Assembly: GCF_000381925.1 (NCBI RefSeq)
Contig: NZ_KB907307.1
Location: 3,224,001-3,288,000 of the forward strand
Direction of reading: 5' to 3'
Source of the DNA: Nocardia sp. BMG111209
GTDB taxonomy: Bacteria > Actinomycetota > Actinomycetes > Mycobacteriales > Mycobacteriaceae
DNA: 64,000 nucleotides
Shown here: piece after piece, positions 1 to 64,000 of the stretch
Numbering within the stretch: the first letter of the stretch is position 1
How the letters are laid out: each line of letters starts with the position of its first letter
Notes under the pieces: generated by a model
The model's database searches: none
What the model saw: the letters and a program-made list of their open reading frames with translations, nothing else
Told to the model about the DNA's origin: nothing
Program-made: the position numbers and the translations under genes

Positions 1-187
1 TCAGCTGGTGATCGCGGTCGTCCCATTGCGCCGCAACGGCTTCGATGCCGATGCGGGGCAGCGCCACCGCGCCGCGATCGTCGAAGATCCACATGCTGAC
101 CGAATCCCGCATCTCTGGATTCTCCGGCCGCTGCGCGAAGATGTTCTCGCGGTCGGCGGGGATGCCGCCGGTCAGGTCGATGGTCAT
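1..187 (-). CDS. conserved protein of unknown function, 5' part only
   Basis: Reading back from an ATG at 187, the minus strand stays open for 62 codons and runs off the left edge, so only the N-terminus is visible. It begins MTIDLTGGIPADRENIFAQR and continues with a tract containing MWIFDDRGAVALPRIGIEA. This looks like the start of a soluble protein often found beside sulfotransferase or lipid-metabolism genes in mycobacteria and nocardiae; that link is from memory. The start lies 7 bases after the sulfotransferase stop, so the two genes are almost certainly co-transcribed. No function is assigned. Confidence 0.6.
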   Translation of the reverse strand, partial: MTIDLTGGIPADRENIFAQRPENPEMRDSVSMWIFDDRGAVALPRIGIEAVAAQWDDRDHQL

Positions 188-194
188 GGGTCGA

Positions 195-1358
195 TCACTC
201 CTTGTCGGTGGGGGCCGTCCACGCCGCCGCGCGGGCGACGTAATCGGCGAACAGCGGCCGGACCTCGTCGAAGTCCAGGCCGAAGGCGGTGGGGTCGGGA
301 TGGACGTTGGCCTCGCGGTTCTCGGCGTTCTCGTGCCACCAGTGCCGCATGCCGGCGGCGAACTCGTCGGTGATCGGCTCACCCAGCCAGGCGTACAGGC
401 GGGTGATCTCGCCGATCGGATCCCGTTGCATCGCACGGAAATCGATGTCGTGGAAGCGGTCGTCGCCGGCCCGGTCGCGGAAGGCCAGGCCGCGGCGGAT
501 GCCGAGGGTCCAGTGCTCCAGGTTCAGCGCCGCCATGTACGCGGGGTCGACGTCGTCGCTGTAGACGCTCGCGATGGTCACGTACAGATCGGCCGCCGAG
601 ACCATGACCTCGGTCGGATCACGATGCGTCTGAACGAATTTCGCGTCCGGGAAGACCTCGTCGAGCTGATCCAGGAACAGCAGGTGGGTGGGGCACTTCA
701 GCCGCCACGGCTGCGCGGGCAGGCCCCACTGCAGCAGTTTCAGCACGCGCAGTTCGTACCGGTAGGTGGAGGTGAGGTCGGCCTCGTGCGCGAACCAGTG
801 CGAGTACGAGGGGATCCGAGCGAAGGCCTGGTAGTAGTGCGACTTGAAGTCCAGGGCCATGAGGTCGTGGCATTCGGCCGGGCCGTCGCCGGTGGTACTG
901 GAGGGCACCAGCTTTCGCCGGCGCGGCGACTGCCGATCGCGTTCCTCGCCCTCCGCGGCGGTCAGGCCGAGGCGGGGGTCGGCGCCGGAGACGGTCGACG
1001 GCGGCGGGCACGGGTGCCCGGCCTGCCACTGCCGCAGCGAACGGGCATTCGGGTCGGCGCCCAGCAGCTGCGACAGCGCGGTCGATCCGGTGCGCGGCAG
1101 GCCCAGGCCGATCAGCGCGGTGATCGACTCGTCCTCGATCTCGGGATGCCGCCGGTACCAGTCCTCGACCTGCAACCGCTGGGAGAGCTGTTCCAGCAGC
1201 ATCCGGTGCAGGAACGCGGTGCCGGTCGCGTTGAGTTTCGCCTCGGTGCGCAGGGCGCGCAGCAGTCGCTCGAGCCCTTCCCGGTAGGAGTCGTCGCCGA
1301 AGTCGTCGAGGCCGGTCCGGGAGCGGGCCTCGGTCAGCAGATCGTCGTGGATCGCCAT
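195..1358 (-). CDS. sulfotransferase family protein
   Basis: A 387-residue protein with the PAPS-binding 5' loop GLGLPRTGSTALSQLLG about 90 residues in, the P-loop-like motif of Sulfotransfer_3 proteins. A second conserved tract (FVQTHRDPTEVMVS) matches the 3'-phosphate-binding region. It would transfer sulfate from PAPS to a hydroxylated acceptor, which cannot be predicted. I chose the ATG at 1358, preceded by a GAGAG-type ribosome site; an in-frame ATG at 1373 is the alternative. It heads a short operon with the partial gene on its left and is divergent from the TetR gene, a likely regulator. Confidence 0.85.
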   Translation of the reverse strand: MAIHDDLLTEARSRTGLDDFGDDSYREGLERLLRALRTEAKLNATGTAFLHRMLLEQLSQRLQVEDWYRRHPEIEDESITALIGLGLPRTGSTALSQLLGADPNARSLRQWQAGHPCPPPSTVSGADPRLGLTAAEGEERDRQSPRRRKLVPSSTTGDGPAECHDLMALDFKSHYYQAFARIPSYSHWFAHEADLTSTYRYELRVLKLLQWGLPAQPWRLKCPTHLLFLDQLDEVFPDAKFVQTHRDPTEVMVSAADLYVTIASVYSDDVDPAYMAALNLEHWTLGIRRGLAFRDRAGDDRFHDIDFRAMQRDPIGEITRLYAWLGEPITDEFAAGMRHWWHENAENREANVHPDPTAFGLDFDEVRPLFADYVARAAAWTAPTDKE

Positions 1359-1776
1359 CTGAACATCTCTCATCGATCGGCGGCAGCCGCCCGGCCGTCG
1401 TGGCGCCCCGTCCGGCCGCTGCTGCCGCGGGTGGTGCGTGGTTGCCGTGCACCGGATCCGCGTGGTCACCGCCCGGGTCCGGGATCTCCGGCGAGCGGCA
1501 CGCTCCCGCCCCCGCCGGGTCGTCCGGTGGAGCGGGCGAGCGGCGGATGGCCGGTAGCATTCGCGGGACCGGCCGAGTGTCGGTCCCGGCTGAATTCGCG
1601 ACAGTATCATGACATGAATATGTCCCCGCGCACAGGAGATTCGCCCGATCGACGCAAACCACCGCTCCCCCGCACCCGAGGGGAACGAAACCGGCCCCCG
1701 CGCAACCGAATCGACGGCGGTCCCGGAGCCGGCCGAGGACCCGGTCACGGGATCGCGGCGGGCCTACGACAGCCCG
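1359..1776. other. divergent intergenic region, sulfotransferase/TetR
   Basis: This stretch separates the sulfotransferase from the TetR gene. Most of it is GC-rich, with one AT-richer patch around 1600-1624 that is the likely promoter/operator. From 1618 onwards the TetR frame is open without an ATG, GTG or TTG until 1777, so the true N-terminus of the regulator may lie within it. I see no other gene here. Confidence 0.5.
1611..1624. promoter_or_regulatory. inverted repeat, candidate TetR operator
   Basis: GACAT-GAAT-ATGTC is an inverted repeat with 5-base arms and a 4-base centre, in the only AT-rich patch between the divergent sulfotransferase and TetR genes. TetR proteins commonly bind such sites in their own divergent promoter. 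The pairing with this regulator is inferred from position alone. Confidence 0.4.
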
Positions 1777-2355
1777 GTGCGGCGCGAGCGGGCCGCCCGC
1801 ACGCGTGATCGCATCCTCGCGGCCGGGTCGGAGCTGGTGCACGGACTCACGGCGTGGGATTGGCGTGGTCTGACCTTCCGGGCGGTCGCCGAGCGGGCGG
1901 GGGTCAGCGAGCGGACGGTGTATCGGCACTTCCCCACCGAGCACGATCTGCACGAGGCCATCATGCGACGGCTCGCCGAGGAGTCGGGGGTGACCTACTC
2001 CGGGTTGCGCCTGGCCGATCTGGCGCCGGTGACCGCGCGCGTCCTGACCAGCCTGCCGTCGTTCGCGGTGCGGCACTGGTCGATCGAACGGCCGCAGGAG
2101 CCCGCCCTGGCCGCCGTCGAGACCGACCGCCGGGAGGCGCTGGTCGCCGCCGTGGCCGCGGAGGCCGCCGACTGGCCGGAGGAGCAGCGGCGGATGGCCG
2201 TCGCGGTGCTCGACCTGCTGTGGGATCCGGGCACTTTCGAGCGGCTGTCGACCCTGTGGGAGCTCGATGCCGGGCAGGCCGGGCGGGCGCTCACCTGGGC
2301 GATCGAGAGGATCGCGGCGGCCGTCCGGCAGGACGATCCGCCCTCGGGTACGTGA
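1777..2355 (+). CDS. TetR/AcrR family transcriptional regulator
   Basis: A 192-residue regulator. The N-terminal helix-turn-helix spans roughly residues 8-55, with core FRAVAERAGVSERTVYRHFP typical of TetR_N. The C-terminal ligand-binding half matches no family I recognise. GTG at 1777 is the first usable start, but the frame is open upstream to 1618 and encodes GSRRAYDSP just before it, a tract that precedes the HTH in many TetR proteins, so the N-terminus may be longer through a non-standard start. It is divergent from the sulfotransferase and converges on the esterase. Confidence 0.85.
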   Translation: MRRERAARTRDRILAAGSELVHGLTAWDWRGLTFRAVAERAGVSERTVYRHFPTEHDLHEAIMRRLAEESGVTYSGLRLADLAPVTARVLTSLPSFAVRHWSIERPQEPALAAVETDRREALVAAVAAEAADWPEEQRRMAVAVLDLLWDPGTFERLSTLWELDAGQAGRALTWAIERIAAAVRQDDPPSGT

Positions 2356-2370
2356 GCCCGGCGGTGCGGT

Positions 2371-3888
2371 TCACAACAGGGGCAGGGCGGCGAACTTGTG
2401 TGTGGCCCAGAGTTTTTCGGAGGCCGCTTCCGGGTAGGGGGTGACCGTGGGTTCGGTGTCGAAGACCCGGAACAGGCCGCGGGTGTCGTAGGCGGGCCAG
2501 CCGGGGTCGCCGGTGGCGGCGAAATCGGTCCAGGCGCGCTGGATCCGGGCCGATTGGGTGCGGGTTTCGGCGGAGGGTTCCGGGCCGAACAGCAGGGGGC
2601 CGAGGTGGGCGGTGAGGGTGCCGAAGACCAGGGGGCCGTCCAGGCCGTGGCAGGCGCCCAGGGCCGCGTTGCCCGGTGCGGGCCAAGCGATTTCGTAGCC
2701 GTATGCGGTGCCGCCGGCAGAGCGCTGGGCCTGGATCAGGTGGAGGGCGGGCATGCGGAACAGCCAGTCGGAGTGGACGTATTCCAGGAGTTGTTCCGGC
2801 GCGGCGTCGGGGTGGGCGGCGCGATAGGTCTGCTCCGGGTCGGCGCCGGGGCCGAAGGTGCGCAGGGCCGCGTCGGCGCGGGTGTCGTCGATACCGGGGA
2901 GCGCGCCGCCGAGGAACAGGAACAGGCGGCTCTCGTTGCGGTTGTGGCCCAAGATGATTCGCACGTCGCGGGCGGATCCGGCGGACAGGGCGGTCCACGG
3001 GTCGGTGGGTAGCACGTCGCCGTCCACGACCGGTGAGTACGGGGTGATGGTGTCGGCGACCGCGCCCCAGCGGGTGCGGTCCCAGCCGAGGTCGGCGGTG
3101 AGTCCGGCTGCGGCGCCGACGAGTTCGTGCGGGTCGACCGTGGCCAGGTCGTCTGCCGTGGCGCGCAGGCCCCGGCCGGCGGCGAGGGCGGCGCCGATGT
3201 CGCGGCCGAGGTCGTCGGAGTGGAAGGTGCCGGGCGGGCTCTGCAGGATCGCTTGCCGGAACAGGTTTTTCGCGCGGGGCATGGCCAGCAGTGCGGCGAG
3301 GGATCCGGCGCCGGCCGACTCGCCGAAGACGGTGACCCGATCCGGGTCGCCGCCGAACGCGGTGATGTTGTCGCGCACCCACTCCAGTGCGGCGACCTGG
3401 TCGAGCAGGCCGCGGTTGGCCGGTGCGCCCGCGAAGTGGGCGAATCCCTCCATGCCGACGCGGTAGTTGAAGCTGACCACGACGTGGTCCCCGGCGCGGG
3501 TGAGGTGCTGCGCGTCGTAGCCGGGGCTGCCGGCGAAGCCGAGTTTGTAGGCGCCACCGTAGATCCAGACCAGGACCGGGCGGTGCGCGGCCGGATCGGG
3601 TTGCGGCGTCCAGACGTTCACCGTGAGCCAGTCGTCGCCGGTGGCGACGCCGGACAGGCCGCCGGTGCGGCCGGGCACGACGATGTCCTGCGGCGGGGGC
3701 GGGCCGAACGCGAACGCCTCGCGCACCCCGTCCCACCGCCGCGCCGGTCGTGGCGCGGCGAATCGCAACTCCCCCACCGGAGGTTGGGCGAAGGGAATGC
3801 CGCGGAACACCACGAGATCGTCCTCGCGGCGTCCGCGCACGGTCCCGGCGGTGGTCCGCACCTCGGGTTCGGCCGGTAGCGTCGTCAT
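2371..3888 (-). CDS. type B carboxylesterase
   Basis: A 505-residue alpha/beta hydrolase of the carboxylesterase type B family. The nucleophile elbow is FGESAGA (Ser191), the oxyanion-hole region is WIYGGAYKLG near 108-117, and the N-terminal GIPFAQPPVGELRF signature is present. It hydrolyses carboxylic esters; substrate unknown. There is no obvious signal peptide, so it is probably cytoplasmic. Length is normal for the family. It lies 25 bases downstream of meaB on the same strand and may be the last gene of that transcript. It converges with the TetR gene, 15 bases apart. Confidence 0.9.
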   Translation of the reverse strand: MTTLPAEPEVRTTAGTVRGRREDDLVVFRGIPFAQPPVGELRFAAPRPARRWDGVREAFAFGPPPPQDIVVPGRTGGLSGVATGDDWLTVNVWTPQPDPAAHRPVLVWIYGGAYKLGFAGSPGYDAQHLTRAGDHVVVSFNYRVGMEGFAHFAGAPANRGLLDQVAALEWVRDNITAFGGDPDRVTVFGESAGAGSLAALLAMPRAKNLFRQAILQSPPGTFHSDDLGRDIGAALAAGRGLRATADDLATVDPHELVGAAAGLTADLGWDRTRWGAVADTITPYSPVVDGDVLPTDPWTALSAGSARDVRIILGHNRNESRLFLFLGGALPGIDDTRADAALRTFGPGADPEQTYRAAHPDAAPEQLLEYVHSDWLFRMPALHLIQAQRSAGGTAYGYEIAWPAPGNAALGACHGLDGPLVFGTLTAHLGPLLFGPEPSAETRTQSARIQRAWTDFAATGDPGWPAYDTRGLFRVFDTEPTVTPYPEAASEKLWATHKFAALPLL

Positions 3889-3913
3889 CGACAGCTCCTC
3901 ACGATCGGGCCGG

Positions 3914-4801
3914 TCAGGGTAGGGCCGCCTCGGATTCGGCCGGGCGCAGCAGGTTTTCGGCGGCGGTGTAGGGGTCGCCGTGCCCGGCGGCCACGGCGGC
4001 GGCGAGGGTGTCCAGGTCCGGATGGGTGCGCAGGCGGGTCTGGGCCAGGGACAGGATCTGGGCCCGGGCCCGGGCCGTGCGGCGCTCGGGGGTGTCGGTG
4101 CGGTGGTGGGCGTCGACGGCCTCGAGCAGTTCGGGGATGCCCTCGTCGCGCGCGGCGACGAGTTTCAGGATGGGGGCGTGGGTTTCCTGGCGCAGTTCGC
4201 GGACGGTCCGGTCCGCGCCCTCGCGGTCGGCCTTGTTGACCACCAGGATGTCGGCGACCTCCAGCAGGCCCGCCTTCGCGGCCTGAACCGCGTCTCCGGC
4301 ACCGGGATTCAGGATCACCAGGGTCGGGTCGGCGACGGCGGCGATCTCGATCTCGGACTGTCCGACGCCGACGGTCTCCAGCAAAATCAGGTCGTAGCCG
4401 AGTCCGCCGAGCAGGCGGATGGCCGCGGGTACCGCGGCGGCCAGGCCGCCGAGATGGCCGCGGGTGGCCACCGAGCGGATCAGCACGTCGGGATCGTTGA
4501 TGTGCTGCGCCATCCGGATCCGGTCGCCGAGCAGCGCGCCGCCGCTGTACGGCGAGGACGGGTCCACTGCCAGCACGGCCACCCGCTGACCGCGGGCACG
4601 GTAGCCCGCGACCATCGCGGCGATGGTGGTCGACTTACCGGCACCCGGCGGGCCGGTCACGCCGACCACCCGGATCGGCCCGGGTTCGAGCACGGCCAGG
4701 ACCTCGTCGCGCCGGTCGCTCTCGATCAGGCTCAGCAGCCGACCGGTGGCCCGCATCGAGCCGGACCGGGCCGCGGCCAGCAATTCGGCGACGGTTGTCA
4801 C
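3914..4801 (-). CDS. meaB: MeaB-type GTPase chaperone of a B12-dependent acyl-CoA mutase
   Basis: A 295-residue G3E GTPase with Walker A GPPGAGKST, the switch tract ETVGVGQSEIEIA and the base-recognition motif NKAD. MeaB proteins gate adenosylcobalamin loading and repair of methylmalonyl-CoA mutase-like enzymes. The GTG at 4801 is preceded by GGGAGG at good spacing; the much longer frame open upstream is low-complexity and overlaps the thiolase, so I rejected it. A split mutase sits about 18 kb away in the same island (21607-23585), the likely partner by inference. Confidence 0.92.
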   Translation of the reverse strand: MTTVAELLAAARSGSMRATGRLLSLIESDRRDEVLAVLEPGPIRVVGVTGPPGAGKSTTIAAMVAGYRARGQRVAVLAVDPSSPYSGGALLGDRIRMAQHINDPDVLIRSVATRGHLGGLAAAVPAAIRLLGGLGYDLILLETVGVGQSEIEIAAVADPTLVILNPGAGDAVQAAKAGLLEVADILVVNKADREGADRTVRELRQETHAPILKLVAARDEGIPELLEAVDAHHRTDTPERRTARARAQILSLAQTRLRTHPDLDTLAAAVAAGHGDPYTAAENLLRPAESEAALP

Positions 4802-4991
4802 AGCGCCTCCCGTTCGCGACCGAGCGATACCGAGAACGTCTGCGGCCGAGCGATATTCGGCCGGTGTGGCACGGCCGGGTGCGATTGCCGCCACCGCGCC
4901 GCGCCGGGCCGCGGCCGCGCGACCGCATCCTGCGACCGCCGCACGGCCGCAGCCGGGAAACCCGGTGCGGCCGAGGGCGACGTGCCCGGGA

Positions 4992-6152
4992 TCACGGGGC
5001 GGGGACCTCGATGACGGTCGCCGAACCCATACCGCCGCCCGCGCACAGCGCGGCGATGCCGAAACCGCCACCGCGGCGGCGCAGTTCGTGCACCAGAGTG
5101 ACGATCATGCGAGCGCCGGTGGCGGCCACCGGGTGGCCCAGCGAGCAGCCGCTGCCGGAGTAGTTGACGATCTGCTCGTCCAGATCCAGGGCGCGGATCG
5201 CGGCGATCGGGACCGAGGCGAAGGCCTCGTTGATCTCGATCAGCTTGACCGCGGACAGCGAGATGCCCGCGCGCGCAACGGCCTTGGTGATCGCCTCGAT
5301 CGGCGCCAGGCCGGTGTCGGCCGGGTCGACGCCGACCGACGCCCAGGAGCGGATGTAGCCGAGGGCGGGCAGGCCGAGGCGGTCGCTGGCGATCGCCAGG
5401 GTGGCGGCGCCGTCGTTGGAGCCCGAGGCGTTACCGGCGGTGATGCTGAAACCCTCGATCTCCGGGTGCAGGACCTTCAGGCCCGCCAGGCGCTCCAGGC
5501 TGGTGTCGCGGCGCGGGTGCTCGTCGACGGCGAACAGGCCGTGCGGGGTCTCGATCGGGACGATCTCCTCCTTGAACCGGCCCTCATCGATCGCGGCGAT
5601 CGCGTTGCGGTGCGAGCGCAGCGCCCACGCGTCGAGCTCCTCGCGGGAGATGCCCGACTTCACCGCGGTGTTCCAGCCGACGGTGATCGACATGTCCATG
5701 GTGGGGGCGTCGGCCCGCTCCGGATGGCTCGGCGAGGTCCACGGATCCTGCCACTGCTCGTTGCCCTCCTCGTCCCGGCCGATGCGGAAACGCGAACGCG
5801 GCGAGGTGGATTCGGAGTTCACGCCACCGGCGATGATCAGCTCGTCCATGCCGGCGCGGATGCTGCCGGCCGCGGACTGCACGGCCGCCATCCCCGCGGC
5901 GCAGTGCCGGTTGTTGGCCAGGCCCGAGGAGCCGGTCAGCCCGGCGGTGATCGCCGCGTGGCGGGCCAGCACGCCGCCGCCGTAACGGCCCTCGCCGAGG
6001 ATCACGTCGTCGACGTGCGCGCCGTCGAGCTGCTCGGCGACCGCGCTGACCACATGGTGGGACAGATCGAAGGCGTTGGTGTCCCGCAGCGTGCCCTTGC
6101 GGGCGGTTCCGATCGGCGCGCGTAGCGCGGAGACGATGACGGCTTCAGGCAT
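4992..6152 (-). CDS. acetyl-CoA acetyltransferase (thiolase)
   Basis: A 386-residue thiolase. The acyl-enzyme cysteine is in NNRHCAAGM near residue 84; NEAFA, the C-terminal GHP and CAGGGMG supply the histidine and second cysteine of the active site. It would perform the final thiolytic step of beta-oxidation or a related condensation. Its ATG overlaps the acyl-CoA ligase stop by 8 bases, so the two are translationally coupled. A 190-base gap follows before meaB. Confidence 0.93.
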   Translation of the reverse strand: MPEAVIVSALRAPIGTARKGTLRDTNAFDLSHHVVSAVAEQLDGAHVDDVILGEGRYGGGVLARHAAITAGLTGSSGLANNRHCAAGMAAVQSAAGSIRAGMDELIIAGGVNSESTSPRSRFRIGRDEEGNEQWQDPWTSPSHPERADAPTMDMSITVGWNTAVKSGISREELDAWALRSHRNAIAAIDEGRFKEEIVPIETPHGLFAVDEHPRRDTSLERLAGLKVLHPEIEGFSITAGNASGSNDGAATLAIASDRLGLPALGYIRSWASVGVDPADTGLAPIEAITKAVARAGISLSAVKLIEINEAFASVPIAAIRALDLDEQIVNYSGSGCSLGHPVAATGARMIVTLVHELRRRGGGFGIAALCAGGGMGSATVIEVPAP

Positions 6153-7590
6153 GGGAGCTCTCCATTTCAGCGACGAGGTTGCGGCGCAACAGCTTTCCGG
6201 TTTCGGTCTTGGGCAGTTCGGGGCGGAACACGATCGCGTCCGGGGTCTTCGAGGACCGCAGCCGGTCCTTCACCCAGGTGCGCAGTTCCTCCGGGTCGAG
6301 CGGCGCGGCGCCGTCGGCGACCACGACCACGGCGACCAGCCGCTGCCCCCACTCCGGATCGGGGACGCCGATGACCGCGACCTCGGTGATGCCGGCGTGT
6401 TCCAGCAGCACGTCCTCGATCTCGGCGGGCGCGATGTTCTCACCGCCACGGATGATGGTGTCGTCGGCGCGGCCCTCGATGAACAGGTAACCGTCGGCGT
6501 CGAGGCGGCCCAGATCCCGGGTGGGGAACCAGCCCTCGGCATCCAGCGCGCTGCGGCCGCCGTATTCGCCGGAGATCTGCTCACCGCGGACGAACACCAG
6601 GCCGGTCTCGCCGGCGCCGATCGGCTCGTCGGCCTCACTGCGGATCTGGATCTCGATACCCGGCAGCGACCGGCCGACCGAACCCAGCCGGTCGCGGACC
6701 GCGGGATCGTCGGATCCGAACGCCTCGCGGTGATCGTCGGGGCCCAGGACCGCCACCGAGGAGGCGGTCTCGGTCAGGCCGTAGGCGTTGACGAATCCGG
6801 TCGACGGGAAGACCCGCAGGGCGTGTTCCAGCACCGGCCGCGGGGTGCGCGCGCCGCCGTAGGACAGGCTCGCCAGCGTGGGCACGTTCGCGTCCTCGCC
6901 GTCGACGGCGGCCACGATGCGCGCGAGCATGGTCGGCACCACCATCGCGTGGGTGATCTGCTCGCGCCGCACCGTCGCCAGCCACTCGGCGGCGTCGAAC
7001 GCGGACAGGTAGACCACCCGGCGGCCGGAGTACAGGTTCGACATCAGGTTGGTCAGGCCCGCGATGTGGTAGGTCGGCACCGCGACCAGGGAGGCGGCGC
7101 CCTCCTCGGCGGCGCCGAAGTCCACGGTGTTGAGCAGATAGGCCATCAGGTGACGGTGCCGCAGCAGGGCCGCCTTCGGCTCCGAGGTGGTGCCGCTGGT
7201 GTAGATGATGACCGCGACCGCGTCACCGTCCCAGGGCGCCTCGATCTCGGGGGCCTCGCCGGCGTCCCCGGCGACCAGGTCGTCGAGATCGGCCGGGCGC
7301 AGGACCAGCGCGCCGGGATGCCGGTCGATCAGCGCGCTGAGTTGCTGGTCGCCGAGGCGGTAGTTCAACGGGACGAAGGGCACGCCCGCGAGCGCGGCGC
7401 CGAACAGCGCCACCGGATACGCGAGATGGTTGGCGCCCAGATACAGCACCGCCGGGTACTGCCCGAAGCGCGCCGCCGCCCGCCGCGCCTGCGCGAGCAG
7501 GTCCGCGGCCGACAACGACCGATCATCGACCGTGATCACCGGTCGTTCTCCGGCCGATACGGCCATGTCTAGGATCATGCTGATGTTCAT
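6145..7590 (-). CDS. AMP-forming acyl-CoA synthetase
   Basis: A 481-residue ANL-superfamily ligase. The phosphate loop is YTSGTTSEPKAA; the adenylation motifs YGLTE and TRDLGRLDADGYLFIEGR and the C-terminal lysine tract KTETGKLLRR are all present. It activates a carboxylic acid to its CoA thioester, presumably the entry substrate of the neighbouring thiolase and SDR enzymes. The ATG at 7590 directly abuts the palindromic operator, and a TAATAT hexamer ends 4 bases before it. The message may therefore be leaderless and repressor binding would block initiation directly. Confidence 0.92.
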   Translation of the reverse strand: MNISMILDMAVSAGERPVITVDDRSLSAADLLAQARRAAARFGQYPAVLYLGANHLAYPVALFGAALAGVPFVPLNYRLGDQQLSALIDRHPGALVLRPADLDDLVAGDAGEAPEIEAPWDGDAVAVIIYTSGTTSEPKAALLRHRHLMAYLLNTVDFGAAEEGAASLVAVPTYHIAGLTNLMSNLYSGRRVVYLSAFDAAEWLATVRREQITHAMVVPTMLARIVAAVDGEDANVPTLASLSYGGARTPRPVLEHALRVFPSTGFVNAYGLTETASSVAVLGPDDHREAFGSDDPAVRDRLGSVGRSLPGIEIQIRSEADEPIGAGETGLVFVRGEQISGEYGGRSALDAEGWFPTRDLGRLDADGYLFIEGRADDTIIRGGENIAPAEIEDVLLEHAGITEVAVIGVPDPEWGQRLVAVVVVADGAAPLDPEELRTWVKDRLRSSKTPDAIVFRPELPKTETGKLLRRNLVAEMESSHA

Positions 7591-7606
7591 GAGAATATTA
7601 TTCTCA
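7590..7606. promoter_or_regulatory. perfect palindromic operator, copy 1
   Basis: TGAGAATATTATTCTCA is a perfect 17-base palindrome with one central base, in the divergent promoter of the acyl-CoA synthetase (minus) and the SDR (plus, start 39 bases past the 15-base core). The same core, GAGAATANTATTCTC, recurs at 17660-17674 in an equivalent setting. This strongly suggests one dimeric repressor controls both. The regulator is unidentified. Confidence 0.75.
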
Positions 7607-7644
7607 CCTCAAGAGAGTCCTAGTTGCAAGAGAGGGTAAGCACT

Positions 7645-8409
7645 ATGCAGATCAATGGAAGCTCTGCGCTGGTCGTGGGCGGTACCGGTGGTCTCGGTGA
7701 GGCCACCGTCCGCCGCCTGCACGCCGCCGGCGCCAAGGTCGTCGTCGCCGATGTCGCCGACGAGAAGGGCAAGCAGCTCGAGGACGAGCTGGGCATCCGC
7801 TATGTGCACACCGACGCCACCAGCGAGGAATCGGTGCTGGCCGCGATCGCGGAGGCGGAGGCCCTGGCCCCGCTGCGCATCTCGGTGGACACCCACGGCG
7901 GCCCCGCCAAGGGCGGCCGGCTCGTCGGCAAGGACGGGTCCCCGCTGCCGCTCGACGGGTTCAAGATCACCATCGAGTTCTACCTGACCGCTGTGTTCAA
8001 TGTCATGCGGCTGGCGGCGGCGGCCATGGCCAAGACCGAGCCGCTGGAGGAGGGCGCCCGCGGCGTCATCATCAACACCGCCTCCATCGCCGGGTACGAG
8101 GGCCAGATCGGCCAGCTGAACTACTCCGCGGCCAAGGGCGGTGTCATCGGCATGACCCTGGTCGCCGCGCGCGACCTGTCCCCGCTGGGCATCCGCGTCA
8201 TGGGCATCGCGCCGGGCACCATCAACACCCCCGCGTACGGCAAGGCCGCCGACCAGCTGGAGCAGTACTGGTCCCCGCAGATCCCGTTCCCGAAGCGCAT
8301 GGGCCGCTCCGAGGAGTACGCGCAGCTGGCGCAGTCGATCATCGAGAACAACTACCTCAACGGCGACGTCATCCGGCTCGACGGCGCGCTCCGCTTCCCG
8401 CCGAAGTGA
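7645..8409 (+). CDS. short-chain dehydrogenase, 3-hydroxyacyl-CoA dehydrogenase-like
   Basis: A 254-residue SDR. The cofactor loop is GGTGGLG at 13-19, followed by the acidic AD of an NAD-preferring fold. The catalytic serine is in NTASIAG, with YSAAK 13 residues on. The overall pattern (long VDTHGGPAKGG loop, FPKRMG near the C-terminus) resembles type II 3-hydroxyacyl-CoA dehydrogenases (HSD17B10 group), so it probably oxidises a 3-hydroxyacyl-CoA. The ATG at 7645 has a GAGAGGG ribosome site; the TTG at 7624 is unlikely. It is followed 7 bases later by a second SDR. Confidence 0.9.
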   Translation: MQINGSSALVVGGTGGLGEATVRRLHAAGAKVVVADVADEKGKQLEDELGIRYVHTDATSEESVLAAIAEAEALAPLRISVDTHGGPAKGGRLVGKDGSPLPLDGFKITIEFYLTAVFNVMRLAAAAMAKTEPLEEGARGVIINTASIAGYEGQIGQLNYSAAKGGVIGMTLVAARDLSPLGIRVMGIAPGTINTPAYGKAADQLEQYWSPQIPFPKRMGRSEEYAQLAQSIIENNYLNGDVIRLDGALRFPPK

Positions 8410-8416
8410 GCCCGCG

Positions 8417-9166
8417 ATGACTTCGCTGGCAGGCAAGGTCGCCTTCGTCGCCGGGGCCAGCCGCGGGATCGGCGCCACGGTCGCCGAGGCCCTGGCGGCC
8501 GCGGGGGCCACGGTCGCGGTGGCGGCGCGCTCGGAGACCGAGGGCAAGCTGCCCGGCACCATCGGTGCGGTGGCCGACCGGATCACCGCCGCCGGCGGCC
8601 GGGCGCTGCCGGTGCCGTGCAACGTCTCCGACGAGGCGTCGGTGAACGCGGCGGTGCAGTCGACCGTGGACGCGTTCGGCGGTATCGACATCCTGGTCGC
8701 CAACGCCGGGGTGCTGTGGATGGGCCCGATCGAGTCCACCCCGCTGAAGCGGTGGCAGCTGTGCCTGGACGTCAACCTCACCGGGGTGTTCCTGGTGACG
8801 AAGGCGGTGATCCCGCACGTGCGGGCGCGCGGCGGCGGCTCGCTGATCGCGATCACCACCACCGGTGTCGACATGATCGACCGGGGCGCCAACGCCTACT
8901 GGGTGTCCAAGGCGGCCGCCGAGCGGCTGTATCTGGGACTGGCGTCGGATCTGAAGGGCGACAACATCGCCGTCAACTGCCTCAGCCCGTCCCGGGTGGT
9001 GCTCACCGAGGGGTGGGCGGCCGGTGGTGGCGGCGTGCAGATCCCACCGGAGGCCGTCGAGCCGCCGGAGGCGATGGCGAATGCCGCCGTACTGCTGGCC
9101 GGACAGGATGCCACCGGCATCACCGGCACCGTCCAGCGCTCGGAATCGCTGGTGGCGCAAGGCTGA
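8417..9166 (+). CDS. short-chain dehydrogenase/reductase
   Basis: A 249-residue SDR with cofactor loop GASRGIG, NAG motif (VANAGVLW) and catalytic YWVSK. The position normally held by the catalytic serine, 13 residues before the tyrosine, is threonine (AITTTGVDM), an uncommon but tolerable change. It probably interconverts an alcohol and a ketone on a CoA or steroid-like substrate. It is the second gene of a two-gene operon ended by a strong hairpin at 9180. Confidence 0.88.
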   Translation: MTSLAGKVAFVAGASRGIGATVAEALAAAGATVAVAARSETEGKLPGTIGAVADRITAAGGRALPVPCNVSDEASVNAAVQSTVDAFGGIDILVANAGVLWMGPIESTPLKRWQLCLDVNLTGVFLVTKAVIPHVRARGGGSLIAITTTGVDMIDRGANAYWVSKAAAERLYLGLASDLKGDNIAVNCLSPSRVVLTEGWAAGGGGVQIPPEAVEPPEAMANAAVLLAGQDATGITGTVQRSESLVAQG

Positions 9167-9179
9167 TCGCGCCGCTGTA

Positions 9180-9214
9180 CTCGGCCCGGCCGTCTCCGTG
9201 ACGGCCGGGCCGAG
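9180..9214 (+). terminator. stem-loop terminator after the SDR pair
   Basis: Arms CTCGGCCCGGCCGTC and GACGGCCGGGCCGAG pair perfectly over 15 bp around a 5-base loop, 14 bases after the SDR stop. No long T tract follows, as is usual at high GC. Confidence 0.75.
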
Positions 9215-9388
9215 TGCGTTCGGCGCCCGGCCACGCGGCGGTCCGGCCGGTTCGCCGACCGGTGTGTCCGGGATTTCGGTCCGATTCCGGCGTCGCACGG
9301 TCCGATCGCCGCGAACTCGCGAGATTCGGTACCGCACGGGCACTTCGGAACCGCGCGCGGGTGTGAGGTCGCTGATAGATTGGCGCCC

Positions 9389-10360
9389 ATGCTGTTCGGA
9401 AGCGGGTGGGGACGCGGGCGGTTGCGCGCCGGTTGGGTCGCAGTGCTGGTCGCCGCGGGGATGATCGATGTCGCGGCACAGGCACAGGCCGCTCCGGCCG
9501 GGGACTGTTCCGCGGGCTGGCAGTCCACCACGCTGCTGAGCGGGCACCGGGAGCTGGAGAATCTGGACTCCGACGGGCACGGCGGCTTCTTCGTCTCCGC
9601 GCTGGTCGCCGGTGAGCTGCTGCATCTGCGGTCCGGTGGCGAGACCGACACGCTCGCAACAGGTTTGGACCATCCCGGCGGCGTGCGGTTCGACGGCCGG
9701 TACGTGTACTTCAGCACCGGGGACAATTTCCCCGGGCCCCCGGGTGCGTTGCACCGCTACGACACCGCGACCGGTGAATTCACCGATCTGCTCGGCGGAC
9801 TCGACATGCCCAACGGGCTGTTGCGGCTGCCCGACGGGGATCTGCTGATCGCCTCGTCCGCGCCGGGGAGCGCCCAGGGCATCTCCCGGTACCGGCCGTC
9901 GAGCGGCGAATTCACCCCGGGCTGGTCGGATCTCGCGCTGCCCAACGGTCTCGCGTTGTCCGGCGACGGCACGGCGGTCTACGCGACGACGCTGACCGCG
10001 CAGATCTACCGGGTGCCACTGGAAGATCCGCACCACCCCACCGTGGTCCTCGGTGCGCCGGCGCTGGCCGCGCTGCCCGACGATCTGGATGCGACCCGTT
10101 CGGGCCCGGTGTATTTCGCGGATCAGGTCGCCGGTGCGGTGTATCGGGCCGATCCGGCGACGGGGGCCGTCTGCTCCGTCGTCACGGGGCTGATCACGCC
10201 GAATCCGGTGCGGCAGGTGCCCGACGGCGTCAGCTCGGTGCGCATCGAACGCGACGGCGACGGGTGGTCGTTGTACGTCACCGCGATGGACGGGGCGCTG
10301 CGCCGGTTGCGGCCGCCGCCCGGGGTCGACCTGACCCCGCCGAACCCGGATATGCGCTGA
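9389..10360 (+). CDS. secreted SMP-30/gluconolactonase-like beta-propeller protein
   Basis: A 323-residue protein with a signal peptide (basic GRGRLRAG, hydrophobic core WVAVLVAAGMI, likely cleavage after AQAQA). The mature part has repeated blade motifs such as GLDHPGGVRFDG, DMPNGLLRLPDGDLL and ALPNGLALSGDGTAVY, as in six-bladed SMP-30/strictosidine synthase-like propellers. These include lactonases and esterases, but the reaction here is unknown. The ATG at 9389 fits the signal peptide better than the upstream TTG. It sits alone between a terminator and a convergent gene. Confidence 0.8.
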   Translation: MLFGSGWGRGRLRAGWVAVLVAAGMIDVAAQAQAAPAGDCSAGWQSTTLLSGHRELENLDSDGHGGFFVSALVAGELLHLRSGGETDTLATGLDHPGGVRFDGRYVYFSTGDNFPGPPGALHRYDTATGEFTDLLGGLDMPNGLLRLPDGDLLIASSAPGSAQGISRYRPSSGEFTPGWSDLALPNGLALSGDGTAVYATTLTAQIYRVPLEDPHHPTVVLGAPALAALPDDLDATRSGPVYFADQVAGAVYRADPATGAVCSVVTGLITPNPVRQVPDGVSSVRIERDGDGWSLYVTAMDGALRRLRPPPGVDLTPPNPDMR

Positions 10361-10448
10361 GCGCCGGATTCCGTTGCCGCACAGGCCGGGACGCGGCCCG
10401 GTAGCCGCGCTCGACGCGGGTATCGCCGCCGCGCGTACCCCGGCCCGC

Positions 10449-11195
10449 CTACCAGTCGCTCAGCTCCCGGGCGGCGTCGTGGTAGTCGACGAGCGCCGCG
10501 TGGACGTCCGGGATGTCGGCGTGGTCGCGCCGGGCGCGGCGCAGGTAGTCGCGGACGTCGCCGCCGGTGTGGATGGCGCCGTAGCCGACCGTGGGGTATC
10601 GCTGGGCCGGTTCCGGCGGTGGGGCCCAGGGCAATCCGTTGGCGGACAGATAGTCGGTGACCGCGGCCAGTTCCCGGATCGGCTTCTCCAGATCGGTGAG
10701 GCGCTCGCGGTAGATCTCGCCGGCCGGGGATCCGGGGCCGAAGATCCGGTCGAACTGTTGTGCCACACTCTCGTCCGCGCGCGCCGCGGACCGGGTCAGC
10801 GCGTCCCAGATCGGCCGGGCGATCAGGGCGGGCACGATCATCGCGCCGTCCAGGGCCGTCAGCACCGGGAAACCGGCCGGGAAGTCGGGGAAGGCAACCG
10901 CGCCGCAGGTGCGGGAGATACAGGCGATCAGGACGTCGACATCGGTGTCGCCGCAATCCCATTCGGGCGCCTCGAAGCGGCCGTCGCGCTGCCGGTCCCG
11001 GAAGTACCGGACCACCAGTTCGGTGTTCAGGTCCTCCTCGATGCCGTCGATCGCACCGGCGCGATCGTGAGTACCGGTCATACCCAACGTGATCGGCCGG
11101 TAGCCGCCCGGGACCCGTTGCAGCACAACAAGGGTGGCATCGACCGGGCGCAGGCTCACCCCGGTGACCAGACAGTTGGAATCGTAGTACCCCAT
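10449..11195 (-). CDS. uncharacterised cytoplasmic protein
   Basis: A 248-residue protein I do not recognise, starting MGYYDSNCLVTGVSL. It has no signal peptide, membrane span or known catalytic motif. The N-terminus contains alternating hydrophobic strands (ATLVVLQRVPGGYRPI) and the C-terminus is charged and probably helical. The frame has normal codon use and an unusually clean start, so it is very likely a real gene. It lies 86 bases downstream of the first glycine-zipper paralogue on the same strand. That could mean shared expression, but no function follows. Confidence 0.7.
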   Translation of the reverse strand: MGYYDSNCLVTGVSLRPVDATLVVLQRVPGGYRPITLGMTGTHDRAGAIDGIEEDLNTELVVRYFRDRQRDGRFEAPEWDCGDTDVDVLIACISRTCGAVAFPDFPAGFPVLTALDGAMIVPALIARPIWDALTRSAARADESVAQQFDRIFGPGSPAGEIYRERLTDLEKPIRELAAVTDYLSANGLPWAPPPEPAQRYPTVGYGAIHTGGDVRDYLRRARRDHADIPDVHAALVDYHDAARELSDW

Positions 11196-11281
11196 ATTTC
11201 CCACCGTACGGGAAAACCCGCCGCGGCCGCCGCACCCCTGTTCCCGACAGTGCAACGGCCGCAGCGGGTTCCGGCCATCCG

Positions 11282-12073
11282 CTACTTCGCGGGCGGCGGT
11301 GCGGGCTGCGCCGGATCGACGCAGAACGCCCCCGGCCCGTAGCACGGCGAGAACACCGTCGAGAAGTACTGGTAGGCCGACCACAGCACGATCGGACCGG
11401 CCACCAGTGCGGCGCCGGCGAGCGTACCCACCGACCCGATCGCGGCGGCGCCGGCGATGCAGCCGACGATCGCGCCCGGGAGCACACCCGACAACAGGGT
11501 GGTGATCGCCGTGGACACCGAGCCGACCACGGCGCCCGCGAGGCAGCCGCCGCCGGCGCCGAGCAGGGCGCCCACCGAGGCGCCGATGACCGAGCTGATA
11601 CCGACCCGGCTGGCCAGCATGCCCAGTGCGGTCGCGTCCCGCGGGGTGAAGGATTCGGCGATCGGCTCCCCCTTCGCGATATCCGCCGGGGTGATCGGAT
11701 CCGCGACCGGGACGCCACCGACGGTCGCCGGCGTCAGCTTGATGCCACCGTCGACGAATTCGGCGGTGATCGGGAAGGCCCGATCGTCCATCCGGTAGGT
11801 CAGGGGTACCGAATCCTGGAACGCGCCGGCCCGGTCCTCGACGAGCACGCGCCCGTCGGCGAGCCGGAAGTGCGCGTCCGCCGCGGCGAGCACGATCGAG
11901 GCGCGGTCGCGGTCGATCGTGTAGTGCAGGCCGTCGATCTCCACGGCCTGATGGTCGAGCGCGGTCTGCACCCGATCCGGCGGTCCGGCGGGACCGGGCT
12001 CCGCGTGCGCGACGGCCATGGTGACGCCGAGGGCGCCGACGGCCAGCACCGCGGGTGCGGTGAATTTCCTCAT
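11282..12073 (-). CDS. secreted glycine-zipper protein, paralogue 1
   Basis: A 263-residue secreted protein. A signal peptide (MRKFTAPAVLAVGALG..., cleavage near AHA-EP) precedes a soluble domain of about 110 residues. A glycine/alanine-rich region with membrane-inserting, glycine-zipper character follows (VIGASVGALLGAGGG, AIVGCIAGAAAIGSVG), then WSAYQYFSTV and a short cysteine-bearing tail. Four cysteines are conserved with the paralogue at 12340-13140. The family is unnamed to me and probably envelope-associated. The upstream leader resembles that of its paralogue (GGAAAGT then ATACAG before the ATG). Confidence 0.82.
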   Translation of the reverse strand: MRKFTAPAVLAVGALGVTMAVAHAEPGPAGPPDRVQTALDHQAVEIDGLHYTIDRDRASIVLAAADAHFRLADGRVLVEDRAGAFQDSVPLTYRMDDRAFPITAEFVDGGIKLTPATVGGVPVADPITPADIAKGEPIAESFTPRDATALGMLASRVGISSVIGASVGALLGAGGGCLAGAVVGSVSTAITTLLSGVLPGAIVGCIAGAAAIGSVGTLAGAALVAGPIVLWSAYQYFSTVFSPCYGPGAFCVDPAQPAPPPAK

Positions 12074-12283
12074 CAACTGTATTCACTTTCCTCGAGGTGT
12101 TCGTGTGCGGAGGCCGGGACCGCTGCCTTCGGTCCCGGCCGCACACGGATCCCCGCGGGCGTGCGTACCCGCTCTGCCATCCCCATGTCAGTGCCCGCGG
12201 TGATCTGGCCCGAGTAGACAACACACAGCGATCTCTCGAGATGTTTGCGATCATGAAGAATGCAATGGACCGCGATACGCGAA

Positions 12284-12314
12284 CCGGCCCCGGGACCGTC
12301 GGTCCAGGGGCCGG
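12284..12314 (-). terminator. stem-loop terminator after paralogue 2
   Basis: An inverted repeat of CCGGCCCC-GGACC with GGTCC-GGGGCCGG, 13 pairs with one mismatch and a 3-base loop, lies 25 bases beyond the stop of the minus-strand gene at 12340. It would insulate that gene from paralogue 1 further downstream. Confidence 0.75.
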
Positions 12315-12339
12315 AAAGTGTTGCCGTGGTGGCGAATAC

Positions 12340-13140
12340 CTACTTGACCGGGGCGGGTGCGCCCGGATCCACGCAGGTCGGCCCCGGCACGGGGCACGGC
12401 ACGAGCACGGTGGAGAAGTACTGGTAGGCCGACCACAGCAGGACCGGACCGCCGACCAGGGCGGTGCCGGTCACGGTTCCGGCGGTGCCCACCGTCGCCA
12501 TGCCGGCGATGCAGCCGACCACCATGCCGGGAATCACGCCGCTGAGCAGCGTGGTGATCGCGGCGGAGACCGAGCCGACGACGGCGCCCGCGACACAGCC
12601 GAGCGTGCCGCCGACGACCGCGCCGACCACGGCGCCCAGCACCGCGGCGATACCGGCGCGGCCGCCGAACATCTGCAGTTCGGCCAGGTCGCGCGGGGAG
12701 AACGACTCGGACACCGGAGCGGCCGCGGCCACCTCCTGCGCGTGCGCGATATCCGCGCGGGTGATCGGGTCGGCGACCTTGTGCCCGTCGGTCAGCGCCG
12801 GGGTCAGCCGCACGCTGTGGTCACCGAGCTGCGCGGCGATCGGGAACACCTGATCGTCCTTGCGGTACGACAACGGCAGCGAATCGTTGAACTTGCCGGC
12901 CGTGTCCCGGACGACGACACTGCCGTCCACGGTTTCGAAAGCGCCGTCGGGCGCCGATACCACGATCGATCCGCCGTCACGGTCGACGGTGAAATGAACA
13001 CCGTTCAGTTCGACCGCCTGGTGATTCGGCACAGGCTGCGGCGCCGGCGCCGGATCGGTGACCGGCTCGGCGTTCGCGGCGCCGCAGGCGACGCTCAGCG
13101 CGCCGGCCAGCAACACCGCACACGCAGTGGATTTCCTCAT
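12340..13140 (-). CDS. secreted glycine-zipper protein, paralogue 2
   Basis: A 266-residue paralogue of the neighbour at 11282. The order is the same: signal peptide (MRKSTACAVLLAGALSVACG), soluble domain with NHQAVELNGVHFTVDRDGG, hydrophobic glycine-zipper segment (GAVVGAVVGGTLGCVAG), WSAYQYFSTV and a CVDPG tail. The two share the whole C-terminal architecture and diverge more in the soluble half, consistent with an old tandem duplication. Separate terminators and leaders suggest independent transcription. ATG at 13140 with GGAAAG upstream; an ATG at 13155 is possible. Confidence 0.82.
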   Translation of the reverse strand: MRKSTACAVLLAGALSVACGAANAEPVTDPAPAPQPVPNHQAVELNGVHFTVDRDGGSIVVSAPDGAFETVDGSVVVRDTAGKFNDSLPLSYRKDDQVFPIAAQLGDHSVRLTPALTDGHKVADPITRADIAHAQEVAAAAPVSESFSPRDLAELQMFGGRAGIAAVLGAVVGAVVGGTLGCVAGAVVGSVSAAITTLLSGVIPGMVVGCIAGMATVGTAGTVTGTALVGGPVLLWSAYQYFSTVLVPCPVPGPTCVDPGAPAPVK

Positions 13141-13363
13141 CTGTATGCAACTTTCCATCAGGGGACCACGAATCCCCGGCACGGCACCGCCGCCTCCGAT
13201 ATCGCGCCGAGTTATCCCCGAAAATCCCGGTCCGCCTCCCCCGAACCGGTCCATTCGGTGATCACTCCGGAGTCAAGCCCATCGGGTACGGCCACATCGA
13301 GGGCCGATCCGGAATTCCAATACTGCGATCGTGAACCGTGTTCGAGATATCCCGGAAACGACT

Positions 13364-13390
13364 GTGACCCGGGGCGATGCCCCGGGCCAC
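13364..13390 (-). terminator. stem-loop terminator of the acyl-CoA dehydrogenase operon
   Basis: CCCGGGGC-GAT-GCCCCGGG, extended by GTG/CAC with one mismatch, forms a strong hairpin 24 bases after the enoyl-CoA hydratase stop. It marks the end of the four-gene minus-strand operon that starts at 17571. Confidence 0.7.
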
Positions 13391-13413
13391 AAATGCTCGT
13401 ATCGGTAAGGCGC

Positions 13414-14181
13414 TCAGCCCTTCTTGGCGGTGAGCCGTGTGACGATCGCCGCGAAATCCTCGTTCTGGAAGGACTGGTTCTCCTGGCTCAGCGCGTAGTC
13501 CAGGGTGGCCAGCACCGCGCGCTCCAGATGAATGTTCAGAATGCGCTTGGTGGATTCCACCGCCTGCTGCGGCAATTCCAGGATGCGCTTCGCGGCGGCG
13601 AGGGCCTCGGTCAGCGGATCGGCCACCACATGGTTGACCAGGCCCATCTCCCTGGCCCGGTCCGGGGTGATCCGCGCGCCGGTGATGGCGTACTCCTTGG
13701 CCAGCAACAGGCTGGTGTGCAGCGGCCAGGTCAGCGGGCCGCCGTCGGCGGCGACCAGGCCCACCTGGACGTGCGGATCGGCCAGGTGCGCGGTCTCGGC
13801 CATGTACACGATGTCCGACAGCGACACCAGGCTGCAGCCCAGGCCGACCGCGGGACCGTTGACCGCGGTCACCACCGGCACCCGGCAGCGGACCATGCCG
13901 AGCACGATGTCGCGGCCGTCGGCGATCGTCTTGGCCCGCAGCTCGTCGTTCTGGCGCAGCTCGTTCAGGTAGGTGAAGTCGCCGCCGGCGGAGAACGCCT
14001 TGCCGGCGCCGGTCAGCACCGCGACCCGGGCGCCGCGGTCGGCGGACAGCCGGTTCCACAGCGTGGCCAGGCCGTGGTGCAGATCGTCGTCGACCGCGTT
14101 CAGCTGCTCGGGCCGGTTCAGGGTGATGATCCGCAGCGGCCCTTCGGCCTCCACGCGGATCGCATCGGGCATGTCGTACAA
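13414..14181 (-). CDS. enoyl-CoA hydratase/isomerase family protein
   Basis: A 255-residue crotonase-fold enzyme. The first oxyanion-hole tract is AGKAFSAGGDFTYL near 60 and the second is NGPAVGLGCSL near 105. It would hydrate or isomerise an enoyl-CoA made by the acyl-CoA dehydrogenase pair just upstream. I chose the TTG at 14181 (MYDMPD...) because GGAG sits 6 bases ahead of it and similar mycobacterial proteins start MYDMP. The ATG at 14172 is the alternative. It is the last gene of a tightly packed operon, one base after the preceding stop. Confidence 0.9.
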   Translation of the reverse strand: MYDMPDAIRVEAEGPLRIITLNRPEQLNAVDDDLHHGLATLWNRLSADRGARVAVLTGAGKAFSAGGDFTYLNELRQNDELRAKTIADGRDIVLGMVRCRVPVVTAVNGPAVGLGCSLVSLSDIVYMAETAHLADPHVQVGLVAADGGPLTWPLHTSLLLAKEYAITGARITPDRAREMGLVNHVVADPLTEALAAAKRILELPQQAVESTKRILNIHLERAVLATLDYALSQENQSFQNEDFAAIVTRLTAKKG

Positions 14182-14182
14182 G

Positions 14183-15271
14183 TCAGGCTCCCAATCCGAG
14201 GATGCGACCGGAGATGATGTTCTTCTGGATCTGCGAGGTGCCGCCCATGACGCTCTGCGCGCGGCTGTACATGTAGGAGCCGAGCAGTTCCGGGTCCCGG
14301 GTGCCGCCGACGGCCAGCGCGGCGTGGCCGACCGACTGGTCGACCCAGGTCATCAGCAGCTTGTCCAGCGAGCCGTCGGGGCCGTGGACGATGCCGTCGA
14401 GCTGTTCGGACAGCCGCCGCCGCACGTGCAGGCGCAGCATCTCGACTTCCACTGCGGCCCAGGCGAGATCGGCCGGGATCGGGCCGTCGACGCGAGTGGC
14501 CAGCTGCCGCACCAGTTTTCCGTAGCGGGCCGCGAAACCCAGGGTGGAGGGCTCACGTTCGTGGCCGACCACGGTCATCGCCAGCTTCCAGCCCTCCCCC
14601 GGCGCGCCGACCATCTGATCGGCGGGCACCCGGGCGCCGTCGAACAGCACCTGGCCGAATTCCTTGGTGACGCCGCTGATCATCTTCAGCGGCCGCTGCT
14701 CGATACCGGGCTGCTTCATCTTCACCACGAAGGCCGAGATGCCCTTGTGCCGAGGCGCTTCCGGATCCGTGCGGGCCAGCAGCAGGCACCAGTCGGCGAC
14801 GTCGGAGTAGCTGGTCCAGATCTTGTGGCCGTTGAGGACGTACTCGTCGCCGTCGCGGGTCGCGGTGGTGCGCAACGAGGCCAGATCGGATCCGGCGCCG
14901 GGCTCGCTGAAGCCCTGGCACCAGCGCTCGGTGCCGTTGATCATGCCGGGCAGGAAACGCTGTTGCAGTTCCGGGCTGCCGTGATGGCCGAGGCCGACCA
15001 CCAGATAGCCCAGGCTCGGCCGCGGCGGCGCGCCGGCGATCGCCAGCTCCTCGTCCAAGATCACGTCGTAGACCGGCGGAAGGTCTTGCCCGCCTACCTC
15101 TTTCGGCCAGGACAGGCCGAAGAAGCCGCCCTCGTACAGCGCGCGATGCCACTCGCCCTGTTTGGCCCAGTACTCGTCGCCCGAGGTCGGGAAGGTGCCG
15201 GCGATATCGGCCAGCCAGGTGCGCAGCCGGGCGCGGAACTGCGCCTCCTCCGGTGAGTCACGAAAGTCCAA
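14183..15271 (-). CDS. acyl-CoA dehydrogenase, larger subunit of a probable heteromer
   Basis: A 362-residue acyl-CoA dehydrogenase with the FAD/substrate tracts QGFSEPGAGSDLASL and WTSYSDVADWC and the C-terminal MGGTSQIQKNIISGRILGLG. It introduces the 2,3-double bond of an acyl-CoA. The start is TTG at 15271 with GGAGGAG 7 bases ahead, overlapping the next subunit by 14 bases. Adjacent unequal FadE genes are typical of actinobacterial heterotetrameric dehydrogenases that act on bulky steroid-type CoA esters. That is established for the ChsE group; here it is inferred. Confidence 0.92.
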   Translation of the reverse strand: MDFRDSPEEAQFRARLRTWLADIAGTFPTSGDEYWAKQGEWHRALYEGGFFGLSWPKEVGGQDLPPVYDVILDEELAIAGAPPRPSLGYLVVGLGHHGSPELQQRFLPGMINGTERWCQGFSEPGAGSDLASLRTTATRDGDEYVLNGHKIWTSYSDVADWCLLLARTDPEAPRHKGISAFVVKMKQPGIEQRPLKMISGVTKEFGQVLFDGARVPADQMVGAPGEGWKLAMTVVGHEREPSTLGFAARYGKLVRQLATRVDGPIPADLAWAAVEVEMLRLHVRRRLSEQLDGIVHGPDGSLDKLLMTWVDQSVGHAALAVGGTRDPELLGSYMYSRAQSVMGGTSQIQKNIISGRILGLGA

Positions 15272-16184
15272 GGTCGATCTCCTCCAGGCGGACGGGGAAC
15301 AGTTCGGTCGAGGTCAGCACGCGCCGAAGGTGGATGTGCGCGAGGCATTCCCAGGTGTTGCCGATGCCGCCGTGCACCTGGATCGAGGTCTCGCAGATGG
15401 TGCGGGCGGCGCGGGCGCAGTACAGTTTCGCGATCCGGGCGGCCTGGACCGCCTCGGCGGCGGGCAGCTCGTCGACGGCCCAGGCGGCGTGCCGCAGCAC
15501 GCTGACCGAACCCTCGATCAACGCCTGGCTCTCCGCCAGCAGATGGCCGATCGCCTGGTACGAGCCGATCGAATGTCCGTACTGCTCACGGATTTTCGCG
15601 TACTCGACGGCGAGGGTCTGGGCGCCGCGGGCGGCGCCGAGCAGATCGGCGGTGGTCGCCACCAGGGCCAGCGCGTGCCACTGCGCGGCCTGGTCGGCCG
15701 ACAGATCGCCGATCGACTGCAACGCGCCGGTCAGGGCCGCGTCGACGCGGGTGGGGTCGGCGCCGGCGAGCGGCTCGCCGACCTCGCCGGACCGGATCGC
15801 GTCGTCGGTGACCACCAGCGCGTGATCCGCGCCGCGGGCGTCGATCGCGCGCAGGCCGCCGAAGCGGGGTCCGGCGTCGACGGCGACGGTCCAGGCGCCG
15901 GTGTCGCCGTCGGGCTGGCCGCGCAGATCGTCGGCCAGCACCGGGCCCAGGAACGGCACGTCCACCAGGCCGCGGCCGAATTCCTCGGCCACCAGCGCCA
16001 CCTCGACGCCGGAGGCGCCGTCGGAGCGCAACGCGCGCCAGCCGGCGTTGTCGACGGCCTTCTCCAGCCGGGTCAGCCGGGTGGTGTCGTCGAGCTCGGC
16101 CACCGAGCCGGGGCCCAGGTCGGAGGCCAGTTTGGCGGCCGCGTCGCGCAGCTGCCGCTGCTCACTGGTCAGTCGAACGTCCAT
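15258..16184 (-). CDS. acyl-CoA dehydrogenase, smaller subunit of a probable heteromer
   Basis: A 308-residue acyl-CoA dehydrogenase-like protein, shorter than the usual 380 or so. The N-terminal half is degenerate, while the C-terminal helical half keeps YAKIREQYGHSIGSYQAIGH and QVHGGIGNTWECLAHIHLRR. The glutamate in GNTWEC is a candidate catalytic base. It overlaps both neighbours (14 bases with the larger subunit, 23 bases with the ligase), so the products are probably made in fixed ratio and form a complex. Confidence 0.88.
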   Translation of the reverse strand: MDVRLTSEQRQLRDAAAKLASDLGPGSVAELDDTTRLTRLEKAVDNAGWRALRSDGASGVEVALVAEEFGRGLVDVPFLGPVLADDLRGQPDGDTGAWTVAVDAGPRFGGLRAIDARGADHALVVTDDAIRSGEVGEPLAGADPTRVDAALTGALQSIGDLSADQAAQWHALALVATTADLLGAARGAQTLAVEYAKIREQYGHSIGSYQAIGHLLAESQALIEGSVSVLRHAAWAVDELPAAEAVQAARIAKLYCARAARTICETSIQVHGGIGNTWECLAHIHLRRVLTSTELFPVRLEEIDLGLS

Positions 16185-17571
16185 ACTGCTCCTTGAGAAC
16201 TCGGCGCAGCACCTTGCCGGACGGCAGGCGCGGAATTTCGGGCACGAACAGCACCCGGCGCAGGCGCTTGTATCCGGCGAGCCGGTCGGCGACGAGGGTG
16301 CGCAGCTGCTCCTCGGTCGGCGGCGCGACGGCGGACACCGCGACCGCCGCGACGATCGCCTCGCCGTCGGCCTCGTCCGGGATGCCGAACACCGCGGCGT
16401 CCACGACGCCGGGATGACTCAGCAGTACGCCCTCGATCTCGGCCGGCGCCACCTGGAAACCCTTGACCTTGATCATCTCCTTGGACCGGTCGGTCAGCCG
16501 GATCCAGCCCTCGGCGTCGACGGAGCCGACGTCGCCGGTGCGGTACCAGCCGTCGTCGAACGCGTCGGCGTTCGCGTCGTCGGGCAGGTAGCCGCTCATC
16601 AGTGACGGCGAGCGCAACTGGATCTCACCGATCCCGTTCGGCGGCAACGGTTCTCCGGTGTCCAGATCGATCACGCGGACCCGCACCCCGGGTACGGCCC
16701 GGCCGACGCTGTCGAGCCGGGCGCCCTCGATCGGATTGCACGCGATCACCGGCAGCTCGCTGGCGCCGTAGGCCGGTACCCAGCCGACACCCGTTCGGCG
16801 CGTGACGGTTTCGGCGATACCGGCGGTGACCGGGGTGGCGCCCCACATGATGTAGCGCAGCGAGGACAGGTCGTAGGATTCCAGATCCGGGTGCTGGGCC
16901 AGCGCCAGGGCGATCGGCGCCACCGCCATCTCCACCGTGATCCCGTCCTCGGCAATGCATTTCAGCATCCGGTCCAGATCGAAGCGGCGGTGCAGGCGGA
17001 TGCGGGCGCCGACGGCGAGCGCGGTCTCGATGTTGAGCAGGCCGAGGATGTGCGAGGGCGGGGTGAGCACCTGGATGCGGTCGGCGGCGGTGAGTGCCAG
17101 CGCGACCCGCCAGTGCTCGACCGCGGCCGCGAAGGAGGCGTGGGTGTGCCGGACCGCCTTCGGCAGGCCGGTGGTGCCGGAGCTGAACACGAGCACCGCC
17201 TCGGCCTCGGGTTCGGGCACGGTGTCGGGGCAGACCACGGGGATGATCGGCTCGTCCAGCGACAGCATCGGCATGAGTTCGGCCAGGACCGGCTGGTCGC
17301 CGACCGCCGCGGCGGGCTGGGTGAGGATCAGCGCGTGTTCGGTCTCGGCGCGCTTCCAGGCCGGGCTGATCAGCACCACCGAGGCGCCCAGCTGCCAGAT
17401 CGCGCGGACCGCGACGACGAATTCGGGCCGGTTGCCCGACATCAGCGCCACCCGGTCGCCGCGGCGCACGCCGCGCTCGCGCAGGGTGGCCGCCAGGCCG
17501 CGGGCCAGGGCGTCGAGCCGGGTGCGCGAATACGAGCGGTCGTCGAAGACCAGCGCGATCGGCTCGTTCAT
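16162..17571 (-). CDS. AMP-forming acyl-CoA synthetase
   Basis: A 469-residue ANL ligase. The phosphate loop is FSSGTTGLPKAVRHTH; YGASELPVIACNP, YRTGDVGSVDAEGWIRLTDR and the C-terminal lysine of LPSGKVLRRVLKEQ follow. It activates an acid for the downstream dehydrogenase pair and hydratase, being the first gene of that operon. I chose the ATG at 17571, preceded by AGGAG and GCAGGG; a GTG at 17598 would add 9 residues. It is only distantly similar to the ligase at 6145, so the two probably act on different acids. Confidence 0.92.
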   Translation of the reverse strand: MNEPIALVFDDRSYSRTRLDALARGLAATLRERGVRRGDRVALMSGNRPEFVVAVRAIWQLGASVVLISPAWKRAETEHALILTQPAAAVGDQPVLAELMPMLSLDEPIIPVVCPDTVPEPEAEAVLVFSSGTTGLPKAVRHTHASFAAAVEHWRVALALTAADRIQVLTPPSHILGLLNIETALAVGARIRLHRRFDLDRMLKCIAEDGITVEMAVAPIALALAQHPDLESYDLSSLRYIMWGATPVTAGIAETVTRRTGVGWVPAYGASELPVIACNPIEGARLDSVGRAVPGVRVRVIDLDTGEPLPPNGIGEIQLRSPSLMSGYLPDDANADAFDDGWYRTGDVGSVDAEGWIRLTDRSKEMIKVKGFQVAPAEIEGVLLSHPGVVDAAVFGIPDEADGEAIVAAVAVSAVAPPTEEQLRTLVADRLAGYKRLRRVLFVPEIPRLPSGKVLRRVLKEQYGRSTDQ

Positions 17572-17659
17572 CCCTGCCCTACTCCTGTCCGGCGACACGA
17601 TCCCCGCTCCCGGCGCTTGCCGTCGTGCGGCAAGATTGAGAAGATCTCGTCTCGTAAGT

Positions 17660-17674
17660 GAGAATAGTATTCTC
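17660..17674. promoter_or_regulatory. perfect palindromic operator, copy 2
   Basis: GAGAATAGTATTCTC has perfect 7-base arms around one base. It matches the core at 7591-7605 except at the central position. It lies between the divergent ligase operon (minus) and the reductase (plus, start 37 bases past the site; copy 1 leaves 39). The matched spacing argues for a real shared operator. Confidence 0.75.
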
Positions 17675-17680
17675 TGTACG

Positions 17681-17697
17681 TTAGAATCTTAATACCA
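17681..17697 (+). promoter_or_regulatory. asymmetric motif, copy 1
   Basis: TTAGAATCTTAATACCA lies just after the palindrome, 14 bases before the reductase start. It matches TGAGAATGCCAATACCA at 23611 in 13 of 17 positions. It may be a degenerate half-site of the same operator or a promoter element. Confidence 0.3.
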
Positions 17698-17711
17698 GGA
17701 GGTGGCGGTTC

Positions 17712-18770
17712 ATGGCGAGACCCCCAATGTTTCAGCGCGCGACCGTGACCCGGATCGTGAAGGAGAGTGTCGACGCCCGCACGTTCGTGCTGGCGCCCCA
17801 CGACGCGCCCATCACCTACCGGGCCGGGCAGTTCTGCACGTTCCGGGTCGCCGTGGACGGCCGCGAGCTGTTCCGGTCCTATTCGATGTCCAGCGCGCCG
17901 GAAACCGACACCGAGTTCATGACCACCGTGAAGCGGGTCCCCGGCGGCGCGGTCTCCAACTGGATGCACGACAACCTCGCCGAGGGCGACGAGGTGGAGA
18001 TCAGCCAGGCCGCGGGCCGGTTCTGCCTGCGCGACACCGATGTCCCCCTGCTCGGATTCTCCGGCGGCAGCGGTATCACGCCGATCATCTCGCTGGCCAA
18101 GAGCGCGCTGGCGACCACCTCGCGGCGGGTGCGGCTGCTGTGCGCGGACCGCGACCAGCCGTCGATGATCTTCGAGCAGGCACTCGCCGACCTGGTCCGG
18201 CAGTATCCGGACCGGCTCGAGGTGACCCGCCACCTGGACGCCGTCGCCGGTTTCCTCACCCCCGACGCGATCCGCGAGTTCGCCGGGGTCGACGGCCACG
18301 CCGACAGCTACATCTGCGGCCCGGAACCCTTCATGGAGATGATCGAGCTGGCCCTGCCCGGCCCGGGGCTGATCTACAGCGAGCGCTTCGGCGCCGCCGC
18401 ACCGGTCATCCCGGGCGAGGAACCGGACGCGGACACCGTGAAGACCGCGGGCGCCACCACCGCCACCACCCCGCCCGCCCCCGCGGTGCTGGAGGAGGGC
18501 ACGGTGACGATCATCCTCAACCGCAAGAAGAAGTCGGTCCCCCGCAAGGACGGCGAAACCATCCTGGAGAGCGCCCGCCGCGCCACCCTGAGCCCCCCGT
18601 TCTCCTGCGAGGCCGGCAACTGCGCCACCTGCATGGGCAAGATCCTCGACGGCAAGGCGACCATGCGGCAGAACAACGCTCTCGCCGACGACGAGGTCGA
18701 GGACGGGTACATCCTGACCTGCCAGGGAGTGCCGGATTCGGCGTCGATCACGGTGACGTACGACGAGTGA
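17712..18770 (+). CDS. FAD- and 2Fe-2S-containing oxidoreductase reductase component
   Basis: A 352-residue modular reductase. An N-terminal FAD domain (RSYSMSSAP near 56-64), an NAD(P)-binding domain (GFSGGSGITPIISLAK near 115 and CGPEPFM near 200) and a C-terminal plant-type ferredoxin domain (CEAGNCATC, then LTCQG) follow in order. It passes electrons from NAD(P)H to an oxygenase or hydroxylase, as KshB and HmpX/PaaE-type proteins do. No oxygenase is encoded in this window, so its partner must lie elsewhere. AGGAGG precedes the ATG by 9 bases. It carries the second operator in its promoter. Confidence 0.92.
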   Translation: MARPPMFQRATVTRIVKESVDARTFVLAPHDAPITYRAGQFCTFRVAVDGRELFRSYSMSSAPETDTEFMTTVKRVPGGAVSNWMHDNLAEGDEVEISQAAGRFCLRDTDVPLLGFSGGSGITPIISLAKSALATTSRRVRLLCADRDQPSMIFEQALADLVRQYPDRLEVTRHLDAVAGFLTPDAIREFAGVDGHADSYICGPEPFMEMIELALPGPGLIYSERFGAAAPVIPGEEPDADTVKTAGATTATTPPAPAVLEEGTVTIILNRKKKSVPRKDGETILESARRATLSPPFSCEAGNCATCMGKILDGKATMRQNNALADDEVEDGYILTCQGVPDSASITVTYDE

Positions 18771-18866
18771 GCGGTCGGGCGCTTTCGCCACCCTGGCAAT
18801 CGCGCCCGAACCCGCTGCGCCGCTCGAGGATTCGTGTCACCGGCCGGGATCGGGCTTTCGGCGGGC

Positions 18867-19454
18867 TCAGGCGTCGAGGGCGGTGAAGGCGATGTCGACC
18901 GGGAACGGGTCGGTGAGGACGAGACGCTCCTGGTGGGTGTCCGTCAGCCGGTAGGTCCGACTGGCCCAGTCCAGTCGATATTCCTGGATCATCTCGATGT
19001 GACGCTCGGCGTCGAGGTGGACGATCAGGTAGATGCGGATGCCCTCGCGGGCGTATTCGGCGTGCTTGTCGACGGTGTATTCCGGGCCGGGTGACACGAC
19101 CTCGACCACCAGCAGGGCGTCGGAGGTCATGAGCTTGCGATCCTCGGCGAAGCATCGGTGCAGGATCACATCCGGACGGCGGAACGCGGATCCGGGGCTG
19201 TTGGGGCGGCTCACCACGTAGTGCATCTCGAAATTCGTCAGTACCGCCGTGCGCGGATGTTCGGGGCGGGCGGCCTCGAGTTCGTTCGCGAGACGCCGGG
19301 CGACCTGGTTGTGTTGTCGACTTCCGCTGCGGCAGAAGATCACTCGGCCGTCGACCACCTCGATGGAGCGCTGTACGTCCTCGGGCAGCGCCGAGTACCG
19401 ATCCTCGGTGATGATCGACATCTCGGGATCCGCCGCCCATGCCGGCGTGGCCAT
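18867..19454 (-). CDS. Uma2 family (DUF820) restriction endonuclease-like protein
   Basis: A 195-residue protein with the PD-(D/E)XK-like Uma2 signature: FRRPDVILHR near 100, LLVVEVVSPG near 125, then DKHAEYAREGIRIYLIV. These proteins are common in actinobacteria and cyanobacteria and mostly uncharacterised; nuclease activity is predicted from fold only. It stands alone between the reductase and the CoA-transferase operon and has no evident link to catabolism. ATG at 19454 with GGAGAGG upstream. Confidence 0.85.
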   Translation of the reverse strand: MATPAWAADPEMSIITEDRYSALPEDVQRSIEVVDGRVIFCRSGSRQHNQVARRLANELEAARPEHPRTAVLTNFEMHYVVSRPNSPGSAFRRPDVILHRCFAEDRKLMTSDALLVVEVVSPGPEYTVDKHAEYAREGIRIYLIVHLDAERHIEMIQEYRLDWASRTYRLTDTHQERLVLTDPFPVDIAFTALDA

Positions 19455-19537
19455 CTCGACTTCGCCTCTCCTCGGACCGGTACCTGCGCACATCCTAGTG
19501 AGCGATCGGGACTGCTCGGGCGACTGCGGCGCGGGTT

Positions 19538-20593
19538 TCAGGCGTCGTGTTCGCCGAGGGACGGGGGTGGGCCGTAGGCCGGGGTGTGGCCGGTGATGCG
19601 GATGGGACTGCCCACCAGGCGGTAGTCGCCGGCGGTGATGACCGATTGGGGGGTGGTGTCGAGGGACTCGGGGAGGGTGCGGACGGCGGCGGCGGGGATT
19701 CCCAAGGGGCGCAGGCGGTTTTCCCAGTTGACGGCCGTGTCGGCGGCCAGGGCTGCCCTGACTGCGGCGAGGACCTCGTCTCGGCGTTCCGCGCGTTCGG
19801 CCATGGTGGGGAAGCCGTCGACCGACGCCTCGGTGGCGAAGGTCTTCCAGAAGCCGTCGTGGGTGATGAACAGGGCCAGGTGGCCCTCGGCGGTCGGGAA
19901 CATCTGGGCCGGAACGTAATACGAGTGGGCGCCGAAGGGGCGGCGGGTGGGGGCGGTGCCGGTGTTGAGGTAGGCCGAGGCGTGGTAGTTCAGCTGGGAC
20001 AGCATCACGTCGCGCAGGTTCACGTCGACCTGGCCGCCGCGGCCGGAGACGATCTGGGCCAGTAGGCCCAGGGCCGCGGTCAGGCCGGTGGAGTTGTCGG
20101 CGGAGGAGTAGCCGGGCAGGGTCGGGGGGCCCGCGGGGTCGCCGGTCATGGCGGCTACGCCGGTGGCGGCCTGGACGATGTAGTCGAAGGCCGGGTCGTC
20201 GCCGCCGTCGAGGCCGAAGCCGGTGATGGCGACGCAGACGATCCGCTCGTTGTAGGCGCGCAGTGTGTCGTAGGTGAGGCCGAGGCGGCGGATCGCCGAG
20301 GGTTTCAGGTTCACCAGTAGCGCATGGGAATTCGCGGCCAGGTCGTGCAGGCGCTGTTGGCCCTCGGGGGTGCCGAGTTCCAGGCGGATGCTGCGCTTGC
20401 CGCGGTTGAGGCTGGCGAAATAGGTGTCGCTGACCTGGCGGGAGATCTCGCCGGTCGGTGGTTCGATCTTGGTGACCTCGGCGCCGAGGTCGGCCAGCAT
20501 CATCGTGGCGTAGGGGCCGGCGAGCATGGTGCCGACCTCGAGGATCCGGATGCCCGCGAGCGGACCCGGATCCCCCTCCCCCGCCGCGCTCAC
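19538..20593 (-). CDS. type III CoA-transferase (CaiB/BaiF family)
   Basis: A 351-residue CaiB/BaiF protein with the N-terminal GIRILEVGTMLAGPYATMML and ADLGAEVTKIEPP tracts and GKRSIRLEL. Family members move CoA between carboxylic acids through an aspartyl-CoA intermediate; the SSADNSTG tract is a candidate for that aspartate. A few members, such as alpha-methylacyl-CoA racemase, epimerise 2-methylacyl-CoAs, which would suit the mutase encoded upstream. Its GTG overlaps the LLM gene stop by 4 bases, so the genes are coupled. Confidence 0.9.
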   Translation of the reverse strand: MSAAGEGDPGPLAGIRILEVGTMLAGPYATMMLADLGAEVTKIEPPTGEISRQVSDTYFASLNRGKRSIRLELGTPEGQQRLHDLAANSHALLVNLKPSAIRRLGLTYDTLRAYNERIVCVAITGFGLDGGDDPAFDYIVQAATGVAAMTGDPAGPPTLPGYSSADNSTGLTAALGLLAQIVSGRGGQVDVNLRDVMLSQLNYHASAYLNTGTAPTRRPFGAHSYYVPAQMFPTAEGHLALFITHDGFWKTFATEASVDGFPTMAERAERRDEVLAAVRAALAADTAVNWENRLRPLGIPAAAVRTLPESLDTTPQSVITAGDYRLVGSPIRITGHTPAYGPPPSLGEHDA

Positions 20594-21546
20594 CGCAGCT
20601 CCGCGGCCAGGCTCGCGATCATCTCCCGGGTGCGGCGCTTGGATTCGCGCAGTTCGTCCAGGCTGTCGCCGATGGGGAGCAGGCGCACGGACATGTCGGT
20701 GGCGCCGGCGGCGGCGTAGCGGCGCAGGCCGGCCGCGATCTGGTCCTCGTCACCGGCGATGCAGATATCGCCGACGTTCTGCGCGTCGCCCTGGTCCAGC
20801 AGGCGCTGGTAGTTCGGCGAGGTCTCGGCCTCGGCGAGGATGCGGTTGGCGCGCGCCTTGGCCTCGTCGACCTCCGACGGGCGGCACAGGCAGACCGGCA
20901 GGCCCGCGACGATGCGCGGGGCCGGCCGGCCGGCGTCGGCGGCGGCCTTGGTGATCTTGGGGGCCACGTGGTCGGCGATGGCGCGCTCGTCGGCCATCCA
21001 CAGCACGGTGCCGTCGGCCTGCTCGCCGGCGATGCGCAGCATCACCGGGCCCAGCGCGGCGACCAGGACCGGCAGCGGCGACACCGGGCCGAGGTCCAGC
21101 GGGTTGTGCACGGTGAACGTATCGTTCTCGGCGTCGGCCTGACCGGGGCCGGCCAGCGCCGCGTTCAGCACCTCGAGGTAGTCGCGGGTGTACGCGGCGG
21201 GCTTCTCGTAGGGCAGGCCGAGCATATCGCTGACGATCCAGTGGTGCGACGGGCCGACACCCAGCACCAACCGGCCGGCGGCCGCGGTGTGCGCCGAAAC
21301 CGCTTGGCGGGCAAGGGCGATCGGATGTTGCGCCTGCAACGGCACCACGGCCGTGCCCAATTCGATCCGGGTGGTCTTCATACCCATCAGTGCGATGGTG
21401 ATCAGCGCGTCGAAGTCGCTGGGCAGCTGCGGAATCCACGCGGTGTCCAGGCCCGCGGCCTCGGCCCACTCGATATCGGCGAGCATCCGGGTGAGTTTGC
21501 GGGTCGCGTCGCCCTTCTCGGGGCCGATCATCACACCGATGCGCAC
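20590..21546 (-). CDS. LLM-class (F420-dependent type) oxidoreductase
   Basis: A 318-residue TIM-barrel protein of the luciferase-like monooxygenase superfamily, starting VRIGVMIGPEKG at a GTG with GGAGG 6 bases ahead. The tracts GTAVVPLQAQHPIALARQA and LGVGPSHHWIV are typical of mycobacterial F420-dependent members. It probably catalyses hydride transfer to or from F420 on an unknown substrate, though flavin use cannot be excluded. It lies 60 bases after the mutase small subunit and is coupled to the CoA-transferase, which ties it to the mutase pathway. Confidence 0.88.
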   Translation of the reverse strand: MRIGVMIGPEKGDATRKLTRMLADIEWAEAAGLDTAWIPQLPSDFDALITIALMGMKTTRIELGTAVVPLQAQHPIALARQAVSAHTAAAGRLVLGVGPSHHWIVSDMLGLPYEKPAAYTRDYLEVLNAALAGPGQADAENDTFTVHNPLDLGPVSPLPVLVAALGPVMLRIAGEQADGTVLWMADERAIADHVAPKITKAAADAGRPAPRIVAGLPVCLCRPSEVDEAKARANRILAEAETSPNYQRLLDQGDAQNVGDICIAGDEDQIAAGLRRYAAAGATDMSVRLLPIGDSLDELRESKRRTREMIASLAAELR

Positions 21547-21606
21547 GTTGTCCTCCAGGTGTTCAATGATTGTTGCTGTGGCGCTGCGGATCACGCCGAT
21601 ATGCGC

Positions 21607-22008
21607 TCAGGACTGCGCGGATGTCCCGGTGAGCGTGCGGATCTCGGTCACCAGCGTCTCCAGCGGGGTGCCGGTCGGGAAGACCGCGGCCGCACCGGCG
21701 TCCAGCAACTTCTGCACATCGCTCTGCGGAATGGTCCCGCCGACCACGACGGCGATATCGCCGGCGTCGGCCTCGCGCAGCGCCGTCACCGTGCGGGTGG
21801 TCAGCGCGACGTGCGCGCCGGACAGGATGCTGAGGCCGACCACGGCCACGTCCTCCTGCAGCGCGATCGACACGATGTCCTCGATGCGCTGGCGGATTCC
21901 GGTGTAGACCACCTCGAATCCGGCGTCGCGCAGGGTGCGGGCGACGATCTTGGCGCCGCGGTCGTGCCCGTCGAGACCGGGCTTGGCGACGAGAATACGG
22001 GCCGGCAT
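21607..22008 (-). CDS. cobalamin-binding small subunit of a split acyl-CoA mutase
   Basis: A 133-residue B12-binding domain protein with the base-off signature GLDGHDRG (DxHxxG; the histidine is the lower cobalt ligand), then GLSILSGAH and the C-terminal VVVGGTIPQSD and VFPTGTP tracts. It corresponds to the C-terminal domain of methylmalonyl-CoA mutase or the small subunit of isobutyryl-CoA mutase. Its ATG shares one base with the large-subunit stop, so the two are translated as a unit. Confidence 0.95.
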   Translation of the reverse strand: MPARILVAKPGLDGHDRGAKIVARTLRDAGFEVVYTGIRQRIEDIVSIALQEDVAVVGLSILSGAHVALTTRTVTALREADAGDIAVVVGGTIPQSDVQKLLDAGAAAVFPTGTPLETLVTEIRTLTGTSAQS

Positions 22009-23585
22009 CAGAACACCACCGGCTGCCGGAACTCGCCCCACACGTTCTTGAGGGCGGTGACCATCTCACCCACGGTGCAGTACGCGTTGGCGCAGTCGAT
22101 CAGGCGATGCATCAGGTTCTCGGTTCCCTCCGCGGCGCTGGACAGCGCGTCGAGACTGGCGCGAACGGCCGCGGAGTCGCGTTCGGCCTTGACCCGGGTG
22201 AGCCGTTTCAGTTGCAGCTCACGGCCTTCGGCGTCGAGCTCGTAGGTGTCGATGTCCGGCGCGGGCTCGTCGGAGACGAACCGGTTGACGCCGACCACGG
22301 GCCGCTCACCGGATTCGACCTCGTGGTGCAGCTTGTACGCCTCGTCGGCGATGAGGCCCTGCAGATAGCCGTCCTCGATCGCGCGCACCATGCCGCCGTG
22401 GTTCTCCAGGTCGGCCATGATCTCCTTGATGCGCTCCTCCGTGGCGTCGGTCAGCGCCTCCACGAAGTAGGACCCGCCGAGCGGATCGGCGACCCGGGTG
22501 ACACCGGTCTCGTAGGCGAGGATCTGCTGGGTGCGCAGCGCCAGCGTCGCCGACTCCTCCGAGGGCAGCGCGAACGGCTCGTCCCAGGCGGCGGTGAACA
22601 TCGACTGCACGCCGCCGAGCACCGAGGCCATCGCCTCGTAGGCGATGCGGACCAGATTGTTCTGGGCCTGCGGCGCGTACAGCGAGGCACCGCCTGCGAC
22701 ACAACCGAATCGGAACATCGAGGCCTTGTCGGCGGTGGCGCCGTAGCGTTCCCGCACGATGGTGGCCCAGCGACGCCGTCCCGCACGGTATTTCGCGATC
22801 TCCTCGAAGAAGTCGCCGTGTGTGTAGAAGAAGAAGGACACCTGCGGCGCGAACTGGTCGATGGTCATCCGGCCGCGCTCGACCACGGTGTCGCAGTAGG
22901 TGACACCGTCGGCGAGGGTGAAGGCCATCTCCTGCACCGCATTCGCGCCGGCGTCGCGGAAGTGCGCGCCCGCCACCGAGATCGCGTTGAACCGCGGCAC
23001 CTCCGCGGCACAGAACTCGATGGTGTCGGCGATCAGCCGCAGCGACGGCTCCGGCGGCCAGATCCAGGTGCCGCGCGAGGCGTATTCCTTGAGAATGTCG
23101 TTCTGGATGGTGCCGGTGAGCTTCGAGCGCGGCACGCCCTTCTTCTCCGCGGCGGCCACGTAGAAGGCCAGCAGGATGGCGGCGGTGCCGTTGATCGTGA
23201 AGCTGGTGCTGATCTTGTCCAACGGGATGCCGTCGAACAGGACCTCGGCGTCGGCGAGCGTGTCCACCGCGACGCCGACGCGCCCGACCTCCTCGCTCAC
23301 CTCCGGATCGTCGGAGTCGTATCCGCACTGGGTGGGCAGGTCGAGCGCGACCGACAGGCCGGTGCCGCCCTGATCCAGGAGATAGCGGTAACGCCGGTTG
23401 GACTCCTCGGCGGTGCCGAATCCGGAGTACTGCCGGAAGGTCCACGTCCGCCCGCGGTAACCGGTCGCGAAGTTGCCGCGCGTGAACGGGAAGACGCCCG
23501 GGGCGGGCGGTTCGGCAGCGCGATCACCCGGTCCGTAGACCGGCTCGAGCGGGATGCCGGACGAGGTCTGCACATGGTCGTTCAT
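22008..23585 (-). CDS. B12-dependent acyl-CoA mutase, large subunit (methylmalonyl-CoA mutase family)
   Basis: A 525-residue substrate-binding subunit of an adenosylcobalamin mutase that rearranges an acyl-CoA carbon skeleton. By alignment with methylmalonyl-CoA mutase, Tyr53 (FRQYSGFG) matches Tyr89, Arg171 (KEYASRGTW) matches Arg207 and His208 matches His244, with identical spacing. This favours a carboxylated substrate over the Phe/Gln pair of isobutyryl-CoA mutase. However, the residue equal to Tyr243 is Ala207 (VAGAHFRDAG), which should open the pocket. The start has no clear ribosome site and the message may be leaderless. It heads an operon with the small subunit, LLM and CoA-transferase genes. 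Confidence 0.93.
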   Translation of the reverse strand: MNDHVQTSSGIPLEPVYGPGDRAAEPPAPGVFPFTRGNFATGYRGRTWTFRQYSGFGTAEESNRRYRYLLDQGGTGLSVALDLPTQCGYDSDDPEVSEEVGRVGVAVDTLADAEVLFDGIPLDKISTSFTINGTAAILLAFYVAAAEKKGVPRSKLTGTIQNDILKEYASRGTWIWPPEPSLRLIADTIEFCAAEVPRFNAISVAGAHFRDAGANAVQEMAFTLADGVTYCDTVVERGRMTIDQFAPQVSFFFYTHGDFFEEIAKYRAGRRRWATIVRERYGATADKASMFRFGCVAGGASLYAPQAQNNLVRIAYEAMASVLGGVQSMFTAAWDEPFALPSEESATLALRTQQILAYETGVTRVADPLGGSYFVEALTDATEERIKEIMADLENHGGMVRAIEDGYLQGLIADEAYKLHHEVESGERPVVGVNRFVSDEPAPDIDTYELDAEGRELQLKRLTRVKAERDSAAVRASLDALSSAAEGTENLMHRLIDCANAYCTVGEMVTALKNVWGEFRQPVVF

Positions 23586-23610
23586 CACTGAATACCGTAC
23601 TTGCAAAAAA

Positions 23611-23627
23611 TGAGAATGCCAATACCA
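23611..23627. promoter_or_regulatory. asymmetric motif, copy 2
   Basis: TGAGAATGCCAATACCA lies in the divergent promoter between the mutase operon and the HSDL2-type SDR. Its first seven bases equal the left arm of the operators at 7590 and 17660. The whole resembles 17681-17697. Confidence 0.3.
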
Positions 23628-23671
23628 TCAAACGCAAATGACCCGAGTAGATGCGTCGAAAAAGGAGAACG

Positions 23672-24526
23672 ATGGCTGAGCAGCGCACCCTGGCCGACCG
23701 CACAATGGTGATCTCCGGCGCCAGCCGCGGGATCGGCCTGGCGATCGCGGTGGCGGCCGCCCGGCAGGGCGCGAACGTGGTGCTGCTCGCCAAGACCGCG
23801 GAGCCGCATCCCCGGCTGCCCGGTACGGTGCACACCGCCGCGGCCGAGATCGAGGCCGCCGGCGGGCAGGCGGCCGCGGTGGTCGGCGATGTGCGCAACG
23901 AAGAGGATGTGCAGCGCGTCATCGATACCGCCGTCGAGAAGTTCGGCGGCGTGGACATCTGCGTCAACAACGCCAGCGCCATCGCCACCGAGCCCACCGA
24001 ACATCTGTCGGCGAAGAAGTTCGGGCTCATGCAGGACATCAATCTGCGCGGCACCTTCCTGCTCACCAAGGCCGCGATCCCGTTCCTGCGCAAATCCGCG
24101 AACGCGCACGTGGTGACCATCGCCCCGCCGCTGAACCTGTCCCCGTACTGGCTGGGCGTACATCCGTCCTACACGTTGTCCAAGTACGGGATGACGCTGC
24201 TGGCGCTGGGCTGGGCGGCCGAGTACGCCGAGGCCGGTATCGCCTCCAACTGCCTGTGGCCGGAGACCTTCATCGCCACCTCGGCGGTCGCGAATCTGCA
24301 GGACGGCGAGAATCAGCTCGCCGCCGCGCGCAGCCCGGAGATCATGGCCGACGCCGCGGTGGCGATCGTGTCCCACCCGGCCCGCGAGTTCACCGGCCGG
24401 GCCCTGATCGACGCCGAGATGCTGACCGAGCACGCCGGGGTCACCGATCTGTCCCGCTACGGCGGCGGCGACCACCCCACCCCGGATCTGTTCCTGGACA
24501 CCGCGATTCCCGAGAACTACCGCTAG
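23672..24526 (+). CDS. HSDL2-like short-chain dehydrogenase
   Basis: A 284-residue SDR with cofactor loop GASRGIG, the NNASAI tract and YTLSK catalytic pair. The VTIAPPLNLSPYW tract is characteristic of the HSDL2 (hydroxysteroid dehydrogenase-like 2) group, in which the classical serine is displaced. The SCP-2 domain of eukaryotic members is absent. The reaction is unknown, probably a 3-hydroxy- or 2-methyl-3-hydroxyacyl-CoA oxidation in this context. AAGGAG precedes the ATG. First gene of a plus-strand operon of three. Confidence 0.9.
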   Translation: MAEQRTLADRTMVISGASRGIGLAIAVAAARQGANVVLLAKTAEPHPRLPGTVHTAAAEIEAAGGQAAAVVGDVRNEEDVQRVIDTAVEKFGGVDICVNNASAIATEPTEHLSAKKFGLMQDINLRGTFLLTKAAIPFLRKSANAHVVTIAPPLNLSPYWLGVHPSYTLSKYGMTLLALGWAAEYAEAGIASNCLWPETFIATSAVANLQDGENQLAAARSPEIMADAAVAIVSHPAREFTGRALIDAEMLTEHAGVTDLSRYGGGDHPTPDLFLDTAIPENYR

Positions 24527-24565
24527 CCAGCATATTTCGGGGGCGATATCCGGAAAGGAACCGTT

Positions 24566-24991
24566 GTGACATCTGCCGACACCACGCGCGGCGAACTCTG
24601 GGAGGCGGGCCTGCGGGTCCGCCGCGAGGTCGTGGGCGCGGAATACGTCGACCGGGCGCTGGCCGGCGCCGACGACTTCCAGTTGCCCATGCAGGAACTC
24701 GTCACCGAGTACTGCTGGGGCACGGTGTGGACGCGCGACGGGCTGGACCGCCGCACCCGCTCGATGCTGAATCTGGCAATGCTGACCACGCTCAACCGCT
24801 CGGCCGAATTCGCCACCCACGTACGCGGCGCGCTCACCAACGGGGTCACCGAGGAGGAGATCCGGGAAGTGCTGCTGCAGGCCACGATCTACGCCGGGGT
24901 GCCTGCCGGGGTGGAGGCGTTCCGGATCGCCGGGCCGATCCTGGCCGAGCACCGGGCCGCGCAGGCCGAGGCCGAGGAGTCCCGGGCATGA
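24566..24991 (+). CDS. carboxymuconolactone decarboxylase family protein
   Basis: A 141-residue CMD-family protein. The conserved core LNLAMLTTLNRSAEFATHV and NGVTEEEIREVLLQATIYAG matches the PcaC type, including the histidine of EFATHVRGAL, and the redox CxxC of the AhpD branch is missing. True 4-carboxymuconolactone decarboxylases act in protocatechuate catabolism, but no other gene of that path is present. It more likely handles a lactone or beta-keto acid of the local pathway. GTG start with GGAAAGGA upstream, 39 bases after the SDR. Confidence 0.88.
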   Translation: MTSADTTRGELWEAGLRVRREVVGAEYVDRALAGADDFQLPMQELVTEYCWGTVWTRDGLDRRTRSMLNLAMLTTLNRSAEFATHVRGALTNGVTEEEIREVLLQATIYAGVPAGVEAFRIAGPILAEHRAAQAEAEESRA

Positions 24992-25044
24992 GCGGTCAGG
25001 GGCCGGAGGCGGCAGCGGAGCGTCACCACGGAGGCCACCCGTCC

Positions 25045-25959
25045 ATGCCCGATGGAAACAGCATGAGTGAAACCGTCTCCGGCCCGGTCGCTTTCATCGG
25101 ACTGGGCAATATGGGCACGCCGATGTCGCGGCGCCTGGTCGAGGCCGGGATCGACGTGGTCGGCTTCGATCCGGCCGAATCCGCCCGCGCCGCACTGGTT
25201 TCCGCCGGTGGCCGGGTCGCGGACACCGCGGCCGCGGCGGTCACGGGCGCGGAGTACGTGATCCTGATGCTGCCGACCTCGGCGATCGTGGAGGCGGTGC
25301 TCGGTGACGAGGCGGTGCTGGCCGAACTCGTGCCCGGCACCGTGGTCGTCGATATGAGTTCCTCGGAACCCGAATCGACCCAACGGCTTTCGGCCGCGCT
25401 GGCGGAGCGGAAGATCCTGCTGGTCGACGCCCCGGTCTCCGGCGGCGTGGCCGGTGCGAACGCGGGCACGCTGGCGCTGATCGCCGGCGGCCCGGCCGAG
25501 GCCATCGCCCGGGTCGCCGGGCTGCTGGCGCCGCTGGGCCGGTTGCAGCACGTCGGCGCGAGCGGCGCCGGGCACGCGGTGAAGGCGATCAACAACCTGA
25601 TGTCGGCGATCCACCTGCTGGGTTCGTCGGAGGGGGTCGCGATCGGGCAGCGCTTCGGCGTGGATCCGGCGGTGCTGATCGACACCATCAACATCTCCTC
25701 CGGGCGCAGCGCCTCCACCGAACTCAAGTTCCCGAAGTTCATCCTGCCCGGCACCTACGACTCGGGTTTCGCGATGACGTTGATGGTCAAGGACATTCGC
25801 ATCGCGACGGGGCTGGCGGCGGCGGTCGGCGCGCAGACCCCGTTGAGCGAGCGGGCCGTGGAACTGTGGGCGGCGGCGCTCGGCGACCTCGGCCCCGGCT
25901 CGGACCAGACCGATATCGCCCGCTGGGCCGGCGTGACGCACGACACCGATCCGGCCTGA
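25045..25959 (+). CDS. NAD(P)-dependent oxidoreductase, 3-hydroxyisobutyrate dehydrogenase family
   Basis: A 304-residue beta-hydroxyacid dehydrogenase. The N-terminal Rossmann motif is FIGLGNMGTPMSRRL, the substrate loop is DAPVSGGVAGANAGTLA and the catalytic lysine lies in GHAVKAINNLM. It would oxidise a 3-hydroxyisobutyrate-like acid, which suits branched-chain degradation next to a methylmalonyl-type mutase. I chose the ATG at 25045 for the GGAGG 10 bases ahead; an ATG at 25063 (MSETVSG) with GGAAA is almost as good. Last gene before a strong bidirectional terminator. Confidence 0.92.
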   Translation: MPDGNSMSETVSGPVAFIGLGNMGTPMSRRLVEAGIDVVGFDPAESARAALVSAGGRVADTAAAAVTGAEYVILMLPTSAIVEAVLGDEAVLAELVPGTVVVDMSSSEPESTQRLSAALAERKILLVDAPVSGGVAGANAGTLALIAGGPAEAIARVAGLLAPLGRLQHVGASGAGHAVKAINNLMSAIHLLGSSEGVAIGQRFGVDPAVLIDTINISSGRSASTELKFPKFILPGTYDSGFAMTLMVKDIRIATGLAAAVGAQTPLSERAVELWAAALGDLGPGSDQTDIARWAGVTHDTDPA

Positions 25960-26005
25960 GTCCCACCGGCCGGGTGCGGTGGATCACGCACCACCACAAC
26001 AGCTT

Positions 26006-26041
26006 CCGGAGCCCCTCGGCCGAATTGCCGAGGGGCTCCGG
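26006..26041. terminator. bidirectional terminator between convergent genes
   Basis: A perfect 15-bp stem (CCGGAGCCCCTCGGC pairing with GCCGAGGGGCTCCGG) around a 6-base loop, CGAATT. It sits between the dehydrogenase ending at 25959 and the MarR gene ending at 26045 and can serve both. Confidence 0.85.
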
Positions 26042-26044
26042 TCG

Positions 26045-26521
26045 TCAGCCCGCCCGCCGCGAATCCGCCGCGCGGGGCCAGGACCGGCCCTCCATGCGCT
26101 CGATGTCGACGTTGAACCGCCGCAGGTAGGCGGCGAACTCCGCGATGTCCGCGTCGGACCAGTCCTCGAACACCTGGCTCAGGCCCGCGATGTTGCCGAG
26201 CCGTTCCAGCTCCAGCCGCCGCATCCCCTCCGCGGTGATCCGGAATTTGCGCGCGATGCCGCCGTCCGGATCCGGGATGCGCTCGACGATCCCGACCCGC
26301 CGCATGGCGGCGGTCTGCCGGTTCAGCGTGGAGGCGTCGAGCCCGAACGCGTCGCTGAGCTGACCGATCGACATCGGTCCCTCGTCGCGGATCCGGCTGA
26401 GCAGCACGTAGGCGCTGTAGCGATCCAGTGCCGCGCCCTCGCGGCGGCGCGAGGTGCCCGGGTTCATCCGCCGCCCGAGCAGCATCGTCTCCAGCTCGAT
26501 GTCCGGTATGGGCCTGTCCAT
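26045..26521 (-). CDS. MarR family transcriptional regulator
   Basis: A 158-residue winged-helix regulator with helix-turn-helix PMSIGQLSDAFGLDASTLNR and wing RRVGIVERIPDPDGGIARKF. MarR proteins usually repress a divergent transporter or enzyme until a small phenolic or other ligand binds. It is divergent from the MFS exporter at 26665 with palindromes between, so it probably controls that gene and itself. AAGGA lies 6 bases ahead of the ATG. Confidence 0.9.
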   Translation of the reverse strand: MDRPIPDIELETMLLGRRMNPGTSRRREGAALDRYSAYVLLSRIRDEGPMSIGQLSDAFGLDASTLNRQTAAMRRVGIVERIPDPDGGIARKFRITAEGMRRLELERLGNIAGLSQVFEDWSDADIAEFAAYLRRFNVDIERMEGRSWPRAADSRRAG

Positions 26522-26614
26522 CTCGATCCTTCCCGTTGCGATCGGCTTTGATCGCGGTCCCGCACGGTGCCGCACGAGACGTGCACCACATCTATTTGTG
26601 CATCATACACATTC

Positions 26615-26629
26615 TATGTACGGTACATA
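26615..26629. promoter_or_regulatory. palindrome, candidate MarR operator
   Basis: TATGTAC-G-GTACATA is a perfect inverted repeat with 7-base arms in the AT-rich 143-base gap between the divergent MarR and MFS genes. A weaker TGTG...CACA pair lies at 26597-26611. Position suggests autoregulation and control of the transporter. Confidence 0.55.
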
Positions 26630-26664
26630 TAGTTGACTTTCGTCCAGAGGGAAAGAAGCACTCC

Positions 26665-28134
26665 ATGCACGCATCGACCCCGGTCAGGTCCGGCAGCATC
26701 CTCGCGGTGCTCGCCTACACCGGCATCGTGGCGTCGCTGATGCAGACGCTGGTGGTGCCGCTGCTCGGCCAGCTGCCCACGATCCTGCACAGCAACGCGT
26801 CCACCACCGCCTGGGTGGTCACCATCACCCTGCTCGTCGGCGCCGTCGCGACCCCCGTCGCCGGACGCCTCGGCGACATGCTCGGCAAGCGCCGCATGCT
26901 GATCGTCTCGACCGTGCCGCTGGCGATCGGTTCCGTGATCGCCGCACTCGCCGTCAACGCGCCGATGATGATCGTCGGCCGCGGCCTGCAGGGCCTCGGC
27001 TTCGGCACGATTCCGCTGGCCGTGGCGCTGCTGCGCGACGTGCTGCCGCCGGAGAAGCTCGGCTCGGCCATCGCGCTGATCAGCTCCTCGCTGGGCATCG
27101 GCGGCGCCCTGGGCCTGCCGATCGCCGCCGCCATCACGCAGTACAGCAACTGGCGGGTGCTGTTCTGGGCCGCCGCCGCACTGGTCCTCGTCGCGACCGT
27201 CCTGATCACCGTGGTCGTCCCGGAGGGCACCGCCGAGGGCCCGCGCGGCCGCTTCGACGGCGCCGGCGCGGTACTGCTCGGCGGCGGGCTGGTCTGCCTG
27301 CTGCTCGGCGTTTCCAAGGGCGCGTCCTGGGGCTGGACCAGCGGTTCCATCCTCGGCCTGTTCGGCGGCGCGATCGTGCTGCTGCTGATCTGGGGCGCGT
27401 GGGAGCTGCGGTCCGCCGAGCCGCTGGTCGATCTGCGGATCACCGCGCGGCCGCAGGTGCTGGTCACCAATATCGCGACCGTCGCCATCGGCGTCGGCAT
27501 GTACGCCCTGCAGCTGAGCGTCCCGCAGTTGCTGCAGCTGCCGAAGGCGCTGGGTTACGGCCTGGGCCAGTCGATGCTGGCCACCGGCCTGTGGATGGCC
27601 CCGGCCGGCGTCATGATGATGCTGATCTCGCCGGTCGGCGCGAAGCTGTCCGCGCTGCGCGGGCCCAAGGTGACGCTCGCCACCGGCGCGGCCGTCATGG
27701 CCATCGGCTACGCGGCGGGCCTGGGCCTGATGCACCACGCGTGGGGCCTGCTGATCGTCAACATCATCGCCAGCTCCGGCGTCGGCTTCGCCTACGGCGC
27801 GATGCCCGCCCTGATCATGGGTGCGGTGCCGCAGTCGGAGACCGCCGCCGCCAACGGGTTCAACACCCTGATGCGGTCGGTCGGCACCTCGATCTCCTCC
27901 GCGGTGATCGGCGCGGTCCTGGCCACCATGAGCGTGACCCTCGGCGGACATGTCTTCCCGACCGAGCACGGCTTCCGGGTCACCTTCCTGATCGGCGCCG
28001 GGGTCTGCTTCGTCGCCACGGTGATCTGCCTGCTGATCCCGGTCCGCCGGGTGGTCACCGACAAGCCGGCCGCCGCCGCGGCCGCCGAGCTCGCGGAGAT
28101 CGACGCGGAAGCAGCCGAGGTCGCGCACGCCTGA
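26665..28134 (+). CDS. MFS drug:proton antiporter, DHA2-type
   Basis: A 489-residue membrane protein with about 14 hydrophobic spans. It has the cytoplasmic loop motif GRLGDMLGKRRML (motif A) and the export-linked tract LGIGGALGLPIAAAI (motif C). DHA2 (EmrB/QacA) members export hydrophobic toxic compounds. The C-terminal tail is alanine/glutamate-rich. ATG at 26665 after GAGGGAAAG; the frame open further upstream overlaps the promoter. Under likely MarR control and followed by a nested hairpin. Confidence 0.9.
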   Translation: MHASTPVRSGSILAVLAYTGIVASLMQTLVVPLLGQLPTILHSNASTTAWVVTITLLVGAVATPVAGRLGDMLGKRRMLIVSTVPLAIGSVIAALAVNAPMMIVGRGLQGLGFGTIPLAVALLRDVLPPEKLGSAIALISSSLGIGGALGLPIAAAITQYSNWRVLFWAAAALVLVATVLITVVVPEGTAEGPRGRFDGAGAVLLGGGLVCLLLGVSKGASWGWTSGSILGLFGGAIVLLLIWGAWELRSAEPLVDLRITARPQVLVTNIATVAIGVGMYALQLSVPQLLQLPKALGYGLGQSMLATGLWMAPAGVMMMLISPVGAKLSALRGPKVTLATGAAVMAIGYAAGLGLMHHAWGLLIVNIIASSGVGFAYGAMPALIMGAVPQSETAAANGFNTLMRSVGTSISSAVIGAVLATMSVTLGGHVFPTEHGFRVTFLIGAGVCFVATVICLLIPVRRVVTDKPAAAAAAELAEIDAEAAEVAHA

Positions 28135-28177
28135 TAGTTACCGCCGCGTGCTAGCCACCCGCGGCCGAACGGGGACA

Positions 28178-28226
28178 GGATGGCACCCGGAGCCGGTGAT
28201 CACGCCGGCGCGGACGGGTGCCATCC
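28178..28226. terminator. nested hairpin between MFS and SDR genes
   Basis: An outer perfect 12-bp inverted repeat (GGATGGCACCCG with CGGGTGCCATCC) encloses a second stem, GCCGG/CCGGC, around TGATCACG. It lies 44 bases after the MFS stop and 50 bases before the SDR start. It could terminate the MFS transcript or act as a leader structure for the SDR. Confidence 0.5.
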
Positions 28227-28276
28227 ACCGTCGAGGGCCACAACTGAACACCGGACCATCGACCCTAGGAGATCCC

Positions 28277-29035
28277 TTGAGCACCAACAGTTTCGAAGAA
28301 CGCGTCGCGATCGTCACCGGCGCCGGATCCGGTATCGGCCGGGCCGTGGCGCAGGCGTTCGCCCGGGTGGGCGCCCACGTCGTGGTGTCCGATATCGACG
28401 GCACCGCCGCGGAGAAGGCCGCCGCCGACATCGGCGACGCGGCGGTCCCGGTCACCACCGACATCGCCGACGAGGACTCGGTACAGGGGGCCGTGCGCCG
28501 CGCGCTGGACGTGTTCGGCCGCATCGACGTGCTGTGCAACAACGCCGGCATCATGGACCGGATGCAGCTGCCGGCGGATACGCCGATCGATCTCTGGGAG
28601 CGGGTGCTGCGGGTCAACCTCACCGGCACCTTCCTGATGACCAAGGCGGTACTGCCGCACATGCTGGCCGCGGGCCACGGCGTGATCGTCAACACCGCGT
28701 CGGAGGCCGGGATCCGCGGCGCGGCGGCCGGGGTCGCCTACACCGCCTCCAAGCACGGCGTGATCGGCCTGACCAAGAATGTGGCCTGGGCGTACGCGAA
28801 GGACGGGATCCGCTGCAACGCGATCCTGCCGGGTCCCACGATGACCAACATCGCGAAATCGTCCGACGACTTCGACCGGGTCGGCGCGGCGCGGCTGTAT
28901 CCGGTGATCTCGCTGGGTGAGCGCCCGGCCGCGCCGGAGGAACAGGCCGACGTGGCGGTGTTCCTGGCCTCGGACGCCGCGATCAACATCAACGGCGCGA
29001 TCCTGCCGGTCGACGGCGGGTGGAGCGCGGCCTGA
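28277..29035 (+). CDS. short-chain dehydrogenase/reductase
   Basis: A 252-residue classical SDR with GAGSGIG cofactor loop, CNNAGI, NTASEAG serine and YTASK. The C-terminal LPVDGGWSAA is the usual glucose/3-ketoacyl reductase ending. The acidic SDID after strand 2 points to NAD(H). Start TTG at 28277 with AGGAG 5 bases ahead; no ATG or GTG gives the complete Rossmann motif with a ribosome site. Substrate unknown. It may be co-expressed with the MFS exporter if the hairpin between them is not a full terminator. Confidence 0.88.
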   Translation: MSTNSFEERVAIVTGAGSGIGRAVAQAFARVGAHVVVSDIDGTAAEKAAADIGDAAVPVTTDIADEDSVQGAVRRALDVFGRIDVLCNNAGIMDRMQLPADTPIDLWERVLRVNLTGTFLMTKAVLPHMLAAGHGVIVNTASEAGIRGAAAGVAYTASKHGVIGLTKNVAWAYAKDGIRCNAILPGPTMTNIAKSSDDFDRVGAARLYPVISLGERPAAPEEQADVAVFLASDAAININGAILPVDGGWSAA

Positions 29036-29051
29036 CCGGGCGGCGGCCGGA

Positions 29052-30329
29052 TCAACCGGCCGCCGGTTGCACGATCCGGTCCGCGCTCGCCGGGCCCGCG
29101 ACGACGGGTTCGAGGTGGCGGCGGGTCTTGCGGCGCGAGACCAGGATTCCGGCGCAGGCGATCGCCCAGATCGGATACTGCACCAGCCAGGCCAGCCGGA
29201 ACGCGTCGAAGGTGTAGCCGCCCGCGCGGCCGAGGACCAGGCCCATCCCCTCGATCGCCAGCAGGGTTCCGAGGAAGCCGCCGATGTTCACGATGCCCTG
29301 CGCGGTGCCGAGCGTACTGCCGGGGTGGAAGGTGCGCGCGTAGTCGAATCCGACGTTCGAGCCGGGGCCGCCGACGGATATCACCACCACCAGCAGCACG
29401 AGCAGCCAGCGCGGCGCGGGCCCGTCCAGCGTCAGCACCGTCGTCCACATCGCGACCCCGGCCGCCATGATGCCCAGCACCAGCTGGGACCTCCGCAGCG
29501 GGAAGCGGCCGCACAACTCGCCGACCAACGGCCCGGCGACGAGGGCGACCGCGACCGACACGGTCAGCAGCCAGCCCGCCGCCGACTGCGAGAAGCCTTG
29601 GGCCGAAACGAGATACGGCACTCCCCACATCAGCGCGAACGTGGTCGTGGAGAACATCGTCCCCATGTGGGTGAAGAAGCCCAGCCGGGTGCCGGGATGC
29701 CGCCACAGCGCGCGCACCCGGCCACCCAGCTGCCGCAGTCCCGCGGGCGCCGCGCGGACCTCGGCGGAGCCGGGAGGCAGATCGCGTACCAGCAGGACGG
29801 CCGGGATCGCACCGGCGAGGCCGAGGGCCGCCACCGCGGTGTAGGCCGGTGACCAGCCGGCGATGTGCAGCAGCGCGAGGAACGGGACCGCCGACAGGAT
29901 CTGGCCGAGCTGTCCGAGCATCGCGGTGAGCTGGGAGATCAGCGGCACCCGCCGCGGCGGGAACCAGCGCGGCACCAGCCGCAGCACCGAGATGAAGGTG
30001 CAGGCGTCGCCGCAGCCCACCAGGACCCGCCCGATGATCGCCAGCGACAGCGTCCCGGTCGCGGCCAGCAGCGCCTGACCGCACGCCATCACCACCGCGC
30101 CGGCCACGACCATCGCCCGCGAGCCGAATCGGTCCAGCATCAGCCCGGCCGGGATCTGCATGCCCGCGTACACGATCACCTGCAGCACCACGAATTCCGA
30201 GAGCACCGACGGCCCGGCGTGGAAGCGATCCGCCGCGGCCAGTCCGGACACGCCGAACGAGGTGCGCTGCAACACCGCGATCACGTAGACCGAAACACCG
30301 ACACCCCAGACCAGATACGCACGCCTCAT
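29052..30329 (-). CDS. MFS transporter
   Basis: A 425-residue membrane protein of about 12 spans with loop motif GLMLDRFGSRAMVVAG. The GTQ- and GNVGFDY-like tracts (LGTAQGIVNIGG, GGPGSNVGFDYART) recall NarK/hexuronate-type and other anion symporters in actinobacteria. The substrate cannot be stated. It ends 16 bases from the convergent SDR and is divergent from the acetyltransferase. It marks the boundary between the accessory left half and the conserved right half. Confidence 0.85.
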   Translation of the reverse strand: MRRAYLVWGVGVSVYVIAVLQRTSFGVSGLAAADRFHAGPSVLSEFVVLQVIVYAGMQIPAGLMLDRFGSRAMVVAGAVVMACGQALLAATGTLSLAIIGRVLVGCGDACTFISVLRLVPRWFPPRRVPLISQLTAMLGQLGQILSAVPFLALLHIAGWSPAYTAVAALGLAGAIPAVLLVRDLPPGSAEVRAAPAGLRQLGGRVRALWRHPGTRLGFFTHMGTMFSTTTFALMWGVPYLVSAQGFSQSAAGWLLTVSVAVALVAGPLVGELCGRFPLRRSQLVLGIMAAGVAMWTTVLTLDGPAPRWLLVLLVVVISVGGPGSNVGFDYARTFHPGSTLGTAQGIVNIGGFLGTLLAIEGMGLVLGRAGGYTFDAFRLAWLVQYPIWAIACAGILVSRRKTRRHLEPVVAGPASADRIVQPAAG

Positions 30330-30526
30330 CACCGGACAGCCTAATTCATCCCATGATCCTTCGAACACCCAGCGCCGCCCCGACCTCGGGAATCGCGGTG
30401 CCACAGCCGATCTCGACCGCGAGCACGGCCCGGACGCGGCCCACCCCCGATACACTGCGTAGTACATCCGTGATATCGCCGCGCCACGCGGCGAGCGCCT
30501 GCCGGCATCGGGCGGAAGGGGCACAC

Positions 30527-31126
30527 ATGAGCGTTCCGGCACCCGACGCGGCGGCCGGGCACCCACCGGCGGAGTCGGTGGAGATGTCCACCGCGGGAGG
30601 CATTCTCGTCGACCGCGCCGGGCTGTGGGATGCCGAGGCGCTCGGTGATGTCGCCGCCGCGACGTTTCCGCTGGCCTGTCCGCCGGATCTGGCCGCGGCC
30701 GATATCGAGGTGTTCATCGCCGATGCGCTGTCCGGCGACCGGTTCGGCGAATACCTCACCGACCCCCGGCGGATCGTCCTGAAGGCCGCCGACCACGCCG
30801 AGATCGTCGGCTACACCATGCTCGTGACCGGTGAGCCCGCCGATCCCGATGTCGCGCAGGCGGTGTCGGGGCGACCGGCGCTGGAGCTGAACAAGATGTA
30901 CGTCCTGCCCGGCCACCACGGCGGCGAGGTGGCCGTTGCGCTGATGCGGGCGGCGGTCGACACCGCCCGCGACCTCGGCTGCGCCGGTCTGTGGCTCGGG
31001 GTGAACCAGGAGAATCTGCGGGCCCAGCGCTTCTACGCCAAGCACGGTTTCCGGACCGTCGGCACTCGCGATTTCACCGTCGGCACGGTCCGGTGCCGCG
31101 ACTTCGTCATGCAACGGCCCCTGTGA
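30527..31126 (+). CDS. GNAT family N-acetyltransferase
   Basis: A 199-residue GNAT protein. The acetyl-CoA pyrophosphate loop region is LPGHHGGEVAVALMRAAV and the C-terminal motif is LGVNQENLRAQRFYAKHGF. It resembles the Rv2669 position and type in M. tuberculosis, the first gene of the conserved block here. Acceptor unknown. The 20-30-residue acidic/alanine leader before the domain is not needed for the fold. GGAAGGGG precedes the ATG; a TACACT hexamer near 30450 may be the promoter. Confidence 0.9.
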   Translation: MSVPAPDAAAGHPPAESVEMSTAGGILVDRAGLWDAEALGDVAAATFPLACPPDLAAADIEVFIADALSGDRFGEYLTDPRRIVLKAADHAEIVGYTMLVTGEPADPDVAQAVSGRPALELNKMYVLPGHHGGEVAVALMRAAVDTARDLGCAGLWLGVNQENLRAQRFYAKHGFRTVGTRDFTVGTVRCRDFVMQRPL

Positions 31127-31138
31127 GACGCGGGCCGA

Positions 31139-31159
31139 GGCGGGCAGGGCCTGCCCGCC
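31139..31159. terminator. bidirectional terminator
   Basis: GGCGGGCAGG-G-CCTGCCCGCC is a 21-base perfect palindrome between the acetyltransferase (ends 31126) and the convergent phosphatase (ends 31167). The innermost pairs would open to form the loop. Confidence 0.65.
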
Positions 31160-31166
31160 GGTCCGC

Positions 31167-31976
31167 TCAGCGCAGCAGTTTCGCCCGCAGCGCGGCGAGG
31201 TCGTCGTCGGTGAGCTTCAGGCCCTGGTGCAGGTAGTTGTCGAAACTGCCGTAGCTGCGGTCGACCTGGTCGAAGGCGGCATCCAGTTCCGGCTGGGTGA
31301 CGCCGTTGACCGCGTCGCCGACCGGGGCGTTGCGGTAGTAGTTCGACAGCAGGAAGTCGTAGTTCACGGTGTCGCGGTCGACGCCCAGCAGGGTCAGCAG
31401 GACCGCCGAGGTCCAGCCGGTGCGGTCCTTACCGGCCGAGCAGTGGTAGAGCACGGCGCCGTCGGTCGCGGCGATATCGCGCAGCACGTTCGCGAATCCC
31501 GCGTTCGCACCGGGCTCGGTGATGAACGCGCGGTACAGGTCCGGGCCCGCGCTGAACGACTTCAGCACGTTCGCCGGATCGCCGCCGATGATGTCGTCCC
31601 AGTTCGCGGTGGCCCCGGCGGGCATCCGGTCGGCGCTGGCGGCGCGTTCGAAGGAGGTGCGCAGATCGTCGACGACCCGCACGTCGTGGCCGGTGAGCGC
31701 GGCCAGGTCGGCGTCGGTGGCCTTACCCAGCTCCGCGGTCCGGAAGACCTTGCCGGAGCGCACGGTACGGCCGTCGGTGGTGCGGTAGCCGCCCAGGTCG
31801 CGCGCGTTGATCACGCCGTCGAGGTGCAGCGACCGATCGTCGACGCCGGTGAGCACCGAACCGGTCGCGGCGGGCGGCTCGGTCGCGGCGGCCGACGCGG
31901 GCAGCAGCAGTCCGGCGCCGGAGGATACGGCGGCGGTCAGCACCAGCGCGGCGCCGAACAGTCGAGTACGGGTCAC
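31167..31976 (-). CDS. secreted tyrosine-protein phosphatase (PtpB-like)
   Basis: A 269-residue phosphatase with signal peptide (ALVLTAAVSSGAGLLLPASAA) and the PTP loop HCSAGKDRTGWT, the PtpB/Y_phosphatase3 signature with extra Lys and Asp in the loop. An early NARDLGGYRT tract is also family-typical. In mycobacteria such enzymes hydrolyse phosphotyrosine and phosphoinositides outside the cell. The GTG start is preceded by GGAAGGAG. It follows zapE by 42 bases on the same strand. Confidence 0.92.
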   Translation of the reverse strand: MTRTRLFGAALVLTAAVSSGAGLLLPASAAATEPPAATGSVLTGVDDRSLHLDGVINARDLGGYRTTDGRTVRSGKVFRTAELGKATDADLAALTGHDVRVVDDLRTSFERAASADRMPAGATANWDDIIGGDPANVLKSFSAGPDLYRAFITEPGANAGFANVLRDIAATDGAVLYHCSAGKDRTGWTSAVLLTLLGVDRDTVNYDFLLSNYYRNAPVGDAVNGVTQPELDAAFDQVDRSYGSFDNYLHQGLKLTDDDLAALRAKLLR

Positions 31977-32018
31977 GATCGAACTCCTTCCACACCCGCG
32001 GTGGCCGCGGGATCGAAA

Positions 32019-33140
32019 TTATGCGGCACCGGCGGGAGCCTCGAAACGCGACAGCGCCAACAGCCGGGAAATCGCGCGTAAATACTTCTTGCGATAACCG
32101 CCGCCGAGCATTTCCTCGGAGAAGACCCGATCCAGCGCGACCCCGGACACCGTCACCGGGATGCCGGCATCGTAGAGCCGGTCGGCGAGTACCACGATGC
32201 GCAACGCCACCGCCTGATCGGTCACGGTGTGCACATTACCGATGTAGACCGCGCGCACGCCGGCGATCAGCGCGCCGTACCGCGACGGGTGCAGGGTGCT
32301 CAGGTGCCGGACCAGCTCGTCGAAGTCGTCGAGGGTGGAATCCGGTGTGGCCGCGGCCTTCTCGGCCAGCAGCTCGGGGGTGGTCGGATCCGGGGCGGGC
32401 GGCAGGTCGCGGTGGCGGTAGTCCGGGCCGTCGACGCGGACGGGGTCGAACAGCGCGCCGAGTTTCTTGATCTCGCGCAGGAAATCCTGTGCGGCGAACC
32501 GGCCCTCGCCCAGTTGACCGGGCAGCGTATTCGAGGTGGCGGCGACCGAGACGCCGCGCGCGGTCAGCTCGGTCAGCAGCCTGGACACCAGCATCGTGTC
32601 GCCGGGATCGTCGAGTTCGAATTCGTCGATGCACAGCACGCTGTTGCCGGACAGGCGATCCAGGGCGCTGTTGAAACCCAGTGCGCCGACCAGATTCGTC
32701 AATTCGCCGAAGGTGCCGAAGGACGCCGGAGCGGAGCCTGCGGAGCGACCATCGGAGGCCGGAGCGGAGCCTGCGTAGCGACCAACGGAGGCCGGAGCGG
32801 AGCCCGTCGAGTGCGCGTCCGGGATCGCCCGCGCCGCGTGGTAGATCGAGGCCAGCAGGTGGGTCTTGCCGACACCGAAGCCGCCGTCCAGGTACAGGCC
32901 CGCGCCGGAGACGTGCTTCTTCTTGCCGAACAGGCTCTTCTTGTGGTTCGCGGCGTAGATCCGGCCGACCTGCTGCGCGAACTCCTCCGCCTTGCGCACG
33001 GCGGCGGCCTGGGTGGGCTGATTCGGATCCGGAATGTAGGTGGCGAAACTCACCTCGTCGAACGTGGGCGGCGGCACCATCTGGGCGATGAGCTGATCGG
33101 CCGGGACATCCGGATGACGATCGACGAGGCGTTGTTGCAC
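32019..33140 (-). CDS. zapE: AFG1-like ATPase, cell division protein ZapE family
   Basis: A 373-residue P-loop ATPase with Walker A DGGFGVGKTHLL and Walker B LCIDEFELDDPGD, sensor tract ATSNTLP and the C-terminal AVYIGNVHTVTD. Bacterial members associate with the division machinery; the mitochondrial relative aids respiratory protein quality control. Between the first helix after Walker A (IPDAH) and FGTFGELTNLVGALGF there is an inserted low-complexity stretch, GSAPAS-GR repeated. It is encoded by a 33-bp tandem repeat that normal family members lack. The frame is intact, so the protein is probably functional. Confidence 0.92.
   Translation of the reverse strand: MQQRLVDRHPDVPADQLIAQMVPPPTFDEVSFATYIPDPNQPTQAAAVRKAEEFAQQVGRIYAANHKKSLFGKKKHVSGAGLYLDGGFGVGKTHLLASIYHAARAIPDAHSTGSAPASVGRYAGSAPASDGRSAGSAPASFGTFGELTNLVGALGFNSALDRLSGNSVLCIDEFELDDPGDTMLVSRLLTELTARGVSVAATSNTLPGQLGEGRFAAQDFLREIKKLGALFDPVRVDGPDYRHRDLPPAPDPTTPELLAEKAAATPDSTLDDFDELVRHLSTLHPSRYGALIAGVRAVYIGNVHTVTDQAVALRIVVLADRLYDAGIPVTVSGVALDRVFSEEMLGGGYRKKYLRAISRLLALSRFEAPAGAA
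32725..32805. repeat. 33-bp in-frame tandem repeat within zapE
   Basis: Two near-identical 33-base units (32725-32757 and 32758-32790) and a 15-base partial third (32791-32805), each starting GCCGGAGCGGAGC and ending GACC..CGGAG. The units resemble, in order, two pieces of the dispersed palindromic repeat at 35600 and 55944 (GCCGGAGCGAAGC and AGCGACC...CGGAGG on the same strand). Being multiples of three, they add 27 codons without a frameshift. Confidence 0.7.
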
Positions 33141-33175
33141 GAACGTAGCCTACTGACGTGGTGTGATCGGAGATC

Positions 33176-33940
33176 ATGCACCATGTGCCCAATGCGACCC
33201 AGTTCACAACACTAGGCCCCGACGACCTGGTGCGGCTCTACGCCTATCCGGCGCATCCGGATTCGCCGTGGATCCGCGTCAACTTCATCGCCAGCATCGA
33301 TGGCGCCACGACCGTCGACGGACGCTCCGGCGCCCTGGGCGGGCCCGCGGACCGGGCGGTGTTCTCGATGCTGCGCGATCTCGCCGACGTGGTCCTCGTC
33401 GGCGGCGGAACCGCCCGCGCGGAGAACTACGGCGGCGCCCGCACCGATGCCCATCGGCGGATCCGGTTGCACCACCACGGTCTCGGTGGCGATCCGGCCG
33501 GTGCGCCGCCGCCGATCGCCGTCGTCACCGCCCGCGCCGATATCGATCCGGCCGGACGACTGCTCACCGACACCGATCGGCCACCGCTGATCCTCACCAC
33601 CACCTCCGCCGACGCCGGCCGCAAACGGGACCTCGCCGCCGCCGGGGCCGAGGTGATCGAGGCCGGTGACACGACCGTCGCCCCGGCCGCGATCAGCGCG
33701 GCGCTGGCCGAGCGCGGGCTGCTGCGGGTGCTGTTCGAGGGCGGGCCGGCCCTGTTCGGCGATCTGATCGCCGCGCGCCTGGTCGACGAGTTGTGCCTGA
33801 CCGTGTCGCCCATGCTGGTCGGCGGCTCCTCGACCCGAATCGCCATGGCGCCCACCGCCTCCCCCACCCCGATGGTCATGCGGCACGCCCTGCTCGACGA
33901 CGACGGCACGGTACTGACCCGCTGGGAGCGGACCCGCTGA
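33176..33940 (+). CDS. pyrimidine reductase family protein (RibD C-terminal domain)
   Basis: A 254-residue RibD_C/dihydrofolate reductase-fold protein. It has WIRVNFIASIDGATTVDG at the N-terminus, VVLVGGGTARAENYG and VLFEGGPALFGDLI, the NADPH and substrate-binding tracts of the riboflavin reductase domain. The deaminase domain of bifunctional RibD is absent. It is the positional equivalent of Rv2671, which can act as a dihydrofolate-like reductase; whether it serves riboflavin synthesis is open. Divergent from zapE by 35 bases. Confidence 0.9.
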   Translation: MHHVPNATQFTTLGPDDLVRLYAYPAHPDSPWIRVNFIASIDGATTVDGRSGALGGPADRAVFSMLRDLADVVLVGGGTARAENYGGARTDAHRRIRLHHHGLGGDPAGAPPPIAVVTARADIDPAGRLLTDTDRPPLILTTTSADAGRKRDLAAAGAEVIEAGDTTVAPAAISAALAERGLLRVLFEGGPALFGDLIAARLVDELCLTVSPMLVGGSSTRIAMAPTASPTPMVMRHALLDDDGTVLTRWERTR

Positions 33941-33994
33941 CGCCCGCCGTCGGCGCCGGGGAGTTTCCGGACGCCTTGTGGCAGGCTGTAACGC

Positions 33995-35596
33995 ATGCGC
34001 AGGACACGACGGCGGAGCCGTGATCTGACACCACGGCGGTGCCGTGCTCTGTTACTGCCGCTGCTGGCCACCGGGCTGCTCGCCACCGCGTGCGGCGCGG
34101 GCCCGTCGCTGCGCCCGGGTGTCGCGGTCGAACATCCGCACTCCGGCGGCGCGCCCGCCGCCGGGACCACCTCCGCCACGCCCGCCGTGCCCGCCCCGCA
34201 GGCGCCGAAACACGATCTGGCCTGGCACGACTGTGCCGCAACGACATTCGATCAGCTCGGGCTCGGCGCCGCGCCCGCCGGGGTGATCTTCGAATGTTCC
34301 GAATACGCCACCCCGATCGACTCCGGCGGCGCGATCATGGGCACCTTCCGCACGGCCGTCGCGCGGGCCCGGGTGCAGCAGACCCCGGCCGACGCGGCGC
34401 CGCTGGTGCTCACCTCCGGCAGCGATCGTTCGGCCGTCGCCACCCTCGCGGGTATGGTCGCCGGGCCCGCACCCGCCGCTCTGGCCGCGCATCCCATCGT
34501 CGCCGTCGATCGCCGCGGCCTCGGCGGCTCCCAGCCGATCGACTGCCTGCCCGTGGACATCCGGCACCGGATCGCCGACGCAGGCCAGTTCGTGCCCGGC
34601 GGCGGCGATCCGGTGGACGCGATGGCCAAACTCAGCCAGGACGCCACCATCGCCTGCCAGGACTTCCTGCAGCCTTATCAGGGCACCTTCGACGCCGCGC
34701 ACGCCGCCGACGACATCGACGCGCTGCGCAAACAGTGGCAGGTCGACAAGATCGCGCTGCTGGGCACCGGCAACGGCGCCCGTGTCGCGCTCGCCTACGC
34801 CGCCAAATACGGCACCCACCTGGCCCGGCTGGCCCTCGACTCGCCCGAGGCGGTCAACACCGACGCCGCCACCCGCAGCGAACAGCGCCTGAAGGGCGCC
34901 GAGGCCGCGCTGACCGCCTTCGCCCAGCGCTGCGCCGCCGTGTCGTGCGCGCTCGGACCGGACCCGCGGGCCGCGGTGACCGATCTGGTCCGCCGGGCCA
35001 CCGCGGGCGACCTCGGCGATCTGTCCGCCGGGGCCCTGCTCACCACGATCTCGGGCTTCCTCGGCGATCCGCGCGCCGACCAGACCGCCCACGTCACCGA
35101 GCTGGCCGACGCGCTGGCGGCGGCCGGCCGCGGCGACCGCGGCCCGCTCACCCAGCTGAACGCCCGCGAGACCGCGGCCGTCGCCGCCGACGGCCAGTTC
35201 GTCACCCGGTGCAGCGACAGCCAGCAACCGGCCACCCCGGCCCACGCCAAGGATCTCGAAAACACTTGGGGCACACAGTATCCGGTCTTCGGCCGGGTAG
35301 CGGCGGCCCGGCTCATGACCTGTACCGCCTGGCCCGTCCCCACCCCGCCCCCGGTCCCCGCCACCCTCGACCTGCCGGTCCTGGTCCTCGGCAACACCGC
35401 CGACCCGGTCTCCGGCCCCGACGCCCGCCCCTCGGTGACCGGCGCCCTCGGCGTCGCCGGCGCCCGCACGGCCACCGTGACCTGGGAAGGCTGGGGCCAC
35501 CCGGTCTTCACCCACTCCGGCTGCGCCCAGCAGAACCTGGCCGACTACCTCAACGACGCCACCCTCCCCGCCGACGGCTCGGCCTGTCCGGGGTGA
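33995..35596 (+). CDS. secreted TAP-like alpha/beta hydrolase, probable lipoprotein
   Basis: A 533-residue exported protein. A basic N-terminus and hydrophobic core end in LLATACGAG (Cys33, an imperfect lipobox). The fold is that of tripeptidyl-aminopeptidase-like hydrolases, with a C-terminal TAP domain (LPVLVLGNTADPVSG for the aspartate and WGHPVF for the histidine). The nucleophile elbow expected as GxSxG reads GTGNG (residues 257-261), with Gly259 where the serine should be, so it may be non-catalytic. Positional equivalent of Rv2672. Followed directly by the dispersed repeat. Confidence 0.88.
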   Translation: MRRTRRRSRDLTPRRCRALLLPLLATGLLATACGAGPSLRPGVAVEHPHSGGAPAAGTTSATPAVPAPQAPKHDLAWHDCAATTFDQLGLGAAPAGVIFECSEYATPIDSGGAIMGTFRTAVARARVQQTPADAAPLVLTSGSDRSAVATLAGMVAGPAPAALAAHPIVAVDRRGLGGSQPIDCLPVDIRHRIADAGQFVPGGGDPVDAMAKLSQDATIACQDFLQPYQGTFDAAHAADDIDALRKQWQVDKIALLGTGNGARVALAYAAKYGTHLARLALDSPEAVNTDAATRSEQRLKGAEAALTAFAQRCAAVSCALGPDPRAAVTDLVRRATAGDLGDLSAGALLTTISGFLGDPRADQTAHVTELADALAAAGRGDRGPLTQLNARETAAVAADGQFVTRCSDSQQPATPAHAKDLENTWGTQYPVFGRVAAARLMTCTAWPVPTPPPVPATLDLPVLVLGNTADPVSGPDARPSVTGALGVAGARTATVTWEGWGHPVFTHSGCAQQNLADYLNDATLPADGSACPG

Positions 35597-35599
35597 ATC

Positions 35600-35728
35600 G
35601 GCCTTCGCTTCGCTCCGGCGGGTTCGCGGCCCTCAAGTCTCGGTCCTTCCCTCCTCCGGTCGGTCGCTGCGCTCCCTCCCTCCGTCAGTCCAGGACCGAG
35701 CCGGGCCGCGAACAACGGGGGTTCGGCC
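35600..35728. repeat. dispersed nested-palindrome repeat, copy A
   Basis: About 129 bases beginning 4 bases after the hydrolase stop. It nearly equals copy B (55944-56071): I count only a few substitutions and one extra G. Inside, GTTCGCGGCCC pairs with GGGCCGCGAAC and, nested within, CTCGGTCCT pairs with AGGACCGAG, leaving a pyrimidine-rich loop of about 47 bases. A cruciform or RNA hairpin is expected. It ends 67 bases before aftC. Confidence 0.85.
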
Positions 35729-35795
35729 TTCATGCTGTCGGGAGCGAAGCGGGGGCCGAAAACGCCAGCCGAAGTACCACAGTGGGGGGGTTCCG

Positions 35796-37136
35796 GTGTA
35801 CGTTGCCCCAGTGTTCCTCAGTCAGCTCGAGCCGCGCACCGCGCGCACCACTTCCGAGGTTCTGAACTTCGCTCTGTGGCCGTTCGCGGTCCTCACCGCG
35901 CTGCGCACAGTCCTGGTCAAGGGCACCAATTTCAACATCACCGACGATTTCGCGCCGGTGTACAAGGCGTCGCTGGCGTTCCTGAACGGGCGCGCGATCT
36001 ACAACGAGAATTTCGATCTCGTCGACCCGCATTATCTGTACCCGCCCAGCGGCACGCTGCTGATCGCCCCGCTGGCGCTGATCGATCCCGAGAAGTCGAA
36101 GTGGTGCTTCGTCGCGCTCAACGCGATCGCGATCGTGCTGGCCTGGTATCTGTTGCTGAAGGTGTTCCGGTTCAGCCTGAAGTCGGTGACCGCGCCGCTG
36201 TTGCTGCTGCTGATGTTCTCGTCCGAGACGGTCATCAACACCCTCGCTTTCGGCAATGTGAACGGCTGCCTGCTGGCCGGCGAGGTGATCTTCCTGATCC
36301 TGGTGCTGCGCCGGCGTGATCTGTGGGCGGGCGTCGTCATGGGGCTCACGATCGCGGTGAAGCCGACGCTGGCGCCGCTGCTGCTGATCCCGTTGCTGCG
36401 CGGGCAGTGGAAGGTGTTCATCACCGCGCTGGGTGTGCCCGCGGTGCTGATGGCCGCCGCGTGGCCGCTGATCAAGGATCCGATGGATTTCGTGCATCGG
36501 ACCATGCCGTACTTCATGGCCTCGCGCGACTACTTCAACAGCGCGATCGTCGGCAACGCCGGGTACTACGGGCTGCCGATCTGGCTGACCTGGTCGATGC
36601 GGATCGTGATGGGCGTGCTGGTGCTCATCTCGCTGTGGCTGCTGTACCGGCACTACCGTCAGGACGAGCTGTTCTTCGTCACCACGATGTCCGGGGTGCT
36701 GCTCATCGCGTCGTGGCTGCTGCCGTCGCTGGGTCAGCAGTACTACTCGATGCTGGTGTTCCCGTTCCTGATGTCGGTGGCGCTGCGCAATTCGGTGTTG
36801 CGCAACTGGCCCGCCTGGCTGGCCATCTTCGGTTTCATGACCTACGACAAGTGGCTGCTGGACCATTGGCAGAGCACCGGCCGGGCGCTCGAATACCTGC
36901 GGGTGACCTTCGGCTGGGGCCTGCTGCTGGTCGTGGTGTTCTGTGTGCTCGGTGACCGGTATCTGGCCGCGCGCCGCGAGGGCCGCCTGGATTCGGGTAT
37001 CGATCCGGCGTTCCTGCTGCCCGGCGAGCCGGATGCCGGCCCGCAGACCTCGGCGCCCGCCGCCGGGCCGGACGGATCCGGGCACGGTACGGCCGCGACG
37101 CACCAGCTCTCCGTCATGGAGGGCGCCCGGGCCTGA
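35796..37136 (+). CDS. aftC: alpha-(1->3) arabinofuranosyltransferase AftC
   Basis: A 446-residue GT-C membrane glycosyltransferase with about 9-10 hydrophobic spans. The early periplasmic acidic loop NITDDFAPVYKASLAFLNG is the expected catalytic region of the GT87 family. It uses decaprenyl-phosphoryl arabinose to branch the arabinan of arabinogalactan and lipoarabinomannan, a mark of mycolic-acid bacteria. Gene order (hydrolase, aftC, msrB) matches Rv2672-Rv2674. The C-terminal 45 residues after the last span are polar and rich in Pro/Ala. Start GTG at 35796. Confidence 0.9.
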   Translation: MYVAPVFLSQLEPRTARTTSEVLNFALWPFAVLTALRTVLVKGTNFNITDDFAPVYKASLAFLNGRAIYNENFDLVDPHYLYPPSGTLLIAPLALIDPEKSKWCFVALNAIAIVLAWYLLLKVFRFSLKSVTAPLLLLLMFSSETVINTLAFGNVNGCLLAGEVIFLILVLRRRDLWAGVVMGLTIAVKPTLAPLLLIPLLRGQWKVFITALGVPAVLMAAAWPLIKDPMDFVHRTMPYFMASRDYFNSAIVGNAGYYGLPIWLTWSMRIVMGVLVLISLWLLYRHYRQDELFFVTTMSGVLLIASWLLPSLGQQYYSMLVFPFLMSVALRNSVLRNWPAWLAIFGFMTYDKWLLDHWQSTGRALEYLRVTFGWGLLLVVVFCVLGDRYLAARREGRLDSGIDPAFLLPGEPDAGPQTSAPAAGPDGSGHGTAATHQLSVMEGARA

Positions 37137-37192
37137 CCGGGCGTCATCGACGTCACCTGCCGGACGACGGCGACCCAACTAGACTCGATGCA

Positions 37193-37636
37193 ATGAGTTC
37201 CGACTCCGATATCTCGATCCCCGCCCCCAAGATCCAGCTCACTCCGCAGGAGTGGCGGGCGCGGCTCACTCCGAACGAGTACGCGGTTCTGCGGGAGGCC
37301 GGTACCGAACGCGCCTTCACCGGCGAATACACCGACACCGAGACCGAGGGCGTCTACGAATGCCGGGCCTGCGGGGCCGAATTGTTCCGCAGCACCGAGA
37401 AATTCCACTCGCACTGCGGCTGGCCGTCGTTCTTCGATCCGGCCGAGTCCGATGCGGTGATCCTGCGGGCCGACGACACGCTGGGGATGCGGCGCGTCGA
37501 GGTGCTGTGCGCGAACTGCCACAGCCACCTCGGACACGTCTTCGAGGGCGAGGGCTACGCGACCCCGACCGACAAGCGGTACTGCATCAACTCGATCTCG
37601 CTGCGCCTGCACCCCTCGGACGACGCCGCGCACTGA
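37193..37636 (+). CDS. msrB: peptide-methionine (R)-S-oxide reductase
   Basis: A 147-residue MsrB. Zinc-binding pairs are CRAC (near 57-60) and CANC (near 106-109), the substrate loop is HCGWPSFFDP and the catalytic cysteine lies in KRYCINSIS. It reduces methionine-R-sulfoxide in damaged proteins in the cytoplasm with thioredoxin. Full length. It follows aftC by 56 bases on the same strand. Confidence 0.96.
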   Translation: MSSDSDISIPAPKIQLTPQEWRARLTPNEYAVLREAGTERAFTGEYTDTETEGVYECRACGAELFRSTEKFHSHCGWPSFFDPAESDAVILRADDTLGMRRVEVLCANCHSHLGHVFEGEGYATPTDKRYCINSISLRLHPSDDAAH

Positions 37637-37674
37637 GCGGACCGCCACACCGTACGATCCGCCCGCGAGCGGCG

Positions 37675-37698
37675 CACGCCCCGAATTACCGGGGCGTG
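37675..37698. terminator. bidirectional terminator between msrB and hemQ
   Basis: CACGCCCCG and CGGGGCGTG form a 9-bp stem with loop AATTAC, centred between the convergent stops at 37636 and 37709. Confidence 0.75.
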
Positions 37699-37708
37699 AT
37701 TCGCCCGC

Positions 37709-38404
37709 TCAGGGCAGGGCGGCGACCAACTGCTCGACCTCGACCCGCGGCCCGGTGAAGAACGGGATCTCCTCCCGGACGTGCAACCGGGCCTCGGTGG
37801 CCCGCAGTTCGCGCATCAGATCGACGATGCGGTGCAGTTCCGGCGCCTCGAACGCGAGGATCCACTCGTAGTCGCCGAGTGCGAACGCCGCGACCGTATT
37901 CGCGCGCACATCCGGAAATTCCCGGGCCTGCTTACCGTGGTCGGCGAGCATCTTGCGGCGCTCGGCGTCCGGCAGCAGATACCACTCGTACGACCGCACG
38001 AACGGGTACACGCAGATGTAGTTGCCCGGCTCCTCACCGGCCAGGAACGCCGGGATGTGACTCTTGTTGAACTCGGCGGGCCGATGCAGCGCGGCGTTGC
38101 TCCACACCGGATTGCTGGCCTGCCCGAGTTCGGTGGTCCGGCGGAAATCGGCGTACGCGCCCTGCAACTCCTCGATCCGCTCGGCATGCCACCAGATCAT
38201 GAAATCGGCGTCCGCGCGCATCCCGGCCACGTCGTAGAGGCCGCGCACCACCACCCCGCGTTCGGCCAGGCCGTCGAAGAACGCCCGGGTCTCCTTGATC
38301 GCCGCCTCCCGATCGTCCCCCAGCACTCCCGGCTCCACCTGGAACACCGAGAACATCAGGTACCGAATGGTCGAATTGAGGGCCTGATAATCGAGTCGCG
38401 CCAT
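37709..38404 (-). CDS. hemQ: coproheme decarboxylase HemQ (chlorite dismutase-like)
   Basis: A 231-residue chlorite dismutase-fold protein that decarboxylates iron-coproporphyrin to heme b with peroxide. The proximal heme histidine lies in [12 protein letters not shown] and the reactive tyrosine tract is [12 protein letters not shown]. The distal glutamine/arginine pattern of true chlorite dismutase is not evident. ATG at 38404; the longer frame upstream is low-complexity. With hemY and hemE next to it, this is the terminal part of the coproporphyrin-dependent heme pathway used by actinobacteria. Confidence 0.93.
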
Positions 38405-38457
38405 GCCCCCATCGTGCCACCCCCGCCCTGCTCCGCCGCCCCCGGCGGTCGGCGGCG

Positions 38458-39810
38458 TCAACCGCCCAGGTGGGTGCGGATGCGTTCGGCGGCAGCGGTG
38501 CCGGTGGCGGCGCAGGCCGGGACGCCGACGCCGTGCAGATAGGCGCCGGCGACGGCGAGGCCGGGCAGGGCCGCGATCCCGGATTCGATCGCGGCGACCC
38601 GCTCGAGGTGGCCGGGGGCGTATTGCGGCAGTCCCTCGCGCCAGCGCTGCACGATCGCGTCGACCGGGCGGATCGGGACGCCGGTGACCAGCTCGAGATC
38701 GGCGGTGGCGACCGCGATCAGCGTCGAATCCGGCCAGAGCAGCGGAGTTTCGTCACCGAAGCGGCCGAAGGAGGCGCGGACCAGCGCCACCTCGCGCTCG
38801 GCCAGATGCGGCCATTTCCGGCTGGACAGCGTGAAAGCCTTGGCGCGCAACGCTTCTCCGGTGGCGATCAGGATCCCGGAATTGTCGGGCAGGGCGGTGT
38901 CGACGGACAGCGCCAGCGCGACCACCGCGGACGACGACAGCTCGATATCCGTGGCCGCGCGGGCCGCCTCGGGGGCGACGGCCGACAGCAGCGCCGCCGT
39001 CACCGGGGCCGGGGACGCGAGCACCACGGCGTCGAAATCGCCGAGCGGATCCAGCCGCCAGCCGCCCTCGATCCGCGTGAGAGCCGTTGCCGCCGTACCG
39101 GTTTCCAGTTTCGGGGCGGCCGCGGCGGCCAGTGCGTCCAGCAGTACCCGGTATCCGTCGCGGATGCCGCCGAACACCGGGGCCGTCGACGGCGGCGGCA
39201 GCGCCCGGGCGACCGCGCGGGACAGGCTGCCCACCCCCGCGTCCAGCGCCATCGCCAGGGTGGGCAGTGCCGCCCGCACGCCGATGGTCCCGGCCAGCCC
39301 CGCGTACACGCCGCCGAGCAGCGGATCGACGCTGCGCCGGACCACCTGCTCCCCGTACCGGTCGCCGACCAACTCGGCCACCGCCATATCCGTACCCGGC
39401 TCCCAGCGCAGCGGCCGATTCGGTTCGTCGGCGATCCGCGCCACGGTCTGCGCGTCGACCAGACCGGCGACGGCGTCGGCGTCCGCCGGGATACCCATCA
39501 GGGTGCGTTCCGGCATCGGGTGCGCCGAGCCACCGGCCCAGACCAGCGGCCGCTTGCCGGCCGGATGCACCAGTTGATCCGCGAGCCCCAATTCGCCGAG
39601 CAGTGCCGGGATCTCCGGCCGACGGCCGACGAACGCCTCCGCCCCGAGATCCATCGGACCGCCCGCGAGCTCACCGGTGAACAGTGTCCCGCCGATGCGC
39701 TCGCGCGGATCCACCAGCACCAGTTCGAGATCCGGCCCGAGCGCGGTCCGTAGCCGATACCCGGCCACCAGCCCGCTGATTCCGCCGCCGACCACCGCAA
39801 CCCGCACCAC
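38458..39810 (-). CDS. hemY: coproporphyrinogen/protoporphyrinogen oxidase
   Basis: A 450-residue FAD enzyme with N-terminal [33 protein letters not shown], and a C-terminal [21 protein letters not shown] tract. In organisms with HemQ the physiological reaction is oxidation of coproporphyrinogen III to coproporphyrin III. I chose the first of two consecutive GTGs (39810), 7 bases after GGAGG; the 75-residue upstream extension is compositionally odd and rejected. It ends 53 bases before hemQ. Confidence 0.93.
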
Positions 39811-40053
39811 GGGAACACCTCCGTCCGACCGGACCACCTCCGGCGAACCTACCCTCCACCGGGACGCATCCTGCTCCCGCCCTCCCCTCACTGCCCGCCG
39901 CACGACCGACGGCGCAACGGGTCGCCGCTGGAGTGGCACGGCAGTCGACCGGGCGGAACCAGGCACGGCCGTCGACCGGACGGCACCCGGCCCGGACTGT
40001 CCAACGGGCGACACCGGGCATGAACGACGGCACACCCGGCGCGGGCGCCGATC

Positions 40054-41121
40054 TCACAACGGGGCGGGCAGGCTGTGGACCAGTTCGACGGTGGCGGTGA
40101 GCACGCCGGGGTCGGTGTCGGGCAGGACGCCGTGGCCGAGGTTGAAGATGTGGCCGGTGGCGCCGAGGGTGATCGCCTCGTCCGCCTCGTGCGCGATCCG
40201 GCGGACCTCGTGCCGGATCACGTCGGTGCCGGCGAACAGGACGGCGGGATCCAGGTTGCCCTGCAAGGCCTTTCCGGGGCCGACGCGGCGCACCGCGGCG
40301 GTCAGCGGCACCCGCCAGTCGACGCCGACGACATCCGCGCCCGCCTCGGCCATCGCACCCAGCAGTTCGCCGGTGCCGACGCCGAAGTGGATGCGCGGCA
40401 CGCCGGCGTCGGCGATCTCCGCGAAGACCCGCTCCGAATACGGCAGCACGAATTCCCGGTACTGCGCCAGCGACAGCGCGCCTGCCCAGGAGTCGAACAG
40501 CTGCACCGCGTCCACGCCGGCCGACAGCTGGGCCCGCAGGAATTCCACCGTGATGTCGGTGAGCACGCCGAGCAGTTCGTGCCAGGCCTCCGGCTCGCCG
40601 AGCATCATGGCCTTGGTGCGCTCGTGGTTGCGGCTCGGCCCGCCCTCCACCAGATACGAGGCGAGGGTGAACGGCGCGCCCGCGAAACCGATCAGCGGCG
40701 TCTCACCGAGGGCGTCCAGCAGCAGCCGCACACCGTCGACGATCGCGCCGACCTCCTCGCGCCGCAGCCGCGGCAGCGCCCGCACATCGGCGAGGTCGCG
40801 CACCGGATTCGCCACCACCGGGCCGACGCCCGCGACGATGTCGAGGTCGATACCCGCGGCCTTCAGCGGAACCACGATGTCGGAGAACAGGATCGCCGCG
40901 TCGACCCGATGCCGGCGGACCGGCTGCAGGGTGATCTCGCAGACGAGTTCCGGGTCGAAGCAGGACGCCAGCATTCCCACCCCGGCCCGCACCTCCCGAT
41001 ATTCGGGTAGCGACCGCCCGGCCTGCCGCATGAACCAGACGGGACGCCGGCTCGGCACACCACCGGTGGCGGCGACGAGGAACGGCGTTTCGGACAACCG
41101 GCGGCGAGTTGGAGTGCTCAC
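40054..41121 (-). CDS. hemE: uroporphyrinogen decarboxylase
   Basis: A 355-residue HemE with the signature [18 protein letters not shown] near 27-44, the catalytic aspartate tract FSDIVVPL, and [17 protein letters not shown]. It removes four acetate carboxyls from uroporphyrinogen III to give coproporphyrinogen III. GTG start at 41121. Unlike the tight packing in M. tuberculosis, 243 bases separate its stop from hemY, with short direct repeats in between. Divergent from the DUF3000 gene. Confidence 0.96.
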
Positions 41122-41253
41122 GGAGGTTCATTCTGCCGGTGGCGTTCCCGCACCGAAATCGCGGGCCTCGGCTTGCTTCCCGGCACAATGAAAAATTTGA
41201 TTTCCAGCGCGCCTACCCTCGGCGGCGAGGGTTCGGGATTACGGTTCACATTC

Positions 41254-41892
41254 GTGACACCGCTCGACTTCCGCGACGGCGCCGCACCGACCCCGGGCCC
41301 TGTCGGCGAACCCGCCCAGTTTCGCGCCGCGGTCGAGGCGATGGGCACCGCATCAGTGCATCCCCGGATCGAGCTCGCCCCGATCCGGCCACCGCAACGA
41401 CTGGCTCCGTATTCGTATGCCATCGGAGCCGAGGTCAAACATCCCGACACCGCCGTGGTACCGGTCGACTCGGAGGGGGACGCCTTCGGGCGGCTGATCC
41501 TGCTCCACGATCCGGACGGCCAGGAGGCGTGGCACGGCGTGTTCCGGCTGGTCGCCTATATCCAGGCCGATATCGACGCCGCGCTGGCCGGTGATCCGCT
41601 GCTACCGGAGGTGGCCTGGAGCTGGCTGGTGGACGCCCTGGAATCGCGGGGGGAACCGTTCACCGCGTTGGGCGGTACGGTCACGTCGACCAGTTCGGTC
41701 CGCTACGGTGACATCGCCGGACCACCGCATGCGTACCAGCTGGAACTGCGCGCATCGTGGACGGTCGGCACGACGCGGCTCGGACCTCATGTCGAAGCAT
41801 TCTGCGAAGTTCTGGCCTCGACCGCGGGTTTACCGCCGGCCGGAATCACGGATTTGCGGCCGCGTCCCCGGATTGCCGACGACCAGTTCTGA
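41254..41892 (+). CDS. DUF3000 domain-containing protein
   Basis: A 212-residue protein of unknown function matching the position of Rv2680. Conserved-looking tracts are RIELAPIRPPQRLAPYSYAI, DPDGQEAWHGVFRLVAYIQAD and LPEVAWSWLVDALE. No catalytic motif or membrane span. I prefer the GTG at 41254: TACGGT ends 8 bases before it, a leaderless pattern, and the protein length then fits the family. An ATG at 41188 would add 22 residues without a ribosome site. Followed 22 bases later by RNase D, an apparent co-transcribed pair. Confidence 0.8.
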   Translation: MTPLDFRDGAAPTPGPVGEPAQFRAAVEAMGTASVHPRIELAPIRPPQRLAPYSYAIGAEVKHPDTAVVPVDSEGDAFGRLILLHDPDGQEAWHGVFRLVAYIQADIDAALAGDPLLPEVAWSWLVDALESRGEPFTALGGTVTSTSSVRYGDIAGPPHAYQLELRASWTVGTTRLGPHVEAFCEVLASTAGLPPAGITDLRPRPRIADDQF

Positions 41893-41914
41893 CCGACCCG
41901 TAAAGTTCTGGGCT

Positions 41915-43186
41915 ATGCCGGTAGCCGACGAATCCGAACAATCGGCAGCGATTCCGCTGCTCGTGCCTGCCGACGGCGTGCCCCCGGTACTCGCCACCGC
42001 CGACGATATCGCCGACGCCGCGACACGCCTGGCCGCGGGTACCGGGCCGCTGGCCGTCGACGCCGAGCGCGCCTCCGGCTTCCGATACTCCAACCGCGCC
42101 TATCTGATCCAGTTGCGCCGCAACGGTTCCGGCACCATGCTGATCGACCCGATTCCGCTCGGCCCGGATCCGGCCGCCGCGCTCGCCCCGCTGGCGGCGG
42201 CGATCAACGGCCTGGAATGGGTGCTGCATTCCGCCGACCAGGATCTGCCTGGTCTGGCCGAACTGGGGCTACGACCGCAGCGGCTGTTCGACACCGAACT
42301 CGGCGGCCGGTTGGCCGGTTTCGAGCGGGTCGGGCTGGCCGCGATGGTGGAGCGACTATTGGGCCGCGAGTTACGCAAGGGCCACGGCGCCGCCGACTGG
42401 TCCACCCGCCCGCTCCCCGACGACTGGCTGAACTACGCGGCCCTCGACGTGGAACTGCTGCTGGAACTGCGCGACGAGGTCGCCGTGACCCTCGACGAAC
42501 AAGACAAGACCGAATGGGCCGCACAGGAATTCGAGCACGTCCGCACGCTCGATCCGGCCCCGCCGAAGGCCGACCGGTGGCGGCGCACCTCCGGCATCCA
42601 CACCCTCCGCCGCGCCCGGCAGCTGGCCACGGTCCGCGAATTGTGGCTCGCCCGCGACCGGCTGGCCCGCGAGCGCGATATCGCCCCGGCCCGCATCCTG
42701 CCCGATTCCGCGATCGTCGCGGCCGCGGTCGCCGATCCCAAATCGATCGGGCAGTTGCGGGCCCTGCCGGTGTTCGGCGGGCCGCGGCAGCGCCGCTACT
42801 CGCGCGAATGGCTGGGTGCGGTGGAACGCGCACGCGCGCTGCCGGATTCGGACCTGCCACCGATGGCCCAGCCGTACGACGGCCCGCCGCCGGTGAACCG
42901 CTGGGAGCGCCGCGATCCGGTCGCGTCGGCCCGGCTCACCGCCGCCCGCGCCGCGATGGCGGCCCTCTCGCAGAACTACGCGGTGCCGGTGGAGAACCTG
43001 CTCACCCCCGATCTGCTGCGCCGGCTGTGCTGGGACGGGCTGCCGGAATTCCGGTCCGGCGCCACCTCCCGCGACCCCGAGGGCGCGGTGGACGGCTTCC
43101 TGAAGAACGGCGGCGCCCGCCCCTGGCAGCGCGACCTCACGGTGCCGCCGCTCGCGGCCGCACTGTTCCCGGCCGAGCCGGCCTGA
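41915..43186 (+). CDS. rnd: ribonuclease D (HRDC-containing 3'-5' exonuclease)
   Basis: A 423-residue DEDD exonuclease. The motifs appear in order: VDAERASGFRY (Exo I), HSADQDLPGL and FDTELGGRLAG (Exo II), and NYAALDVELLLEL (Exo III, YxxxD form). An HRDC domain follows around residues 210-290. It trims the 3' ends of tRNA precursors and other small RNAs. Full length. Ends 11 bases from the convergent hydratase. Confidence 0.93.
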   Translation: MPVADESEQSAAIPLLVPADGVPPVLATADDIADAATRLAAGTGPLAVDAERASGFRYSNRAYLIQLRRNGSGTMLIDPIPLGPDPAAALAPLAAAINGLEWVLHSADQDLPGLAELGLRPQRLFDTELGGRLAGFERVGLAAMVERLLGRELRKGHGAADWSTRPLPDDWLNYAALDVELLLELRDEVAVTLDEQDKTEWAAQEFEHVRTLDPAPPKADRWRRTSGIHTLRRARQLATVRELWLARDRLARERDIAPARILPDSAIVAAAVADPKSIGQLRALPVFGGPRQRRYSREWLGAVERARALPDSDLPPMAQPYDGPPPVNRWERRDPVASARLTAARAAMAALSQNYAVPVENLLTPDLLRRLCWDGLPEFRSGATSRDPEGAVDGFLKNGGARPWQRDLTVPPLAAALFPAEPA

Positions 43187-43197
43187 GTCGCGCCGGA

Positions 43198-44001
43198 TCA
43201 GTCCTCGAACATCGGTGGCCGCCGATCGCGCCGCGCCCGGATGGCCTCGTCGAAATTCTCGGTGGTCAGCCGCACGTAGAGCTGCGCGGTGCCTTCGTGT
43301 TCCATATGGGCCTCGAAGCTGTTCGCCTCCAGCCCGCTCCACAACATCCGTTTGGTGAGTTCGACGCCGACCCGGCTGTATCCGAGGATCCGCTCGGCCA
43401 GCTCGTAACAGGTGCGGAGCAGTGCGTCCGCGGGCACCGTCCGCGAGACCAGCCCGATCCGCTCGGCCTCGGCGGCGTCGACGTCGCGCCCGGACAGCAT
43501 GATCTCGAACGCCCGCGACGCGCCGACGGCCCGCGGCAGCAGATAGCTCATGCCGAGTTCGGTGGAGGTCAGGCCGTTGTTGATACCCGCGGCCCGGAAG
43601 TACGCGGAGTCGGCCGCGATCCGGATGTCCGCGCCGAGGCTCAGGCAGAAACCGCCGCCGATCGCGGGGCCGTTGATCGCGGCGATCACCGGCTGATGCA
43701 TCCGCCGCAGCGCCCGCATCACGTCGTTCAGCAGATCCATCGACCGGCGTGCCACGGTCGTGCGGGTCAGCCCGCCGATATTGGGCACCGCGCCGGCGCC
43801 CTGCAGATCGGCGCCGGCGGAGAAACCCGGCCCGGCGCCGGTCAGCACCACCACCCGCACCTCGTTGTCGGCGGCGATCCGCTCCAGCGTCTCGCGCAGC
43901 GGGATCATCACGTCGAACGCCATCGCGTTCATCCGCTCCGGGCGATTCATGGTGACCAGCGCGAGCTGCGGACGCGGCTTCTCCACCAGGACGAACGACA
44001 T
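43198..44001 (-). CDS. enoyl-CoA hydratase/isomerase family protein (EchA15-like position)
   Basis: A 267-residue crotonase with oxyanion tracts GAGPGFSAGADLQ and NGPAIGGGFCLSLGAD and the C-terminal RRDRRPPMFED found in many actinobacterial EchA proteins. It is in the place of Rv2679 (echA15), although that gene lies on the other strand in M. tuberculosis. It hydrates or isomerises enoyl-CoAs; physiological role unknown. GAGGAG lies 6 bases ahead of the ATG. It may share a transcript with dxs, 95 bases upstream. Confidence 0.9.
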   Translation of the reverse strand: MSFVLVEKPRPQLALVTMNRPERMNAMAFDVMIPLRETLERIAADNEVRVVVLTGAGPGFSAGADLQGAGAVPNIGGLTRTTVARRSMDLLNDVMRALRRMHQPVIAAINGPAIGGGFCLSLGADIRIAADSAYFRAAGINNGLTSTELGMSYLLPRAVGASRAFEIMLSGRDVDAAEAERIGLVSRTVPADALLRTCYELAERILGYSRVGVELTKRMLWSGLEANSFEAHMEHEGTAQLYVRLTTENFDEAIRARRDRRPPMFED

Positions 44002-44096
44002 ACGGAACTCCTCACCGGGCCGAAACTGCAACCGGTTCTAGAAGTACCCGTGATCCGGCTCCGGCGAAGGCTTTTCGGCCGGAATCCGCCGGACGG

Positions 44097-45986
44097 TCAG
44101 GCGTCGCCGAGCCAGCCCGCGATCCGCCGCGCGATATCGGCCGGCACCAGACCCAGTTCGCGCAGGATCTGCGCGCGCGAGGAATGCGCCAGGAAGTGTT
44201 GCGGCACACCGAGATCGCGCGTCGGCACGTCGAGTCCGGCGGCGCGCAGCTTGGCCGAGACCGCCGAGCCGACACCGCCCTGCAGGCCGCTGTCCTCGAC
44301 CGTCACCACCAGGCGGTAGTTCTCGGCGAGCTTCACCACCGTGTCCGAGACCGGCAGCACCCAGCGCGGATCCACCACGGTCACCCCGACGCCCTCGGCG
44401 GCGAGCAGATCCGCCACCTCCACCGCGACGTGCGCGAACGCGCCGACCGCGACCAGCAGCACGTCGCCGTGCGCGGCGCGGGCCGAATCGCCCTCGGGCA
44501 TCCGCAGCACGTCCACGCCGTCGATCCGCTCCACCGCCGAGATGTCCTCGGCGATCGTGCCTTTCGGGAAACGCAGCGCGGTCGGTCCGTCGCCGGTGAC
44601 CAGCGCCTCGGCCAGCTCCTCGCGCAGCGTGGCGGCGTCGCGCGGGGCGGCGACCCGGATCCCGGGCACGATGCCCAGCACCGACAGATCCCACATGCCG
44701 TTGTGGCTGGCGCCGTCCTCACCGGTGACACCGGCCCGGTCCAGCACCAGCGTGACCGGTAGTTGCAGCAGCGCGACATCCATCAGCAGCTGATCGAAGG
44801 CGCGGTTGAGGAAGGTCGAGTAGATCGCCACCACGGGATGCAGCCCGCCGAGCGCGAGCCCGGCCGCCGAGGTCATCGCGTGCTGTTCGGCGATGCCGAC
44901 GTCGAACATGCGCTCCGGGAACCGCTTCCCGAACGGGGTCAGCCCGGTCGGGCCCGGCATGGCCGCCGTGATCGCGACGATGTCCTCGCGCTGCTCGGCG
45001 TGCCGGATGAGCTCCTCGGAGAACACCGAGGTCCAGCCGACGGTCTTCCCGGCGGTCGGCTTGCCCGTGGCCGGATCGATCGCGCCGATGGAGTGCATCT
45101 GATCGGCCTCGTGGTCCTCGGCGTGCCGATAGCCGCGGCCCTTCTGCGTAACCGTGTGCACGATGACCGGGCCGCCGAAATCCTTGGCCCGCCGCAGCGC
45201 CGCCTCCAGCGCCACCAGATCGTGCCCGTCGACCGGGCCGACGTACTTCAGGCCGAGATCCGAGAACAGCTCCTGCGGGGCGACCGCGTCCTTGATACCC
45301 GTCTTCAGCGCGTGCAGCATCGAATACGCCGAACCGCCGACGCCGGGGATGCCCTGCACGAACCGCTTCGTCGCGTCCAGCGCCTGCTCGTAGCCGGGCT
45401 GCATGCGCAGCGCGGTGAGCCGATCGGCCAGGCCACCGATGGTCGGCGAATAGGACCGGCCGTTGTCGTTCACGACGATCACCACCGAGCGGTCCGGCCC
45501 GGCGGCGATGTTGTTCAACGCCTCCCAGCACATACCGCCGGTCAGCGCGCCGTCACCGACGATCGCGACCACGTGCCGGTGCTGCTTGGTGAGCGCGAAC
45601 GCCTTGGCCAGGCCGTCGGCGTAGGACAACGCGGCCGAGGCGTGCGAGGACTCCACCCAGTCGTGCGGGCTCTCGGCCCGGCACGGATATCCGGACAGGC
45701 CACCGTCTCTGCGCAGCGTGTCGAAGCCGTCCTTGCGCCCGGTGAGGATCTTGTGCACGTAGGACTGGTGTCCGGTGTCGAAGATCAGCGCGTCCGCCGG
45801 GGAGTCGAAGATCCGGTGCAACGCGATGGTGAGTTCCACCACACCGAGATTCGGCCCCAGATGCCCGCCGGTAACCGCCACCTTGCGGACCAGGAACTCG
45901 CGGATCTCCTCGGCCAGTACGCCCAGTTCCGGTACCGTCAGCCGACGCAGGTCCTCGGGCGTCTCGACCCGGGAAAGAAATCCCAC
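44097..45986 (-). CDS. dxs: 1-deoxy-D-xylulose-5-phosphate synthase
   Basis: A 629-residue thiamine diphosphate enzyme, full length. The ThDP-Mg motif is [16 protein letters not shown], the N-terminal histidine tract is [15 protein letters not shown], and the transketolase central domain includes FAEQ-equivalent [16 protein letters not shown]. It condenses pyruvate and glyceraldehyde-3-phosphate, the first step of the MEP isoprenoid pathway, which feeds decaprenyl phosphate for AftC among others. GTG start after GGGAGCGAGAG. Confidence 0.97.
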
Positions 45987-46128
45987 CGCTCTCGCTCCCT
46001 CTGATGCTCGTCGATCTCGAACAGTCTACGGAGGCCCATCGGGTGCCGATCACGGGAGCGATCGTCACCTGCGCCGTCGCCGCACCGGTGTGAGGTGGAA
46101 CATAGCCCCGGCTTTCGGATTCCCCAGA

Positions 46129-47565
46129 TTACCGCGCACCCGAGCGGCTCGACGCCGGTTCCAGCAGGGCGAGACACTCCACATGGTGTGTCGCGGGGAA
46201 CGCGTCGAAGGCGCGCACGCGCGCCGGCAGATAACCGGCCTCCCGATACAGCCCGATATCCCGCGCGAAGGCCGCCGGATCGCAGCCCACGTGCACGATG
46301 CGGGCCGGGCCGGCCGCGGCCAGCGCGGCGATCACGTCCTTCCCCGCGCCCGTGCGCGGCGGATCCAGGACCACCACCTCCGGCGCCGCGCCGTCGTATC
46401 CGGCCACCCACCGCTCGACCCGCGCCGTGATCGGCTCGACCCACGGCAGATCGCGCAGCGCCGCCTCGCCGTCGGCCACCGCCGGCCGGGACGACTCCAC
46501 CGCGGCCACGACACCCGCCGGACCCGCCTGCTCGGCCAGCCGTGCCGCGAAAACTCCGGCGCCGGCGTAGAGATCCCACGCCACGGCACCCGGATCGGCG
46601 TCCGCCCAGTCGGCGATCACATCCGAATAACACAGTGCCGCACCGCGATGCGGCTGCCAGAAGCCGGTCGCGGAGACCTCCCACCGGCGGCCCGCGACGT
46701 ACTGCACGGCCCGGCCGGTCCCCTCGACCACGCGCTGCTCGCGCGCGGAATGCACCGCCGCGCGGCGCGCGGCGGTGTGCCGCCGATCACCGCGTTGCCC
46801 CGGCCGGTCGCGGCCCGACTCCACGGGCGGCGCGATCTCGACGATGTGCCGGTGGCCGTCACCGTCGACGGCGATCACGAGTTCGGCGCCGGGTGTCCAA
46901 CGGCTGTCGGCGATCCCGGTCATCGCGCCCGCCACCGGCTGCGGGCAGCGCAGGTCGGCGAGCACCTCGGTACTGCGATATCGGTGCACCCCGGCCCGGC
47001 CCGCGCCGTCCACGGCCAGTCGCACCCGGGTGCGCCAACCGATCTCGGCGACCTCGGCCCGACCGGCGTCGCCCTGCTCGGGGTCACCGTGACTCCCACC
47101 GCCGCGAGTGGCGAGCCGTCCCCGCCCCGCGGCCCCCTGCGACAACGGCGAGCCCGGCCGGCGGAAGACGCGCGCGGCTGCGGCATCCGGAATCGGCTCG
47201 ACCTCGATCTCCGGCTCCCATCCGGCGATCCGGCGCAACTGCTCCGCCACCACCGCGGCCTTCAGCGCCCGCTGGGCCGCCGGGGTGGCGAACGAGAAGT
47301 CGCAGCAGCCGGCGCCACCCGGTCCCGAGACCGGACAGGTCGCCGGCACCCGGTCCGGCGACGCCTCGAGGATCTCGATCGCGTCCGCGCGGCAGAACGA
47401 TCCGCCGCGATCCTCGGTCACCCGGGCCCGGACCGACTCCCCCGGCAACCCGTGCCGCACGAACAGGACTCGTCCCTCGTGCCGCGCCACACAGAATCCA
47501 CCGTGTCCCGGCGGTCCCAGCCGGACTTCCAAAACGCTTCCGGCCCAACTGGTCCCGGCGCTCAC
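46129..47565 (-). CDS. TrmA/RlmD-family class I SAM-dependent RNA methyltransferase
   Basis: A 478-residue protein. The N-terminal TRAM domain (VLEVRLGPPGHGGFCVARH) precedes an insert rich in Arg/Gly/Gln and the Rossmann methyltransferase core, with SAM motif WDLYAGAGVFAARL, VVLDPPRTGAGKDV and the catalytic cysteine tract HVGCDPAAFARD. It would make 5-methyluridine in tRNA or rRNA. Positional equivalent of Rv2689c but some 70 residues longer. GTG at 47565 is preceded by a G-rich site and gives the family N-terminus; a GTG at 47673 is possible. Confidence 0.88.
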   Translation of the reverse strand: MSAGTSWAGSVLEVRLGPPGHGGFCVARHEGRVLFVRHGLPGESVRARVTEDRGGSFCRADAIEILEASPDRVPATCPVSGPGGAGCCDFSFATPAAQRALKAAVVAEQLRRIAGWEPEIEVEPIPDAAAARVFRRPGSPLSQGAAGRGRLATRGGGSHGDPEQGDAGRAEVAEIGWRTRVRLAVDGAGRAGVHRYRSTEVLADLRCPQPVAGAMTGIADSRWTPGAELVIAVDGDGHRHIVEIAPPVESGRDRPGQRGDRRHTAARRAAVHSAREQRVVEGTGRAVQYVAGRRWEVSATGFWQPHRGAALCYSDVIADWADADPGAVAWDLYAGAGVFAARLAEQAGPAGVVAAVESSRPAVADGEAALRDLPWVEPITARVERWVAGYDGAAPEVVVLDPPRTGAGKDVIAALAAAGPARIVHVGCDPAAFARDIGLYREAGYLPARVRAFDAFPATHHVECLALLEPASSRSGAR

Positions 47566-47996
47566 CGCACCCCCCGCAGCGGATTTTCGGAACAGATCCG
47601 GATCCCGGCGCGGAATCCGCCGGTAGCGACGTCCGGACGGACGTGGGAGAGGGTCGGCGAGGACATTGGGCACAGCATAGGAACCGTCCCCGCCGGCCCG
47701 CCCGCCGGGCCTCCTCCTCGCGGCGGTCCGTACACCGCGGTCCACACCGGTCGCGCCCGGCGGCTCGACCGGCACACATAGTTGGATGTTTATGTCTACG
47801 TCGGTGCATTCCGAATATTCGGAAACGCCCCGCTCGAGCGGCCCGGCCGAGCGGGTGTTGCCCCCGGTCACCACCACCGCTGTCCGTTTGGCCGAGATCC
47901 GGAGGGGGAAAGCGAGGGAGGGTGGGATGACAGGTACCGTTCCCCCCGACAGCAGCACAAACCGCACACCACGGTTTCGGAATTGGGGTTGGCACG
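47566..47996. other. divergent intergenic region, methyltransferase/trkA
   Basis: A 431-base gap. In M. tuberculosis a permease gene (Rv2690c) lies here, but no such frame exists in this window. It contains the palindrome at 47809-47824 in a short AT-rich patch and a purine-rich tract (GGAGGGGGAAAGCGAGGGAGGG) near 47910-47930. No coding potential that I trust and no riboswitch that I recognise. Confidence 0.5.
47809..47824. promoter_or_regulatory. 16-base perfect palindrome upstream of trkA
   Basis: TTCCGAATATTCGGAA is fully self-complementary. It lies 173 bases before trkA and 244 bases before the divergent methyltransferase. Such a site would suit a dimeric regulator of either gene. Confidence 0.45.
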
Positions 47997-48665
47997 GTGT
48001 ACGTAGTGATCATGGGATGCGGCCGCGTCGGCTCGTCGCTGGCCCGAGCCCTGGTCCGGGTGGGGCACGAGGTCGCCGTGATCGATCAGGACGCCGGGGC
48101 CTTCCTGCGGCTCGGCAAGAACTTCGAAGGCCGCCAGGTGACCGGCGTGGGCTTCGATCGCGATGTGCTGCAACGGGCCGGGATCGAGCGGGCCGGCGCG
48201 TTCGCCGCGGTCTCCTCCGGCGACAACTCGAACATCATCTCGGCCCGGGTGGCCCGCGAGACCTTCGGCGTGCAGCGGGTCGTCGCCCGCATCTACGACG
48301 CCAAGCGGGCCGCGGTGTACGAGCGGCTGGGCATCCCGACCATCGCCACCGTGCCGTGGACCACCGATCGATTCCTGCGCACCCTGATCGGCGACGAGAA
48401 GAGCACCAGCTGGCGCGATCCCACCGGTACGGTCTCGGTCACCGAACTGGCGCTGCACGAGGACTGGTACGGCCGCACCGTGCACGATCTGGAGGCCGCG
48501 ACCGGAGTCCGGGTCGCCTTCCTGCTCCGCTTCGGGCAGGGCGTGCTGCCCACGGCCAAGACCGTGTTGCAGGCCGACGACACCGTCTACGTCGCCGCCA
48601 TCTCCGGCACCGTCGGCGCGGCCGCCGCGCTGGCCGCCGCCGCCCCATCGACCGAGGACCGATAG
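47997..48665 (+). CDS. trkA: Trk/Ktr-type potassium uptake regulatory protein
   Basis: A 222-residue RCK protein. The N-terminal Rossmann motif YVVIMGCGRVGSSLARAL is followed by the acidic IDQD at strand 2 and a C-terminal TrkA_C ligand domain (VAFLLRFGQGVLPTAKT). It gates a potassium channel or transporter according to nucleotide binding on the cytoplasmic face. Equivalent to CeoB (Rv2691). No membrane K+ transporter is encoded in the window, so the partner lies elsewhere. Its TAG stop shares a base with the next start. Confidence 0.95.
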   Translation: MYVVIMGCGRVGSSLARALVRVGHEVAVIDQDAGAFLRLGKNFEGRQVTGVGFDRDVLQRAGIERAGAFAAVSSGDNSNIISARVARETFGVQRVVARIYDAKRAAVYERLGIPTIATVPWTTDRFLRTLIGDEKSTSWRDPTGTVSVTELALHEDWYGRTVHDLEAATGVRVAFLLRFGQGVLPTAKTVLQADDTVYVAAISGTVGAAAALAAAAPSTEDR

Positions 48666-49354
48666 TGAAAGTAGCGATTGCCGGGGCCGGGGCCGTCGGC
48701 CGCTCCATCGCCCAGGAACTGATCCGCAGCGGCCACGAGGTCACACTGCTGGAGCGCCGGCTCGACCATATCGATACCACCGCCGCGCCCGCCGCGACCT
48801 GGCTGCACGGCGACGCCTGCGAGCTGGAACTGCTGGAGGAGACCGGGCTGCAGGACTACGAGGTGGTCATCGCCGCCACCGGTGACGACAAGGTCAACCT
48901 GGTGTTCAGCCTGCTCGCCAAGACCGAGTTCGGGGTCCGCCGGGTGGTCGCCCGCGTCAACGATCCGCGCAACGAGTGGCTGTTCGACGAGGGCTGGGGG
49001 GTGGATGTCGCGGTGTCGACACCGCGCCTGCTGGCCTCGCTGGCCGAGGAGGCGGTGCAGATCGGCGATCTGGTCCGGCTGATGACGCTGCGTCAGGGCC
49101 AGGCCGATCTGGTGGAGATCACGCTGCCCGCCGACACTCCGCTGGCCGGCCGTTCGGTGCGCTCCCTGACCCTCCCCCGCGACGCCGCCCTGGTGACCAT
49201 CCTGCGCGGTGGCCGGGTGATCGTGCCGCAGGCCGACGATCCGATCGAGGGTGAGGACGAACTGCTGTTCGTCACCTCGCTGGAGGCCGAGGAGGAATTG
49301 CGAAAAGTGCTGGGCCTCGGCCGTTTCGGCGGCGAAACCCACGAAACCCACTGA
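48665..49354 (+). CDS. trkB: second Trk/Ktr-type potassium uptake regulatory protein
   Basis: A 229-residue RCK protein starting VKVAIAGAGAVGRSIAQEL, with ATWLHGDACELELL in the Rossmann half and a C-terminal TrkA_C domain (TLPADTPLAGRSVRSLTLP). It is the partner of the upstream RCK gene, equivalent to CeoC (Rv2692), and overlaps it by one base. The pair probably forms a mixed gating ring. It converges on the sigma factor gene with only 10 bases between stops. Confidence 0.95.
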   Translation: MKVAIAGAGAVGRSIAQELIRSGHEVTLLERRLDHIDTTAAPAATWLHGDACELELLEETGLQDYEVVIAATGDDKVNLVFSLLAKTEFGVRRVVARVNDPRNEWLFDEGWGVDVAVSTPRLLASLAEEAVQIGDLVRLMTLRQGQADLVEITLPADTPLAGRSVRSLTLPRDAALVTILRGGRVIVPQADDPIEGEDELLFVTSLEAEEELRKVLGLGRFGGETHETH

Positions 49355-49364
49355 GCGGCGGAGC

Positions 49365-49967
49365 TCAGGCGGCGGTGCGGGCCAGTTCGGCGCGCAGCTT
49401 GTTCAGCGCGCGGTGCTGCATCACCCGCACCACACCCGCGCTGGTGCCGATCGCCTCGGCGGTCTCGGCGGCGGACCAGCCCAGCACGATCCGCATCACC
49501 AGCACCTCGCGATGCGCGGGGGCCAGGATCTCCATCAGCTGCCGGGTCTCGCGGCTGCGCTCGGAGGCCAGGGCCATTTCCTCCGGGCCGGCGGCGTTGG
49601 ACGCCTCGTCCGGGAATTCCGCCACCGCGCAGTCGCGGTGCGAGTGGGCCCGGCGGAAGGCGTCGGCGATCTTGTTGGCGGAGATGCCGTACACGAAGGC
49701 CAGGAACGACTTGCCCTGATCGCGGTAGCGCGGCAGCGCCTGGACCGTCGCCATCAGGATCTCCTGGGCGACGTCGTCCACGGTCAGGTAGGCGTTGCCG
49801 CCGGAGCCCAGCCGGGCCGCGCAGTAGCGCCGCACCAGCGGGTGGACGATCCGGATCACCTCGGTGACCGCGCGCTGGTCGCCGTTCGCGGCGGGTCCGA
49901 TCAGGCGATCCAGTTCGGCGGCAATGATGCGGCTCTGTGCGATACCCGCTTTGTTCTCGGTAGCCAC
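49365..49967 (-). CDS. ECF RNA polymerase sigma factor, SigD/ShbA-like
   Basis: A 200-residue ECF sigma factor. Region 2 runs from HPLVRRYCAARLG through DDVAQEILMATVQALPRYRD and SFLAFVYGISANKIADAFR; region 4 is LAPAHREVLVMRIVLGWSAAETAEAIG. The wording closely follows mycobacterial SigD and streptomycete ShbA as I remember them; ShbA drives transcription of the principal sigma factor. No anti-sigma factor gene is adjacent. M. tuberculosis has no sigma gene at this spot. GTG start with GAGG 8 bases ahead. Confidence 0.85.
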   Translation of the reverse strand: MATENKAGIAQSRIIAAELDRLIGPAANGDQRAVTEVIRIVHPLVRRYCAARLGSGGNAYLTVDDVAQEILMATVQALPRYRDQGKSFLAFVYGISANKIADAFRRAHSHRDCAVAEFPDEASNAAGPEEMALASERSRETRQLMEILAPAHREVLVMRIVLGWSAAETAEAIGTSAGVVRVMQHRALNKLRAELARTAA

Positions 49968-50115
49968 TGGTGGTCCTCTCCCCGATCGTTCGATGACACC
50001 AACGATCGTCCGATGAACCGGACCGCCGAAATAGGTACCCCAGGGGTGGGTTCACCCCCACCTGGAAGGGTCTTCCGAACCCCACACGGTGGGGCGGAGT
50101 CGAATACGCGCAGGC

Positions 50116-50856
50116 TCAGGCGCTGTGCCGCGCGGGCTGATGATCCGCCCGCCGGACGGCCCACACGGTGACCAGCAGGGCCAGCGCCGTCAGCGGCCAG
50201 CCCATCGCGATGCGGGTGACCGCGAGCAGGCCCGTGCTGTTCGTATCGTAGAAATGCGACTGGACCAGGTAGCGGGCACCGAACACCAGCACCCACACCA
50301 CCGTCGCGATGTCGTACAGCCGCACCACCCGGCGATCGGAGCGCCATTCGGTGCCGTGTCCGTTCAGCACGCCCCAGATCACCCCGGCCAACGGCCAGCG
50401 AACCAGCAGCGACAGCAGGAACGCCCCGGCGTACACCAGGCTGGCGTAGATGCCGAAGAGGAAGAACCCCTTCGCCGCGCCGGTCCGGTACGCGATCAGC
50501 GCGCAGATCCCCACGCCGAAGAAGCCGGAGATGGCCGGTTGCACCGGACTGCGGCGGATCAGCCGCCACACCAGGATCGCGGCCGCGACACCCAGGGCCG
50601 ACCAGATCGCCGCCGTGAGCCCCCACAGCGTGTTGGCGGGCACGAAGACCACCACCGGCAGCGTGGAGTAGACCAGGCCGCTGATTCCGCCGAGCTGCTC
50701 GAGCAGGGACTGCTCGGCCTGCTCCGCGCGCTCCTCGGTCAGCGCCGTCTCGGCGGCGTCCGCGGTCTCCGGCGATACCACCGGGAGTACGGCGGTACGG
50801 TCGGGATCGGCGAGTTCGGGATATTCGGCGAACTCGTCGTTACTGGGTATCGGCAT
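50116..50856 (-). CDS. DUF3159 family membrane protein
   Basis: A 246-residue integral membrane protein with a roughly 55-residue acidic cytoplasmic N-terminus and about six hydrophobic spans (for example STLPVVVFVPANTLWGLTAA and GICALIAYRTGAAKGFFLFG). Matches the place of Rv2693c. Function unknown. It lies 3 bases after the OB-fold gene on the same strand, so the two are co-translated. Confidence 0.88.
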   Translation of the reverse strand: MPIPSNDEFAEYPELADPDRTAVLPVVSPETADAAETALTEERAEQAEQSLLEQLGGISGLVYSTLPVVVFVPANTLWGLTAAIWSALGVAAAILVWRLIRRSPVQPAISGFFGVGICALIAYRTGAAKGFFLFGIYASLVYAGAFLLSLLVRWPLAGVIWGVLNGHGTEWRSDRRVVRLYDIATVVWVLVFGARYLVQSHFYDTNSTGLLAVTRIAMGWPLTALALLVTVWAVRRADHQPARHSA

Positions 50857-50859
50857 GCG

Positions 50860-51309
50860 TCAGGAATTCCCGCGTAGTTCGTAGTAGGGGTTGAACATCA
50901 CCTTGGCGCCATCGCGTTCCCCGATGCGGCCGCGGACCAGGATACGTCGGCCCGGCTCGATTCCGGGGATGCGGCGACGACCGATCCACACCAGGGTGAT
51001 CGCGTCGGTCCCGTCGAAGAATTCCGCCTCCAGCGGAGCGGCGACCGATTGCGGACAGGACTGCACGCTGCGCAGCCGGCCCACCATGGTGACCTCCTCG
51101 CCGCGCCGGCACTCCGCGGCGCGGCACGCCCCGGTCTCCCGGTCGGCCTGTTCGACCAGCTCGTCGGCGTCGAGTTCGCCCAGATCGGCCGTGAGCCGCC
51201 GGCCGAGACGACGGAAATACCCGCTGTCCGGCCCGGCTTTGAGCCCGGCGCCGGAACGCGTCTGCCCCGCGGAATCGGAGTCCGCGTTTCTTCCGCCCGT
51301 GAACGGCAT
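50860..51309 (-). CDS. OB-fold nucleic acid-binding protein
   Basis: A 149-residue protein. The C-terminal hundred residues form an OB-fold (EEVTMVGRLRSVQSCP, then ITLVWIGRRRIPGIEPGRRI and VRGRIGERDGAKVMFNPYY), as in RecG wedge and tRNA-anticodon domains. The N-terminus is polar and disordered. Equivalent of Rv2694c. It may bind DNA or RNA; no catalytic motif. ATG at 51309 after AGGAAG at long spacing. Confidence 0.85.
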   Translation of the reverse strand: MPFTGGRNADSDSAGQTRSGAGLKAGPDSGYFRRLGRRLTADLGELDADELVEQADRETGACRAAECRRGEEVTMVGRLRSVQSCPQSVAAPLEAEFFDGTDAITLVWIGRRRIPGIEPGRRILVRGRIGERDGAKVMFNPYYELRGNS

Positions 51310-51455
51310 GTCGCAACACTTCCTGGACTGCGGACGGCGTGGGTTCGCACGTCGTCGGTCTTCCTGAACGACCGGCTGGTGGCCGTATACCGCCACTGTA
51401 GATGCCGCTCGTCGGTGCGGCCACGCGGAGGCCCTTTTGCGCCGTCCGCCCTTCC

Positions 51456-52199
51456 CTACCTGCTAATACCCACTTCCGACCGGCTGAATCCCCGTTCCCC
51501 GAGCACGCCCGGGTCGGCGCCCAGTTCGGCCAGCGTGATCCGGTGCACGACACAGTCCGGGATGTGGGTGGCCCAGTCGTCGGCGACGGCGTGCGGATGG
51601 ACCGGATCGTCGACGGCCGTCACGACGGTCGCCGGAACCCGGAGCGCGGCAAGGGCTTCCGGCGACGGCCAGGGGTAGGCGGCGACCTCCTCCAGCGCCG
51701 CGGGCAGATCCGGCCACAGGGCCGTCCAGGACTGCGTCAGCGCCCGCGCCAGCCAGGCCGGACTGCCCGCGCGCATCCGGGCGAGCACCGGATCGAGCCC
51801 CTCGGCCCGCAGCGCCGCGGCGGTGAACGCGGCGCTCAGGGTGGCCGGGCACGCGGCCGTATCGGTGCCGGTCCAGGCCGGCAGGGCCGCGATCACGCCG
51901 ACGGCCGCGGCCGGGTTGTCGTTCGCCCATTCGACGGCGACCGCCGCACCCAGCGAGATGCCGGCGGCCAGCACCGGACCGGTGCGGGCCGCGGCGTCGA
52001 GAGCCGCGCGGTAGCTCGCCACCACCGCGCGGGGATCGGGTTCGACCGCGACGAACGCCACGCCCCGGGCCGCGCAGGCCGGGCCGAAGGCGCGGCGGGC
52101 GAAATCCGCGTCGGATCCGGTGCCGGGCATGCCGACGACCGTGAACGACGCGTCCTGCCCCGGGAGGGCACGCCACGCCGCGCCGGAGTCCGCGCGCAC
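51456..52199 (-). CDS. alpha/beta hydrolase
   Basis: A 247-residue alpha/beta hydrolase-like protein with nucleophile elbow AAGISLGAAVAVEWA (GxSxG, Ser near residue 87), aspartate tract TVVTAVDDPVHPHAVADDW and C-terminal histidine in DCVVHRITLAEL. It hydrolyses an unknown ester or similar bond. It begins 4 bases after the DUF3710 stop, GTG at 52199. Equivalent in position to Rv2695, though that link is by order only. Confidence 0.82.
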   Translation of the reverse strand: MRADSGAAWRALPGQDASFTVVGMPGTGSDADFARRAFGPACAARGVAFVAVEPDPRAVVASYRAALDAAARTGPVLAAGISLGAAVAVEWANDNPAAAVGVIAALPAWTGTDTAACPATLSAAFTAAALRAEGLDPVLARMRAGSPAWLARALTQSWTALWPDLPAALEEVAAYPWPSPEALAALRVPATVVTAVDDPVHPHAVADDWATHIPDCVVHRITLAELGADPGVLGERGFSRSEVGISR

Positions 52200-52203
52200 G
52201 CCG

Positions 52204-53310
52204 TCAGCCGCGGCCGAGTTGCTGCATCGCCGAACCCTCGCTGCCGCGCCGCGGCTGCTGGGGGTCGGGCGACACCGCCGGGAAGCCACCGGTCGCGGTG
52301 GCCTGGACGGCGGCCGCCTGCGCGGCGACGGCCTGCTGCTGGGCCTCCACCTGCTGCTGATGCGCGGCCAGCAACTGCTGGGCCAACTCCTGCGGCAGGA
52401 CCACCGGCAGCGGCTCACGCACCGGCAGCGGGTCGTCGCCGCGCCGGACCACGGTCTCGCCCAGGATGGCGCGCGCGGCCGCGACCAGCGGCTGTCCGTC
52501 GTCGACGGCGCCGGACGGGCCGGCCGCGACCAGGCGCACCATCCACCGATAGCCGTCGACGCCGATGAAGCGCAGATCCGCGCCCTCGGTGACGGCGTGC
52601 AGTTCCCGGCCCCAGGGGCCGTCCTGCACCGAGACCCGGGCACCGTCGGCGCGCAGCGATTCCGCCAGATCGGTGGCCACCGTGCGCCACTGCCCCGGCG
52701 ATTTCGGGGCGGCGTAGGCGGCGACCGTGAGCCGGCCGTACTGGGTGGCCAGATGCACCGCCTGCGGGGTGCCGTCGGGGGTCATCTCCACCTGTAGCTG
52801 GCCGCCGGGCGGTACCGGGACGATCACCGAACCCAGATCCAGGCGGCCCTCGTCGTCCTCGGCGAGGAGATGCGCGACGTCCTCGTAGTCGTAGGGGCCG
52901 CCGGCCGGGCGTTCGCTCGCGGGCTCGTCCTCGCGATCGCCGACGGGCTCGTGGGCGGCCTCCGCATAGGCGGCGGGCTGCTCGTATCCGCCCGTGGCAT
53001 AGGCGGAGTCGCCGTCGTAGACGTCCTCGAACCCGCTCTCGTAGGCGGCGCCGCGACCGTCCTCGTAGGCGGCGCCGCGGCCGTCGTCATAAGCCGCGCC
53101 GCGACCGTCCTCATAAGCCGCACCGCGGCGGGGCGCCTCACGGCGACCACCGTGGCGAGGGGGTTCGGCGTGGCGCGGGGGGTCGCCGTAGGACTCGTCC
53201 GGGTAGCGATCGTCGTAGGCCTCGGCGGGATAGCGGTCGTCCTCGTAGACGTCGTCGTAGGCGTACTCGTCGTACTGCGACTCGTCGCGCTTCTTCTTAC
53301 GTCCGAACAT
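52204..53310 (-). CDS. DUF3710 domain-containing protein with expanded repeat region
   Basis: A 368-residue protein starting MFGRKKKRDESQYDEYAYDD. The first 135 or so residues are charged and low in complexity, rich in Asp, Tyr, Arg and Glu, and contain four 8-residue repeats of RGAAYEDG type. The DUF3710 domain follows (GSVIVPVPPGGQLQVEM, DGPWGRELHAV, RFIGVDGYRWMVRLVAAGP), then a Gln/Ala-rich tail. Function unknown. Compared with M. tuberculosis Rv2696c, the N-terminal disordered part appears much longer here. It lies one base after dut. Confidence 0.9.
   Translation of the reverse strand: MFGRKKKRDESQYDEYAYDDVYEDDRYPAEAYDDRYPDESYGDPPRHAEPPRHGGRREAPRRGAAYEDGRGAAYDDGRGAAYEDGRGAAYESGFEDVYDGDSAYATGGYEQPAAYAEAAHEPVGDREDEPASERPAGGPYDYEDVAHLLAEDDEGRLDLGSVIVPVPPGGQLQVEMTPDGTPQAVHLATQYGRLTVAAYAAPKSPGQWRTVATDLAESLRADGARVSVQDGPWGRELHAVTEGADLRFIGVDGYRWMVRLVAAGPSGAVDDGQPLVAAARAILGETVVRRGDDPLPVREPLPVVLPQELAQQLLAAHQQQVEAQQQAVAAQAAAVQATATGGFPAVSPDPQQPRRGSEGSAMQQLGRG
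53039..53129. repeat. 24-bp tandem repeat inside the DUF3710 gene
   Basis: Three complete 24-base units at 53039, 53063 and 53087 and most of a fourth from 53111. The first pair shares TCGTAGGCGGCGCCGCG and the second pair TCATAAGCCGC, suggesting expansion by duplication of a two-unit block. Units are a multiple of three, so copy number can vary without frameshift. Confidence 0.85.
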
Positions 53311-53311
53311 C

Positions 53312-53809
53312 TCAGGCCTCCTCGCCGACCGGGCCCACCCCGACGGGCTCCGTCTCCAGGCTCGCATGCCCGCCGCTGGACCCGTAACCGCCCGCACCCC
53401 GCGCGGACTCGTCCAGCCCGTCCACCGCCACGAAGTCGACCAGTTCGACCCGCTGCACCAGCAACTGGGCGATGCGGTCGCCGCGGCGCAGCGCGATCGG
53501 CGTGCGCGGATCGTGGTTGATCAGGCAGACCTTGATCTCGCCCCGATAACCGGCGTCGACGGTACCGGGGGTGTTGACGATCGACAGCCCGGTCTTCGCC
53601 GCCAGGCCCGACCGGGGATGGATCAGGCCGACCGTGCCGTGCGGCAGTGCCACGGCGATGCCGGTGCCGACCAGCACCCGCTCGCCCGGCTCCAGGACGA
53701 CGTCCTCGGTGGTACACAGATCCACGCCGGCGTCGCCCGGATGGGCGCGGGTGGGCACGGGAATACCGGGGTCGAGCCGCAGCAGTGGGATGGGTGGAAT
53801 ACCGGTCAC
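53312..53809 (-). CDS. dut: deoxyuridine 5'-triphosphate nucleotidohydrolase
   Basis: A 165-residue trimeric dUTPase. Motif 1 [10 protein letters not shown], motif 2 HPRSGLAAK, motif 3 [20 protein letters not shown], motif 4 [11 protein letters not shown] and the C-terminal phosphate-gripping motif 5 [11 protein letters not shown] are all present. It hydrolyses dUTP to dUMP, preventing uracil incorporation and supplying thymidylate synthesis. GTG at 53809; upstream frame rejected as it crosses the divergent DUF3093 promoter. Confidence 0.96.
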
Positions 53810-53866
53810 GTGCAGCGAGCCTACGCGCTCGGCAGGGGGCCGATCGCCAGCCGCTAGGCTGAAGTC

Positions 53867-54406
53867 GTGTCCGACCAGCCACCCGCAGTGACCGATCCCG
53901 TTTCGTCGCAGCGGACCCCGCCCGCACCGGTGTATTCCGAGCGGTTGTGGGTGCCGTTGTGGTGGTGGCCGGTGGGCCTGTTCGTCACCGGACTGCTGGC
54001 GGCCGAGATCCACATGGGAGCGCCGGGAATCCGGGCCTGGCTGCCGTACGTCCTGCTGCTGCCGATCCCGATCTGGGCGCTGTTGTGGATGAGCCGTCAT
54101 CGGGTCGAGGTGGTCCCGGTCGCGGAATCGGACGGAACACCCGGCGGAACTCTCGAATTGCGCGCGGACAGAGCCCACCTACCGGTAACGTATGTGGCCC
54201 GGGCGGCTACGGTGCCGACCAGTGCCAAAAGCGCAGCACTCGGCCGCCAGCTCGACCCCGCCGCGTTCCTGCAGCATCGGCCCTGGATCGGTCCGCTGGT
54301 GTTGCTGGTGCTCGACGACCCCGAGGACCCCACGCCCTACTGGCTCGTCAGTACCCGCAAGCCCGAACAGGTCCTAGCCGCGCTCGGCGTACCGAGCGCG
54401 AGCTGA
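53867..54406 (+). CDS. DUF3093 family membrane protein
   Basis: A 179-residue protein with two membrane spans near the N-terminus ([20 protein letters not shown] and [17 protein letters not shown]). A cytoplasmic domain follows with [19 protein letters not shown] and [19 protein letters not shown]. Equivalent of Rv2698. Function unknown. GTG at 53867, divergent from dut by 57 bases. Confidence 0.9.
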
Positions 54407-54442
54407 ACCGTCGCGGCGGATATCTCCTCGGAATGCAGTCCC

Positions 54443-54745
54443 TCAGGCTGCGCAGTCCATGCAGATCAACTGCCCACCGGACTCGCTTGCCAATCGGCTG
54501 CGGTGGTGCACCAGGAAACAGCTGGCGCAGGTGAACTCGTCGGCCTGTTTCGGGATCACCCGAACCGAGAGCACTTCCTCGGACAGGTCCGCGCCGGGAA
54601 GCTCGAACGACTCCGCGGTATCGGATTCGTCGATATCCACGACGGCGGACGCGGCCTCGTTACGACGAGCCTTCAGCTCCTCCAGGGAGTCCTCCGACAC
54701 GTCGTCGGATTCACTGCGCCTCGGTGCGTCATAGTCGGTTGCCAT
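54443..54745 (-). CDS. DUF4193 zinc-ribbon protein
   Basis: A 100-residue acidic protein (MATDYDAPRRSESDDVSEDS...) with a C-terminal zinc ribbon: CASC and, 20 or so residues later, CMDC. Equivalent of Rv2699c, conserved across actinobacteria and often near sigA. Role unknown; small acidic zinc-ribbon proteins commonly bind RNA polymerase or the ribosome, which is only a guess here. It converges on the DUF3093 gene. Confidence 0.92.
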   Translation of the reverse strand: MATDYDAPRRSESDDVSEDSLEELKARRNEAASAVVDIDESDTAESFELPGADLSEEVLSVRVIPKQADEFTCASCFLVHHRSRLASESGGQLICMDCAA

Positions 54746-54789
54746 GTCGTCTTCCCCTCGTCCTTACTCCGTATATCCCGGAACCGGAC

Positions 54790-55182
54790 TCACCGCCTCC
54801 GATCCCGCAGGGGAATCGGTTCGGCGAGTGCCGTCCCGCCGGTGGTGTACATCACGTGCACACCGGTCGCCGACCGGGCCGGATCTGTGAAATCCGTACC
54901 GGATCGCGCTCGGTCAACGCAGGACATGCCCTGGTTGTTCCCGAATCTCACCTCGTGATTCACATCCTTCGATTCGAGTCGGGCCGCCAGACAATAGCGG
55001 ACCCGGCGGCAAAAGTCGCAATCAAAACACAGCACAGCCGAAACTGAGGGGCAATCGTCATCCCGCCGGGGATCGAACCATCCGGTGCCCCGTTTTCGTG
55101 TCCGGACGTCGAGCGAATCGTTACCCGGCCGAGATCGGCGTCCGCACGATCCGGGATTCGCGAGTTCGCCGAGAGCGAACAA
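54790..55182 (-). CDS. possible small WhiB-like cysteine-rich protein
   Basis: A 130-codon frame from a TTG at 55182 that I do not recognise as a known gene. Its centre reads WFDPRRDDDCP, then CFDCDFCRRVRYCLAARLES, which contains the Cys-x2-Cys-x5-Cys spacing (residues 55, 58, 64) of WhiB iron-sulfur regulators, with further cysteines at 13, 44 and 52. The usual G(V/I)WGG turn is replaced by VRFGNN, so membership is uncertain. Third-position GC over the core is about 69 percent, far below its neighbours, which suggests recent transfer. No good ribosome site. It could also be non-coding. Confidence 0.4.
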   Translation of the reverse strand: MFALGELANPGSCGRRSRPGNDSLDVRTRKRGTGWFDPRRDDDCPSVSAVLCFDCDFCRRVRYCLAARLESKDVNHEVRFGNNQGMSCVDRARSGTDFTDPARSATGVHVMYTTGGTALAEPIPLRDRRR

Positions 55183-55263
55183 GATCCCGGCCGTTACCGG
55201 TCCGACATGCGGTCGCCAGCGGCGGCGTGCGCGAAGGTCGGCGTGAACTCGTATGGTGTGCTC

Positions 55264-55941
55264 GTGGTTTCACTGATCACCGAGGGCCGCGCCACCGACA
55301 AACGGGGCCGGCCGTTCCCCCGCCGACGCTATCAACCCTGGGTCGCCCTGGTGTCGATCCTCGCACTGATCTGCGTGATCGTCTGGATCAAGGCGGCGAC
55401 GACGGAACAGCACAGCCGGGCCGCCATGACCTGCAATACGCCGTCCGCGGCGACCGACCCGAACGCGCCGAAGCCCGAGGGCCTCGGTCAGCGCGTCGGG
55501 GCGTCGCGGCTGCGGGACGTCGAGCCGGCGCCGCTGGCGCAGTCCAAGGTGCGCGTCTACAACGGCTCGGGGCAGCGCGGCGTCGCCGAGCACATCGCCT
55601 CCCGGCTCAGCGACTACGGATTCGCCGGCCCGCCCGCGCCACCGTTCGCCAACGACCCCGTGTACGTCAACGGGGATATGGAGTGCAACGGCCAGATCCG
55701 GTTCGGCGTCAACGGCCGGCCCGCGGCGGCCGCCGTGCAGTTGGTCGCGCCGTGTGCCGAGCTGATCGAGGATCACCGCACCGACGATCTGGTCGACCTG
55801 GCGGTGGGTTCGCTGTTCGGCAACGACCTGCGGCCGAGCACCGACGCCGAGGAGGTCCTGAAGTCGCTGAAGAATCCGGCCCCGGGCGGCCCGTCCATCG
55901 ACTCGAAGCTCCTGGAAGCGGCCCGCCAGGCGAAGTGCTGA
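55264..55941 (+). CDS. cei: LytR_C domain envelope integrity protein Cei
   Basis: A 225-residue protein with a short basic cytoplasmic start (KRGRPFPRRRYQP), one membrane span (WVALVSILALICVIVWI) and an extracytoplasmic LytR_C domain (KVRVYNGSGQRGVAEHIASRL). Cysteines at CNTPS, ECNGQ and APCAEL may form disulfides. Equivalent of Rv2700, which supports envelope integrity and virulence in M. tuberculosis. I favour the GTG at 55264: TATGGT ends 6 bases upstream, a leaderless arrangement; a GTG at 55258 is possible. Followed at once by repeat copy B. Confidence 0.88.
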   Translation: MVSLITEGRATDKRGRPFPRRRYQPWVALVSILALICVIVWIKAATTEQHSRAAMTCNTPSAATDPNAPKPEGLGQRVGASRLRDVEPAPLAQSKVRVYNGSGQRGVAEHIASRLSDYGFAGPPAPPFANDPVYVNGDMECNGQIRFGVNGRPAAAAVQLVAPCAELIEDHRTDDLVDLAVGSLFGNDLRPSTDAEEVLKSLKNPAPGGPSIDSKLLEAARQAKC

Positions 55942-55943
55942 TT

Positions 55944-56071
55944 GGCCTTCGCTTCGCTCCGGCGGGTTCGCGGCCCCTGAGTCTCGGTCCTTCCCTCCTC
56001 CGGTCAGTCGCTGCGCTCCCTCCCTCCGTCAGTCCAGGACCGAGCCGGGCCGCGAACAACGGGGTTCGGCC
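55944..56071. repeat. dispersed nested-palindrome repeat, copy B
   Basis: 128 bases starting 2 bases after the cei stop, nearly identical to 35600-35728 in sequence, orientation and position relative to the preceding gene. The same nested arms (GTTCGCGGCCC/GGGCCGCGAAC and CTCGGTCCT/AGGACCGAG) are preserved. It ends 19 bases before the convergent suhB stop, so here it could work as a terminator. Confidence 0.85.
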
Positions 56072-56090
56072 ATTGGCGATGGGGCCGGGG

Positions 56091-57014
56091 TCAGTCGGGA
56101 ATCGGGTCCGATACGCCGAGGCGGTCGAACAGGTCGATGAGCTGGTCCGCGATGCCGGGGGCGGCGGCGACGACCAGTTCGCCGGTGCGGGCGACCGTGC
56201 CCGCCGGGGGTAGGACCAGGCGGGCGCCGGCCTCGGCGGCGATCAGGCCGCCGGCGGCCCAGTCCCAGGTGTTGAGGCCGTGCTCGTAGTGGGCGTCCAC
56301 CCGGCCGGCGGCGACCATGCACAGGTCCAGGGCGGCGGAGCCGATCCGGCGGATGTCGCGGACGTGCGGCAGGACCTCGGCGATCAGGCGGCCCTGCCGG
56401 GCCCGGCGGGCGGCGCCGTAGCCGAAGCCGGTGGCGAGCAGGGTCATCTCGATCGAGCGGACGTCGGTACAGCGCAGGGTGACCGTGACGCCGTCGGGGC
56501 CGGTGGCGGTGGCGCCCGCGCCGAGGCCGGCGCTGTAGGTGACACCGCCGGCGACGTCGACCACCGCGCCCGCCAGCGATCGGCCGTCGCGCATCGCGGC
56601 GACCGATACGGCGTAGGCGGGGATGCCGTACATGAAGTTCACGGTGCCGTCGATCGGGTCGACCACCCAGACGGTGGCGTCCGGATCCGCGCCGAGGGTG
56701 CCGCCGCCCTCCTCGCCGAGGACCGAATCGGCGGGCCGGGACCGGCTCAGCAGGGCGCGGATCAACTCCTCGGATTCGGTGTCGACGATGGTGACCGGAT
56801 CGGTCGGGGTGCTCTTGCTCTGCACCGCGTCACGCTGGGCGCCGGTGGCGGTCGCGAACACCTCCGGGCGGCGCGCACGCACGTGATCGGCGGCGGTGCG
56901 GGCCAGTGCGACGGCGGCTCGCCGCAGGTCGGCGACCTCGGCGGGGGTGGCGACGGCGGGATCGGCGGAGGCGGTGACGGTCATGCGGGAGTTCGTCTCG
57001 GGCACGGCTTCCAT
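56091..57014 (-). CDS. suhB: inositol-1-monophosphatase family protein SuhB
   Basis: A 307-residue phosphatase of the FIG superfamily. Metal ligands are in GEEGGG, WVVDPIDGTVNFMYG and NTWDWAAGGLIAAEAGA. It would release inositol from inositol phosphate for phosphatidylinositol and mycothiol synthesis, though broader specificity is common. Equivalent of Rv2701c. ATG at 57014 gives a slightly long N-terminus; the ATG at 56984 (MTVTAS) is equally possible, neither having a clear ribosome site. Confidence 0.92.
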   Translation of the reverse strand: MEAVPETNSRMTVTASADPAVATPAEVADLRRAAVALARTAADHVRARRPEVFATATGAQRDAVQSKSTPTDPVTIVDTESEELIRALLSRSRPADSVLGEEGGGTLGADPDATVWVVDPIDGTVNFMYGIPAYAVSVAAMRDGRSLAGAVVDVAGGVTYSAGLGAGATATGPDGVTVTLRCTDVRSIEMTLLATGFGYGAARRARQGRLIAEVLPHVRDIRRIGSAALDLCMVAAGRVDAHYEHGLNTWDWAAGGLIAAEAGARLVLPPAGTVARTGELVVAAAPGIADQLIDLFDRLGVSDPIPD

Positions 57015-57180
57015 CGGAACACAGACCCGCCCCCTCGCGCATCAGGCATGTCGGAGACGACACAGCGAGGGCCGTTCGCACAGCTCTTCGCCCGATGACC
57101 GGGTAAGGTGCGCGCGCACGGGTTCTATGCCGTCAGCACAGAATTTCCGTTCGGTACGACAGGAACGAGGAGAATCGTCG

Positions 57181-57939
57181 ATGTCCGCTCGCGGGCTTGC
57201 ATTCGGGATCGATATCGGTGGTAGCGGCGTCAAGGGCGCGGTGGTGGATCTGGCCACCGGCGAACTCGCGCACGATCGCATCAAGATCGCCACCCCGCAT
57301 CCGTCGACCCCGAACGCCGTCGCCGAAACCGTCGCCAAACTGGTCTCCCAGGCCGACTGGGACGGCCCGGTCGGTCTCACGCTGCCCAGCGTGGTCGTGA
57401 ACGGCATCGCCCGCACCGCCGCCAACATCGACAAGGCGTGGATCGACACCGACGCCCGCAGCCTCTTCTCGCTGGCGCTGGGCGGTCGCGAGGTGGTGGT
57501 CCTCAACGACGCGGACGCCGCCGGCATGGCCGAGGACCGCTACGGCGCGGCCCGCAACACCGAGGGCCTGGTCATGCTGCTCACCTTCGGCACCGGCATC
57601 GGCTCGGCGCTGCTCTACCACGGCACGCTGGTGCCGAATACGGAGTTGGGACACCTTCAGGTGGGCAGCAAGGAGGCCGAGCACCGGGCCGCCTCCTCGG
57701 TCAAGGAACGAAAGAATCTGTCGTACAAGGAGTGGGCCGCGGAGGTCACCAAGGTGCTGGTGACACTGGAAAATCTGTTCTGGCCCAACGTTTTCGTGGT
57801 CGGCGGCGGTATCAGCCGGGACGCCGATCATTGGATCCCCTTGCTCGGCAACCGGACTCCCGTGGTGGCCGCGCATCTGAAGAACACCGCGGGAATCGTC
57901 GGCGCCGCGATGGCGGTGGATGCCGGTATCGCGCCATGA
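57181..57939 (+). CDS. ppgK: polyphosphate glucokinase
   Basis: A 252-residue ROK-type kinase with N-terminal phosphate motif FGIDIGGSGVKGAVVDL, polyphosphate/ATP tract TFGTGIGSAL, catalytic aspartate region VLNDADAAGMAE and the C-terminal VFVVGGGISRDADHW. It phosphorylates glucose with inorganic polyphosphate or ATP. ATG at 57181 with GAGGAG upstream. Order ppgK then sigA matches Rv2702-Rv2703 and is conserved in actinobacteria. Confidence 0.95.
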   Translation: MSARGLAFGIDIGGSGVKGAVVDLATGELAHDRIKIATPHPSTPNAVAETVAKLVSQADWDGPVGLTLPSVVVNGIARTAANIDKAWIDTDARSLFSLALGGREVVVLNDADAAGMAEDRYGAARNTEGLVMLLTFGTGIGSALLYHGTLVPNTELGHLQVGSKEAEHRAASSVKERKNLSYKEWAAEVTKVLVTLENLFWPNVFVVGGGISRDADHWIPLLGNRTPVVAAHLKNTAGIVGAAMAVDAGIAP

Positions 57940-58087
57940 GCACCCCCGTTCGATCGTTACAATGGACAATGCCCGGCGGTGAGCCGGAGAAACGACCCCG
58001 GCCCGAGCCGGGTTATCCCGACAGAACCGCTCCGCCGGAAGATCACTCTGGCGTGACGCCGCACGAGACCGTCACGAAAGGGCGTAC
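57940..58087 (+). promoter_or_regulatory. sigA upstream region with possible promoter and hairpin
   Basis: TACAAT at 57958-57963 is a good -10 hexamer and would give sigA a leader of about 120 bases. Within that leader, CCCGGC-CCGA-GCCGGG (57997-58012), followed by TTATCC, could end ppgK transcription or attenuate sigA. I could not find a clear -35 box or a recognisable SigD-type promoter. Confidence 0.35.
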
Positions 58088-59503
<1,416 letters not shown>

Positions 59504-59515
59504 GTGGCGCACGAA

Positions 59516-59546
59516 CCGGCCCGGATGCCCTCGGCGTCCGGGCCGG
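59516..59546 (+). terminator. sigA terminator
   Basis: CCGGCCCGGA and TCCGGGCCGG form a 10-bp perfect stem, with a further GCC/GGC pairing inside, 12 bases after the sigA stop. Confidence 0.8.
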
Positions 59547-59619
59547 CGCTCGTTCGGCGTGCGCGACGCGCCGGACGGATCGGGATGACAATCCCGGCCG
59601 GTCCCAGCAGACTCCTTGC

Positions 59620-61197
59620 GTGGAGCAGTTGTTGCTGGTGTTCATCCTGGCGTTCGCGACGATTCTGGCGCAACCGGTGGGGCGTCGCACGGGATTGCCA
59701 CCGGCGGTGCTGATGACCGTGTTCGGACTGGTGCTGGCGCTGCTGCCGTTCGTGCCGAACGTCGACATCAATCCCGAGTTGATCCTGCCGCTGGTGCTGC
59801 CGCCGCTGCTGTACGCGGCGGCGCGGCGCACCTCCTGGCAGCAGTTCGCCGCCGACGCGGGACCGATCCTGCTGCGGGCCGTCGGCCTGGTGGTGGCGAC
59901 GGCCTTCGCCGTCGCGGTGGTCTTCCATCTGTGGTATCCGGCGGTGCCGCTGGCCTCGGCGCTGGTGCTCGGCGCCGTGGTGGCGCCGCCGGATCCGGTC
60001 GCCGTGAGCGCGATGGCCGGTCGGCTCGGCTTGCCGCGGCGGCTGGTGTCGGTCCTGGAGGGTGAGGGGCTGTTCAACGACGTCACCGCGGTGGTCATCT
60101 ACGACGTCGCGGTGCAGGCCGTGGTGACCGGTAAGTTCTCGGCCTGGCACACCGCCCTCGACTTCCTGCTGTCGGCGCTGGTCGCGATCGGGGTCGGGCT
60201 GGTGCTGGGCTGGATGGGCAGCCGGCTGATGCGTCAGCTGGACGAGGCCGCCTGGCAGGTGGCGCTGGGGTTGCTGCTGCCGTTCGCGGCCTACGGACTC
60301 GCCGATGTCTGGCACGGGTCGGCCGTGCTCGCGGTCCTGGTGTGCGCGCTGTACCTCACCGACGCCGCGGCCGATTTCAGCGATTCCGCGTACCGGATCG
60401 TCGGCGAATCCTTCTGGGAGGTCATCGATCTGCTGGTGACCGGGGTCGCGTTCGGGCTGATCGGGCTGGAGCTGACCACCGTGCTGGAGGCCACGGGCCC
60501 GAGCTGGCCGCGGCTGCTCACCGGGACGGCGGTGGTGGTCGCGGTGGTGGTGTTGCTGCGGCTGGGCTGGCTGCTGCTGTCGATGGTGCTGTTGCACGGG
60601 CGGCGCCGGGAGGAGGCCGACGAGCCGCACACCTGGCGCGAGACCGTGGTCACCTGGTGGGCGGGCATGCGGGGCGTGGTGACGGTCGCGCTGGCGCTGG
60701 CCGTACCGCTGACCACCGAGCACGGCCCGTTCCCGGGGCGCACCGAGATCCTGTTCTCCGCCTTCGCGGTCGTGCTGTTCACGCTGCTGCTGCAGGGGCC
60801 GACGCTGCCCGCGGTGGTGCGCGCGACGCACGTCCAGGCCGATACCGAGACCGAGCGCGTGCTGGAACGGCAGCTGTGGACGCAGATCCTGCGCGCCGAA
60901 CTGACCCGCTTGGAGGAGATCGCCGACAGCGAGGACCTGCCGGACGAGATCTATCAGCGCCTGCGCGAGACCATCGAGCGGCGCCTGAGCCGCGCCGATC
61001 CGGAGGCCGCCGAGAGCGCCGATCCGACGAAGTCCGTCGACCGGATGATGCGGTTCACCGGTAAGTTCCGCACGATCAGCGAGGATGTGCTCGAGGCCGG
61101 GCGGGCGGAGGCGCTGGCGGCCCGCCGGCAGCCGGGTATGCCGCCGGCCCTGGTCGACCGCATGATGCGGCGGCTGGATCTGCGGCCGATGTTGTAG
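59620..61197 (+). CDS. Na+/H+ antiporter, CPA1 (NhaP) family
   Basis: A 525-residue transporter with about 12 hydrophobic spans and the ion-binding tracts VVAPPDPVAVSAMAGRL and LEGEGLFNDVTAVVIYDVA (acidic Asn-Asp pair). The conserved WWAGMRGVVTVALALAVP tract is also present. The last 110 residues are a charged cytoplasmic tail. It exchanges Na+ or K+ for protons to control pH and salt. Starts GTG at 59620; no Shine-Dalgarno is visible, so leaderless translation is possible. Confidence 0.92.
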   Translation: MEQLLLVFILAFATILAQPVGRRTGLPPAVLMTVFGLVLALLPFVPNVDINPELILPLVLPPLLYAAARRTSWQQFAADAGPILLRAVGLVVATAFAVAVVFHLWYPAVPLASALVLGAVVAPPDPVAVSAMAGRLGLPRRLVSVLEGEGLFNDVTAVVIYDVAVQAVVTGKFSAWHTALDFLLSALVAIGVGLVLGWMGSRLMRQLDEAAWQVALGLLLPFAAYGLADVWHGSAVLAVLVCALYLTDAAADFSDSAYRIVGESFWEVIDLLVTGVAFGLIGLELTTVLEATGPSWPRLLTGTAVVVAVVVLLRLGWLLLSMVLLHGRRREEADEPHTWRETVVTWWAGMRGVVTVALALAVPLTTEHGPFPGRTEILFSAFAVVLFTLLLQGPTLPAVVRATHVQADTETERVLERQLWTQILRAELTRLEEIADSEDLPDEIYQRLRETIERRLSRADPEAAESADPTKSVDRMMRFTGKFRTISEDVLEAGRAEALAARRQPGMPPALVDRMMRRLDLRPML

Positions 61198-61450
61198 GAC
61201 GCCCGGGGTGCGCTACCGGTCGGTTCGCGCCGTCCGAATGTGTCGAGCGGGCTCTACGCGAATCCGGAACGCGGTGATCCGGCGCACCGGCCGATCGCGG
61301 CTCGGCCACCTGGGACATCGCCGTCCAGCTAACCCAGCAAATTTCCACCAACCGACTTCGGTAAATTTACTGCCTGCGGATTCCGCGCTAGCGTTCGGCG
61401 CACAGGCCTGCCCGTGCACGTCGAGAACCCCTCTTGGCAAGGAATCCGCA

Positions 61451-62212
61451 ATGTTGGCGATAGACCAATTCACCTACGGCTGGCTGACGCCCGCCCTGGC
61501 CTACCTGATGTCCGTCACCGGATCGTTGCTGGCGCTGCGGTGCACGGTCCGCGCCCGCGTCCGGCCGGGGAGCGGCTGGATCGTGGCCGCCGCGATCGCC
61601 CTGGGCGGCACCGGGATCTGGGTCATGCATTTCATCGCCATGCTGGGCTTCTCGGTGCAGGACACGACGATCCGCTACAACGTGCCGATCACCCTGCTCA
61701 GCGCGCTGATCGCGATGGTGGTGGTGTGGCTGGGCCTGTCGATCGTGGTCGGGCGGCCGGGTGATCCGTGGGCACTGCCGATCGGCGGCGGTATCACCGG
61801 TCTCGGCGTGGCGGCCATGCACTATGCCGGTATGTACGGGATGGAGACCGACGCCGACGTCCGGTACGACCCGTTACTGGTCGGGTTGTCGGTCGTCGTC
61901 GCGGTCGTCGCGGCCACCGCGGCGCTGTGGTGCGCGCTGCACGTCCGGGGTTTCCTCGCGACCGGCGGCGCGGCGGCGCTCATGGGCGGGGCGGTGTGCG
62001 GCATGCACTACACGGGCATGTTCGCGATCAGCGCCCGGATGGCCGAACATGTGCATCGCGTGGCCGGCGCGCAGGCCCATCAGGTGCTGACCCCGCTGAT
62101 CGTCGGCGTCAGCATGGTGACGATGGTGCTGTTGCTGCAGGTCGGCATCACCGATGTCGACGAGCCCGATCCGGCCCGGGCCGAGGGCCGGTTCTGGCCC
62201 AGCCGCGACTAG
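61451..62212 (+). CDS. MHYT domain membrane sensor protein
   Basis: A 253-residue protein with seven hydrophobic spans and three MHYT-type motifs (VMHFIAML, AMHYAGMYGM, GMHYTGMFAI) near the outer face, thought to bind copper and sense a diatomic gas. No GGDEF, EAL or kinase domain is attached, so it is a stand-alone sensor whose output is unknown. AAGGAAT precedes the ATG. Upstream, GTAAATTTAC (61361-61370) is a short palindrome in the promoter. Its stop codon overlaps the convergent eutC stop (CTAG). Confidence 0.9.
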   Translation: MLAIDQFTYGWLTPALAYLMSVTGSLLALRCTVRARVRPGSGWIVAAAIALGGTGIWVMHFIAMLGFSVQDTTIRYNVPITLLSALIAMVVVWLGLSIVVGRPGDPWALPIGGGITGLGVAAMHYAGMYGMETDADVRYDPLLVGLSVVVAVVAATAALWCALHVRGFLATGGAAALMGGAVCGMHYTGMFAISARMAEHVHRVAGAQAHQVLTPLIVGVSMVTMVLLLQVGITDVDEPDPARAEGRFWPSRD

Positions 62213-63015
62213 CCGGGCAGGTCGAGTTCCGGCGGCGCGGCGCCGACCAGTGCCCGGTCCGAGGTGTCCTTGAGTTCGATCCCGGAACGTCCCAGCCGCC
62301 GCGCGCCGGCGATCAGGCCGGCGACCACCGCCGCGGCGGCGGCGTAACCGAGCCCGTCCGGCGGGTGGATGTTCGAGACGCAGTTGCGTTCGGCATCGGT
62401 GCGCCCCGGCCGCGGCAGGTGGGTGAGATAGATGCCGAGGCTGTCGGCCACCGACAGGCCCGGACGCTCGCCGATCAGCACCAGCACCGTCGTCACGCCG
62501 AGCGCGGCGCCGATGTGGTCGCCGAGCGCGACCCGGGCCTGGGTCGCGATCACCGGTGGCGCGATCCGATAGTGCTGCGCCAGTTGGTCTTTCAGCGCGA
62601 TCAGGGCCGCGGTACCGTGCTCGGCCAGCGCCCGCGGCGACAACCCGTCCGCGAGCACCACCCCGATATCGGCGCCGGTATGCGGCAGCACCGAGAAGCC
62701 TTGTCCCGGTATCACTTCCGGTAACCGGCCCAGATCGGGCCGGCGCAGGTACTCGGATCGGCTCGCCGCGCGGCTGCGCACCGGCACCGGCTCCCCCAGC
62801 CCGGCGGTACGCACCCGTTCCGCGAAATCCGTTGTGTCCAAGGGTGTGTGCACGGCGTCCCGGGCGGCGGCGTGCGCGGCGCGCAGTTCCAGCACCCGCG
62901 CGGTGGGCAGCGCGTCCCCGGCGCGGCCCAAACCTATGCGCGCCTGCGTATTCCGCCGCAACCGGTCCCAGAACTCCCGGGCGTCATCGTTTTCCACGTG
63001 GCCTCCGGTGGTCAT
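62209..63015 (-). CDS. eutC: ethanolamine ammonia-lyase small subunit
   Basis: A 268-residue EutC with the B12-contacting tracts LVLIGERPGLSVADSLGIYL and the ERNCVSNIHPPDGLGY motif; N-terminal RIGLGRAGDALPT is also typical. Together with EutB it converts ethanolamine to acetaldehyde and ammonia using adenosylcobalamin. Its ATG overlaps the eutB stop by 4 bases. No microcompartment or EutR gene is seen in the window. Confidence 0.95.
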   Translation of the reverse strand: MTTGGHVENDDAREFWDRLRRNTQARIGLGRAGDALPTARVLELRAAHAAARDAVHTPLDTTDFAERVRTAGLGEPVPVRSRAASRSEYLRRPDLGRLPEVIPGQGFSVLPHTGADIGVVLADGLSPRALAEHGTAALIALKDQLAQHYRIAPPVIATQARVALGDHIGAALGVTTVLVLIGERPGLSVADSLGIYLTHLPRPGRTDAERNCVSNIHPPDGLGYAAAAAVVAGLIAGARRLGRSGIELKDTSDRALVGAAPPELDLPG

Positions 63016-64000
63016 CGCGCCCCCAGCGCGCGCAGCGGTGAGGAAAGCGGTGCGACCGCCCGGATACCGCCGGTCGGGTCGAGCATCCCGAGCCGGTCCA
63101 GCCAGGCCGCGAACTCCGGCGCCGGCCGCAGCCCCAGTACCCGCCGGGCGTAGAGCGCGTCGTGGAAGCTCAGGCTCTGGTAGCCGAGCATGACGTCGTC
63201 GGCGCCGGGGACGGTGATCACGAAGGCCACCCCGGCGGCGGCCAGCAGGGTGAGCAGGGTGTCCATATCGTCGGCGTCGGCCTCGGCGTGATTGGTGTAG
63301 CAGACGTCGACGCCCATCGGCAGGCCGAGCAGTTTGCCGCAGAAATGGTCCTCCAGGCCGGCCCGGACGATCTGCCGGCCGTCGTACAGATACTCCGGCC
63401 CGATGAAGCCGACCACGGTGTTCACCAGCAGCGGGTCCAGTTCGCGCGCCACCGCGTAGGCGCGGGCCTCGAGCGTCTGCTGGTCGACCGGCCTGCCGTC
63501 CGTGCCCAGGTGCGCGCCGGCGCTGAGCGCCGAACCCTGCCCGGTCTCGAAATACATCACGTTGCCGCCGACGGTGCCCCGGTTCAGCGCGCGGGCCGCC
63601 GCGGCCGCCTCCCGCAACAGCGACAGCGTCACCCCGAATCCGGCGTTGGCCCCCTCGGTTCCGGCGATCGACTGGAACACCAGGTCCACCGGTGCGCCCG
63701 CCTCGATCAGCCCGAGGGTGGTGGTGACGTGCGCCAGCACGCACGACTGCATCGGAATGTCGAAACGCTGCCGCATCTCGTCGAGCAGGCGCAGCAGATC
63801 CGCGGCCACCGCGGGCGAGTCGGTGGCCGGATTGATGCCGATCACCGCGTCGCCGCAGCCGAGCAGCAAGCCGTCCAGCACGGCCGCGGCAATCCCGCGC
63901 GGATCGTCGGTGGGATGGTTGGGCTGCAGCCGGGTCGCGAGCGTACCGGGTGATCCGATGGTGGTCCGGAATGCGGAAATCACACTCGTCGCTTTCGAAA
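63012..64000 (-). CDS. eutB: ethanolamine ammonia-lyase large subunit, 3' part
   Basis: The frame runs off the right edge, leaving the last 328 or so residues of a protein usually near 460. Visible family tracts are TRLQPNHPTDDPRGIAA, GDAVIGINPATDS, SIAGTEGANAGFGV, and GVDVCYTNHAEADADDMD, the (beta/alpha)8 barrel that holds ethanolamine and the B12 radical. A GTG at 63983 is in frame but falls inside conserved sequence, so it is not the start. Confidence 0.95.
   Translation of the reverse strand, partial: SKATSVISAFRTTIGSPGTLATRLQPNHPTDDPRGIAAAVLDGLLLGCGDAVIGINPATDSPAVAADLLRLLDEMRQRFDIPMQSCVLAHVTTTLGLIEAGAPVDLVFQSIAGTEGANAGFGVTLSLLREAAAAARALNRGTVGGNVMYFETGQGSALSAGAHLGTDGRPVDQQTLEARAYAVARELDPLLVNTVVGFIGPEYLYDGRQIVRAGLEDHFCGKLLGLPMGVDVCYTNHAEADADDMDTLLTLLAAAGVAFVITVPGADDVMLGYQSLSFHDALYARRVLGLRPAPEFAAWLDRLGMLDPTGGIRAVAPLSSPLRALGAR

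Follow-up and report, generated by a model that had tools for sequence, protein, structure and literature searches.

A conserved catabolic gene island of Nocardia with two separable modules and a split B12 mutase

The gene island found in the window (the whole stretch of 64,000 nucleotides from Nocardia sp. BMG111209 that was analysed) represents a genuine, conserved pathway that falls into two separable modules. Module 2, which looks like beta-oxidation, comprises ligases, the acdS/acdL pair, a crotonase, SDRs, a thiolase, an LLM oxidoreductase and a ferredoxin or reductase. Module 1 consists of CaiB, mutL/mutS, MeaB and a distant crotonase, ECH'. Together they would form an aerobic catabolic pathway of Actinomycetota. 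For this reading, including the Module 1 chemistry that is proposed below from sequence, we consider the chances close to even, though on the lower side.

Gene content of the island

The original prediction described one 22-kb region around the mutase that held every step type needed to break down a branched acid. Each gene family of its list was recovered with Pfam and NCBIfam profiles (Table 1). The island is not a single block, however, as it is interrupted at 9389-13140 by the gene of an SMP-30-like protein together with ORFs that matched no Pfam family, and at 18867-19454 by a Uma2-family ORF, none of them seen in related loci. Nor is it supported that every step type lies within the region: ECH' is located 358 kb away, along with an amidohydrolase and two further ligases.

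Table 1. Features of the island, with positions in the window and supporting evidence
Feature	Position	Strand	Evidence
MeaB-type GTPase	3914..5071	-	PF03308 247 bits; TIGR00750 248.7, cut-off 240.75
Thiolase	4992..6152	-	PF00108/PF02803; TIGR01930 above cut-off
ligC, acyl-CoA ligase	6145..7590	-	PF00501 180.5 bits
Operator GAGAATATTATTCTC, between ligC and sdr1	7591..7605		0 mismatches
sdr1, SDR	7645..8409	+	PF00106; conserved near thiolase
sdr2, SDR	8417..9166	+	PF00106; found in several Mycobacterium-type loci
Crotonase-family protein with substitutions at both hydratase Glu positions	13414..14172	-	PF00378 131 bits on 13414-14181
acdL, large acyl-CoA dehydrogenase partner, 362 aa	14183..15271	-	PF02770/PF02771
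acdS, small acyl-CoA dehydrogenase partner, 308 aa	15258..16184	-	PF00441
ligA, acyl-CoA ligase	16162..17571	-	PF00501 225 bits
Operator GAGAATAGTATTCTC, between ligA and reductase	17660..17674		0 mismatches
PaaE-like FAD/NAD/2Fe-2S reductase	17727..18770	+	PF00111/PF00970/PF00175; TIGR02160 below cut-off
CaiB-type class III CoA-transferase	19538..20593	-	PF02515 269.6 bits
LLM oxidoreductase (Module 2)	20590..21594	-	F420-dependent LLM family TIGR03564 347.9 bits, above curated cut-off 234.25
mutS, B12-binding subunit, 133 aa	21607..22008	-	PF02310 88 bits; TIGR00640 above cut-off
mutL, large mutase subunit, 526 aa	22008..23588	-	PF01642 660 bits; alignment to 1req and 4r3u
mutL promoter box GGTATTGGCATTCTC, 15 bp	23612..23626	-	Identical in 27/46 loci
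sdr3, SDR, divergent from mutL	23672..24526	+	PRK08278 405 bits, cut-off 250; conserved
CMD/PcaC-like protein (peripheral)	24566..24991	+	PF02627; PcaC-type score 152.8 bits, cut-off 155.7
3-hydroxyisobutyrate-dehydrogenase-like protein (peripheral)	24988..25959	+	PF03446/PF14833; NCBIfam score below cut-off

The mutase is indeed split, but the MeaB that was thought to be its own belongs to the thiolase operon and does not adjoin it. The 385-aa MeaB frame is the longest one and overlaps the thiolase gene; its TIGR00750 match starts at residue 104, and the true start is probably near 4801. A search of the window for Rfam RNAs, among them cobalamin riboswitches, gave no match at the gathering threshold. 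The CMD gene and the 3-hydroxyisobutyrate-dehydrogenase-like gene, counted before as part of the core, are conserved in near relatives only. The former lies beside sdr3 in one locus (L007, 81%), the latter is outside the conserved gene set, and a few class-level regions have matches of 35-42% to these two proteins no more than 20-30 kb away. In 16 related loci, a lone ferredoxin-like protein replaces the reductase (family F1).

The window crotonase was annotated on the minus strand, in favour of which a 706-aa plus-strand frame (12097-14217) was dropped. It had been called a hydratase, and it does belong to the crotonase family; at what we take to be the positions of the two catalytic Glu of hydratases, however, it has GLGCS and DPH and is thus no ordinary hydratase. 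None of the 25 NCBIfam matches listed for it exceeds its cut-off. The dehydrogenases form an unequal pair, like IpdE1/IpdE2 of steroid breakdown. The best PDB match of acdL is Tcur3483 (1.9e-43), presumably an IpdE1-type protein, and IpdE2 is the best NCBIfam model for acdS. These scores are nevertheless far under the cut-offs (78.9 bits for acdS against 450), the best NCBIfam model for acdL is PimC (185.7 bits, below cut-off), and the best PDB match of acdS is an ordinary dehydrogenase (4l1f, 2.5e-13), with Tcur3481 ranking ninth.

Co-occurrence, separability and regulation

In raw counts of Nocardia genomes, which ignore relatedness, mutL is present in 58 of 150, acdL in 61 of 148, a thiolase of at least 73% identity in 62 of 148 (including all 61 that are acdL-positive) and ECH' in 55 of 148, with mutL in 55 of 55. 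Both mutL and acdL are carried by 56 genomes; in 13 of these they are on different contigs and in 12 they are more than 15 kb apart. The mutL clade extends to 39 genomes of another genus, by inference Mycobacterium, and synteny of the island genes is preserved in loci named as Mycobacterium/Mycolicibacterium or Actinomadura. The four genes thus travel together in Nocardia, even across contigs, which supports the common pathway of the original prediction. Lack of co-occurrence and independent regulation, named beforehand as arguments against it, were looked for as well, and what was found is co-occurrence, synteny and a palindrome at three promoters.

Module 1 is detachable. Four genomes without mutL (G021, G777, G790 and G847) retain ligA, acdS, acdL, the crotonase, sdr1 and the thiolase in the 20-kb stretches fetched, which contain none of mutL, mutS, CaiB, MeaB or ECH'. 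The LLM gene is kept in three of these stretches; in G790 and G847 it abuts sdr3, and the mutL box is retained, now in front of LLM. As the mutase belongs to the detachable module, it is not the centre of the whole pathway, contrary to the earlier view. Pseudomonadota relatives with the same mutase residues combine ECH'-mutL-mutS with CaiB and/or MeaB, one version being near a DctM/NMT1-like transporter and another near TctA/TctB. Mutase, MeaB, crotonase and CoA-transferase are complete together in L076 only, and are spread out in Nocardia.

The palindrome, GAGAAT-N3-ATTCTC, is perfect at two divergent promoters of the window and imperfect at ECH'. Scanning the window with up to three mismatches gave two sites, against 0.13 expected. 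With at most one mismatch, it precedes sdr1 in 12 of 17 loci and ligA in 22 of 30. Before mutL, it was found in none of 46 loci at this threshold and in four at two mismatches; the mutL/sdr3 gap holds a different 15-bp box. The operator proposed for the entire island is therefore shared by the acdL-side, thiolase-side and ECH' promoters, but not by the mutase operon. A TetR gene outside the window (C1:3217731-3218384, in L269) has a box on either side. It is only a candidate for the regulator, and no solved or curated protein is closely related to it.

Active sites of the Module 1 proteins

The best PDB match of mutL is the 2-hydroxyisobutyryl-CoA mutase HcmAB (4r3u, 7.9e-156), which also has a separate large subunit. 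Its Ile90/Gln pair is replaced in mutL by Tyr and Arg, and four HcmA-type homologues, examined in the same way, do show Ile/Gln. The Phe/Gln pair, which we take to be the signature of isobutyryl-CoA mutase and which 21 distinct homologues show, is missing in mutL as well. In contrast, Tyr54 and Arg172 align with Tyr89 and Arg207, the free-carboxylate binders of methylmalonyl-CoA mutase (1req, 2xij, 6oxc), a member of the same family. Both are kept, as are His244 and Gln197, in what we assume to be the numbering of that enzyme. The differences from methylmalonyl-CoA mutase are an Ala (Ala208) in place of the active-site Tyr243, TQCG instead of THRG, a clade of its own and the ECH' partner. Of 170 distinct homologues, 82 have Ala at position 243 and the remaining 88 have Tyr. 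In a quick tree, from which L214 and L216 were left out, all 32 Ala-type rows placed are on one side of one branch (SH-aLRT 100). An equivalent of Ala208 had been expected in iaa-type mutases, and those of L214 and L216, operons termed iaa-like from gene content only, keep Tyr243.

CaiB had been left as a transferase or racemase. It is closer to CoA-transferases (best match 2.3e-47) than to racemase-named chains (4e-19 to about 1e-12), and two alignments show that the position we take to be the catalytic Asp of class III CoA-transferases is kept. CaiB is found in eight of the 12 class-level mutL regions; it is absent from G608, G451 and G497, and the G529 region ends at a contig end. It is also absent beside mutL in L075 and L197.

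ECH' keeps GGGAE and has a Gln at the second hydratase Glu position, followed by AWGG. The set of GGGAE, Gln and WGG is present in 14 of the 17 crotonase rows compared, as well as in the copy of the host genome; three candidates without it (G608/5, G608/10 and L217/4) were judged not to be ECH'. No NCBIfam match over cut-off was present among the 25 listed. The animal enzyme ECHDC1 has the crotonase fold and presumably a WGG comparable to the AWGG of the bacterial ECH'. This ethyl/methylmalonyl-CoA decarboxylase is reported to have a conserved Glu within GGGAEFTT (PMC6717113), and ECH' has the same GGGAE Glu, a likeness at the motif level. From this likeness and the parallel with the Sbm operon of E. 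coli, ECH' may be an alkylmalonyl-CoA decarboxylase. In the sleeping-beauty-mutase operon of E. coli, a mutase, a MeaB-type GTPase, a crotonase-fold decarboxylase and a CoA-transferase form one unit; Module 1 has genes of comparable kinds, with ECH' as putative decarboxylase, but only L076 carries the full set together. The E. coli unit has a fused mutase, a transferase of another family, methylmalonyl-CoA as substrate and no Module 2.

Proposed pathway and its alternatives

In the proposed pathway, Module 2 would activate an acid and shorten it by beta-oxidation-like steps, and Module 1 would process a dicarboxylic intermediate. CaiB would put CoA on a carboxylate, giving a dicarboxylyl-CoA, and MutLS would interconvert a succinyl-CoA and a malonyl-CoA that each carry a substituent. 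The Tyr and Arg of mutL would hold the free carboxylate, with Ala for Tyr243 leaving space for the substituent. MeaB would protect the mutase, and ECH' would remove CO2 from the malonyl-type product, leaving a plain acyl-CoA. The proposal rests on gene content, synteny, co-occurrence, separability, conserved regulatory DNA and the residue signature, whereas the individual reactions, their sequence and the idea that the intermediate is a dicarboxylate are what we infer. Our confidence is lowered by the fact that CaiB is not beside mutL everywhere. A branched acid is plausible as the compound degraded.

The conserved Tyr89 and Arg207, together with the presence of MeaB, would also suit an ordinary methylmalonyl-CoA mutase in an accessory role, which would remove propionyl-CoA formed in the pathway while ECH' acts as methylmalonyl-CoA decarboxylase; in E. 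coli, the Sbm operon works in this way with methylmalonyl-CoA. We regard this as rather unlikely, as the genome already has a methylmalonyl-CoA-type mutase with an adjacent second subunit (C1:1866462, 1868681) and an IcmF-type homologue (C4:717659), and the loss of Tyr243 is fixed in a separate clade. An iaa-like route would leave ECH' aside: CaiB and the mutase would form a substituted malonyl-CoA from a 2-aryl- or 2-alkylsuccinyl-CoA, and acdS/acdL would decarboxylate it oxidatively, like IaaF. We know of no ECH' in the iaa pathway. In anaerobic indoleacetate breakdown (IaaL, IaaGH and the dehydrogenase IaaF), a CoA-transferase, a split mutase and an acyl-CoA dehydrogenase act in that order within one pathway (PMC8360864). 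By eye, acdL also has MGG in place of the YEG of most dehydrogenases. This route is improbable nonetheless, since both iaa-like mutases retain the Tyr that is Ala in mutL, acdS/acdL remain in stretches without the mutase module, and ECH' would be unexplained although every ECH'-positive Nocardia genome is mutL-positive.

The surroundings of the distal ECH' module suggest yet another use of the mutase. Mce-type genes (an assignment supported by the Pfam families of two Mce-operon proteins) are present in four of nine neighbourhoods and a P450 family in six of nine; one P450 is CYP150A6-like, and CYP150A5 is reported to hydroxylate beta-ionone (PMC6237146). MutLS might thus bypass a quaternary carbon, converting a 2-methyl-2-R-malonyl-CoA (e.g., dimethylmalonyl-CoA from a gem-dimethyl terpenoid) to 2-R-succinyl-CoA, after which beta-oxidation continues; Ala208 could fit the extra methyl. 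This is very doubtful, as no decarboxylase would be needed in this direction, the two Pseudomonadota versions are near carboxylate-type transporters, and neither Mce nor P450 genes occur in the 40 kb around ECH' of the window genome. Terpenoid-like lipids as substrate of the proposed two-module pathway are only hinted at.

B12 carbon-skeleton mutases are known to act on only a few classes of substrate. It is possible, if decidedly tentative, that MutLS is a new B12-dependent acyl-CoA mutase activity on bulky, substituted succinyl/malonyl-CoA and that CaiB-MutLS-MeaB-ECH' works aerobically as a module for rearrangement followed by decarboxylation, plugged by two phyla into different pathways (Mce/P450-fed lipid or terpenoid routes in mycobacteria, routes beside carboxylate transporters in Pseudomonadota). 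Nothing on this cluster was found in titles and abstract openings, a search with most subscription journals outside its coverage and thus weak evidence of novelty. The MutL clade, with its one fixed active-site change, would be a new activity to assay. A B12-dependent growth trait is predicted in soil and opportunistic mycobacteria, as is a common phenotype of mutL and ECH' mutants. The catabolic module would be gained and lost as a unit, with its promoter box left behind.

Gene layout and conservation of the cluster

The original prediction had described a split B12 mutase amid ligases, dehydrogenases and further CoA-dependent enzymes, and gene calls and family scans recovered all the gene families it named. 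The cluster is organized in three divergent units. Unit C carries ligC, thiolase and MeaB on the minus strand and sdr1 and sdr2 on the plus strand. Unit A carries ligA, acdS and acdL (an unequal acyl-CoA dehydrogenase pair) and crotonase (minus), and a PaaE-like reductase (plus). Unit B comprises mutL and mutS (the large and B12-binding mutase subunits), LLM and CaiB (minus), and sdr3, CMD and a hydroxyisobutyrate-dehydrogenase-like gene (plus). The units are broken up by other ORFs and a Uma2 ORF, none of which was found in the related loci compared.

Positions of the cluster, its operator boxes and neighbouring features (C1, contig; L, collected locus)
Feature	Position	Remark
Window	C1:3224001-3288000	9.14-Mb genome (G000)
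Sulfotransferase, TetR, carboxylesterase genes	window 195-3888	adjoin MeaB; outside the conserved set
Palindrome GAGAAT-N3-ATTCTC	window 7591-7605	perfect
Interrupting ORFs	window 9389-13140	~4 kb
Tandem pair of similar-looking small proteins	window 11282-12073, 12340-13140	secreted/membrane look; without Pfam family
Palindrome GAGAAT-N3-ATTCTC	window 17660-17674	perfect
Uma2 ORF	window 18867-19454	
Different palindrome, TATGTACGGTACATA	window 26521-26665	between MarR and MFS genes; apparently another regulatory unit
ECH' (distant crotonase)	C1:2887379-2888098	358 kb from cluster; beside ligX-amidohydrolase-ligY
Boxes by ECH'-ligX	genome 2888210; 2889792	2 mismatches; 1 mismatch
Boxes in L269 (G000:C1:3206001-3226000)	locus 11671, 12507	TetR gene between them
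Box in L275	locus 7322	before CMD protein, Rieske oxygenase, amidohydrolase, SnoaL-like protein
Boxes in L274	locus 7545, 9673	by acyl-CoA dehydrogenase and aminoglycoside-phosphotransferase-like (kinase-like) pair

Many of the named proteins nearest to the window's mutase come from Nocardia, which makes this its most probable genus. The mutL gene occurs in 58/150 genomes of the genus, in 46/397 sampled from the order (at least 86% identity, own genome included) and in 46/394 sampled from the class (E <= 1e-220). One genus (g18), inferred from names to be Mycobacterium, holds 39 of the 46 order-level positives (a share of the positives, not a frequency within that genus); one 4.4-Mb member, G144, is without mutL. 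Among the matches found within the order, identity falls from 86% directly to 52%, with versions at 76-78% elsewhere in the class and 55-59% in Pseudomonadota. Around the ~50% identical mutL of G178, G237, G257 and G364, none of the cluster's neighbours was found at 44% identity or above.

The 18 named loci with mutL at least 74% identical (L054-L071, several of them truncated at a contig end) all have CaiB downstream of mutS, and 16 have LLM between the two; the available DNA includes ligA in 12 and MeaB or thiolase in 7. Mycolicibacterium frederiksbergense (L054) and Actinomadura rifamycini (L058) show an almost uninterrupted order mutL-mutS-LLM-CaiB-ligA-acdS-acdL-crotonase, followed by sdr1 and MeaB or thiolase genes. 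Outside the order, the arrangement is looser: CaiB follows mutL/mutS in 8/12 class-level regions and is missing in three (G608, G451, G497), and the G529 region stops at a contig end.

In 148 Nocardia genomes, acdL was found in 61 and thiolase in 63 (at least 73% identical in 62), including all 61 acdL-positives. Both mutL and acdL are present in 56 Nocardia genomes, acdL without mutL in five, and mutL without acdL in G813 and in G837, the latter perhaps not among the genomes sampled for acdL and thiolase. Of these 56 genomes, 31 have the two genes within 15 kb of each other and 9 at a distance of 15-60 kb; the gap is larger in 3, and the remaining 13 carry them on separate contigs. The Fisher test of this co-occurrence (1e-33) ignores relatedness and hence is not a probability of function.

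An apparently detachable mutase module and its distant crotonase

Four of the five acdL-positive, mutL-negative genomes (G021, G777, G790 and G847, leaving out G015) were examined as 20-kb stretches. All four carry ligA, acdS, acdL, crotonase, sdr1, thiolase, and ferredoxin or reductase; mutL, mutS, CaiB, MeaB and ECH' were not found in them (45% identity over half the length). LLM is retained in three, which argues that it belongs with the beta-oxidation part. In G790 and G847 it adjoins sdr3 at the site expected for mutL-mutS, and the promoter element that precedes mutL is still in place (0 and 1 mismatches, respectively). Judged from these stretches, mutL, mutS, CaiB, MeaB and ECH' act as one separable module. 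In the Pseudomonadota relatives, LLM does not adjoin the mutase. Billgrantia pellis (L076) has ECH'-mutL-mutS-CaiB-MeaB, close to an IclR gene and to DctM/NMT1-like transporter genes; two gammaproteobacterial bins (L075, L197) have ECH'-mutL-mutS-MeaB but no CaiB; L074 has mutL-mutS-CaiB; and L217 has ECH'-mutL-mutS-CaiB close to TctA/TctB.

ECH' adjoins mutL in A. rifamycini and in relatives from the class that fall outside the order; in many of these regions it is transcribed divergently from two ligases that flank an amidohydrolase (ligX, PF04909, ligY). It keeps the Glu of GGGAE and has Gln at the second catalytic Glu position, followed by AWGG. In 16 genomes chosen for a test, ECH' was found in 14/14 mutL-positives versus 0/2 mutL-negatives. 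It occurs in 55/148 Nocardia genomes, all 55 mutL-positive; mutL without ECH' is seen in G856 (85% complete), G858 (88% complete) and G837, which was perhaps not sampled. None of the five acdL-positive, mutL-negative genomes is among these 55, and G015 and G021 are listed as negative. In the 30 genomes where the positions of ECH' and mutL were compared on one contig, they lie 1.7 to 359 kb apart.

A putative palindromic operator and a separate mutL element

Genome-wide, 20 sites lie within 2 mismatches of GAGAATANTATTCTC, and its reversed pattern has none in the same scan. At up to 1 mismatch, the collected loci (selected for the cluster, some counted twice) contain 99 palindrome sites in 1.90 Mb, against counts of 0, 0, 2 and 0 when the palindrome was rearranged in four ways; 145/1828 called ORFs have one upstream. 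At the same threshold, the box precedes ligA in 22/30 loci, a lone ferredoxin in 14/16 (largely the same gap as ligA), sdr1 in 12/17, thiolase in 5/11, MeaB in 6/19, ligC in 4/15, reductase in 3/9, the ligX-linked amidohydrolase in 7/7 and ECH' in 3/7 (7/7 at 2 mismatches). Before mutL it was found in 0/46 loci at this threshold and in 4/46 at 2 mismatches.

The mutL promoter has an element of its own, GGTATTGGCATTCTC, sharing the ATTCTC half-site with the palindrome. It is identical in 27/46 loci, has 1 mismatch in one and 4-8 in 18, some of these with an upstream start call or with mutL inside a longer operon. Its single match in the window is near chance level (0.45 expected at 3 mismatches), so its weight rests on its conservation.

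Gene names around the other genome sites were assigned partly by eye. The TetR gene of L269, a candidate regulator, adjoins another unequal pair of acyl-CoA dehydrogenases together with a P450 and a thioesterase-like gene. A close paralogue lies with one box in L272 (contig C2). Relatives of the L275 amidohydrolase and SnoaL-like protein also occur near the mutL cluster of G511, and boxes lie by amidohydrolases in L277 and L280. The dehydrogenase/phosphotransferase-like pair of L274 is reminiscent of 4-hydroxyacyl-CoA routes (levulinate, ACAD10/11).

Mutase active site, possible reaction and substrate

Tyr54, Arg172 and Ala208 of mutL align with Tyr89, Arg207 and Tyr243 of methylmalonyl-CoA mutase. 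At these sites, 170 distinct homologues from the collected loci read Tyr/Arg/Ala (82), Tyr/Arg/Tyr (61), Phe/Gln/Tyr (21) or Ile/Gln/Tyr (5), one being unreadable at the first site. The Ile/Gln group matches the HcmA pattern of the 4r3u alignment, a control on the residue mapping. A quick tree built from 85 rows (L214 and L216 left out, long-branch warnings in other parts) separates the 32 Ala rows, three of them from Pseudomonadota, from all others by a single branch with SH-aLRT 100. The operons of L214 and L216 are called iaa-like from the genes they contain: a CaiB-type gene, a split mutase, a dehydrogenase and a ligase, along with large unlabelled genes. Their mutases keep the Tyr243-equivalent Tyr.

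The E. coli Sbm operon combines a mutase, a MeaB-type GTPase, a crotonase-fold decarboxylase and a CoA-transferase. The mutase module has putative counterparts of all these parts, although its transferase family differs. It also resembles the middle part of the iaa pathway (PMC8360864). Taken together, these likenesses suggest a rearrange-and-decarboxylate reading: in an Sbm-like way of working, the mutase would rearrange a substituted succinyl- or malonyl-CoA and decarboxylation would follow. We hold the reading at slightly below an even chance, lowered from an even one because CaiB is not constantly beside mutL. We do not classify the enzyme as methylmalonyl-CoA mutase, since one tested active-site residue (Tyr243) is not found, nor the module as iaa, whose mutase pocket differs. 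The excerpts of the entries returned by a literature search contain no description of this cluster.

Nine ECH' neighbourhoods include a P450 of one family in six and a run of Mce/YrbE-type genes in four; neither was found in that of the window's genome. The single P450 tested (G074) matches CYP150A6 (6dcd) across all 390 residues given. Two proteins of the Mce operons were tested; MlaE is the match for one and Mce4_CUP1/MlaD for the other. CYP150A5 converts beta-ionone to 4-hydroxy-beta-ionone (PMC6237146). Such gene neighbourhoods hint at a hydrophobic compound, perhaps a terpenoid, as the substrate in mycobacteria.
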